Source: a virus | Direction: 5' to 3' (one strand) | Length of the DNA stretch: 31,103 nucleotides | IMG/VR virus record: IMGVR_UViG_3300044641_003539 | Location: 1-31,103 of that record | Translations under genes and position numbers: made by a program | Notes under the pieces: model-generated | What the model saw: the letters and a program-made list of their open reading frames with translations, nothing else | Told to the model about the DNA's origin: nothing | The model's database searches: none | Shown: one piece after another, positions 1 through 31,103 of the stretch | How positions within the stretch are numbered: the first letter of the stretch is position 1 | How the letters are laid out: each line of letters starts with the position of its first letter

Positions 1-1562
1 ATGACGTTCTTACCGGTGCTGATTGTGTAGCTCTGAGTGATGGTGTTGTCGTGCTCTACTGCCCAGCGGTCTGCACCACCACCAGTTGCACCACCACCAA
101 CAGCAGACCATGCCGATCCGGTATGACCTTCAAACTGCACGAGATCCGTGTTGAAGCGGATCATCCCAGAGTTAGGAGAACCTGGTCTTTGGGCTGTGGT
201 GCCAGACGGAAGATCGAAATACCCGGTTGAGGTGTTATCAACGTTGCCTGAGATGGTCCCGCCAGCCTTGGGTAGTGCTGCGTTGGCTGTGGTGTTGGCG
301 GTGTTGGCCAGGTCAAAGGCCGCCTTGACGCTGCTTGGTGTCGCGGCCGTCGTGGTGCTGGTGCTGGCAGTGCTGTTCTCCAGCTGGACAATGTTCGGGC
401 TGCCAGTCGTCGCAGTTGGTTGACCAGCGGCAAAGGCCACCGCGCCGGTCATCGTCCCGCCGGTCAGCTGCAGGAACGTAGTACCGTTCGCGTAAGCAGA
501 TACCCAGGCGCTGCCTGTGTAAATCCGCATGTCCTGTGACACGGTGTTGAAGTACAGCGAACCGGCAATTAGCGGGTTGCCGTCGTTATCAACAGTCGGG
601 TTACTGGCCTTTGGCCCCAGGTACCGGTCATCAAAGTTGTCGTAGGCCGCAAGCGCCGAATCCCTAGCGCTTTCCGCTGCAGCCTGTGCACTCGCGGCGT
701 TAGTTGCAGATGACGCTGCTGCTGTCGCCTGGGCACCTGCCGTAGCAGCGCTTGCGGCTGCAGCTGCTTGGTTGGCAGCAGCAGTCGTCTGACTGGCAGC
801 AGCAGCGGTTGCGCTACTTGCCGATGCCGCGGCCGAGTTTGAACTGTTGGTTGCCTGCGTTGTTGCCGCAGCAGCAGAAACCGCTGCATTTGTCGCGCTC
901 GTCGCTGCTGCCGTCTGGCTGGTTGCTGCCGCGGCTTGGCTGGCTGCCGCAGCCGTAGCACTCGCCGCGGCCGACGTAGCACTGGCGGAAACAACCCCAA
1001 CCTGAATGTCGGTGTAGTTCTTGGTGCTGGCGTCCTGGGCGGCTGTCGGATCACCAAGGCCGGTGATCTTGTTGCCGCTCATTGCGATGGCACCAGTCAT
1101 AGTGCCGCCGGTCTTGTCCAGCTTGCCGGCGGCGACGGCGACGGCACTTGCGGCAGACGCGCTGGCCGCGTTGGCCGTGTTGATTGCGCTGGTGGACTGG
1201 GTGATGCCTGAGTCGTTGCGGTCCTGTTGCTCTTGGACGACGTACAACCCCTGCAGATCGGCCGTGTCCATGTCGGCCGCAATGAGATTGCTGCCGTCGT
1301 TCCAGTCCACCAGGCGCGAGGAGCTGGGCGTTTGCCGGATGACCGTCAGCGTCTGACCCACAGCCGGAGCCGTGGTGCATTGAATCTGTGTTCCGCTTGT
1401 CCAGTTAAAGCCAGTGCCATCCACCAGCTCACTGGTGTAGGTGCCATTCAGGATGTTGAACCCGATGTAGACCTTGACGTGCGCCTTCAGGATGTACGGG
1501 AACGGGACCGAAAAAGAAGTGGTTGATCCGCTCCCGGCGTAACTGGCGTAAGAGAGGGGCAT
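1..1562 (-). CDS. Tail fibre protein, T7 gp17-like N-terminus (partial, runs off left edge)
   Basis: Minus-strand frame open from the ATG at 1562 to the window edge, about 520 codons with no stop; the C-terminus is missing. The first ~125 residues match the T7 tail-fibre N-terminal domain that joins the fibre to the tail (FSVPFPYILKAHVKVYI, RLVDWNDGSNL, then a D-L-Q-GLYVVQEQQD stretch). Next comes a fibre repeat (GGTMTGAIAMSGNKITGLG, about residues 150-185). A long Ala/Ser/Thr-rich segment follows (about 200-305), which should form an extended trimeric shaft. Two further GGT(M/I)(T/S)G repeats lie near residues 370 and 434. It is the last late gene visible, 53 bp after the giant protein gene, and has a CTAC-N6-GTAG element 15 nt before the start and no Shine-Dalgarno sequence. 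The receptor-binding tip cannot be assessed. Confidence 0.93.
   Translation of the reverse strand, partial: MPLSYASYAGSGSTTSFSVPFPYILKAHVKVYIGFNILNGTYTSELVDGTGFNWTSGTQIQCTTAPAVGQTLTVIRQTPSSSRLVDWNDGSNLIAADMDTADLQGLYVVQEQQDRNDSGITQSTSAINTANAASASAASAVAVAAGKLDKTGGTMTGAIAMSGNKITGLGDPTAAQDASTKNYTDIQVGVVSASATSAAASATAAAASQAAAATSQTAAATSATNAAVSAAAATTQATNSSNSAAASASSATAAAASQTTAAANQAAAAASAATAGAQATAAASSATNAASAQAAAESARDSALAAYDNFDDRYLGPKASNPTVDNDGNPLIAGSLYFNTVSQDMRIYTGSAWVSAYANGTTFLQLTGGTMTGAVAFAAGQPTATTGSPNIVQLENSTASTSTTTAATPSSVKAAFDLANTANTTANAALPKAGGTISGNVDNTSTGYFDLPSGTTAQRPGSPNSGMIRFNTDLVQFEGHTGSAWSAVGGGATGGGADRWAVEHDNTITQSYTISTGKNV
650..990 (-). repeat. Alanine-rich low-complexity segment in the fibre gene
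   Basis: About 340 bp of GCN/AGC-rich codons encode a run dominated by Ala with Ser, Thr, Gln and Asn. There is no strict repeat unit; the period is loose, as in other phage fibre shafts. It also creates spurious open frames on the plus strand. Confidence 0.8.
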
Positions 1563-1577
1563 GGCGCTACGGGACCA

Positions 1578-1602
1578 CTACAGGCTCGTAGCACTCATTG
1601 TG
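1578..1602 (-). promoter_or_regulatory. Late-gene element 1: CTAC-N6-GTAG upstream of tail fibre
   Basis: On the minus strand this reads CACAATGAGTGC immediately followed by CTACGAGCCTGTAG, and ends 15 nt before the fibre ATG. The same 25-bp block (22 of 25 identical) occurs at 16288-16312 before tail tube A. It lies in the 53-bp spacer between two late genes, where there is no Shine-Dalgarno sequence. Candidate phage promoter or 5'-leader element; function inferred only from repetition and position. Confidence 0.6.
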
Positions 1603-1615
1603 GCCGTAGAGCTGC

Positions 1616-4600
1616 TTACGGGCTAGTCACGATTGCCGCCTTGCGTTCAGCGCTCTCGATCGACTGAGTTTTTAGGCGCTCCGCCCTCAACGCCCGCATC
1701 TCCTCAGCAGCCGTGCTGTCAGAGGTTTCCATGCGCTCTCGGGCCAGGGCGGCGTAGTAGTCCCGCAGCTGGGCCAGCACCCATGGGCCGGGCTGCTCCC
1801 GATACACCGTTGCAGGCATGTCCTTCACCCGCGGGTCCGTAGTAGTCGCAGGGTTTGCCTCCCACCTCTTGAACTCAGAGCTGTTGATGACGTAGTTGCT
1901 TGCCTCAAACAATGTCTTGCCGTTTGTGGCGCGATCCAGTAGGTCGGACAGGTCAACCGGGATGCCAACGGTTTGCTCCTGGAAGCTGTTCTCGACCATG
2001 TAGTCGACCTTGCCCGGCACTCGGTACAGCGTCTTGCCTCCAAACAGCGGATGGTCGCTGTACTTCCCGCCACGGGTGAAGCCGACGTAATAGTTGAACT
2101 CCTTCTCGGCATCGCGGTCCAGGGGGACGCCGTGCATCCTGCCGGTCATCAGCTCGTCAGGCGGCTGCAGCAGTCCCAAGCGGTTGAGCGTGGAATAGAC
2201 CTTGTTCTCGGCGTTCCAGTGCATCGGCACGCCCGCCGGGTACTCGTTCTTGAAGATCCAGTCGTTCCAGGGCGTGATGTTGCGGCCTAGGTAGTCGGTC
2301 TCCTTGAGCGTGGCCCCAGCCAAGGCAGACAGCATTGGGCTGAAGTTGATCAGGAACGCCTGCAGGCCCTCCCGCATTTGCTCCAGCGGATCGTCGCGCC
2401 CGATCTGCTCCATCAGATAGGCATCGGTGGGGTTGAGCTTGCGGTTGCGCTGCACGGTGTCGGCGCCCAGGCCCAGCACGCCCTCCACGCTGCGCAGCGG
2501 ACCTGAGAAGGGGTTGACCTGGCCGTTGGCAATGAAGCCCGCCAGGCGCTGGAACGCTTCGGGGGTCCGCTCGGTCAACGCCTCGCTGAGCATCTGCAGG
2601 GAGCGGAAGCCGGTTTGACGCATGATCTGGCCGGTGCCGACCTGCATCAGCTGCCACCAGGTCTGCTGCATGTCCCATTTGGAGTGCATGCCAGTGACCA
2701 TGGCCTCCTTGAGGTCCTTCCACAGAAACAGGGTGTTGAGGACCGGCAGGCCGCCCAAGTTGAGCGGGATGCCAAACACGCTGTTCTCCCGATTGCCGGC
2801 GGTCTTCCAAGCGGCCCGCTTCTGCGCATCAAGCGGTGCGCTGCCGGTCAACTTGCCCATCTCGTTGTCGAGTGAGGCAAACATCGCCACCATGCCGCCA
2901 AACATCACCCACGCCGCCTGGGTGGCCGCCAGCAGCTGAGGGGGGATCTCCTCGCCAGCGCGGATCTTGCCAACGATGCGAGCCGTGTTGGCAATGGGCG
3001 GAGCGCCAAGGCTCATGTCCCACAGAGCCTGGTTCCATGGCGAACGCCAGAAGCTGATCAGCATGTCGCCATAGTCGTTCTTGCGAATCGGCCGCATGGC
3101 GTCATCGGCCAACTGGCCAATGCCCCCCTGGGGCCTGTTCTGCATGCGGGCGTACTGGGAAAAGTCCCACGACTTGCGGTTGCCGGGGTCGGCCAGCACA
3201 GGCACACCGACCTTCTCGGAGGCGATGTAGGCAGCAATCTGGTCGTTGCTGAACTCCTCCCCCAGGTCGTACTGCTTGCGAAAGTTGGCGATCTGCGCGT
3301 CGCTCGGCTCTGCCGTGTACAGCACGTCCTGCAGCTTCTGGTCGACGTACTGCCGGCGCTGAGCCCAGCTCCACTCCGGGCCGTCCTTAAAGGACTGGAT
3401 GAAGAAGTCGTTGGCCCGGTCGGTCATGTAGACCCGCAAGCCGGCCCGCTGGTCCACGGCGCCCAGCATCTGCAGGGAATCGGTGATGGGCAGCCGGATC
3501 TCGCGGCCAGCCATCTTGGACAGGGCCTTCTCCTGCAGGTAGTTGGTCAGCAGCTTTTCGCTAACCAACCACTTGTCCCGGATTTGGATAGGCAGTCGCT
3601 TGGCGTCCCACGGATCCGCCAGCACCTGCTGGGCGATTTTGTACTGCTCCTCAATCGGGATGGCGCCAGTGCTGACGCCAAAGGCATCAGGGTTGCCCGC
3701 AAAGGGCGCCTCAGCATTGAAGAAGCCCTTGCGCAGGGACTCCGACCACGACTGCTTGATGATCTCCTCTGCTCGCATTGCGGCTTCCGCCGCGGCCCTG
3801 GCGCCTTCGATGTTGCTCTTGAGCAGGTCGCGGTGGAATGACGTGGCCCCCTCCCGGATCAAGGGGCCGTTGCCTGCGGCTTTCTTGAGGCCTTCAGCGA
3901 TAAAGACCAGCTTCTGGCTCATGTAGTTCATCACCACCTGCGTCTTGGGGGCGAAAAGGATCGAGTCCTTGTAGTAGCCCCGGGCCTGCGCCTTCCAGTC
4001 CCAGCCCTTGTCGAGCTTGGCCAGCGGGTCGATGCCATCAACCTTGGCTGCATCAATCAGCTCAGTTAGCTCCAGCTGCCCGCTGGGCCCCTTGTTGGCT
4101 GCATCAACGACCTTGGCCGCGATGCTGTCCGGGCCCACCAGGTCCGCAGGCGTGGCGGCAATCAGCTCCTCTGCGATCTGGCCAACCTCCACCTTGGCCT
4201 CAGCTCCCGTCTGCTCCCAGATCGAGCCCGGCATCTCCAGGTCCTCGCCCATTACCCGCTGCCACTGCTGCAGCAGCTGACCAGAGCGGCGCTTGGCCAC
4301 CCGCAGCGAGCGGTGCGCAAACAACGCCTTGATGTAGGCATCAACGAACTCAGCCTTGGCCTCGCGGCTGGGAGGCAGGCCGGTCTCGCCGATGGTGTCC
4401 GCGATGTCCTGCATCTTGCTGATCACGTTGCTGCGCGTGATGTCGGCAAAGACCTGCGCCTTGGTGCCGTTGTTGAGGATCCCGAGGAAGGGAGCCACGT
4501 TCTGGGCAATGGCTTGGCCCAGCAGGTCCTTCTTGACCGCAATGCCGGCCTCCTCAAAGGCATCAAGCAGCCGGGCCTGAAACGCATCTTTGTCGTTGAT

Positions 4601-5005
4601 GGCGGTCACGACGTTGAAGTCGGATGGGGAATACTTGGCCCAGTCGCCGGTCAGTGCCTGCAGCATCGAGCCCAGCTGCACTGCGCTGTCGACGCCCATC
4701 CGGTCAACCATCTGGGCAAAGTTCTCAAACTCGCCGTCAGAGCCGATCGGCTTGCTGCGTGAGCCAGCGGCCCGTGCTGCCCATTCCTGCAGCCGCTCAG
4801 GGTCGACGGTCATGTCCCGCCACATCTGGTTGAAGTTGGTCTCCAGCTCCTGGCCCGTGGTGCGGTCGCGGAAAACAAAGTTCGTCGCGGGGTCGGGGTC
4901 CTCTGGGGGCCGCTGACTGTCCAGGACGTAGCGAGCCTTCTCGATGTCGCGCTTGCGCTGCTCAAGGGCCTGAATTTGTTGGAACAGGTCGTCGCAGTTA
5001 GCCAT
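1616..5005 (-). CDS. Giant internal virion / ejection protein 2 (gp16-like position, C-terminal type)
   Basis: 1129 aa, ATG at 5005, three bases after the stop of the upstream giant protein, so probably translated with it. It sits where T7 has gp16, the last internal core protein before the fibre. The N-terminus is charged and helical (residues 1-30, EQRKRDIEKAR). The body is mostly Ala/Glu/Gln-rich helix. A hydrophobic stretch at about 690-780 (AAWVMFGGMVAMFASL; FGIPLNLGGLPVLNTLFLW) resembles the membrane-interacting C-terminal part of large phage ejection proteins. No catalytic motif is recognised and no lytic transglycosylase signature is seen. Together with its neighbour it replaces the single ~1300-aa T7 gp16 with about 2600 residues. 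Role (genome ejection tube) is inferred from position and composition. Confidence 0.75.
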   Translation of the reverse strand: MANCDDLFQQIQALEQRKRDIEKARYVLDSQRPPEDPDPATNFVFRDRTTGQELETNFNQMWRDMTVDPERLQEWAARAAGSRSKPIGSDGEFENFAQMVDRMGVDSAVQLGSMLQALTGDWAKYSPSDFNVVTAINDKDAFQARLLDAFEEAGIAVKKDLLGQAIAQNVAPFLGILNNGTKAQVFADITRSNVISKMQDIADTIGETGLPPSREAKAEFVDAYIKALFAHRSLRVAKRRSGQLLQQWQRVMGEDLEMPGSIWEQTGAEAKVEVGQIAEELIAATPADLVGPDSIAAKVVDAANKGPSGQLELTELIDAAKVDGIDPLAKLDKGWDWKAQARGYYKDSILFAPKTQVVMNYMSQKLVFIAEGLKKAAGNGPLIREGATSFHRDLLKSNIEGARAAAEAAMRAEEIIKQSWSESLRKGFFNAEAPFAGNPDAFGVSTGAIPIEEQYKIAQQVLADPWDAKRLPIQIRDKWLVSEKLLTNYLQEKALSKMAGREIRLPITDSLQMLGAVDQRAGLRVYMTDRANDFFIQSFKDGPEWSWAQRRQYVDQKLQDVLYTAEPSDAQIANFRKQYDLGEEFSNDQIAAYIASEKVGVPVLADPGNRKSWDFSQYARMQNRPQGGIGQLADDAMRPIRKNDYGDMLISFWRSPWNQALWDMSLGAPPIANTARIVGKIRAGEEIPPQLLAATQAAWVMFGGMVAMFASLDNEMGKLTGSAPLDAQKRAAWKTAGNRENSVFGIPLNLGGLPVLNTLFLWKDLKEAMVTGMHSKWDMQQTWWQLMQVGTGQIMRQTGFRSLQMLSEALTERTPEAFQRLAGFIANGQVNPFSGPLRSVEGVLGLGADTVQRNRKLNPTDAYLMEQIGRDDPLEQMREGLQAFLINFSPMLSALAGATLKETDYLGRNITPWNDWIFKNEYPAGVPMHWNAENKVYSTLNRLGLLQPPDELMTGRMHGVPLDRDAEKEFNYYVGFTRGGKYSDHPLFGGKTLYRVPGKVDYMVENSFQEQTVGIPVDLSDLLDRATNGKTLFEASNYVINSSEFKRWEANPATTTDPRVKDMPATVYREQPGPWVLAQLRDYYAALARERMETSDSTAAEEMRALRAERLKTQSIESAERKAAIVTSP

Positions 5006-5008
5006 GGA

Positions 5009-8000
5009 TCAGCAGCCTCCAGAAAGTGCTTTGGACTTGAGCGCGGCTATCTGGGCATCGAGCCCGGCCACTTCATTGGTGATTTGCATTTGGACCCCCT
5101 CGTTGTCGGTAGTCCACTTGTCGAGAAACTCCATGCGGCTGGCCTGGTCCTTTGTGACCACCTCGCTGGCCGCATTGAACTCACGCTTGCGAGCAATGTC
5201 GCCCTCGTAGACCTGACGGAAGAAGTCCTCAGCTGACGTAAAGCCATTCCCCTTCCAGTAGTTGGTGAACCGCTCCAGGAGCTGCTGCATCTTGTCGAAG
5301 GCCCGCAGCACCTTTCCGGCAACATTTGCCGTCAGCGTGTTGCCCCACGACTTGCCGTCTTTTTTGGGCAGCGCGCTGTCTAAGGCCTTTACAAACTCCT
5401 CCTGGAACAGCTTGCCGTAGGGATCGCTGAACCCCTGCATCCTGATCTCTGCGTAGGTCTGATAGGCAACTGCCATCCGCTCGATGGTCGCTATCTCCAT
5501 ACGCTCCGGGATGCCGGAGTAGTCGAAGATCCGCTGGCGGCCAAAGGCGGTTTCCATCGCCTTCATCTCGCCCAAATTCATCAGGCCGAACTGCACCCGA
5601 TGGAAGGCTTCGTGGTGGGCGACGCTAACCAGCTCGTCTGGCGAAGCCTCCAGCATCCCCTGGATCACGATCAGGTCGTTGGTGACCTCATAGCGCCCGC
5701 CCTGCACTGAGGGCTTGCTGCCGCCACCCCATGCGGCATTGCGAGGCTTACGCCCCAGCGCGTCCTCAAAACCGATTGCGACGTGTTCGCCTGCAACGTC
5801 CCTGATGATCTGGTCAAGCGCTCCCTCCCAAATCTTTTTGTCATTTGACGGGATGCGCAGGTCGGCGTTGCCCAGCATTACGAACGCACGCTCTTTCTTC
5901 TGACGAATCGGATCAACGCTCTGCAGGACCATGCCTTCGCCGCCAAAGCCTTGATCTGCCACCTGCACGGTCATCTGCTTGCCCACCGGGGCGGCAGCTG
6001 AGCCGGTCTCGGTCTTGACTTGGGCCTTGATCTGCTGGTTGACCATGACGCCATGGCGGCGGACGGCAGCCACGTCAAAACCCGCCTGCTCCAGGGCAGC
6101 AACAAGACGGTCCTCGCCGGCGGATTTCTTGCTGGCGTTGCGCAGCATGTAAGCCGCACGGTCCAGGTCGTTCGCAAACTTCAGCGAGGCGCTGCCGTAG
6201 CGCGGGGCGGACTTGCTGAGATCGGCGGGGAATGTGAACGCAGGCTGCTGCGGCTGGTTCAGCAGTGGCGTTGATGTGTCGTACTGCCCCACGCCAAACA
6301 TGTCTTGCTGGCTGGTGTTCTGCTGGCCGATCGTCCGAGCAATGCGTGCCTGCTCCAGTTGGCGCTCGGCATTGCGCCATTCCCTTGCAAGGGTGTCGTC
6401 ACCGGCCTGCTCGGCCTCCACGCGCTTTTGCTTGGCGTAGGCGGCGCGCTCATCAAGGGTGACGGGATCCGGCTTGTCCCAGCCTTCCAGCATCCCGTTG
6501 GCCTTCTTCTCCTCAAAAGGCATGAGGTCGTAGCCCATGGCCTCGCGGTTGGCCCGCTCGATCTCAAACTGCCGCCGCGCATCTATCTGGGCGTACTCAG
6601 TGCCCAGACGGATCTCGTCCATGATTGCCTGCGCACCCGGGGATCCGGCCTGCAGACCATTGGCCTCAAGGTCCTTGGCAGCAACGGCAGGGTCGACCAA
6701 GGGTCGGGCTGGCAGCTCCGGGATCGAAGTGGCGCTCGGGCGGACCTCGCCGTTGGCGACGGCTTTTTGGATGACTTGGTTCTTTAATGCCTTGCGCTGG
6801 GCGTCAGTCAGGAGCTGTTGCTCGGGCGCAGCCTGCTCAACAGGAGCAACGGCCGGCGCCTCTACTGCCGCCGGAGGCATCGCCTCGGCGCCTGCTTCCA
6901 GCTGCTGGAGGATGCGCTTGACGATCGGCGCCGACTTAGCGCCATTGGCCACCTGGGCTGCCGCCTCGTTCAGCATCTGGCTGATGGGCGTGCCAGCTGC
7001 GTACTTGCTGGCGTCGAACTCACCCAGCACCGCCTGGGCAGTCCCTGCTGCATCTATCACCTGCTGGGCGTTCACCTCAGTGCCGCCCTTGTCAGCCAGC
7101 TGCTTGACGGAGCGGCCGCGGCCAACCCGCTTGAACAGGTTCTTGTTGCCAATCAACTCAGCGCGGATCTTGCCCGCCAGTTCCGCCTTGATGACGGTGG
7201 TGTCGATCTCCTCGTCGCCAAACAGGTTTTTCTGGTTGGCCTTGACCTTCGGTGCGCTGCTTGCCATCTGGGCCAGCTCGCTGAAGGCCCGGTCGGTCAT
7301 GTCCCGCCCTTGGGCGAGCTGATAGACGCGGTTCATCTTTTCGCCGTCCAACCCGCTGCCACCCAGCGCCAGCGCCCGCGGTAACGACAGGTCGCCATCA
7401 ATGGCTGACTGCAGCAGGTTGTCGGGGAGCTTGCTCAGCGCCAGGCCCTGGGTGCCAAGCCCAGAGCTCAGCGGGATGCCGGATGCCTCCAGCTGAGCGG
7501 CGTCTTGGATGCCCGCTTCACGGATGAACTTGGCTGCGTCAAATGCAGTGCCGCCACCAGAAGCGATGTTGCTGATGGCACCCATGGCACGGGCCTGCTC
7601 GGCAGTCCCAGCTGGCAGCTCCTCAACCCGAATAGAGGGGACTCCCAGCTCCTTGGCCTTGGCCAGGCGGTTGTGGCCATTGACCACAAAGGTCTGACCA
7701 TCGGCGGGATCAGTCCAGACTTGAACAACGCCCTCGGCGTCGGTGCTCCACTTGGAAACCCCCTGCAGGGAGTTGCCGATCTGCTGGCCCTGGGCGTTGA
7801 CGCCTTGCTTGAACTGGAAGCGGCCGGGGTCGACCTGAATGGCATTGACATCAAACAGCTGAACCCCGTCGCCGGCTCGGTTGGGCAGCAGCGCAATGCC
7901 CTCTTGCCCCAGGGCGTCAATGCCATCGAGCACGTCCTGGCGGGTGAACTCGCCGAAGTCACGGCCTGTGAGCTCACGAACCCGGTTGTAGAGCAGCGGG

Positions 8001-9442
8001 CCGTTGTCAGGGCTCGCCAGCGACATCAAGTTGGCGTGAGGCACTGCGGTGGACTCCCACTGCTGCCGCATGGGCACCATCGGGTCGGCAAGGTTCTCCG
8101 CTGGCATTGCCATGAACGCGGGGTCCAGGCCTTGCACCACGTCGAACTGGCTCTGCTCCTGCAGGTGCCGCTCAACCTCCGGCAGCACAGATCCCGAGCC
8201 AGTTGCCAGCTCCTGAAGGCGCTGGTCGTCCAGGCGGTTGACGCCCATGGCAATGGCATCAACCTCAGGCAGCGCCGGGTCAAACCAAGGGTCCTCCGCC
8301 GGATTGGCCTGCGGCAGCGCAGCCCCTGGGTCCTGCACAGCGCCACCGGGCGCCATGGGCTCAGACGGCACCGCAGCGGCGGCGGGCTCGCCGATCAGCT
8401 GGTCACGCGCCTGGGCCGGGGTTTGGGGCTGCGGTTCAGCTGCAGGCTGCGGAGGCTGCTGTTGGGCCTCCTCCCGGAAGCGGTATTCGCCAGGCGAAAC
8501 TTCCTCCTGGATGCCGGAAGCAACGGTCTCTTGGCGGGCAGCGCGAACCTCATCAGCCAGCCGCTGCTCGCGGAGGTTGCGGGCCACGTTCGGCAGGCCG
8601 GAAAGGCCAGAGACGGCCTTGCCAAGGCCAAGGAAGCCAAGGCCAGCTGCTACCTCCGCACCGGCGTTGGGCAGCAGGCTTTTGAGCGATGAGCTGAGGC
8701 GGTCGTCCTGCGGGGTGACGGCAAACGGGCTGTTGGGCGACACCGCGTTGGCGATGTTGCCGGACAGGTTGTTGCTGATCAGCGTTGTGATGAACGACTC
8801 GGTGCCGATACCGGCAACCCAGCGCGCCGCCTTGGCAGCAGCAGGACTGAAGAAACCAAAGGCCTGCGGGCCAACAATGCGAGAGGCGGCAACGCCACCC
8901 AAAACAGATGCCGATGCCAGAGCCGGAATGTCGCTGAACCAGGTTTTCTGGTAGGTCGACATTTCCTCCGGCAGCTTGGCGTCCATCGCCTTGGCCAGGG
9001 TGCGGTTGAACTCAACCAAGCCCCTCCCCACGGAAGTCGACGCGGGGTCAGCAGGCTTCCAGCCGTTTGTGGCGCGCTGCGCCAGGTTGACGGCAGCCAA
9101 TGCCGCATCGGTTGGCATCTGCACGGCAGCGCCATGCACCACCTGCCGCTCCAGGGGCGTGCTGTAGCGAACCCTTCCCTTGGGGTCTTGGTATTGCACC
9201 GGGGCAAACATGCTTCCCGGTGCCATCAACGGCATTGAGACCGTTCCTGTTGGCCTGTAGCCGGCGTTCATTTGGCCGGCTTGCTTGAGGAAATACTTGG
9301 CCTCGTTGGCAACGCCAGCCGGGGTTAGATACCACGACCAGTGGCGACCAGCAGGCTTGGCCTTGGCTTTGGCCGCAGGCTTCTCCGGGAGAACAGGCGT
9401 CGCCTCCAGGCCCGTGATTTGCCTACGCCGCTGCTCAGGCAT
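5009..9442 (-). CDS. Giant internal virion protein 1 with ParB-like domain and HEAFH motif
   Basis: About 1477 aa from the ATG at 9442 (MPEQRRRQ); an in-frame TTG at 9460 would add six residues. It follows the gp15-like gene and precedes giant protein 2. Visible segments: hydrophobic, Ala/Gly-rich stretches at about 165-280; Pro/Gln/Glu-rich linker at about 320-400; a ParB/sulfiredoxin-like segment at about 535-635 containing VVNGHNRLAKAKELG, close to the family's NGxHR core; a segment at about 1085-1120 (FANDLDRAAYML) like one common in phage polyvalent proteins; and a zincin-type HEAFH within VAHHEAFHRVQ near residue 1277. No transglycosylase Glu motif was found. Whether the ParB-like part cuts or binds DNA, and whether HEAFH binds zinc, is not shown. 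Likely packaged in the head and injected. Confidence 0.78.
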   Translation of the reverse strand: MPEQRRRQITGLEATPVLPEKPAAKAKAKPAGRHWSWYLTPAGVANEAKYFLKQAGQMNAGYRPTGTVSMPLMAPGSMFAPVQYQDPKGRVRYSTPLERQVVHGAAVQMPTDAALAAVNLAQRATNGWKPADPASTSVGRGLVEFNRTLAKAMDAKLPEEMSTYQKTWFSDIPALASASVLGGVAASRIVGPQAFGFFSPAAAKAARWVAGIGTESFITTLISNNLSGNIANAVSPNSPFAVTPQDDRLSSSLKSLLPNAGAEVAAGLGFLGLGKAVSGLSGLPNVARNLREQRLADEVRAARQETVASGIQEEVSPGEYRFREEAQQQPPQPAAEPQPQTPAQARDQLIGEPAAAAVPSEPMAPGGAVQDPGAALPQANPAEDPWFDPALPEVDAIAMGVNRLDDQRLQELATGSGSVLPEVERHLQEQSQFDVVQGLDPAFMAMPAENLADPMVPMRQQWESTAVPHANLMSLASPDNGPLLYNRVRELTGRDFGEFTRQDVLDGIDALGQEGIALLPNRAGDGVQLFDVNAIQVDPGRFQFKQGVNAQGQQIGNSLQGVSKWSTDAEGVVQVWTDPADGQTFVVNGHNRLAKAKELGVPSIRVEELPAGTAEQARAMGAISNIASGGGTAFDAAKFIREAGIQDAAQLEASGIPLSSGLGTQGLALSKLPDNLLQSAIDGDLSLPRALALGGSGLDGEKMNRVYQLAQGRDMTDRAFSELAQMASSAPKVKANQKNLFGDEEIDTTVIKAELAGKIRAELIGNKNLFKRVGRGRSVKQLADKGGTEVNAQQVIDAAGTAQAVLGEFDASKYAAGTPISQMLNEAAAQVANGAKSAPIVKRILQQLEAGAEAMPPAAVEAPAVAPVEQAAPEQQLLTDAQRKALKNQVIQKAVANGEVRPSATSIPELPARPLVDPAVAAKDLEANGLQAGSPGAQAIMDEIRLGTEYAQIDARRQFEIERANREAMGYDLMPFEEKKANGMLEGWDKPDPVTLDERAAYAKQKRVEAEQAGDDTLAREWRNAERQLEQARIARTIGQQNTSQQDMFGVGQYDTSTPLLNQPQQPAFTFPADLSKSAPRYGSASLKFANDLDRAAYMLRNASKKSAGEDRLVAALEQAGFDVAAVRRHGVMVNQQIKAQVKTETGSAAAPVGKQMTVQVADQGFGGEGMVLQSVDPIRQKKERAFVMLGNADLRIPSNDKKIWEGALDQIIRDVAGEHVAIGFEDALGRKPRNAAWGGGSKPSVQGGRYEVTNDLIVIQGMLEASPDELVSVAHHEAFHRVQFGLMNLGEMKAMETAFGRQRIFDYSGIPERMEIATIERMAVAYQTYAEIRMQGFSDPYGKLFQEEFVKALDSALPKKDGKSWGNTLTANVAGKVLRAFDKMQQLLERFTNYWKGNGFTSAEDFFRQVYEGDIARKREFNAASEVVTKDQASRMEFLDKWTTDNEGVQMQITNEVAGLDAQIAALKSKALSGGC

Positions 9443-9506
9443 TGATCTCTTGCCACTCAACTACCCCTATTCCACCGCACATGCGCGGAGTTGTCCGGGG
9501 TCGTAA

Positions 9507-11828
9507 TTATCCCCCGAAGGTCAGCTGCTGGTGCCAGCTAGCAATTCCTGCCAGGGCTGGGTACTGATCAGCCAAAACGCGAGCTGCGACCATCGAATTG
9601 ACCGTGTTTGCAGCAGATGACAGGCGCTGCCTGATCTTCAGCAGCTGTTGGTTGGACCGTGGGTCGCGGTAGTTGGGATAAAACTGCAGCTGCTGCTTGA
9701 TGAAGTCGTACCCGCTTTGAGCGCCTGCATCACGCCATGCCCGCTCAAACTTGGTCGGCAAATTCTTGCCGTCTTCTGCAAGGTCGAGGATGTCGATGAT
9801 GGCCGGCAAGGACAGCACTGGAACGCCGGTGTACTGGCGCAGCAGCACCTGCCGGTTCGGGATGTCGTCCAGCTGATTGATGTCGTAGACCTTTGGCGTC
9901 GGCGCTTTGGTGTTGGGCTGCACCGGCAGTGGTTGCGGCCGCCGGGAAGGACCACCGCTTTTGCCGCCCGGGTAGAGGCTGCGATCTAGGGCGTTGTCTT
10001 CGTTTTCTGCCTTGCGCAGCTGGTAGATGGCGCCTTTGACGATCTGCTCCACCTGGGCGTCATTGGGATCAGTGCCGTACTTGGCCTTCCAGTCCTGGAT
10101 AGCGGCGTCAGCCACCGTCAAATACCGGCGATAGGCCAAGGCCTTGCCGGCGTCCACGTCTTGGCGATTGGCCGTGTGAACGATTGGGTACTCCTGGGCA
10201 ACATCGACCTCGATCTGACGGTTGATGGCCTTGTCCCTTGGGCCTCGCTGCGCGGCCGTCGTGCCCTGCTGCTTGGCCGCTTGCGAAATCTCGTCGTTGG
10301 AGCGGAGAAGGAACTGGGCCTTTTGAGACGGATCCAGGATTTGATTGGCTGCTGAGCGCTGGCGGTCCCTCGCTTCGCTCTCGTTGAAGTTGCCGCCCTT
10401 GGCCCCCTGCAGCCATTGGTAGAAGTCGGGGATCGCAGCCTCGTTGCTGCCGATGTAAAGGAACTTGTTGGAGTTGCCCACCACGTCAGAAGCAATCTTC
10501 TGCAGCTCGTCCAAGCCGACCCGTGAAATCTCGCGGTTTTGCTCAGAGCCGTAATAAGTCCTGATGGTTTCGTTGGCGATTGCGGCCTGCTCCGGGCCAG
10601 GCGGAACGCCGTTGAGCTTTCGGGCCAGCAGATCACGGAAGCCGTTAAGGCCCTCGGTCAGCTCTCGCGTGCGCTCAGCGGCCCCAGCGCGACCGTATTT
10701 CAACCTGGAGTCAAGGCTTTCCTGGGAATACAGCTGACCAAGTGTGTAGGTCTTGGGCTTGCCGGTTTGTGGATCGATGACAGCCTTTCCGTCGCCGCCA
10801 ATCACAGGCGTGTTGGTCGGGATCCCGTCGATCAGGTCCCGCATCGACAGGTCGCCGTAGAAGTTGGTGTCGGATTGGAGAATCTTGTAAACCTCCTCGT
10901 AGCGCTTGGTCGCGCCACCCGGCAGGCCGCTGGTCAGCGCCGACTGCTGCATCACCTGGGCCAAGCGCAGCTTGAGGGCCGCGGCGTAAGCCCTTGGGTC
11001 GTTTTTCAACGCATAGACGTAGCCGTTGTATTCGATCTGTCCAGAGGCATTGGCGTTGCCAACGATCAACTGCATTTGAGCAGCCGCCTGCTTGGGCACC
11101 TGCTCATCGAGGAACTTGACGCGATCCTGGGCAACGGCATTGGCAACGCTCTCTCCAGCCTTGGTCGCTGCAGGCAGGAAGTATTTCTGGAAGCCGGGGC
11201 TGCCGCTGTCGATCCCGTATTTCTGCGTGATCTGCCGGGTGTAGTCAGCGCGAATCTTCTGCAGGGCGCCAAAGCCCTGGTCCTCGCCCAGGTAGTTGAT
11301 CTCCCCGCCGCGCTGCTGGACATAGCCAGGCAGGCCCATCGTGATCTCTTGGGCCGCCAGCTTGACCAGCCCCCGCTCGTATCCGATCTGCTTGTAGGGG
11401 TCGAGGAAGTTCATCAGGAATCCGGCTTGCGGATCCTTGGCGGCCACCTTGCGCGTGGCAGCAGCACGCTCCAGCTGCGCCACCTCAGTGCTCTCATCAA
11501 CCTTGACTACGGCTCGCTGCTGTGCCTCGTAGGCAGCGGCTTCGCCTTGATCCATCCGCCAGTCGGCAAATACCAAGCCGGCTACTTCGGCGACGTTGAC
11601 GGCGTTCTTGGTGAACGGCACCAGGGCCTCGGCCAGCTGGGCATAGCTGTTGCTGCCCTGCACATACGTCGTGCCGCCCGTGCTGACCGTCTGAACGCCC
11701 TGGGGATTGGTCATGCCAGCCGGTGCGGCCGGCTTGGCTAACTGCTGCTCAATGGGCCGCAGGAAGACATCGACAGGGCGTGCCGCCGTATTCAGCTCAC
11801 CAGGTTGAAGGTTTTCAGGGCGTGCCAT
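9507..11828 (-). CDS. Internal virion protein, T7 gp15-like
   Basis: 773 aa, ATG at 11828, against 747 aa for T7 gp15. It lies between the gp14-like gene (12 bp upstream) and the giant proteins, which is the T7 order. The sequence is helical, rich in Gln, Ala and Arg, with no signal peptide and no clear membrane segment. In T7, gp14, gp15 and gp16 form the head core and are ejected to build the DNA channel across the envelope; gp15 lines the periplasmic tube. The assignment rests on length, gene order and composition, because no short diagnostic motif is visible. The C-terminus (residues 690-773, rich in Tyr and Gln) resembles the end of other gp15-type proteins only in general character. Confidence 0.75.
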   Translation of the reverse strand: MARPENLQPGELNTAARPVDVFLRPIEQQLAKPAAPAGMTNPQGVQTVSTGGTTYVQGSNSYAQLAEALVPFTKNAVNVAEVAGLVFADWRMDQGEAAAYEAQQRAVVKVDESTEVAQLERAAATRKVAAKDPQAGFLMNFLDPYKQIGYERGLVKLAAQEITMGLPGYVQQRGGEINYLGEDQGFGALQKIRADYTRQITQKYGIDSGSPGFQKYFLPAATKAGESVANAVAQDRVKFLDEQVPKQAAAQMQLIVGNANASGQIEYNGYVYALKNDPRAYAAALKLRLAQVMQQSALTSGLPGGATKRYEEVYKILQSDTNFYGDLSMRDLIDGIPTNTPVIGGDGKAVIDPQTGKPKTYTLGQLYSQESLDSRLKYGRAGAAERTRELTEGLNGFRDLLARKLNGVPPGPEQAAIANETIRTYYGSEQNREISRVGLDELQKIASDVVGNSNKFLYIGSNEAAIPDFYQWLQGAKGGNFNESEARDRQRSAANQILDPSQKAQFLLRSNDEISQAAKQQGTTAAQRGPRDKAINRQIEVDVAQEYPIVHTANRQDVDAGKALAYRRYLTVADAAIQDWKAKYGTDPNDAQVEQIVKGAIYQLRKAENEDNALDRSLYPGGKSGGPSRRPQPLPVQPNTKAPTPKVYDINQLDDIPNRQVLLRQYTGVPVLSLPAIIDILDLAEDGKNLPTKFERAWRDAGAQSGYDFIKQQLQFYPNYRDPRSNQQLLKIRQRLSSAANTVNSMVAARVLADQYPALAGIASWHQQLTFGG

Positions 11829-11840
11829 GGCTCGCAGTGG

Positions 11841-12671
11841 TTACAGGGCTTTGATCTTTGCGGCGGTGCCGAGATAGGCGTTGACGCCACCGAGCACAGA
11901 GGTGCCCGCATTGAGGGCGGACATGTTTGCTGGGGCGCTGCCGGTCATCGACGGCGGCGGCGGGGTCACCATCGTTGGCAGCGGCGGGAATGGAGCAACC
12001 GGATCGAGGTACGGCTGCTTCTCGTAGAAGGTCTGGCTGTTGTATTCGTTGAGGTAGCGGGTGATCTGAGCCAGCTGGTCGCGGTTGTACTGGCGGTCTC
12101 TCAAGCCCTGCTCAATGTTTTTGAGCGTCTTGTAGTCCCCCATCTGACGGGAGAAGTTGGCCACATAGCGATCGGACGACTTGCCTTCTTGCATGGACGC
12201 CTGGAACGCCGCAGAGGACTGCAGCGCTCTGTAGGCGAACTGCTGGATGGCGACGGCTTCCTGCATCCCGCGTTCCTGCAGCTGCTGCTGCACGGCCGCG
12301 GCGTTGATCGCGTAGCCCGTGCCGGCGCTTGCGCGGGTCTGTGCAACGCGACTGGCCTGGTCGATCTCCTTGGCGAACTCGTAGTTCCGCAGCTGCTGGG
12401 TGTAGCCGAGCTTCTGGTTGTAATCGACCGTGGTTGCCCAGTAGCTGTACTGGTTATTCAGGTTCTGCATATCTGCGTTGAACCCGGCCTGCCACTGGTT
12501 GAACTGCGTGGTGGCGTTCTGGAACGCGGTCTGGTTGAGGTACTCCTGCTGCCTGGCCTGCTCCTGGGCGTTGGCCGTCAGGAATGACAGGCCAGTCGAT
12601 ACGGCAGCAACGCCAAGCGATACAGGGTCAATGCTGAATGGAATCCCTCCAGTTCCAGGTGCTTGTGCCAT
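11841..12671 (-). CDS. Internal virion protein, T7 gp14-like
   Basis: 276 aa, ATG at 12671 sharing a base with the TAA of the upstream gene (TAATG), so translation is probably coupled. A hydrophobic N-terminal segment (about residues 14-32, IDPVSLGVAAVSTGLSFLTA) is followed by a long Gln/Ala-rich helical region (40-220) and a Pro-rich tail (PPPPSMTGSAP). This pattern fits gp14-type ejection proteins, which enter the outer membrane and form the first part of the channel. T7 gp14 is 196 aa; this one is longer at the C-terminus. Assigned by gene order (tail tube B, gp13, gp14, gp15) and composition. Confidence 0.78.
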   Translation of the reverse strand: MAQAPGTGGIPFSIDPVSLGVAAVSTGLSFLTANAQEQARQQEYLNQTAFQNATTQFNQWQAGFNADMQNLNNQYSYWATTVDYNQKLGYTQQLRNYEFAKEIDQASRVAQTRASAGTGYAINAAAVQQQLQERGMQEAVAIQQFAYRALQSSAAFQASMQEGKSSDRYVANFSRQMGDYKTLKNIEQGLRDRQYNRDQLAQITRYLNEYNSQTFYEKQPYLDPVAPFPPLPTMVTPPPPSMTGSAPANMSALNAGTSVLGGVNAYLGTAAKIKAL

Positions 12672-13117
12672 TACGCCTCCCTCCAGAACGGGCAGAACAA
12701 TGCAGAACTCCGCCCAAATGGGCGCGGTCCTTCAACGGTAAAACCAAGGTGCATTAGCCAACGGATGGCTATTCGGTTCTTGGAGTAGACGTAGTTGCCA
12801 ATGGGACGGCCAATCTCCTTGAGGCAGTAGTCAACCCATTCCCGGCCGTGCTTGCAGAGCATCCGGCGGTGGTTTTTGGTTTCCGTCAACGCGGAAGTGC
12901 CCAGCAGCCAAATGCGATCACCGCAGACGCCAGTGATGCCAACAGGGCGGCCATCGTCTCCTTCGATGGCACGGCAGATCGTGCTCTCCAAGTAGCTCTC
13001 GATAACGGCCTCCAGGGGCTGCATGCCATGGCTGAGCATCACCTCCTCGCAGTCCTGCTGCCGCAGGTGCAAGCCAATTTCCATGGCCACCTCCTCGTTG
13101 GCTTCAATCCATCTCAT
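12671..13117 (-). CDS. T7 gp13-like internal protein (GNAT-like fold family)
   Basis: 148 aa. The ATG at 13117 overlaps the tail tube B stop (ATGA); a longer frame from a TTG at 13162 is less likely. T7 has the 138-aa gp13 in exactly this slot between gp12 and gp14. The middle and end (WLLGTSALTETKNHRRMLC; NRIAIRWLMHLGFTVEGP) resemble the acetyltransferase-like family to which gp13 is related: a strand carrying a G-T-S loop, then a helix, then the aromatic strand after HLGF. Acetyl-CoA binding is not established, and T7 gp13 is known for a role in virion assembly rather than catalysis. Confidence 0.78.
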   Translation of the reverse strand: MRWIEANEEVAMEIGLHLRQQDCEEVMLSHGMQPLEAVIESYLESTICRAIEGDDGRPVGITGVCGDRIWLLGTSALTETKNHRRMLCKHGREWVDYCLKEIGRPIGNYVYSKNRIAIRWLMHLGFTVEGPRPFGRSSALFCPFWREA

Positions 13118-15618
13118 CGCAATGACCTCGCTTTGCCAGTGATCAAGCCCACCCACTCGCAAGTGGAGAACTTGCAGGGGTGTGGCGTGTCGTTGTGGAT
13201 CTCGACCATGCAGCGCTCGCCGCGGCTCATGATCGGGATGTTGAAAACGCCCTCGTAGAAACGATTGGTGTCAGGGTCGAAGCCGGTCGGGTTGGCTGAA
13301 CCCAGCGTTGAAACGCGGCTGCCAAGGACCGTGCCATCAAAGGTGTAGATGCCGGTGTCACGCCCTTCGGGGATGACGTGAATCTGGAAGAACGCTGTTT
13401 CGTGGTAGCGGAGCTTGGCGTTGCGCACCTGCGTCCGCTCGACATTGGCCGCGGCCTTGCCACCGCCAATTTCCTTGTAGAGCTTGAAGCGGGTGAAGCG
13501 ATAACGGAAGTTGTACGGCGCACCGAAGTAGATCGGCTGCGTCGACCAGTTGCCCCTGGCCGTGATCGTCGTGCCCGACGTGATCGAACCCAGCAGCACG
13601 CCGCCATTGCCTGTGGTGCTGTAGCCAGACCAGGCCTGGATCGTTCCGGTGGCGGCAAATGGCAGCGTCCAGGTGGTGAGGTTGGTCGTTGCGCTGTAAG
13701 TACCAGCCGCCACCCGCATGGCAGTCGGGGTCTCCGTGGTGGTGGAGATGCGCCGGTCCAGAAGCAGCGGGTAAGGCGCATTGGTGGGCGGCTCTGGCGA
13801 GCGGTCCTGAACCGGGATCTTCTCCAGGAAGATTTCGCTGCCATAGCGAACCAGGCAGAACAGCGTCTCCCTGACGCACAGCACCTGAAGGATTTCGCTG
13901 GCCCCGCTCAGCTGCCAGTAGCTCCAGCTGGACTGCGCCCGCTCAGCGCCGGAGCCGGCATTGCGGATGAAGTATTTGTAGACGTAGATCCGGTCTTCGT
14001 AGCCAGCGGCGCTGCTGATCGAGAACACCGCATTGCTGGTGTCGTTGACCGTCATCGCAAAGACGTTGCTGGGCACAAACGCCGAGACGTAACCGGTGAG
14101 GTCTTGCGCATCAGCTGTCAGCGCCGTGCCAGCACCGCGGACGCTGAACTCTCGGAACATCGAGAAGTCGCCATTGGCCTGGCAGAAGACGATGCCGCCA
14201 CCAGCCAGCTGGGGCCGGACGTTGATGTCGACCTCAAACTGCGTCAGCACGGTGATCTGCGCCGTGGCTGGCGTCAGCACAGTCTCCGCCGCGTTGAAGC
14301 GGAACTGGTACTGCGGCGAGAACAGGATCAGCTCGTCCTGGTACGGGATGGCGTAGCGCAGAACAGAAACCCGGTTGTTGCTGGCCACCACGTCAATCGG
14401 ATCCGTATCAAGGACCGTCGTGACCGTTTCCGGGAAGAACTCAAAGAATTGGCGCACCCGGCTCAGGATGACGTTCTCGTCAGACAAGAAGCCAAGCCGG
14501 TTCTTGTAGATGAAGATGTCGTTGATCGGGCTTCCGATGAAGCTCGGGTCAGGCGCCGTGTCGTAGTCGCCAGCTACCCGCTCGCCCCAGGTTGGAATGG
14601 TGATCCCGCCCTGGGTGCTGCCATTGGCCGGGCCAAAGTAAAAGGTGCCGCTTGGCAGGCGCACCAGCAGGTGCGGCATGGTCGTCGCATTGACCTGGTA
14701 CTGAACGCCAGGGCTGACCGTTTCACTCCAAACGCCTTCGCCAAACGTGCCGCTATTTGGCTGGAACTCGACGTAGTAGCCGTCAAAGTTGTTGCCCGGA
14801 TCCCCGGTAATCTCGACCTGGTAGCCCTGCGGGGCGATGGTCGGCAGCTCCGTAAAAGCCTGGACCTGGCTCAGGATTGCGGTGATGTCCGCGTTGGCCC
14901 TTGCGTCGTTAGCTGAAACGGTGATCGGGTTGGCGGATCGGAGGTGAATCACCGATCCGCTGCGCGTCATGGTGACTCCGGTTAAGCCGGCAGTCGTCAG
15001 CCCGGTTATCAGGTTGGCCGCAATGTCCGCCGAGCTGATTCGGTTCTCGGTAACCGTGGTGCCGCTGGTCACAACCGGGGCAACTGCCGTCTGCACCTGG
15101 GCCTGGCGGGTGTTGACATTGACCGTGTAGGTCTGGCCGTAGTTGGCGGCCTTGACCCAGATCAGCGCTTCGTGCGCTGAAGGCCTTGCCACGGCCGGTG
15201 CAACCGCAGCGTTCATCGCAGGCACCGTCTTGGTGTTGCTGATGAAGGTGTAGTCGGCAATGGTGACGGCCCGCAGCTGCGCCTTGGCGTCCGTCACGCT
15301 GGTCAAATAGCTGTACCCATAAGGCGCGCTTACCGTTTGGGCGTTGCCGTTTAGGTCGTAGACCCTGATCAGCGAGTTGGTGACAACGGCCAGGTACTCC
15401 TCCACGTTGTCCCGCAGGATGCTGTGGATGTAGCAATCGCCAAAGTCAGTGTTGGAGACCTTGGCGACGGTCTGGGTGCAATCACGCTTGCGCAGGCCCT
15501 CCAGGATGGAAGACATGCCGTTGATCTGGATTTCCCCCTGGGAGGGATCGCGTTGCGCATCAGGTTGCTGGCTGATGCCCTGCGCAAGGTTCGGGATCGA
15601 ATAGGAATACAGGCTCAT
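13114..15618 (-). CDS. Tail tubular protein B, T7 gp12-like
   Basis: 834 aa against 794 in T7. The ATG at 15618 overlaps the stop of tail tube A (TGATG). The N-terminus (SIPNLAQGISQQPDAQRDPSQ) is the hallmark of gp12-family nozzle proteins, and is followed by conserved blocks EGLRKRDCTQTVAKVS, GSPINDIFIYKNRLGFLSDENVILSR (about residues 360-390) and SPQYQFRFNA. In T7 six copies form the conical nozzle at the tail tip that closes and opens for DNA release. A strong, full-length match by eye. Confidence 0.95.
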   Translation of the reverse strand: MSLYSYSIPNLAQGISQQPDAQRDPSQGEIQINGMSSILEGLRKRDCTQTVAKVSNTDFGDCYIHSILRDNVEEYLAVVTNSLIRVYDLNGNAQTVSAPYGYSYLTSVTDAKAQLRAVTIADYTFISNTKTVPAMNAAVAPAVARPSAHEALIWVKAANYGQTYTVNVNTRQAQVQTAVAPVVTSGTTVTENRISSADIAANLITGLTTAGLTGVTMTRSGSVIHLRSANPITVSANDARANADITAILSQVQAFTELPTIAPQGYQVEITGDPGNNFDGYYVEFQPNSGTFGEGVWSETVSPGVQYQVNATTMPHLLVRLPSGTFYFGPANGSTQGGITIPTWGERVAGDYDTAPDPSFIGSPINDIFIYKNRLGFLSDENVILSRVRQFFEFFPETVTTVLDTDPIDVVASNNRVSVLRYAIPYQDELILFSPQYQFRFNAAETVLTPATAQITVLTQFEVDINVRPQLAGGGIVFCQANGDFSMFREFSVRGAGTALTADAQDLTGYVSAFVPSNVFAMTVNDTSNAVFSISSAAGYEDRIYVYKYFIRNAGSGAERAQSSWSYWQLSGASEILQVLCVRETLFCLVRYGSEIFLEKIPVQDRSPEPPTNAPYPLLLDRRISTTTETPTAMRVAAGTYSATTNLTTWTLPFAATGTIQAWSGYSTTGNGGVLLGSITSGTTITARGNWSTQPIYFGAPYNFRYRFTRFKLYKEIGGGKAAANVERTQVRNAKLRYHETAFFQIHVIPEGRDTGIYTFDGTVLGSRVSTLGSANPTGFDPDTNRFYEGVFNIPIMSRGERCMVEIHNDTPHPCKFSTCEWVGLITGKARSLR

Positions 15619-16280
15619 CAGAGGCGCATCCCAGAACTGATCCGGCGGGTGGCAAGCCCAGAAGCCGGCGCATAGGTCGGGAAGGGCAGGTAGCCGCGGC
15701 TGCCGGTGAGCATGTTGGGCTGGTCAACCTGCTGCTCCATGCGCTCCAGCGCTGCCTGGGCGTCGCGCTCGTCCTGGGCGCTGTAGCGAATCAGCGAATC
15801 GGCGCCCAGCACACGGCTGGCAAAGACACGGGCAGAGCGGATGGTGACCCAGCGGTTGTAGGCCTCGGGCGCCTGGTCCCACGGCAGCAGCCAGATCACA
15901 TCGGCATACAGCGAGGTAATTGCCGCCTCAAGCGTGCTTGTGCGCTTGTCGCGGTCGTACACCACCTGCCCCCGCAGCTGGAAACGACCTGCGTAGTAGT
16001 AGGGGTCCGTGGAGAAACTCACCACGTTTGCCGGCACCGTGATCTGGTTGGTGGTGCTGTTTTTGACGAACTCGTAGTTGTACTCGCTATTCCAGCTCCA
16101 GCCTTTGATCTGACCTTCTTTGTGGAACTCCAGCAGGGTGCGCTCTGCAATGCGCGCATCCATGATCTGCTGGTTTTCCAGCGTGCTGACCGGCTGCTCG
16201 CCAATGTTTTCCAGCAGGACATTGACCGCATCCAGCAGCGTCGTCCTGCCTGGGGTGACCGACTGATTGGCGAGTCCCAT
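15618..16280 (-). CDS. Tail tubular protein A, T7 gp11-like
   Basis: 220 aa from the ATG at 16280 (MGLANQSVTPGRTTLLDAVN); T7 gp11 is 196 aa. An in-frame GTG at 16304 lies inside the CTAC-N6-GTAG block and is unlikely to be the start. Family features: LLDAVNVLLENIGEQPVSTLE near the N-terminus, ARIAERTLLEFHKEGQIKGWSWN, and the RYSAQDERDAQAALERME region near 180. Twelve copies in T7 form the adaptor ring between portal and nozzle. It is the first gene after the capsid terminator and is preceded by a repeated element 7 nt upstream. No clear Shine-Dalgarno sequence. Confidence 0.94.
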   Translation of the reverse strand: MGLANQSVTPGRTTLLDAVNVLLENIGEQPVSTLENQQIMDARIAERTLLEFHKEGQIKGWSWNSEYNYEFVKNSTTNQITVPANVVSFSTDPYYYAGRFQLRGQVVYDRDKRTSTLEAAITSLYADVIWLLPWDQAPEAYNRWVTIRSARVFASRVLGADSLIRYSAQDERDAQAALERMEQQVDQPNMLTGSRGYLPFPTYAPASGLATRRISSGMRL

Positions 16281-16287
16281 TTGACTT

Positions 16288-16312
16288 CTACGGCCTTGTA
16301 GCACTCATTGTG
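16288..16312 (-). promoter_or_regulatory. Late-gene element 2: CTAC-N6-GTAG upstream of tail tube A
   Basis: On the minus strand this reads CACAATGAGTGC, then CTACAAGGCCGTAG, ending 7 nt before the tail tube A ATG. It lies just downstream of the terminator after the capsid gene, where transcription would have to restart. 22 of 25 bases are shared with the element at 1578-1602. Candidate late promoter. Confidence 0.62.
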
Positions 16313-16322
16313 CTGGACAACG

Positions 16323-16349
16323 AAAAAAGGGGCCAGCATTGCCGGCCCC
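16323..16349 (-). terminator. Intrinsic terminator after the capsid gene
   Basis: On the minus strand GGGGCCGGC-AAT-GCTGGCCCC forms a 9-bp stem (one G-T pair) with a 3-nt loop, followed directly by six T. It starts 33 nt after the capsid stop codon. The position matches T-phi of T7, which lies just after gene 10. Confidence 0.9.
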
Positions 16350-16381
16350 CTGGGGTGAACACTCCGATGAACCCCGACGGC

Positions 16382-17419
16382 TCAGGGAATCACGATCTTA
16401 CAAGCGGACTCAGCGCGCAGCACACCCATACCCAGAGCTTGGCGGGCGACCATAAGGTCGGCTTGGTTCTGAACCCTGTACTCGGGACCGGTCATCTGCA
16501 GGGAGGGGCTCAGCAGGGTGAGAACACCCACGGCTTCCTTGCTGAAGATCAGACCCTTGCACTTGCTCAGGTTCTGAGCGTAGTCGCTGTTGTAGTCACC
16601 AGCCTGCAGGGTGTAGTTGGCCTGGGTGACGTGGTTGGACATCAGCACAGGGATGCCAGCCACTTGCAGGACCTGACCGTTGGCAATGGTGCCATTGCCG
16701 CCACCACCGCCGTTGAAGTCGGCGTTGATTGCACGCGAAGACTGCGAGATCAGGAAGTAGTCCTCAGGAGTGAAGACTGCATACATGCCGTCAACAGGCA
16801 CGTCCTTGCCCTCAAAGGCCACGCGGGCATCGAAGATGGCATTGACCAGGGCGTCGCCCTTGGCTTGGCGGGTGGCACCAGCGCCGGTGTAGTCAGCACC
16901 AAGAGTGATGGCGTTACCGGTCTTGTGAGCGTTGATCGCCTTGGAGAGGGGCTGGGTGGTGTTGCTGGCAGCCGCAAAGATCATGCGGGCAACACGCTTG
17001 TCGTACTCGTAGGCCAGGGCCCGGCCCAGCTCGGTCGTGTAGACCTGCCGGACATCGAAGTACGACATCAGCTCGTCCACCTCAAGGATTGCGGCATCCG
17101 CAACCATCAGGGCGTCAAGCGAAATGATCCGCTCGTTGAGGTCACTGGTGTTGGTTGAGCCAGTGAGCGCAGTGCCGGGCTGGTGATATTTTGCCTCCAG
17201 GCGACCGGTGATCGGGAAGGCAACGCTCTTGCCGCCGCGGATGTTGCGTTCGCGGACTTTGCCCTTGAACACAGTGGTGCGCAGGAAGCTGTCGAGCACC
17301 TCAGCGGCACCCAGCTTCAGCATCAGAGCGCGGTCGGCATCGAGGCCGGCGGCACCGGCACCCCAGGTAGCGGCGGCGCCTTGGATTTGGCCAGTGCGAT
17401 TAAGAACGGGAGCAACCAT
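16382..17419 (-). CDS. Major capsid protein, T7 gp10A-like
   Basis: 345 aa, the same size as T7 gp10A. The N-terminus (LDADRALMLKLGAAEVLDSFLRTTVFKG, about residues 27-55) and the blocks RGGKSVAFPITGR, LDALMVADAAILEVDELMSYFDVR and EYDKRVARMIFAAA are typical of the gp10-type HK97-fold capsid family. The E-loop region (RNIRGGKS...EAKYHQPGT) and a Gly-rich loop (FNGGGGGNG, near 215) are visible. It follows the scaffold gene after a 105-bp leader. That leader contains a CCTCC-AA-GGAGG inverted repeat, but the bases right before the ATG (CCAGAAAA) are not a good Shine-Dalgarno sequence. No gp10B-type frameshift extension was identified. Confidence 0.95.
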   Translation of the reverse strand: MVAPVLNRTGQIQGAAATWGAGAAGLDADRALMLKLGAAEVLDSFLRTTVFKGKVRERNIRGGKSVAFPITGRLEAKYHQPGTALTGSTNTSDLNERIISLDALMVADAAILEVDELMSYFDVRQVYTTELGRALAYEYDKRVARMIFAAASNTTQPLSKAINAHKTGNAITLGADYTGAGATRQAKGDALVNAIFDARVAFEGKDVPVDGMYAVFTPEDYFLISQSSRAINADFNGGGGGNGTIANGQVLQVAGIPVLMSNHVTQANYTLQAGDYNSDYAQNLSKCKGLIFSKEAVGVLTLLSPSLQMTGPEYRVQNQADLMVARQALGMGVLRAESACKIVIP

Positions 17420-17524
17420 TTTTCTGGTATGCGAAGGGATTGAGTTGTTAGATCGCTCTCTCCTTCACCGTCGCAGGTTGTCCTCCTTGGAGGGCCCGCC
17501 GCTTAGGTGGCGTCTGGCAAAAAA
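17420..17524 (-). promoter_or_regulatory. Capsid gene leader (scaffold-capsid spacer)
   Basis: The largest spacer inside the structural cassette. On the minus strand it contains TTTTTT near the scaffold stop, CGCC-N8-GGCG and CCTCC-AA-GGAGG inverted repeats, and a GAAGGAGAG stretch about 45 nt before the capsid ATG. High-level expression control is plausible; nothing specific is recognised. Confidence 0.35.
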
Positions 17525-18382
17525 CTACACGAATAGATCACTTGCCGCCAACATCTTTGCCACCTTGGAGCGGTAAGCCTCGTCAACTTCGTACAGGCGT
17601 TGTCCGCGCTCATTGGTCTTGCCCATGGCATCAAGCACTTGCTGTTGGCTCTCAAAGCGGGATTGCTGAGGTGCATCTCCGCCCCCGTAGAGCTTGGGTT
17701 CAACAACAGCGTCTGGAGAGGCGCGTCTGGCCACCATTGCCCGCAAGGCCCATTGGATGGCCTCTTTGTTGCCGCCGTCAACCACGGCGTTGTAGTCGGC
17801 CAGCTCCTGGGCGTTGAGGTTGCTGGCGGCCCACTTGCTGAGCTCGGCAAAGCCCTCGTCACCGCCAACCATGGACTTGATCTGAGCAGTGTCCGCTTCG
17901 CTCAGGCCAGCCTGCTGCCCTGTCGATGACTGGGCCTTGGCGACATAGTTTTCCACCACCTGGCGGGGGACGTTGAAGGCTTCAGCCAGCGCGTCGTAGT
18001 GGCTGCTCACATCCTCGCCGCTGTCGGCGCGGAACATCACGTCCGCCAGGTCGACGCCTTTGCTGGCCAGGGTCTCTACGGCTTCTTGGCCATAGACCTC
18101 AACGGCCTGCTCCTGTGTGTAGCCCTCGGCCTGAGGGGGAGCTTCTTGCTCGGTTGACTGCCGCTCGGGCCGGCCCAGCTTCTTCTCCAGTTCTTGGTAG
18201 GAGCGCTCCAGGTCCTCAACGCTCTTGAACTTGCCGGCGAGCAGTTCGGGCGCCTGTTGGCCCTGCTGTTCTTTGACAAATTCCTCCAGCAGGCCTTCCT
18301 GCCCGGGCGCCACCATTCCTTCTGCCGCAGCTTCAGGTGTGGTGATCTGAGGCGCGGTTTGCGCGTTTGGGGTCGTGGTCAT
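17525..18382 (-). CDS. Capsid assembly scaffolding protein, T7 gp9-like
   Basis: 285 aa (T7 gp9 is 307 aa). The ATG at 18382 overlaps the portal stop (ATGA), indicating coupled translation. Acidic, Gln/Glu-rich N-terminal half with low complexity; the block LAGKFKSVEDLERSYQELEKKLG (about 46-70) is the recurrent core of podovirus scaffold proteins. The C-terminal third ends in basic/aromatic residues (YEVDEAYRSKVAKMLAASDLFV), consistent with a capsid-binding helix-turn-helix. It directs procapsid assembly and leaves before maturation. Confidence 0.93.
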   Translation of the reverse strand: MTTTPNAQTAPQITTPEAAAEGMVAPGQEGLLEEFVKEQQGQQAPELLAGKFKSVEDLERSYQELEKKLGRPERQSTEQEAPPQAEGYTQEQAVEVYGQEAVETLASKGVDLADVMFRADSGEDVSSHYDALAEAFNVPRQVVENYVAKAQSSTGQQAGLSEADTAQIKSMVGGDEGFAELSKWAASNLNAQELADYNAVVDGGNKEAIQWALRAMVARRASPDAVVEPKLYGGGDAPQQSRFESQQQVLDAMGKTNERGQRLYEVDEAYRSKVAKMLAASDLFV

Positions 18383-19995
18383 GCGGGTTGGTCTTCAGGG
18401 GGTTGTTCAGCCGCCATCTGCATGTCCTGCACGGTGGCGGCTGCAGTGGCGAGTTTTTGCGGGTCGGCCATGTTGGATTGCATGGCCTGCTGTGCCATGG
18501 CCATCTGCTGTTGCTGCTGTGCTTCAGCAGCCAGCTCCTCATCGGACTTCACCAGGCCGAGGATGTCGATGCCCATGGAGTACGCCAAGCGCTTGATCAG
18601 CTCAGGCGGCTTGACGTACCGCGACAGGCCCTCAGGCCCGATGGTGTTGCCAAGCGTGGTGGTGAAGCGCACCAGCTGCTCAAGGTCGTTGCCGCGGCCC
18701 ACAGCTGCCAGGCCAACGGTCATCACCGGCTTGACCAGCTCCTTGGGCATCTTCGGCACCTTGCCCTGGCGGGTCAGGATGTCGAGCTTGCGCGACACAT
18801 ACGGGACCTGGAACTCGGTCGTCAGGATTGAGTAGATCGAGCCCAGGCTGTTTTCGATCTGCAGCGCCTGCAGCCGCACTTCCTCAGCGGTGACCCGCTC
18901 AGCGTCCCGCATGTCGGCCAGCATGAACGCCTGCGCCAGGCGCGCCTCGATCTGCTGCTTGCCTTGCATGGCAACGCTCAGGTCGGAAGACTTCTGGACC
19001 TGCAGCGCCAACACGTCATTGGGATCACCCGTGACGAAAGAGCCGTTGGGCGCCCGGGCCAGATCAGCCGCTTTGGTGACGCCGCTGGGCTTGACCAGGA
19101 ACAGCACCTTGCTGCTGGCCAATGCACCTTCTGCAATCGCCTGGCACAGCGCCTCAACGGTCTGCAGGTCGGCGATGGCGGCGCTTTCGATGTAGCCAAC
19201 GCCATAGGGCTGGCCGTCGCAGCGTGTCATCCGCAGCGGCAGCCATGGGCTCACCTCTTTGGGTGCCTTGCCTTCGGTGCCGGGGATCTTCTTGCCCCGT
19301 ACCTCCTGGTGCCAATAGACGTAGCCGTTCTTCCAGCAAACGTAGGTGTAGAGCTTGACGGTCTTTTCCTTGCCCTGGGCGGTCAAATGCCGCTCGTGGT
19401 CAAGGATGCCGCGCAGCTCGTCGTCCTCCTCGTACAGCAGGTCCTGGATCTTCTTGGGCAGCTGCTGGATGGCCAGCTGCTCACAGGTCACCACCTCCAG
19501 CGGGTTGCCCATGGGGTCCCGGGAGACCACATAGCGGTTTAGATGAAAGACCCGCAGACCCTCCGAGGAGATGTAGAGCAGAGCGTTGCCCGAAACGATC
19601 AGGTGCAGCAGCGCCTCGTGAAACACCACGCGGTCGTTGCTGGCCTCGATCTCCCGCAACACCATGCGCTCGATCTTGCTGAGCGCTTCCTCTGTCGCGG
19701 ATTTCTGCTCCGGTGTGACGCCTTGCTTGGCCAGCTCGGCGTCATCCAGCGAAAAGCGGAAGAACTGCTGCGTGGGCGGCAGCAGGGCAAGCAGCATGCG
19801 GCTGGCCAGGTTCAAGACGCCGCGTGCGCCAATGCCATTCCACGGCACGGCATACGAGTCCTTGGAATTTTTGTCGGGCTCGTTGGTGTCGGGAATCAGG
19901 TACGGGATTGTCAGCCGTGCTGCAACCCGTGCGCGATCCAGGTAGTGGTCGCGGTCGCTTTCAAGCCGCCGGTAGCACTGTTCCGCTGATTCCAT
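18379..19995 (-). CDS. Portal (head-tail connector) protein, T7 gp8-like
   Basis: 538 aa, against 536 in T7. Conserved blocks: ERSE-like N-terminus CYRRLESDRDHYLDRARVAARLTIPYL, WNGIGARGVLNLASRMLLALLPP (about 53-75), HEALLHLIVSGNALLYI, and FHLNRYVVSRDPMGNPLEVV. The tail (500-538) is Gln/Met/Ala-rich, as usual for the disordered C-terminus. Twelve copies form the ring at the packaging vertex that binds TerL. It follows three small virion-type genes with a 3-bp gap and overlaps the scaffold gene. Confidence 0.95.
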   Translation of the reverse strand: MESAEQCYRRLESDRDHYLDRARVAARLTIPYLIPDTNEPDKNSKDSYAVPWNGIGARGVLNLASRMLLALLPPTQQFFRFSLDDAELAKQGVTPEQKSATEEALSKIERMVLREIEASNDRVVFHEALLHLIVSGNALLYISSEGLRVFHLNRYVVSRDPMGNPLEVVTCEQLAIQQLPKKIQDLLYEEDDELRGILDHERHLTAQGKEKTVKLYTYVCWKNGYVYWHQEVRGKKIPGTEGKAPKEVSPWLPLRMTRCDGQPYGVGYIESAAIADLQTVEALCQAIAEGALASSKVLFLVKPSGVTKAADLARAPNGSFVTGDPNDVLALQVQKSSDLSVAMQGKQQIEARLAQAFMLADMRDAERVTAEEVRLQALQIENSLGSIYSILTTEFQVPYVSRKLDILTRQGKVPKMPKELVKPVMTVGLAAVGRGNDLEQLVRFTTTLGNTIGPEGLSRYVKPPELIKRLAYSMGIDILGLVKSDEELAAEAQQQQQMAMAQQAMQSNMADPQKLATAAATVQDMQMAAEQPPEDQPA

Positions 19996-19998
19996 TGG

Positions 19999-20433
19999 TT
20001 ACACCGAGATGTTTGCGCCAGAACCGGCGCCATAGCTGCCTGACCCCATCCGCAGGCTTGCGGTTGTGGTCTTGGCGCCCTGCTGACGGGTGTTTTTGTC
20101 GTCCATGGCAGCGGTTGGCGCCTGTTTGGCCGGCTGTCGCGCCAGGATTTGCAGCGATTCCGACACCGCAGTGCCCCTGGCGCTGATGCCGGCCAGGCGC
20201 TGCCGCTGATCGGCTCCAAGCTGGGCCGCCTGGGCGTTTTGCCGCTGCTCGGCTTCGATTTGCTGCTGCTGCAGCGCTTGCAGTTGCGCTTGCTGGGCCG
20301 CGGCGGTTGCTTCACGCTCGCGGGCCAGGCGATCCAGCTCCCGCTGGCGCTCTTCGGCGATGCGTGACTGCCGATCACGCTCGCGCTGGGCTTCAGCGTC
20401 GATGTGTGCCTGTGGCCGTCCTCCTCCGCACAT
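19999..20433 (-). CDS. Small MC-GG...GSGxNI protein 3 (gp6.7/gp7.3-like)
   Basis: 144 aa. It starts MCGGGRPQ and ends with ASLRMGSGSYGAGSGANISV, so it shares both termini with the two genes upstream. The middle (about 12-90) is a strongly charged, Gln/Arg/Ala-rich helix (REREATAAAQQAQLQALQQQ), probably coiled coil. In T7 the two small virion proteins gp6.7 and gp7.3 are encoded just before portal gp8; from memory gp6.7 starts MCFSP and gp7.3 ends with a GGGINI-type tail. Position and termini therefore suggest a minor virion protein of head or tail. Function otherwise unknown. Met followed by Cys predicts an exposed N-terminal Cys after Met removal. Confidence 0.75.
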   Translation of the reverse strand: MCGGGRPQAHIDAEAQRERDRQSRIAEERQRELDRLAREREATAAAQQAQLQALQQQQIEAEQRQNAQAAQLGADQRQRLAGISARGTAVSESLQILARQPAKQAPTAAMDDKNTRQQGAKTTTASLRMGSGSYGAGSGANISV

Positions 20434-20435
20434 GG

Positions 20436-20837
20436 TCAGACTCCAATGTTGAGGCCAGTGCCAGCAGAAGCCGGCAGCGCAGCCCGACTAATCGACAGGT
20501 TGCTCTCGGGCTTCTTCTTCTTGACCGTCGCTGCAGTGGTTTTGGCCGCCTCAGGCGCCTCGGTCTGCGATGCAGAAATTGCATAGGTCGACGTTTGCTG
20601 CGCTGCAGACGCCGCCGCAGCTGCTGCTGCCTCGTTTTCGTACCGCTTCTGCAGATCAGCGGTCTCCTGGTTGGCTTTGTCGATCTGCATCTGCAGCTGG
20701 GACTGGAAATCCGACTGCTGCTTCTGCATTTGCGACTGATAAGCGCTCAGCGAGTCGCGGTTGCGCTGAATGTCGGCCTCGCTGGGGCCTCGATAAACGA
20801 CCTCAGGGGCTTGAGGGGAAGAACCGCCAATGCACAT
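20436..20837 (-). CDS. Small MC-GG...GTGLNI protein 2 (gp6.7/gp7.3-like)
   Basis: 133 aa, ATG at 20837 preceded by a perfect Shine-Dalgarno sequence (TTAGGAGGT). It starts MCIGGSSPQAPEV and ends with SNLSISRAALPASAGTGLNIGV. The middle (20-70) is a Gln/Asp/Glu-rich heptad-like helix, then an Ala run (EAAAAAAAASAA), then a basic KKKKPE patch. It is the middle copy of three tandem relatives. The C-terminal pattern L-x-I-x-R followed by G-(S/T)-G-L-N-I is the part most like T7 gp7.3. Minor virion or ejection protein by analogy. Confidence 0.78.
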   Translation of the reverse strand: MCIGGSSPQAPEVVYRGPSEADIQRNRDSLSAYQSQMQKQQSDFQSQLQMQIDKANQETADLQKRYENEAAAAAAASAAQQTSTYAISASQTEAPEAAKTTAATVKKKKPESNLSISRAALPASAGTGLNIGV

Positions 20838-20847
20838 GAGAGACCTC

Positions 20848-21258
20848 CTAAGCAGAAAGGGTGGTGATGTTCAGCCCAGAGCCGCCGCTATTGGCGACAG
20901 GCGCCGTGGATCGGCCAATCCGCAGCGCGCCTTTGCCCTTGCTGGTGTTGATGCCACGGGCAGCGCTGCCAACACGCGGCGCCTGGGCCGTGGGCTCCGG
21001 CGGCGGCGTGCCGATCAGCGTCGCCATGCGCATGGCCGCGGCATTGGTGTTTTCGGCCTGCAATTTGGCCTGCTCAGCGACCTGTGCAGCAACACGCTCC
21101 TGATTGCGCAGCGATGCAGTCAATTCCTGCTGCTTCTGCTGCGTTCCGCTGTTCATTGACTGCTCAATCGCAGCCTTCTGCAGCTGGAACTCGTTGTTGT
21201 AGGCGCTGTAGTCCGGCATCGTGATCGTCGCCGGGCTGCCTCCTCCTCCTGCGCACAT
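20848..21258 (-). CDS. Small MC-GG...GSGLNI protein 1 (gp6.7/gp7.3-like)
   Basis: 136 aa, ATG at 21258 overlapping the previous stop (TGATG). It starts MCAGGGGSPATITMPDYSAY and ends with GALRIGRSTAPVA, then NSGGSGLNITTLSA. The centre (25-85) is a Gln/Glu/Ala helix (QKQQELTASLRNQERVAAQ). Same two-ended signature as the next two genes but with a divergent middle, which suggests old duplication with the termini conserved for docking. No enzymatic motif. Confidence 0.77.
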   Translation of the reverse strand: MCAGGGGSPATITMPDYSAYNNEFQLQKAAIEQSMNSGTQQKQQELTASLRNQERVAAQVAEQAKLQAENTNAAAMRMATLIGTPPPEPTAQAPRVGSAARGINTSKGKGALRIGRSTAPVANSGGSGLNITTLSA

Positions 21259-21449
21259 CAGGGCACCTCCACGCCAAGCAGGCCTTGTTGCTGATCCTCC
21301 CGGTGCTTCTTCAGCCAGCGGACCACTGAGACCTGGCCGGCGCGAAACCAGACCTCTTTCTCCGTCATGTCCATGGACGGCGCCTGGTCGGGAAACTGCT
21401 CAGCCAAAAGGCCAACCATTTTCTCGTCAATGACGGGGACGTAGCCCAC
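21258..21449 (-). CDS. Small protein, frame probably broken at its N-terminus
   Basis: 63 aa from a GTG at 21449 (GYVPVIDEKMVGLLAEQFPDQ...). Upstream, in the frame of the endolysin and right after its stop, 19 codons (21502-21446) encode LGLNWLYGYAYYVYDPAEW, which looks coding (aromatic-rich, no stop) and would join naturally to GYVPVID if one G were added or a -1 slip occurred at AGTGGGC. No Shine-Dalgarno sequence supports the GTG. The intact protein would thus be about 82 aa. Possible causes are a sequencing error, a real mutation or programmed frameshifting. Function unknown. Confidence 0.6.
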   Translation of the reverse strand: MGYVPVIDEKMVGLLAEQFPDQAPSMDMTEKEVWFRAGQVSVVRWLKKHREDQQQGLLGVEVP

Positions 21450-21502
21450 TCTGCGGGGTCGTAGACGTAGTAAGCGTACCCATAAAGCCAGTTCAGGCCC
21501 AG

Positions 21503-22096
21503 CTACCGGCGTCTGGTGAAGATCGTGATCAGCTTTTTGCTGTAAAGCGGGTCCGTCGCATACCCCTCAGCCTGCAGAAGCCGGGCGCACTCCTCGGGTG
21601 TGGTCGCTCGATTGACCCCGCGATAGCCCTTGAAGTCCTTGTACCACCGATCGCACAGGTATCGGACGGCATGACCAAGGCTCGTGAAGTCCATAAAGGT
21701 GTCAACGATCTTGACCTCCTTGCCGCCATACACCTCGCTGGTCTTACACGGCGTTCCAGGGCCCTTCAGGCCAAACATGTTCCAGCGACCGGACGGATGA
21801 GCCCCGTAATTGCTCTCCAGGGCCCACTGAGCGGCCACAACCTGCGGAAAACGGGCGCCGTAGGCCGCGGCAGCAGCCTTCACACCCTCCCAGCTGTTGG
21901 CATACTCCCCCTCTGCCAGGGTTCGGGAGCGAAAAACTTGCAGCCACTCGGCTGATTCGTGCAATAACGCAGGGTCAACTGCTTTGATGTGTTCATACAG
22001 GAGGTTGATTCCTTCCTGCTGCTGTTGTTCAGCCCTGTACCACCGCCAACAATCACGCCATTTCTGCGGCGTGATCAGGCCGTCCTCCATCGTCAT
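21503..22096 (-). CDS. Endolysin: GH73-type N-acetylglucosaminidase (FlgJ-like)
   Basis: 197 aa, ATG at 22096 (a second ATG follows at 22090). The C-terminal 120 residues carry the GH73 pattern: FPQVVAAQWALESNYGAHPSG with the likely catalytic Glu at about 94, WNMFGLKG (105-112), FMDFTSLGHAVRYLCDRWY and the end motif EGYATDPLYSKKLITIF (177-193). It would hydrolyse the glycan strand of peptidoglycan. T7 instead uses an amidase (gp3.5). There is no signal peptide, so a holin or similar is needed for release. The first ~55 residues are a charged helical extension. A CTAC-N6-GTAG element lies 14 nt before the start and no Shine-Dalgarno sequence is seen. Confidence 0.87.
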   Translation of the reverse strand: MTMEDGLITPQKWRDCWRWYRAEQQQQEGINLLYEHIKAVDPALLHESAEWLQVFRSRTLAEGEYANSWEGVKAAAAAYGARFPQVVAAQWALESNYGAHPSGRWNMFGLKGPGTPCKTSEVYGGKEVKIVDTFMDFTSLGHAVRYLCDRWYKDFKGYRGVNRATTPEECARLLQAEGYATDPLYSKKLITIFTRRR

Positions 22097-22110
22097 AGTG
22101 GATTAGAGCT

Positions 22111-22124
22111 CTACACCCTTGTAG
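22111..22124 (-). promoter_or_regulatory. Element 3: CTAC-N6-GTAG between endolysin and TerS-like gene
   Basis: CTACACCCTTGTAG on plus, CTACAAGGGTGTAG on minus, within the 30-bp spacer between two divergent genes: 14 nt from the endolysin ATG (minus) and 2 nt from the TerS-like ATG (plus). The core is palindromic, so it could serve either gene. On the minus strand GCTACAAGG matches element 2. Confidence 0.55.
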
Positions 22125-22126
22125 CC

Positions 22127-22366
22127 ATGTCAGACCTGCAGCAGCAACTGAGCGAAATGCACGAGGAGCTGATCGCTCAAGTGCTTGATGACCTTAAAAA
22201 CGGTGATCGCAAGGCCCGAGCGGAAGCCATGCAGCTGCTCAAGCAGAACAACGTCACCTCCGTCGCCCAGGAAGGCAGCACGCTGCGCAAGCTGGCCGGC
22301 AAGCTCGACTTCTCCAGCATGGAAGACAAGGTGGTGCCGCTCAACCGCCAACGCGAAGCCGGCTGA
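22127..22366 (+). CDS. Probable terminase small subunit (T7 gp18-like), on the opposite strand
   Basis: 79 aa from the ATG at 22127 (MSDLQQQL). Like gp18-type small terminases it is short, with an N-terminal helix pair: MHEELIAQVLDDLKNGD, then AMQLLKQNNVTSV (the E-L-L-x-x-L-K-N-G and L-L-K-x-N-N-V pattern), then a basic segment LRKLAGKLDF and a polar tail. TerS binds the concatemer and loads TerL. It is the only plus-strand gene amid the late arm: divergent from endolysin (30-bp gap) and convergent with TerL, overlapping its 3' end by 26 bp. There is no Shine-Dalgarno sequence; the CTAC-N6-GTAG element abuts the start. The family call is by pattern and context, not proven. Confidence 0.68.
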   Translation: MSDLQQQLSEMHEELIAQVLDDLKNGDRKARAEAMQLLKQNNVTSVAQEGSTLRKLAGKLDFSSMEDKVVPLNRQREAG

Positions 22367-24104
22367 CCCCACCGTGGGCGCGATGGGAGGCCTTTGGCCG
22401 CCAGCCCAGCGCCAAGGCATCAATCGCAGCACCGCTTTCATCCAGCCAGGCGTCATACGCCTCCTGCTGCAGCTGGTCCGCACGCGCCCGTGCAGCCCGC
22501 TGCTGGTCTTGCGCCGCGGACTCCACAAAGAACCCACAGGCAATCGCCAGTGCATCCAAACGGTCGTCATGGCTAAGGCAGCCCTTCTCAGCGGTCAGGC
22601 GGCTGGCCTGGACAAACAGTGAGCGGCTGTAGCCGGTTTCCGGGTCTTCATCCAGTAGGCGGTAGTCCTGCTTGATGACACGGGTGGTGACCACCAGGCG
22701 GTGCTGCTGGATCAGCGGACCCAACGTGTCACACAGCCGCTGCTCCTTCCGCTGGTTGTGACGCACCTCCTCGATGGTGACGGGATGCTCCCGCATCAGG
22801 TGCGGCTTGAGCAGCGCCGAGAACATGCCGTCGCCCATGTTGGATTCAGCGACGACGTAGTTCACGTCCCACTTCTTGGCCACCTTGGCCAGGTACTGCA
22901 GCACCTCATCGGCATAACCCAGGGTGCTGCCGCCGGATTCCAGCAGGAACAGGTTGCCGTTCAGTTCGGCCACCACCGCCCAGGCCAGTTCATCGGCGCC
23001 GCGGCCAGCAGGGTCAATCGCCAGCACACACCGCCACTGCTCACTGCGGGAAATCCAGCCGTTCTGGAAGATCGGGCGGTGGTAGAAGCGATCAGACCCC
23101 ATCCCGACGCAGACCAGCTCCTGCAAACGCATGTCGGGCTGGTTCGACCACACCACCGTTTCCGGTAGTGCCGTGCCGTCGATGTCCATCACGATCAGGT
23201 CCCCCAGGCGCACGGGGAACTTGTCCAGCGTGGCCAGACGGGTGTTGAGCATGAACTGCAGCTCAAAGCTGGCCTTGGTCATGGCCGCTTTGCGTTGCAG
23301 GAGGTCTTCGTGCGAAAAACGCTCGGGATCTGTTGGCTCCCCCGTCAGGGCAGGGTCGGCTAAGACCTCAGCCTCCAGCACGGGGTCCAGATTCCCTTCA
23401 TACGACTCCAGCTCCTTGGGGTACAATGCCGGCCAATAACGAGCCGAATAGCTGCGCTCCCGCACCAGCCGCAGGTAAATGCTGGTTTCGGTGTGCGGTG
23501 TACCCAGGTACAGGATCTTCCGCGCTAACGGCTGCCCTTCATCGGGCTTGATGATCGACTGGATCTCCTCAACCGCATGCGCCACCCGCTCTTGCTTGAG
23601 TTGGGTGATCACATTGGCCAACGTCTCCACGTCATCAAGGATTGCGCAGGTACAACGCTGACCCGTGGTCTGCCCCATGATCCCCATCGAGCGCACCGAT
23701 GGAGACTGCTCCACCATCGTGGGGCCCACATCAAAGGCCACGTTGGAGAACCGGTTGCTGGGCCCTGGCATCAGGCACTGCAGGATGTCCACCTCGCCAA
23801 TGCAGCGCAGCATGAACGACGAAAAGTCCGTCGCCTTCACCGCCGTGGCTGACACCACCAGGATCTTCTCGCTGGGATCCACCCGCAGCCGCCACAACGC
23901 ATAAAACGACGCCAGGATCGACTTCCCCAGACCCCGGAACGCCACCGTCAACGACCGCTCGGGGCCGTTTTGCATCCAGTCACAGACACTGATCTGCTGA
24001 CGGGTGGGGCTATCCGCTAGCCCCAACTCCCGCAGCAAATAACAAGTGAAGTTCGGAAAGCTGTCCCGCAAGACATCCGGTAACGGCTCCCACAGCTCCT
24101 TCAC
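22341..24104 (-). CDS. Terminase large subunit, T7 gp19-like
   Basis: 587 aa from a GTG at 24104 that overlaps the previous stop (GTGA). ATPase domain: Walker A-like AFRGLGKS (about 55-62) and Walker B AILDDVE (154-160). Nuclease domain: VLAIDPAGRG with the acidic residue at about 364, and SHDDRLDAL with Asp at about 513-517. This is the gp19 layout; the enzyme packages DNA through the portal and cuts it. In T7 this gene is near the end of the genome; here it opens the structural arm. Its 3' end overlaps the TerS-like gene on the other strand. Confidence 0.95.
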   Translation of the reverse strand: MKELWEPLPDVLRDSFPNFTCYLLRELGLADSPTRQQISVCDWMQNGPERSLTVAFRGLGKSILASFYALWRLRVDPSEKILVVSATAVKATDFSSFMLRCIGEVDILQCLMPGPSNRFSNVAFDVGPTMVEQSPSVRSMGIMGQTTGQRCTCAILDDVETLANVITQLKQERVAHAVEEIQSIIKPDEGQPLARKILYLGTPHTETSIYLRLVRERSYSARYWPALYPKELESYEGNLDPVLEAEVLADPALTGEPTDPERFSHEDLLQRKAAMTKASFELQFMLNTRLATLDKFPVRLGDLIVMDIDGTALPETVVWSNQPDMRLQELVCVGMGSDRFYHRPIFQNGWISRSEQWRCVLAIDPAGRGADELAWAVVAELNGNLFLLESGGSTLGYADEVLQYLAKVAKKWDVNYVVAESNMGDGMFSALLKPHLMREHPVTIEEVRHNQRKEQRLCDTLGPLIQQHRLVVTTRVIKQDYRLLDEDPETGYSRSLFVQASRLTAEKGCLSHDDRLDALAIACGFFVESAAQDQQRAARARADQLQQEAYDAWLDESGAAIDALALGWRPKASHRAHGGVSRLRVGG

Positions 24105-24280
24105 TTCTTCTTCTTGGCTGGCATCTCACATGCACCAGCAGCCGGCTCCTCAGCAGCAGGCTGGCTAAAGCCCTCGACGTAATACCCCTCAGGCACCACA
24201 CCAGCCAACGTCTCCTCCTTCACAACCGATGCACCCACTAACCCCAACTCCAACCGTTGGGTATTCGTCAGATAAGGCAT
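24101..24280 (-). CDS. Small hypothetical protein before TerL
   Basis: 59 aa from the ATG at 24280 (MPYLTNTQRLELGLVGASVV), chosen for the Shine-Dalgarno TGGAGGG 4 nt upstream; the frame extends to 24388 but that part looks non-coding. It ends in a basic KKKK tail whose stop overlaps the TerL start codon. The overlap and the order suggest a partner of TerL, but it has no known domain. The middle is acidic (QPAAEEPAAGACE). Confidence 0.65.
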   Translation of the reverse strand: MPYLTNTQRLELGLVGASVVKEETLAGVVPEGYYVEGFSQPAAEEPAAGACEMPAKKKK

Positions 24281-24412
24281 AAACCCTCCATCAGCACACC
24301 GCAGTCTGCCGACAAGGGGACCGCCCAGCCAGACGAACTGGCAGACATGTCCCCGCCCCCACCCAGTCGACCACGACCAAGCGACCAACCTGCAGGTAGG
24401 AGCAGACCAATC
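24281..24412. other. Short spacer between regulator and the 59-aa gene
   Basis: 132 bp. Contains small inverted repeats (for example GCCAG-TTCGT-CTGGC on minus) and one plus-strand ACCACGACC at 24370-24378. No gene is supported. Confidence 0.4.
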
Positions 24413-24841
24413 CTAATCCTCGTCTCCCGTCAGCCCACCAGGTGTGCGCAACATCTTCGCCCGCACACTCGGACGTAACGCCTCACCCATCACATCAATC
24501 GCTACCCGCTGCGCTTCCACCTGACTCGGATGCAACACCCGGTAAATCCGCTTCCGTGATCCGCCATGCCAGCTGCTGGTCAAACCCAGACAGCTGATCA
24601 ACCCGTCATCCAGCAGCAGGTCCACAGCCCTCAACACCGTCGCCTTCCCCAAACCACAGACATCCGCCAACGCCTTGTGGCTCATCTCCGTCGTCCCCCC
24701 GCACTCCCCACGCTGGTCATGCCACGCCGCCTCCCACAACACCCCATACACCAACCCACACTCCTTCCCCAGCGCACACGCCTCCCGCATCAACGGACAG
24801 GACCCATCCAATCGAACAGCCAAGGGTTCCAGGCAGAACAC
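24413..24841 (-). CDS. Winged helix-turn-helix regulator
   Basis: 142 aa from a GTG at 24841; an ATG at 24790 is an alternative. Residues about 53-90 form a helix-turn-helix: MSHKALADVCGLGKATVLRAVDLLLDDGLI, followed by a wing-like segment with GGSRKRIYRVLHP. This is the GntR/IclR/MarR style of winged helix, in which the second helix (GKATVLRAVDLL) reads DNA. It is the first minus-strand gene next to the central control region. Direct repeats ACAGATATAAGAAGG flank its upstream region and one overlaps its start, so self-regulation is plausible. No Shine-Dalgarno sequence; a CTAC-N6-GTAG element lies 16 nt upstream. Confidence 0.75.
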   Translation of the reverse strand: MFCLEPLAVRLDGSCPLMREACALGKECGLVYGVLWEAAWHDQRGECGGTTEMSHKALADVCGLGKATVLRAVDLLLDDGLISCLGLTSSWHGGSRKRIYRVLHPSQVEAQRVAIDVMGEALRPSVRAKMLRTPGGLTGDED

Positions 24842-24938
24842 AGATATAAGAAGGACGCTACACCCCCGTAGTCCAATCCCACCTCTTACCCCGATAAAAC
24901 CCTCCCAACCTCCTACACAGAAGACAGATATAAGAAGG
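24840..24938. repeat. Direct repeat pair ACAGATATAAGAAGG (24840-24854 and 24924-24938)
   Basis: Two perfect 15-bp copies 84 bp apart, start to start. The first overlaps the GTG start of the minus-strand regulator. Read on plus, TATA followed by purines (AAGAAGG) looks like a single-subunit RNA polymerase start region; SP6 promoters end ACACTATAGAAGAAG. Read on minus they could be operators. Function not established. Confidence 0.65.
24858..24871 (-). promoter_or_regulatory. Element 4: CTAC-N6-GTAG upstream of the winged-helix regulator
   Basis: CTACACCCCCGTAG on plus, CTACGGGGGTGTAG on minus, 16 nt upstream of the GTG start of the regulator. Fourth copy of the palindrome; close to element 3 (CTACACCC shared). 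Confidence 0.5.
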
Positions 24939-25008
24939 GGCCCGCGTAACCGCCCTCAACACCCCTGCCTCACCCCGCCATCACCCGCGCCCTGCCGGCC
25001 ACAACGCC

Positions 25009-25044
25009 GGCAATAACCCAGGGGAATAACGCTGGCAATAACCC
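25009..25044. repeat. AATAAC iterons (three, 12-13 bp apart)
   Basis: GGCAATAACCC at 25009-25019, GGGAATAACGC at 25022-25032, GGCAATAACCC at 25034-25044. AT-rich hexamers in a GC-rich setting at about one helical turn. Preceded by the hairpin TGCCGGC-CACAAC-GCCGGCA (24993-25012). Could be repressor or replication-protein sites. Confidence 0.6.
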
Positions 25045-25190
25045 GAAAATGGGTCGCGCGATGGGCGGGGCTATTCCAGCGCGAGGAACAGCCTTTCCCC
25101 CCATGGCCCCCTCCGTTTGCTCCCTGCTGGCGGCCCGCTGCAACGCTGTTGCAACCGCCTACGGGGTGGCCCTGGTGCCTGCTGGGGTCT

Positions 25191-25211
25191 GACCACATCG
25201 CCGATGTGTTC
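25191..25211. repeat. Imperfect palindromic repeat, copy 1 (pair with 29639-29659)
   Basis: GACCACATCGCCGATGTGTTC contains CACATCG-C-CGATGTG, a near-perfect inverted repeat. A 19-of-21 match lies at 29639-29659, just after the integrase gene. Candidate operator or recombination-associated site. Confidence 0.55.
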
Positions 25212-25318
25212 CGGGCCCTGCTGGCGGTGGCTGCAGGGGCACCAGGGCCAACGCTGGCGGCCGCCGGGGGCGGCGCAGGGATGGGCACTGACGCCCGCGC
25301 CCTCAGTTACCCGCAGGT

Positions 25319-25371
25319 GGCCAGCCGATGGCCAGCCGATGGCCAGCGGTGTGGCCAGCGATGCGGCCAGC
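25319..25371. repeat. Five GGCCAGC units phased at 11-12 bp
   Basis: GGCCAGC starts at 25319, 25330, 25341, 25353 and 25365. The spacing is near one DNA turn, so bound proteins would sit on one face. The first three units are an exact 11-bp tandem repeat (GGCCAGCCGAT). It may be only recent tandem duplication, or a protein array. Confidence 0.65.
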
Positions 25372-25456
25372 GTGTGGGCGGCGGTGGTGGCGGGCGAGGC
25401 TGCCAGGCCATCCCCTGCCCCTTTGTAACGAATTATCAACAAACTCCCCTTGATCA

Positions 25457-25526
25457 TCTCCGGCCCCGGAGAGATCCGCCATGCTGCAGATGTTGCCGGG
25501 GCTGCGCATGCAGCACCACGACCACC
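25457..25526 (+). promoter_or_regulatory. Early leader 1: stem-loops then ACCACGACCACC
   Basis: TCTCCG-GCCC-CGGAGA (25457-25472), then TGCTGCA...TGCAGCA (25482-25515), then ACCACGACCACC (25515-25526), 16 nt before the ATG at 25543. No Shine-Dalgarno sequence. Confidence 0.45.
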
Positions 25527-25542
25527 GGCAGCACCACAACAG

Positions 25543-25779
25543 ATGACAGCAACAGTTGCCGACTACACGGGCTGGGATGTGAGCGCCTACAGCCGCCTGC
25601 TGGAGGACTGCACCGGCCACACCGTCCGGGTTGCCACCGACCTGGAGGGTGACCACTGCTACGAGCTGGTGGATCCCTGCGGGGATGTGTGCGGGGATCC
25701 CTGGTACCGCTGGGATGACCTGGTTTGCGACACCGAGGACGCCATAGCTGCGCACCTCCGCACCATCAACGGGGATTGA
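25543..25779 (+). CDS. Small acidic early protein, unknown
   Basis: 78 aa from the ATG at 25543 (MTATVADYTGWDVSAYSRLL); the frame extends upstream but that part is the structured leader. First plus-strand gene of the early arm. It is acidic, with four Cys (HCYELVDPCGDVCGDPWYRW and DLVCDTEDA) and many Trp/Tyr. Two Cys in CGDVCGD could bind metal, but the spacing fits no zinc motif I recognise. Small acidic early proteins in T7-like phages often inhibit host enzymes; that is only an analogy. Confidence 0.65.
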   Translation: MTATVADYTGWDVSAYSRLLEDCTGHTVRVATDLEGDHCYELVDPCGDVCGDPWYRWDDLVCDTEDAIAAHLRTINGD

Positions 25780-25782
25780 GCC

Positions 25783-25977
25783 ATGCGCAGCACGGTCTCA
25801 ACCGTTGCCGCCGGGCTGATTGGTCTCTGGAGCCTCTGGGCCCTGGGGGACATGCAACGGCAGGCAATGCGCCAGCAGCAGGCAACACCAGCAGCGGTGA
25901 CAGCGCAGGCAACACCTACGGGGTCACAGCAGCCAATACCCGACCGCCGCGGCCTCACCTACTGGCCGGGGCCCTGA
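25783..25977 (+). CDS. Small single-pass membrane protein
   Basis: 64 aa. The ATG at 25783 is 3 nt after the previous stop. Residues 5-23 (VSTVAAGLIGLWSLWALGD) form one hydrophobic helix; the rest is Gln/Ala/Thr/Pro-rich and hydrophilic. Could be a host-takeover membrane protein, a holin-like protein or a spanin-like anchor; nothing decides. An early-arm position argues against a classical late holin. Confidence 0.6.
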   Translation: MRSTVSTVAAGLIGLWSLWALGDMQRQAMRQQQATPAAVTAQATPTGSQQPIPDRRGLTYWPGP

Positions 25978-25990
25978 ACCCATCCCGGAG

Positions 25991-26038
25991 GGCCTACAGG
26001 CCTTCCCTGCTGGGCTCACCAGCAAGACCACGACCACC
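25991..26038 (+). promoter_or_regulatory. Early leader 2: two stem-loops then ACCACGACCACC
   Basis: GGCC-TACA-GGCC (25991-26002), then TTCCC and TGCTGG-GCTCA-CCAGCA (26008-26024), then ACCACGACCACC (26027-26038), followed by a true Shine-Dalgarno AGGAGG before the ATG at 26051. Confidence 0.5.
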
Positions 26039-26050
26039 AGGAGGCAACCA

Positions 26051-26269
26051 ATGGCCTTTTACGTCTACGCAAAGCTCTGGGGCATTTCAGAGCTGGAGTT
26101 CATCGACGAACACGAGACGCTGCACAGCGCAGCCGCTGCAGCCCGTCGCTACCGGGAGCAATACCCGGACGACATGCAGGGGGCGCCGGTGCAGTACCTC
26201 GTGCGCAAGGAGCCACCGCCGGAGCCAGGCATTCCCTACGAGCAGCTCAGCGCTGCAGGGCTGGTCTGA
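26051..26269 (+). CDS. Small early protein, unknown
   Basis: 72 aa, ATG at 26051 with Shine-Dalgarno AGGAGG 6 nt upstream. Pattern: short beta start (FYVYAKLWG), acidic loop, a helix rich in Ala and Arg (LHSAAAAARRYREQYPDDM), a strand (VQYLVRKE) and a Pro-rich tail. The layout (strand, helix, strand) resembles other tiny early phage proteins with gene D next to it, which shares the strand-acidic-helix style. No known domain. Confidence 0.7.
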   Translation: MAFYVYAKLWGISELEFIDEHETLHSAAAAARRYREQYPDDMQGAPVQYLVRKEPPPEPGIPYEQLSAAGLV

Positions 26270-26271
26270 CC

Positions 26272-26436
26272 ATGTTCACCGTTTGGCAAACCATCGCCGA
26301 CGACGTTGATCAGTTCTGCTGCTACTGCCCAACCGAACAGGACGCGCAGGACGAGGTGGACCGCATCAACAGCCTGCTGGCAGAGCGGGGCATCCCTTCT
26401 TGGGTTAGCAGCGCCTACTGGGATTTTTTCCGTTGA
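26272..26436 (+). CDS. Very small early protein (54 aa), unknown
   Basis: 54 aa, ATG at 26272, only 2 nt after the previous stop, so probably coupled. Sequence: MFTVWQTIADDVDQFCCYCP, then TEQDAQDEVDRINSLLAERG and IPSWVSSAYWDFFR. It starts with a strand containing Trp, has a CCYC cluster, then an acidic helix (QDEVDRINSLLAERG) and an aromatic end. Its arrangement echoes the preceding 72-aa protein. The compact frame, position between two genes and lack of a gap support it as real. Confidence 0.6.
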   Translation: MFTVWQTIADDVDQFCCYCPTEQDAQDEVDRINSLLAERGIPSWVSSAYWDFFR

Positions 26437-26449
26437 CGACAGCCCGGAG

Positions 26450-26503
26450 GGGAGCGCCGCTCCCTTCCCTGCTGCCCTCAGCAGCAAGACCACGACCACG
26501 ACC
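26450..26503 (+). promoter_or_regulatory. Early leader 3: two stem-loops then ACCACGACCACGACC
   Basis: GGGAGC-GCC-GCTCCC (26450-26464), TTCCC, then CTGCTG-CCCT-CAGCAG (26469-26484), then ACCACGACCACGACC (26489-26503), 4 nt before the ATG at 26508. No Shine-Dalgarno sequence. Same order as leader 2. Confidence 0.5.
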
Positions 26504-26507
26504 AACC

Positions 26508-26876
26508 ATGAACACGCAAACAAAACTCCCGCCCGAGGTGTTCCGGCGTCTCTGCGCACTGCAGAAAAAGCTGCACCGCTGGGCTGAAGAGGAGTGCAAC
26601 GGCTCCATCCAATGGGAAGACGACGCCTGCACCGTGCCGCGGCGGTATCACCTGGACCGCTGGGGCAGCTACACGATCAAGGGCGAGCGCATCCCCAACA
26701 AGGAAGCGCAATGGCTCATGCAGGCAGAACAGCTGGCCGCGCAATGCGGAGGCCGCGTCTACCACCAGGGCGACCCGCGGGGCTGCGCTCTCTACTTCTA
26801 CCGGGATGCAGACCTAGAAGGGCGCGCCTTCCCGATCGACTCGATTTACAGCTCAGTGGCTCTGCCCTGCTGCTGA
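26508..26876 (+). CDS. Conserved phage protein of unknown function (HRWAEEECNG...QGDPRGCALY)
   Basis: 122 aa from the ATG at 26508. It has two features I recognise from many unrelated phages: an N-terminal HRWAEEECNGSIQ (about 24-36) and a C-terminal YHQGDPRGCALYFY (about 86-99). Such proteins are annotated only as hypothetical. A Trp/Tyr-rich middle (RYHLDRWGSYTIKGERIPNK) and a helix (EAQWLMQAEQLAAQCGG) lie between. The conserved His, Cys, Asp and Arg residues suggest a binding or catalytic site, but no reaction is known to me. Confidence 0.78.
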   Translation: MNTQTKLPPEVFRRLCALQKKLHRWAEEECNGSIQWEDDACTVPRRYHLDRWGSYTIKGERIPNKEAQWLMQAEQLAAQCGGRVYHQGDPRGCALYFYRDADLEGRAFPIDSIYSSVALPCC

Positions 26877-26890
26877 ACACCGCCCGGAGC

Positions 26891-26936
26891 GGGTCAGCAG
26901 CTGCTGGCCCATTCCCTGCGGTGCTCACGCACTGCA
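26891..26936 (+). promoter_or_regulatory. Early leader 4: two stem-loops without ACCACGACC
   Basis: GGGTCAGC-AGCT-GCTGGCCC (26891-26910, one G-T pair), then ATTCCC, then TGCGGTG-CTCACG-CACTGCA (26917-26936). A standard Shine-Dalgarno (GAGGAG) follows before the ATG at 26954 instead of the ACCACGACC motif. Confidence 0.45.
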
Positions 26937-26953
26937 TCACCCGAGGAGCTTCC

Positions 26954-27133
26954 ATGCAAACCCTCTCCCTTCGTGATCGGGTGGCGATCGCCAAACGGTC
27001 GCCGCGTCGAATCACCATCACCGTCAGCCATGCCGTCTCCGAACGGCTGCTCAATGCCTCTATGGATCAAGGCCGCAGCGTCTCCAACCTCTGCGCCTAC
27101 CTGCTGGAGACCGCAGCACTGGCGCAAGGGTGA
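26954..27133 (+). CDS. CopG-like ribbon-helix-helix DNA-binding protein
   Basis: 59 aa, ATG at 26954, Shine-Dalgarno GAGGAG 5 nt before. After a basic N-terminus (RDRVAIAKRSPRR), residues about 20-57 show the RHH pattern: strand RITITVSHAV, helix SERLLNASMDQ, turn GRSVSN, helix LCAYLLETAAL. Such proteins bind operators as dimers, the strand lying in the major groove. A repressor of early genes is likely but its target is unknown. The start and Shine-Dalgarno sequence agree well. Confidence 0.75.
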   Translation: MQTLSLRDRVAIAKRSPRRITITVSHAVSERLLNASMDQGRSVSNLCAYLLETAALAQG

Positions 27134-27143
27134 CAGCCACCTA

Positions 27144-27181
27144 GGGGCGGCCCTGCTGCCCCTTCCACAACCACGACCACC
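27144..27181 (+). promoter_or_regulatory. Early leader 5: stem-loop then ACCACGACCACC
   Basis: GGGGC...GCCCC (27144-27162), then TTCCACA and ACCACGACCACC (27170-27181), 6 nt before the ATG at 27188. No Shine-Dalgarno sequence. Confidence 0.45.
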
Positions 27182-27187
27182 CACACC

Positions 27188-27409
27188 ATGCCAAGCATTT
27201 ACGCCGCGGCCCTGGTGGCTCAGCTCGCAGGCCCGAACTGCGGGCTCAACCTTGGGGCCGAGATCACACCAGGCGACGCCTGGTTTACGGGCTGCACAGT
27301 CCCGAGCATCACCAACCCGCAGGGTGTCCGCCTATGGGAGAACCCGTTCTCGCCGGCTGGCGTGACAGCCGAGCCGGCAGGCCCAGCCCTACCGATCGGA
27401 GCGCCCTGA
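27188..27409 (+). CDS. Small early protein, unknown
   Basis: 73 aa, ATG at 27188, no Shine-Dalgarno sequence but an ACCACGACC leader directly upstream. Gly/Pro/Ala-rich with few charges (MPSIYAAALVAQLAGPNCGL; SITNPQGVRLWENPF), no membrane helix and no recognised domain. It stops at 27409, where ATGA starts a 23-codon open frame (to 27480) of doubtful status. It could be non-coding, but the context of closely packed starts supports it. Confidence 0.5.
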   Translation: MPSIYAAALVAQLAGPNCGLNLGAEITPGDAWFTGCTVPSITNPQGVRLWENPFSPAGVTAEPAGPALPIGAP

Positions 27410-27470
27410 TGACTGGACGAGCGGCGCCAGCATGGCGTCATGGGGCATCCCATCAAGAGGAGGCCCGCAG

Positions 27471-27686
27471 ATGCTGCTAGCCATTGCCACCGGCGCCCTG
27501 TGCGCCGTTTTTATCGCTTGCATGCTGAAGGCAAGCAAAAAGCAGAAGCCACAGCGCATCAGCCCGGAGCTGGCAGCGCTGCTGCGCATGAATCCACGGA
27601 CGAGGGAGGCCAAGTTGGCTTACCTCAAGGCGCTGCAGGAATACGCCCGCAAGGGCGGTGCGGAGGACCTGAGTGGACCGCCCTAG
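27471..27686 (+). CDS. Small single-pass membrane protein with basic tail
   Basis: 71 aa from the ATG at 27471, chosen because GAGGAGG lies 8 nt upstream; an ATG at 27432 gives 84 aa. N-terminal hydrophobic helix (LLAIATGALCAVFIACML, residues 2-19), then a basic stretch (KASKKQKPQR) and an amphipathic helix (LAALLRMNPRTREAKLAYL). Topology should be N-out, C-in. Holin, spanin or host-membrane effector are all possible. Its 3' end overlaps the next gene by 14 bp. Confidence 0.6.
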   Translation: MLLAIATGALCAVFIACMLKASKKQKPQRISPELAALLRMNPRTREAKLAYLKALQEYARKGGAEDLSGPP

Positions 27687-28014
27687 TCAATTTGCCTGCC
27701 TGATGCGCGAGCTGCGCAACGGAACCGGTAGCGGCCAGCTGGGCTTGCTATCGGTTGAGGTGCTGCTGCACGTTGCTGAACAACCGCGAACCATCGAGCA
27801 GCTGGTACAGCTGACGAAGGCAAGAAATGCCCACGTCAACCGGGCGGTGCTCAAGCTGACGCCCTGGTACGACAAGCAAGCCGGACAAGTGCGCATACCT
27901 GAGCTGCATCTGCTGCAGCGCAGGCGGCGAGCGCAAGCCCGCGGATACCGGATACACCTCACCCGTAAAGGGCGGGAACTCCTCGGCCGCGTAAACTTTC
28001 CACATTCCATGTAG
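27673..28014 (+). CDS. MarR-like winged-helix protein 1
   Basis: 113 aa from a GTG at 27673 with Shine-Dalgarno GGAGG 6 nt upstream; overlaps the previous gene by 14 bp. Domain from about 20 to 108: LLSVEVLLHVAEQPRTIEQL, then VQLTKARNAHVNRAVLKLTPW as recognition helix and a basic wing (QRRRRAQARGYRIHLTRKGRELL). The YRIHLTRKGRELL end is the usual MarR closing motif. It would bind DNA as a dimer, probably without a ligand pocket, since the flanking dimer helices are short. A second MarR-like gene follows at 28187. Confidence 0.75.
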   Translation: MDRPSQFACLMRELRNGTGSGQLGLLSVEVLLHVAEQPRTIEQLVQLTKARNAHVNRAVLKLTPWYDKQAGQVRIPELHLLQRRRRAQARGYRIHLTRKGRELLGRVNFPHSM

Positions 28015-28186
28015 AGAAGGTGAAAACTCGTATGACCGACCGCGCCTCAACTGCAGCACTTGCGATGTCGCTGTGCTTGCCAGGACTAGGGTGCTGGCAT
28101 CATTTTGCCTTGCACTCCCTGCAAAATCCCGCCAAGCCTCGTATGAGGCTTGAGGTGACAAGGGAGCAACAGCCACCACCACGACC
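28015..28186 (+). other. Intergenic region and early leader 6
   Basis: 172 bp between two MarR-like genes. Holds AAGCCTC-GTAT-GAGGCTT (28134-28151), a 7-bp perfect stem, and ACCACGACC (28178-28186) touching the ATG at 28187. A short frame starting at 28020 overlaps it but extends out of frame into the next gene and looks spurious. Confidence 0.5.
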
Positions 28187-28507
28187 ATGGATTTGGATCA
28201 ACTGGAGCGAGCTTTCGGCGTTTTCGGGACGCTGGATCCGGGCTCGCTTCCGCTCCACCACGCTCAGGTATTCCTGTTCATCGCGCAGCAGGAGTCCTGC
28301 ACCTACCGGGACATCGAAACCCGGTTTGGACTGAGCAACGCATCGGCCAGCCGAATCGTGAACTCCCTGGGGGAGCACGCCAACCACCGCAAAACCTGCC
28401 TAGGCCTGATTGAGGTCTTCATTGACCCAGCAGAGGGCAGGCGATACCGAGTGCGGCTCACGAAAAAAGGACTGGCCATCAAGCGGGCCATCGAAGGGCT
28501 CGCGTAA
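28187..28507 (+). CDS. MarR-like winged-helix protein 2
   Basis: 106 aa, ATG at 28187 with ACCACGACC immediately before it and no Shine-Dalgarno sequence. Helix-turn-helix from about 38 to 65 (CTYRDIETRFGLSNASASRIVNSL), then a wing and VRLTKKGLAIKRAI at the end. The order and closing motif match MarR proteins. Relative 1 has the same size and closing motif, so the two may be an old duplicate pair. It lies directly before the integrase, where a lysogeny regulator would be expected. Confidence 0.78.
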   Translation: MDLDQLERAFGVFGTLDPGSLPLHHAQVFLFIAQQESCTYRDIETRFGLSNASASRIVNSLGEHANHRKTCLGLIEVFIDPAEGRRYRVRLTKKGLAIKRAIEGLA

Positions 28508-28539
28508 CCACGACCCCACCCGCGTTCTGCACAGAACGC
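28507..28539 (+). promoter_or_regulatory. Early leader 7: ACCACGACC then stem-loop before integrase
   Basis: ACCACGACC (28507-28515) overlaps the previous stop region, then GCGTTCT-GCAC-AGAACGC (28522-28539, 7-bp perfect stem) 8 nt before the integrase ATG at 28548. Here the order of motif and hairpin is reversed, and the hairpin could mask the start. Confidence 0.45.
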
Positions 28540-28547
28540 TTGCACCC

Positions 28548-29597
28548 ATGACAGACGGCCATCTCAGGAGGCTGCCCAGCGGAGGCTGGGTGGCTGATTT
28601 CCGCGTCGACGGCAAACGCCGCCAGCTCAAGGGCAAAACAAAAGCCGAGGCCAAGGCCCGCATGGACGAGGCCCTGGACGAGACGGCCCTGATCAACAAA
28701 AGAAAACGGCAGAGCGCCTTCACCATCGGGCAAGCAAGGCAGCTGTCTCTGCGCGTTCGCTGGTCAGGCCGGGCAGCCGAAAAGAACGCCGCCGGGTACA
28801 GCCTGCAGGTGGTCAACTTCTATGGCGCCGAACGGCCCCTGGCAAGCATCGGCACCAAAGACTACGAGGACATGCGGCAGCACTTCCTGAAAAAGGGAAA
28901 CCAGCCCGCCACGGTCAACTGGAAGGCCTCAACGCTGCAGTCCATGTTTCGGGACGCCCAGCTGTACGGGGAGATCACCGAGGAGGAGATCCCGAGGTTC
29001 CCTAAGCGGCTGCCGATTGACAACACCAAGGATCGGGTCTTTGAGGACGAGGAGCTCAGGGCGTTCTGCGCGTACCTCCAGGCCATCGAGAAGCACGAGG
29101 CCGCCTACCTGCTGGTGTTCCTCTGCGAGGTGGGCTGCCGGTTCTCTGAGGCTGCTCGGCTGATTGGCCGGGACGTGGACCTGCGCGACAACCGCGTGGT
29201 CTTCCGCAAGACCAAAACCCGCAAGGCCAGGACGGTCCCTTTGACGCCTGCCGCGGCTGATGCGATCCGGCCTTTCATGCCGGTGCTTTCAAGCCAACGG
29301 GTCTGGAGCCTGGGATACAAGCAGTTCGACTACCTGTTCAACCGGGCCAAGGCAGCAGTGGGGCTCGCGGACGACAATCTGCTGACAATCCACGTCACCC
29401 GTCACACCTGCGCCTCGCGGCTGACCCGTTCCGGTTCATCCCTGCTGAAGGTGATGCAGTGGGGAGGCTGGAGCGGGCTGACCAGCGTGCAGCGATACGC
29501 CCACGTCGACCTGACCTCGCTGGAGGCTGCGGCCGAGCTGTTGCAATGTGGTCGATGTGGTGGATCACCACCGCTGCAAAAAATCACTTGCAACTGA
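28548..29597 (+). CDS. int: Tyrosine recombinase (integrase)
   Basis: 349 aa from the ATG at 28548; a longer frame from 28410 overlaps the MarR-like gene and lacks family features. Basic N-terminus (GKRRQLKGKTKAEAKARMDE) with an arm-binding-like segment, core-binding domain at about 55-150, catalytic domain at about 165-330. Catalytic set: R198 (GCRFSEAARL), Lys at about 221-223 (KTKTRKARTV), H282-x-x-R285 (IHVTRHTCASRL), W308 (GGWSG, His-to-Trp form) and Y317 (RYAHVDL). All are present, so it is probably active. It would join phage attP to a host attB. TTGCAA repeats follow; the attP core was not identified. Confidence 0.93.
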   Translation: MTDGHLRRLPSGGWVADFRVDGKRRQLKGKTKAEAKARMDEALDETALINKRKRQSAFTIGQARQLSLRVRWSGRAAEKNAAGYSLQVVNFYGAERPLASIGTKDYEDMRQHFLKKGNQPATVNWKASTLQSMFRDAQLYGEITEEEIPRFPKRLPIDNTKDRVFEDEELRAFCAYLQAIEKHEAAYLLVFLCEVGCRFSEAARLIGRDVDLRDNRVVFRKTKTRKARTVPLTPAAADAIRPFMPVLSSQRVWSLGYKQFDYLFNRAKAAVGLADDNLLTIHVTRHTCASRLTRSGSSLLKVMQWGGWSGLTSVQRYAHVDLTSLEAAAELLQCGRCGGSPPLQKITCN

Positions 29598-29638
29598 GTT
29601 GCAACCGTCGCCCAATGCCCAGTCTGGGAGTGAATATT

Positions 29639-29659
29639 GATCACATCGCCCATGTGTTC
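29639..29659. repeat. Imperfect palindromic repeat, copy 2 (pair with 25191-25211)
   Basis: GATCACATCGCCCATGTGTTC, a 19-of-21 match to the control-region copy. Lies between the integrase stop and the terminator. Confidence 0.55.
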
Positions 29660-29692
29660 ACATAGGCTTTACAGGGCCGTAGAGCAAATCAC

Positions 29693-29716
29693 AAGCCTGC
29701 AGCAGCAGGCTTTTTT
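29693..29716 (+). terminator. Intrinsic terminator after integrase
   Basis: AAGCCTGC-AGCA-GCAGGCTT forms an 8-bp stem with a 4-nt loop, continuing into a run of T to 29716. It is 95 bp after the integrase stop and 66 bp before the RNA polymerase start, so the two genes should have separate transcripts. Confidence 0.85.
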
Positions 29717-29781
29717 CTTGCAGATACGGCTCCGCGGTACTCACAGTGGGCTTGCAACACACAATTTGCAATTTGCAAGCG

Positions 29782-31103
29782 ATGTGCAACCCATCTGACG
29801 GCCTCGTCGCTGAGCAGTTGCAGCGACAGACCAAGGCCGAGCAGAGGGCTGCTGAGGCTCACCAGAGCGCCCACAGGCGCCTGCGTGAGCTCGGCAAGGA
29901 GTCGGCCCTGCCGTATGGCCAGCGGCTGTACAGCGTCTGCCTGGAGGCCTTAGCGGGGGCGCTGGAGAGCGAGTTCGAGGACTTCCTGCTGGCCCCTGAC
30001 AAGGCCCGACCGTTCGCCGCGGCCATGCCCTACTTCGACGGCTTCAAGGGGGTGCATCACATTGCTGCAGTTGCCCTGGTGGCAACGCTCGACCAGCTCA
30101 GCCGCAAGCAGCGGATGGCCACGTTTTGCCAGAACCTGGGCAAGGCGGTGGAGGACGAGACCCGCCTGATGCGGCTGGAGAACAAGAGCCCGCTGGAGCT
30201 GCGCCGCTTGATGCGCCACGGCATGAGCCGCCGCAAGATCGCCAGCAAGGAGGTCATGGCCCAGCTGGGCTGCCCGGCCCCGGCGTGGAACGACATGGCC
30301 CGGCTGCAGGTCGGGCAGTTCCTGCTGCACCACATCGACGCATCAACCGGCTTGGTGAAGGTGGTCAAGCACCGGGTCGGCAGGGGCTACCCGTTCTTCG
30401 TGCTGCCCAGCGAGGAGGCTGAGCAGTTCATCCGCGAGTGCCCGCGTGGCACCTACAAGGCCTCGCACAGCGCCATGGTCTGCCCGCCTGAGCCATGGCC
30501 TGGGCTGTATGGCGGCGGCGTGCTGGGCAACCAGGAGTGCCTGATCCGGGTGCCGATCCAGGACAACGAGGAGAAAGACGGCAGCGCCATCGAGCACTAC
30601 CGCCGCGCTGAGCTGTCGGCTTTTGTCAGCGCGGTCAACCACCTGCAGACCACGCCCCTGGTGGTGGACGGGGAGATGGTGGAGCTGCAGCGCACGGCCT
30701 GGGAGAACGGCATCGAGGGGCTGTACCCCTGCCGCAGGGCGCCCATGGAGGTGCCAGAGCGGTTGGGCAATGAACCCACCGCAGAGGAGCTGCGGGCCCG
30801 CAACCGGCTGGCGGCCATGGCCCACCGGGACAGGGAGCAGAACAGGACCAGGCGAATCAAGATCGAGCGGGCACTGCAATCAGCCGAGGAGCTGGCTGGC
30901 CGCACCGTCTGGCAGGCCTATCACGCTGACCACAGGGGCCGCATTTACAGCGGGAACAAGTACGTCACCCATCAGGGGCCCGACTACGAAAAGGCGCTGC
31001 TGTCGTTTAAGCAGCAGGCCCCGGCCACTGACGAGGGCATCGACTGGATCTTCAAGGCCGCGGCCGGCCACTACGGGCTGAGCCGCAGCTACTGGAGTGA
31101 GCG
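29782..31103 (+). CDS. Single-subunit T7-like RNA polymerase (N-terminal part; runs off right edge)
   Basis: 440 codons open to the edge from the ATG at 29782. The end of the visible part (QNRTRRIKIERALQSAEELA, then VWQAYHADHRGRIYSGNKYV and SRSYWSE) matches the T7 polymerase region with D-x-R-G-R-x-Y, the start of the palm. The N-terminal domain (about 40-180) has the typical helical layout and HHIAAVALVATLDQLSRKQR. It would transcribe late genes from its own promoters. The leader has three TTGCAA sites and no Shine-Dalgarno sequence, so it may be repressed in lysogeny. The catalytic C-terminus is missing. Confidence 0.93.
   Translation, partial: MCNPSDGLVAEQLQRQTKAEQRAAEAHQSAHRRLRELGKESALPYGQRLYSVCLEALAGALESEFEDFLLAPDKARPFAAAMPYFDGFKGVHHIAAVALVATLDQLSRKQRMATFCQNLGKAVEDETRLMRLENKSPLELRRLMRHGMSRRKIASKEVMAQLGCPAPAWNDMARLQVGQFLLHHIDASTGLVKVVKHRVGRGYPFFVLPSEEAEQFIRECPRGTYKASHSAMVCPPEPWPGLYGGGVLGNQECLIRVPIQDNEEKDGSAIEHYRRAELSAFVSAVNHLQTTPLVVDGEMVELQRTAWENGIEGLYPCRRAPMEVPERLGNEPTAEELRARNRLAAMAHRDREQNRTRRIKIERALQSAEELAGRTVWQAYHADHRGRIYSGNKYVTHQGPDYEKALLSFKQQAPATDEGIDWIFKAAAGHYGLSRSYWSE

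Follow-up and report, generated by a model that had tools for sequence, protein, structure and literature searches.

CTAC-N6-GTAG sites in a cyanopodovirus-like phage genome as candidate promoters of its own single-subunit RNA polymerase

Background

In a virus record of IMG/VR (IMGVR_UViG_3300044641_003539; the whole stretch analyzed here, 31,103 nucleotides, is termed the window) several minus-strand genes are preceded by a short gapped palindrome, CTAC-N6-GTAG, which raises the question of what recognizes it. A sequence-only reading of the window had left two answers standing, a promoter of the phage polymerase or an RNA element for translation. Our comparisons indirectly favor the former: orthologous placement, clade-specific forms, position at the heads of late gene blocks and before the polymerase gene, an asymmetric consensus and published precedent all point toward it, and we estimate at about 0.7 the probability that a T7-type single-subunit RNA polymerase, encoded by the phage itself, uses the sites as its promoters. 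The RNA element, in contrast, is not supported.

Results

Four exact sites and a fifth in the window

A scan with the exact pattern recovered four matches in all 31,103 bases and none elsewhere, at the very positions given by the sequence-only reading (1578-1591, 16288-16301, 22111-22124 and 24858-24871), so that the observation itself is confirmed. Their number is more surprising than had been thought: the earlier chance figure of about 0.5 assumed even base composition and is too high, as 100 dinucleotide shuffles give 0.07 per window (largest 1). Because the pattern had been chosen post hoc, we ranked all palindromes with 4-bp arms and gaps of 3-10. CTAC-N6-GTAG comes third by Poisson surprise (6.2), a value reached by no palindrome in 40 dinucleotide shuffles (largest 5.0). 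Its bias toward spacers (4/4) is the strongest of the window's palindromes, at 5e-05, although correcting for some 2,000 patterns leaves little of this; by the same measure it ranks first also in the relatives G001, AP013546 and G016 and second in G002. The same ranking in HTVC019P, P-SSP7 and Pasto produced no motif below 1e-3.

All four sites lie in spacers 7-16 nt ahead of a start codon, as previously described, and none is inside a gene, so that the window passes the check set by the earlier reading, for which many copies inside coding sequence would have spoken against it; in relatives a few copies are intragenic (2/6 in G001 and 2/6, by annotated genes, in AP013546). On the minus strand, the candidate promoter core CTACGAGCCTGTAG (1578..1591) stands 15 nt from the fibre start at 1562, and CTACAAGGCCGTAG (16288..16301) 7 nt from the ATG of tail tube A at 16280. 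The latter, recovered by exact scan, weight matrix and the upstream regions of relatives, follows a terminator-like hairpin with a T run behind the capsid gene (16327..16351, minus strand), which bears out the earlier placement of the second site after a capsid terminator. Two further features had escaped the earlier reading. One is a 15-mer, CACAATGAGTGCTAC, common to the fibre and tail-tube-A sites, both of which also carry the identical upstream element CACAATGAGTG (1592..1602 and 16302..16312, minus strand). The other is a fifth site, TTACAGGGCCGTAG (29669..29682, plus strand), with one mismatch to CTAC-N6-GTAG, between the integrase and RNA polymerase genes. The endolysin core CTACAAGGGTGTAG (22111..22124, minus strand) lies 14 nt from the start at 22096 of a glucosaminidase-type enzyme (PF01832), with an ortholog in G002 and a TTAC..GTAG form in G001. 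The core CTACGGGGGTGTAG (24858..24871, minus strand as supposed), also orthologous in G002, lies 16 nt from the start at 24841 of a putative regulator whose winged-helix matches fall below cut-offs. The starts behind the four exact sites have at most three matching Shine-Dalgarno bases, as had been remarked, but this holds equally for 7 of 12 other genes checked.

We trained a weight matrix on 37 sites from other genomes, none of them from the window. If each of the five sites is scored in its better direction, all five rank above every other window position; the next-best place, which is coding, reaches 15.1, and the top score among 30 shuffles is 16.5. No score above that shuffle level (16.5) occurs in the early region 24,872-29,668. 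The direction of the regulator site is uncertain, since it scores 18.3 on the plus strand versus 13.8 in the supposed minus direction, the latter below the coding place just mentioned. As a separate observation, CTAC-N6-GCAG occurs at 21451-21464 (minus strand) in the spacer directly before the GTG of the frame 21258-21449; the same or a similar sequence is found in G001 and G016, and it is absent from the top matrix matches.

The polymerase end of the window

The plus strand at this end encodes a MarR-like protein (28187..28507; PF12802, 27.6 bits against a cut-off of 27, beside the integrase in relatives too), a tyrosine integrase (28548..29597; PF00589) and the N-terminal part of a single-subunit RNA polymerase (29746..31101; PF14700) cut by the record end. 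The genome encodes this polymerase, the presumed cognate enzyme, beside the fifth site. In G001, AP013546 and S-SRP02 the enzyme is complete, with both PF00940 and PF14700, and a scan of genome contigs recovered six polymerase relatives and nothing on transcription. Past the fifth site, and still ahead of the polymerase gene, comes a terminator-like hairpin (29693..29712, plus strand). With this order at 29669-29712 of site, terminator and then gene, read-through or regulated termination may matter. Past this terminator, at the start of the polymerase frame (29751-29789), there are several TTGCAA repeats that could be binding sites of a regulator. Ahead of its polymerase gene at 27282 (minus strand; L015), AP013546 carries CTGCATTGCCGCAG and directly after it AGCAA; the window's counterpart is TTACAGGGCCGTAGAGCAA. 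AP013546 is thus a group-A genome with a group-E type core at this place.

A wider, asymmetric element in the relatives

Megablast of bases 1-25,000 returned two phage records, both Autographiviridae: AP013546, which is Oinezvirus S37C6 (76.5% over 12%), and S-SRP02 (72.7% over 13%). The near relative G002 has exactly four CTAC-N6-GTAG, all of them orthologous to sites of the window, and G001 and AP013546 have six each, with the tail-tube-A and fibre sites orthologous in both. The scan of S-SRP02 for CTAC-N6-GTAG found none; it instead has CTGC-N6-GGAG at tail tube A and fibre. Among the tail-tube-A upstream regions of the best 80 of 198 IMG/VR relatives, CTAC-N6-GTAG is present in 22 and a broader element in 79. 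This element is found at equivalent places across the wider lineage and has roughly the form TANMAT-N4/5-CWRC-N6-GNAR. Scored as (C/T)ANMAT-N4-6-(C/T)(T/A)(A/G)C-N6-G(T/C/G)AN, it was recovered from 107 of the 120 regions upstream of tail tube A and fibre, whereas mononucleotide shuffles give 0.22; in this comparison the regions are redundant and the pattern was written after most had been seen. The 13 regions without it include that of tail tube A in AP013548. A motif search that was given no motif placed CTAC-N6-GTAG among its leading models in group A; among the matches listed for group E it yielded no readable motif.

Among 49 distinct elements the two halves are complementary in 19 and non-complementary in 30, with eleven different combinations; hence the palindrome is the form of some clades rather than a conserved feature. 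The spacer-bias ranking had suggested the palindrome as the functional unit, a candidate that these 30 elements undo. Given the TANMAT upstream and the independent variation of the two halves, the element is asymmetric, with a defined direction across the lineage, whereas within group A alone its direction is ambiguous. Some symmetry is nonetheless visible. Among 41 distinct sites of groups A-D, selected by pattern, preferences are mirrored outside the fixed letters (R in 38/41 at -9 and Y in 37/41 at -4; C once at -14 and G twice at +2), and the flanks are weakly symmetric (r 0.43, reached by 3.7% of 5,000 permutations). The purine after GTA in these sites is G in 25 and A in 16, the only two letters that the pattern allowed.

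Discussion

What reads the element?

A promoter of the phage polymerase fits the sites because of both their placement, after the capsid terminator and before fibre, endolysin and polymerase, and the GTA-purine end. Several copies per genome stand at the heads of middle and late units, in the window at fibre, tail tube A, endolysin, regulator and polymerase. The early plus-strand genes would be read first by the host polymerase. The phage enzyme would then recognize CTAC-N6-GTA|R, start at the purine after GTA, and read fibre, tail tube A, endolysin, probably the regulator (if the supposed direction of that site is right) and its own gene. Transcription would restart at tail tube A after the capsid terminator, and TANMAT, which begins 24 nt before the start purine, may strengthen the tail-tube-A and fibre promoters. 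Several features sit poorly with this reading: mirrored preferences and weak flank symmetry are unexpected for a monomeric polymerase; the distance from where TANMAT begins to the end of the core, 23 nt, exceeds the -17 to -1 span of T7; a simple promoter at the fifth site is hard to square with the terminator that follows it ahead of the polymerase gene; and the supposed direction of the regulator site, the 13 regions without the element and the group-E copies inside genes (79 of 109 strand matches to a CTGC-N6-GCAG-like sequence in that group) also weigh against it. By eye the reverse strand looks similar to the T7 promoter, a likeness that we rejected because such a promoter would drive antisense transcription.

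The same symmetry is what one would expect if the sites served purely as operators of a phage regulator that binds as a dimer, the MarR-like protein being the likeliest candidate, with the polymerase promoters elsewhere. The half-sites are about one helical turn apart. In group E both halves have changed, to CTGC/GCAG, at several sites, and the MarR recognition helix there differs (NSTVSR or NSSVSR versus NASASR); shared ancestry confounds this co-change. Of the 67 polymerase loci examined, 58 gave a MarR match, and several of the nine that did not are at contig ends. In AP013548 the 350 nt upstream of the MarR gene hold three TGCA-N4-TGCA sites. Against this, most distinct elements are non-palindromic, none of the window's sites is ahead of MarR, and no other recurrent motif that could be a polymerase promoter was found in group A. 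Further, G022, G023, G024 and G027 have a different palindrome, CTAG-N8-CTAG, at the MarR and ssb starts, with CTGC or CTAC-N6-GGAT as their tail-tube-A element. As this palindrome is distinct, and the halves of most elements are non-complementary, the lineage element is asymmetric and separable from a likely MarR operator, and we regard operators alone as an unlikely explanation. The polymerase promoter could also double as the operator of a MarR-like dimer: the monomeric polymerase would read it during lysis, and MarR would occupy it during lysogeny, a possibility that we hold to be doubtful. If it were so, all phage promoters could be shut off together by one repressor, and the near-symmetric core of groups A and E together with the parallel change in MarR helix and half-sites would be its trace; the TGCA-N4-TGCA sites of AP013548 would also suit it.

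TANMAT resembles a sigma-70 -10 hexamer, and ahead of tail tube A and fibre no conserved part lies further upstream, which would suit host-type promoters in which the CTAC..GTAG part lies downstream of the start. But TANMAT is missing at the endolysin, regulator and polymerase sites, no sigma-70 promoter containing a -35 was found in the two regions scanned, and in T7-like phages it is normally the phage enzyme that transcribes the late genes, all of which makes host promoters improbable. The other half of the sequence-only reading, a hairpin at the 5' end of the message that helps translation, takes its appeal from the ability of CUAC and GUAG to pair and from the closeness of the sites to starts with poor Shine-Dalgarno sequences. 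This pairing is present in the predicted fold of only 1 of 5 sites, 27 of the 49 distinct elements (counted by eye) cannot make all four pairs even with G-U included, and for the sites listed in relatives the nearest downstream start is anywhere between 0 and 92 nt away. The folds and the half-sites thus speak against a cis-acting hairpin with kept pairing and compensatory changes, and we consider an RNA element very improbable.

Published single-subunit polymerase systems

Promoters with some of the same features have been described for other single-subunit polymerases. Those of Syn5, ATTGGGCACCCGTAA, and KP34, TAATGTTACAGGAGTA (PMC3950665, PMC6834552, PMC11617373), are like the window's sites in being short and in having GTA or GTAA as their last bases ahead of the start, and differ in that they are 15-16 bp long, contain no CTAC-N6-GTAG and are not palindromic in the same way. 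The in vitro tested promoter of the Cronobacter phage Dev-CD-23823, AATGTATACCCCTATATACAC, with its transcription start at A, is likewise an N6-gapped palindrome, in its case GTATA-N6-TATAC, begins with AATG as a further point of likeness, and belongs to a single-subunit polymerase (PMC12272871). In that genome the core recurs at six places with at most two mismatches, four of which hold the perfect GTATA-N6-TATAC, and the 48 annotated features name no MarR or integrase; the promoter of such an enzyme can therefore look palindromic without a lysogeny regulator. The parallel has its bounds, as the Dev-CD-23823 sequence is another one, its AATG is closer to the core, the phage belongs to Melnykvirinae, and its promoter has been tested in vitro, whereas the window's sites are known from sequence.

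LUZ100 offers a comparison of gene order and promoter placement. Its description (PMC10134795) reports eight phage promoters, one mapped before the polymerase, and the authors suggest MarR repression at the polymerase promoter. Like the window, this phage is T7-like, with the order MarR, integrase, polymerase, a promoter before the polymerase, and a promoter and terminator at the capsid gene; unlike it, LUZ100 infects Pseudomonas, and its terminator directly follows the integrase, whereas in the window the site precedes the terminator. Among the matches listed in a full-text literature search, which left most subscription journals outside its scope, no description of CTAC-N6-GTAG was found, and the main text of the S-SRP02 paper does not contain the word promoter.

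Implications and further observations

The sites would amount to a predicted promoter code for a lineage of cyanopodovirus-like phages that are for the most part uncultured; S-SRP02 is the one relative in culture, and Oinezvirus and Nohivirus are the named genera. Such a code would split the genome into early genes without the sites and middle and late genes with them, point to polymerase-promoter pairs to try in vitro, and open to experiment the question of how T7-like phages that carry an integrase hold their polymerase in check.

The CTAG-N8-CTAG palindrome of G022, G023, G024 and G027 (loci L249-L257 and L263-L265) is repeated as two overlapping pairs where the MarR-like gene begins, with two more at the ssb start, lies in spacers in 4/4 cases per genome, and is a candidate MarR operator. 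In G017 (4919-5062, L237) only a short MarR-like stretch is readable, and the tail-tube-A element is still CTGC-N6-GGAT. Finally, a variant, ATAC-N6-GTAA, whose final A is also the first base of an ATG start codon, occurs in G001 (7941-7954, L033), G002 (36143-36156) and G016 (2748-2761); if it is a promoter, the message made from it would be leaderless.

Follow-up and report, generated by a model that had tools for sequence, protein, structure and literature searches.

The small (TerS) and large (TerL) terminase subunits normally serve as a model case of partner subunits that are co-transcribed. In phage T7 they are gp18 and gp19 (DNA maturases A and B; Pfam families PF11123 and PF22530). The locus described here likewise comprises two adjacent genes in a T7-like phage with its own RNA polymerase, and both proteins match these families above cut-off. 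LUZ100, a T7-like phage with temperate features, has phage promoters that are dispersed, one of them before its own RNA polymerase gene (PMC10134795); it shares an integrase and a MarR-like gene with the phage described here, and, unlike that phage, has TerS co-directional with TerL. The Syn5 RNA polymerase promoter is ATTGGGCACCCGTAA, which is present in only two copies in Syn5 (PMC3950665).

The window, which is the whole stretch of DNA that was analysed, comprises 31,103 bases of phage genome. A near relative of 42,461 bases aligns in reverse orientation with most of it, at 94-99% identity, so about a quarter of the window's genome is probably absent. The late arm occupies the minus strand from 24.8 kb downwards, in the order winged-helix gene, TerL, lysin, gene X, head genes, portal, capsid, tail tubes, internal proteins and fibre, and those neighbours of TerS that have homologues are all on the minus strand to the left end. 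The early arm is on the plus strand from about 26.6 kb and contains MarR-like, integrase and RNA polymerase genes, the last of which is cut by the window end. The features of the locus are as follows.

1578..1591, minus strand: copy of the dyad element upstream of the fibre gene
15618-16304, minus strand: tail-tube-A reading frame
16288..16301, minus strand: dyad copy at the start of the tail-tube-A frame; in relatives at a fixed -21/-20 before tail tube A
16382-17419, minus strand: capsid gene of the late arm
18379-19995, minus strand: portal gene of the late arm
21258-21449, minus strand: gene X
21451..21464, plus strand: dyad copy upstream of gene X, with its GTA half towards TerS
21503..22096, minus strand: endolysin of the glucosaminidase type, divergent from TerS (phrog_10051, 1.7e-55; PF01832, 60 bits)
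22104..22113: perfect palindrome TAGAGCTCTA, not conserved in relatives
22111..22124, plus strand: dyad element CTACACCCTTGTAG (CTACA-CCCT-TGTAG), at -16..-3 of the TerS start, a candidate TerS promoter or operator
22127..22366, plus strand: predicted small terminase (TerS) of the T7 gp18 type, 79 aa
22341..22366: 26-bp tail-to-tail overlap of TerS and TerL, TCAACCGCCAACGCGAAGCCGGCTGA
22341..24104, minus strand: large terminase (TerL) of the T7 gp19 type, 587 aa (phrog_38, 4e-84; PF22530, 123 bits)
24413..24841, minus strand: winged-helix (wHTH) protein upstream of TerL, replication-initiator-like, 142 aa, 67% identical to S37-C6 31208-31633
24858..24871, minus strand: dyad copy before the wHTH-TerL pair
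25458: additional dyad copy
28187-28507: MarR-like protein
29669..29682: dyad copy upstream of the RNA polymerase reading frame
29683-31101: RNA polymerase reading frame, homologous to the S37-C6 RNA polymerase

The sequence-only reading had proposed that a gp18-like gene of 79 codons lies on the plus strand within the minus-strand late arm, and a profile search of the encoded protein agrees. The protein matches PF11123 (DNA_Packaging_2, T7 gp18) with 38.0 bits, above the cut-off of 27.5, and phrog_891 ('terminase small subunit') with E=1.1e-7. A second TerS candidate was sought in ten long related genomes and none was found; all ten contain exactly one PF11123 match, in each case above the cut-off. 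Across the family, pN/pS of the TerS frame is 0.03-0.23 outside the overlap. Judged by these profile matches and by selection, the open reading frame at 22127-22366 is a real gp18-type small terminase gene of the phage. Position 22127 is the likely start because relatives align from M-[AST]-DLQ; a longer in-frame reading from a GTG at 21989 is without homology support. An AlphaFold model of the protein is helical and of modest confidence (pLDDT 66, pTM 0.36), and among its structural neighbours, all weak, are other small terminases and DNA maturase A. A sequence search of solved structures gave matches at chance level only. In S-SRP02, S38C3 and their relatives, TerS has an insert after the first helix (for example, DDDGNPKPTSNDDLR) that is absent from the window-type protein. 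Deposited genomes of relatives (S37C6, S31C1, S38C3 and S-SRP02) label the protein 'hypothetical protein', and the gene that they leave unannotated can now be named.

The winged-helix gene is upstream of terL and co-directional with it, which is the usual place of terS. Perhaps, then, the inverted frame is a vestigial TerS and another protein, such as the winged-helix protein, recognises the DNA. We regard this as very improbable, since the winged-helix protein resembles replication initiators, S31-C1 and S38-C3 have genes with unrelated annotations next to terL, and the inverted frame evolves under purifying selection and is the sole PF11123 match. The place upstream of TerL is taken in S-SRP02 by a small protein other than the winged-helix protein.

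Relatives of the locus were gathered via both TerL and TerS, TerS was located by using a profile built in the analysis, and the locus counts include near-identical loci. In a first set of 293 loci with TerL, the two genes are convergent in 221 and co-directional in 65, and TerS is undetectable in 7. A second set of 161 loci, with TerL of the cyanopodovirus and pelagiphage types and one additional genome contig, has 146 co-directional pairs, 14 loci with undetected TerS and one convergent pair. This sole convergent locus (L458) was retrieved with the window's own TerL, to which it is 82% identical. Where both genes were found, the pair is thus convergent in 222/222 loci of one lineage and co-directional in 211/211 loci outside it. 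The earlier statement that terminase subunits are normally co-directional is supported, none of the 211 loci outside the lineage being convergent. In sampled T7-like phages outside the lineage, TerS is upstream of TerL on the same strand, whereas in the lineage it lies inverted at the TerL 3' end. Named records of the co-directional kind with a TerS match are CRP-804, P-SCSP1k, P-SCSP2, 9515-10a, Syn5, P-RSP2, S45-C18, RHEph01, Gjalp, YIMV22061 and LUZ100. A chance reading frame or artefact is ruled out by the profile match, the purifying selection and the 222 loci.

A TerL tree (FastTree; 117 rows after redundancy reduction) requires one change of orientation, and all 71 convergent rows are monophyletic with support 100. 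The inversion is therefore old, and the single deep change rules out a recent or contig-specific event. The convergent clade includes Oinezvirus S37C6, Nohivirus S31C1 and Stopalavirus S38C3, all of uvMED G9, the isolate S-SRP02, which infects Synechococcus SR-C1, and many uncultured contigs. The TerL proteins of the three named G9 phages and of S-SRP02 are 56-88% identical to that of the window. The lineage consists of marine and freshwater T7-like phages, and in the whole of it, that is, in three genera, an isolate and many uncultured relatives, TerS and TerL are permanently on opposite strands. The pair holds together as a unit while its neighbours switch strand: the portal is on the TerS side and on the TerL strand in 99 loci, the TerS-side neighbours run with TerS in S-SRP02-type phages, and RNA polymerase is the neighbour of the pair in Stopalavirus-type phages. 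Structural genes run with TerS in S-SRP02, whereas those of the window run with TerL. No comment on the convergent layout was found in the open-licence literature, though the records show it. The proteins belong to known families, of which they are ordinary members; what is new is the convergent layout, fixed throughout the lineage, together with a set of candidate cis-elements.

The account that we favour, with somewhat better than even confidence, is that a real TerS has been separated from its partner by an ancestral inversion. One gene of a co-directional terS-terL pair, which could be either gene, would have inverted in the ancestor, and the tail-to-tail pair would have been inherited since. 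Co-transcription with terL would have been lost, and in phages like this one terS would have become a small unit of its own, started from the dyad at -16..-3, which is likely a promoter of the phage RNA polymerase. The same dyad, facing the opposite way, precedes the wHTH-terL pair. Because terS is flipped and often carries its own promoter-like switch, TerS and TerL are probably transcribed separately.

The last 26 bp of TerS are complementary to the end of TerL, as the sequence-only reading had noted, with 22341-22366 pairing with the last TerL codons. In the lineage, 215 loci overlap by 4-68 bp, and 214 of these overlaps have a length of 2 mod 3. The pair therefore has a single fixed register in which only the stop codons have shifted. 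Five convergent loci have gaps of 96-591 bp in place of an overlap; in a sixth, the TerL frame is broken. The gap of one locus (L179, 2756-3353) is occupied by a TerS-strand frame of 221 aa, so insertion can separate the convergent pair. Within overlaps of at least 20 bp, TerS-frame pN/pS is about 0.7-1.8 in the better-sampled groups, groups of three sequences being too small for judgement, and synonymous change is low. These values are as expected where the TerL frame bears the constraint, and no constraint beyond coding needs was found. Because the overlap is lost in a few loci and drifts in length, and because the TerS frame is hardly constrained within it, it is unlikely to be a regulator. 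Under the favoured account, it would be mostly passive, arising where the terS stop codon falls in the end of terL, and it looks like a by-product that is tolerated rather than used.

No terminator-like or sigma-70 promoter site between TerS and TerL exceeds the number found in shuffles, so transcripts from both sides may well overlap, and the two could run into each other. Consequently, it is conceivable that overlap and readthrough lead to pairing of terS and terL RNAs or to collision of polymerases, setting the TerS:TerL ratio. The fact that convergence has not reverted in 222 loci is in keeping with such control, as is a report of antisense RNA over structural genes in the T7-like LUZ100 (PMC10134795). 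However, a small, single inverted gene would seldom flip back in any case, the overlap is replaced by a gap in the five loci noted above, the overlap length drifts, and in longer overlaps the TerS frame is almost free. We consider antisense control unlikely. A related scheme, in which two facing units are fired by one shared dyad switch and collision or antisense pairing sets both the TerS:TerL ratio and the onset of packaging, would be unlikely to a similar degree.

Two palindromes occur in the 30 bp that separate the starts of endolysin (22096) and TerS. Only that at 22111-22124 is conserved across the lineage; the perfect palindrome at 22104..22113 is not conserved and was set aside. The conserved dyad ends 2 bp 5' of the TerS ATG. 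In S-SRP02, where terS starts with GTG, the corresponding copy is at 7170-7183. De novo motif discovery in upstream regions of the lineage yields AaCTCTrCAcssnTGTAAyC, and the pattern CTRCR-N4-YGYAG has 16 intergenic occurrences in four annotated genomes, where 0.36 are expected. With near-duplicates removed, although the sequences counted share one evolutionary history, a looser form of the dyad is within 40 nt of TerS in 40/69 convergent upstream regions (shuffles: mean 2.5, maximum 7), and in 33 of these 40 it is at exactly -16. Upstream of co-directional TerS genes, it was found in 0/43. The dyad likewise lies upstream of tail tube A in 16/19 cases (at -21/-20 or -17), of the winged-helix gene next to TerL in 9/10, of RNA polymerase in 11/24 and of gene X in 18/32; it is not above chance before the genes for major capsid, portal, scaffold, tail tube B or TerL. 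In about 40% of the lineage, no dyad is recognisable before TerS; these phages include the Nohivirus type and loci, such as L175, L177 and L188, in which a co-directional gene ends just before TerS.

Conservation is higher in the half of the dyad that contains GTA. This half is directed downstream to tail tube A in 15/16 copies (other half, 8/16) and at the wHTH-TerL pair in 9/10 (other half, 4/10), and it faces TerS in 30/47 TerS copies (other half, 20/47). It also points back towards TerS at gene X (19/20) and at the C39 lysin (11/15), and its orientation is mixed at the RNA polymerase gene. The sequence-only reading had supposed that one palindrome between TerS and endolysin might control both genes. 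The palindrome is indeed a conserved, repeated element, but its better-conserved half faces TerS and away from the lysin, and on this orientation it was rejected as the lysin promoter. An RNA hairpin or translational operator was also rejected, there being no significant covariation between the arms.

Because the inversion split the pair, TerS would need a start of its own, and the repeated, oriented dyad directly before it is the obvious candidate. The dyad is repeated and intergenic and heads transcription units, and phages of the convergent lineage encode a predicted T7-like RNA polymerase (that of S37-C6 matches phrog_414 with 3e-127). A promoter for this polymerase is favoured because the enzyme is encoded, the dyad core is partly Syn5-like, and the phage promoters of LUZ100 are dispersed and include one before its RNA polymerase. 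The dyad and the Syn5 promoter (PMC3950665) have in common the core CACCC..GTAA just before the presumed start; the dyad differs in having 2 bp more in the core, near-dyad symmetry and many more copies per genome. The likeness to known phage promoters is partial. If the dyad is a promoter, the terS transcript would be nearly leaderless. Against this reading, there is no space for a ribosome-binding site between the start codon and a promoter ending 2 bp before it.

Because the dyad is nearly symmetric, it suits an operator as well as a promoter. The main alternative is therefore that a phage regulator of the MarR-like or winged-helix type binds it and jointly represses or activates terS, RNA polymerase and late units, whose promoters would be elsewhere. 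A MarR-like gene (phrog_9665, 5e-22) adjoins the integrase in these phages, and the MarR-like protein of LUZ100 has been proposed to repress its RNA polymerase promoter (PMC10134795). However, an operator does not readily account for one half being consistently better conserved and oriented with transcription at tail tube A, wHTH-TerL and TerS, dyad copies also occur inside the structural arm, and no alternative repeated promoter-like motif was found. A search of repeated 16-mers for promoters recovered mainly low-complexity stretches. An operator is accordingly a possible reading that we hold only tentatively.

By either reading, promoter or operator, TerS would be controlled apart from TerL, with a dosage of its own, and the candidate element would start TerS separately. 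Where the dyad is present, TerS of the lineage has its own promoter-like site, unlike the T7 gp18/gp19 layout. For these T7-like phages, the elements provide a candidate set of promoters or operators, and S-SRP02 makes it possible to test whether TerS must differ from TerL in dosage or timing.

Several other features of these genomes were observed. The divergent slot beside TerS contains the glucosaminidase-type lysin in the window (21503-22096) and a gene annotated as a C39 peptidase in S-SRP02 (L297, 6443-7156), and S37-C6 has no lysis gene there. The MarR-like gene overlaps the integrase gene (28187-29597, plus strand, in the window) just 5' of RNA polymerase, as in LUZ100, and this arrangement suggests a temperate option. 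In three lineage members, C/A-rich repeats (CCAACAACCACCACCA, CCAACCAACCAACC and ACCACGACCACGACCA, in gene sense) lie just 5' of many early-gene starts. They are at 9313, 10872, 11673, 12080, 12841 and 13959 in S-SRP02 (L297), at 37658, 40850, 41376 and 41590 in S38C3 (L124), and at 3420, 4209 and 4840 in a near relative of the window (L125), and are possibly unstructured leaders or regulatory sites.
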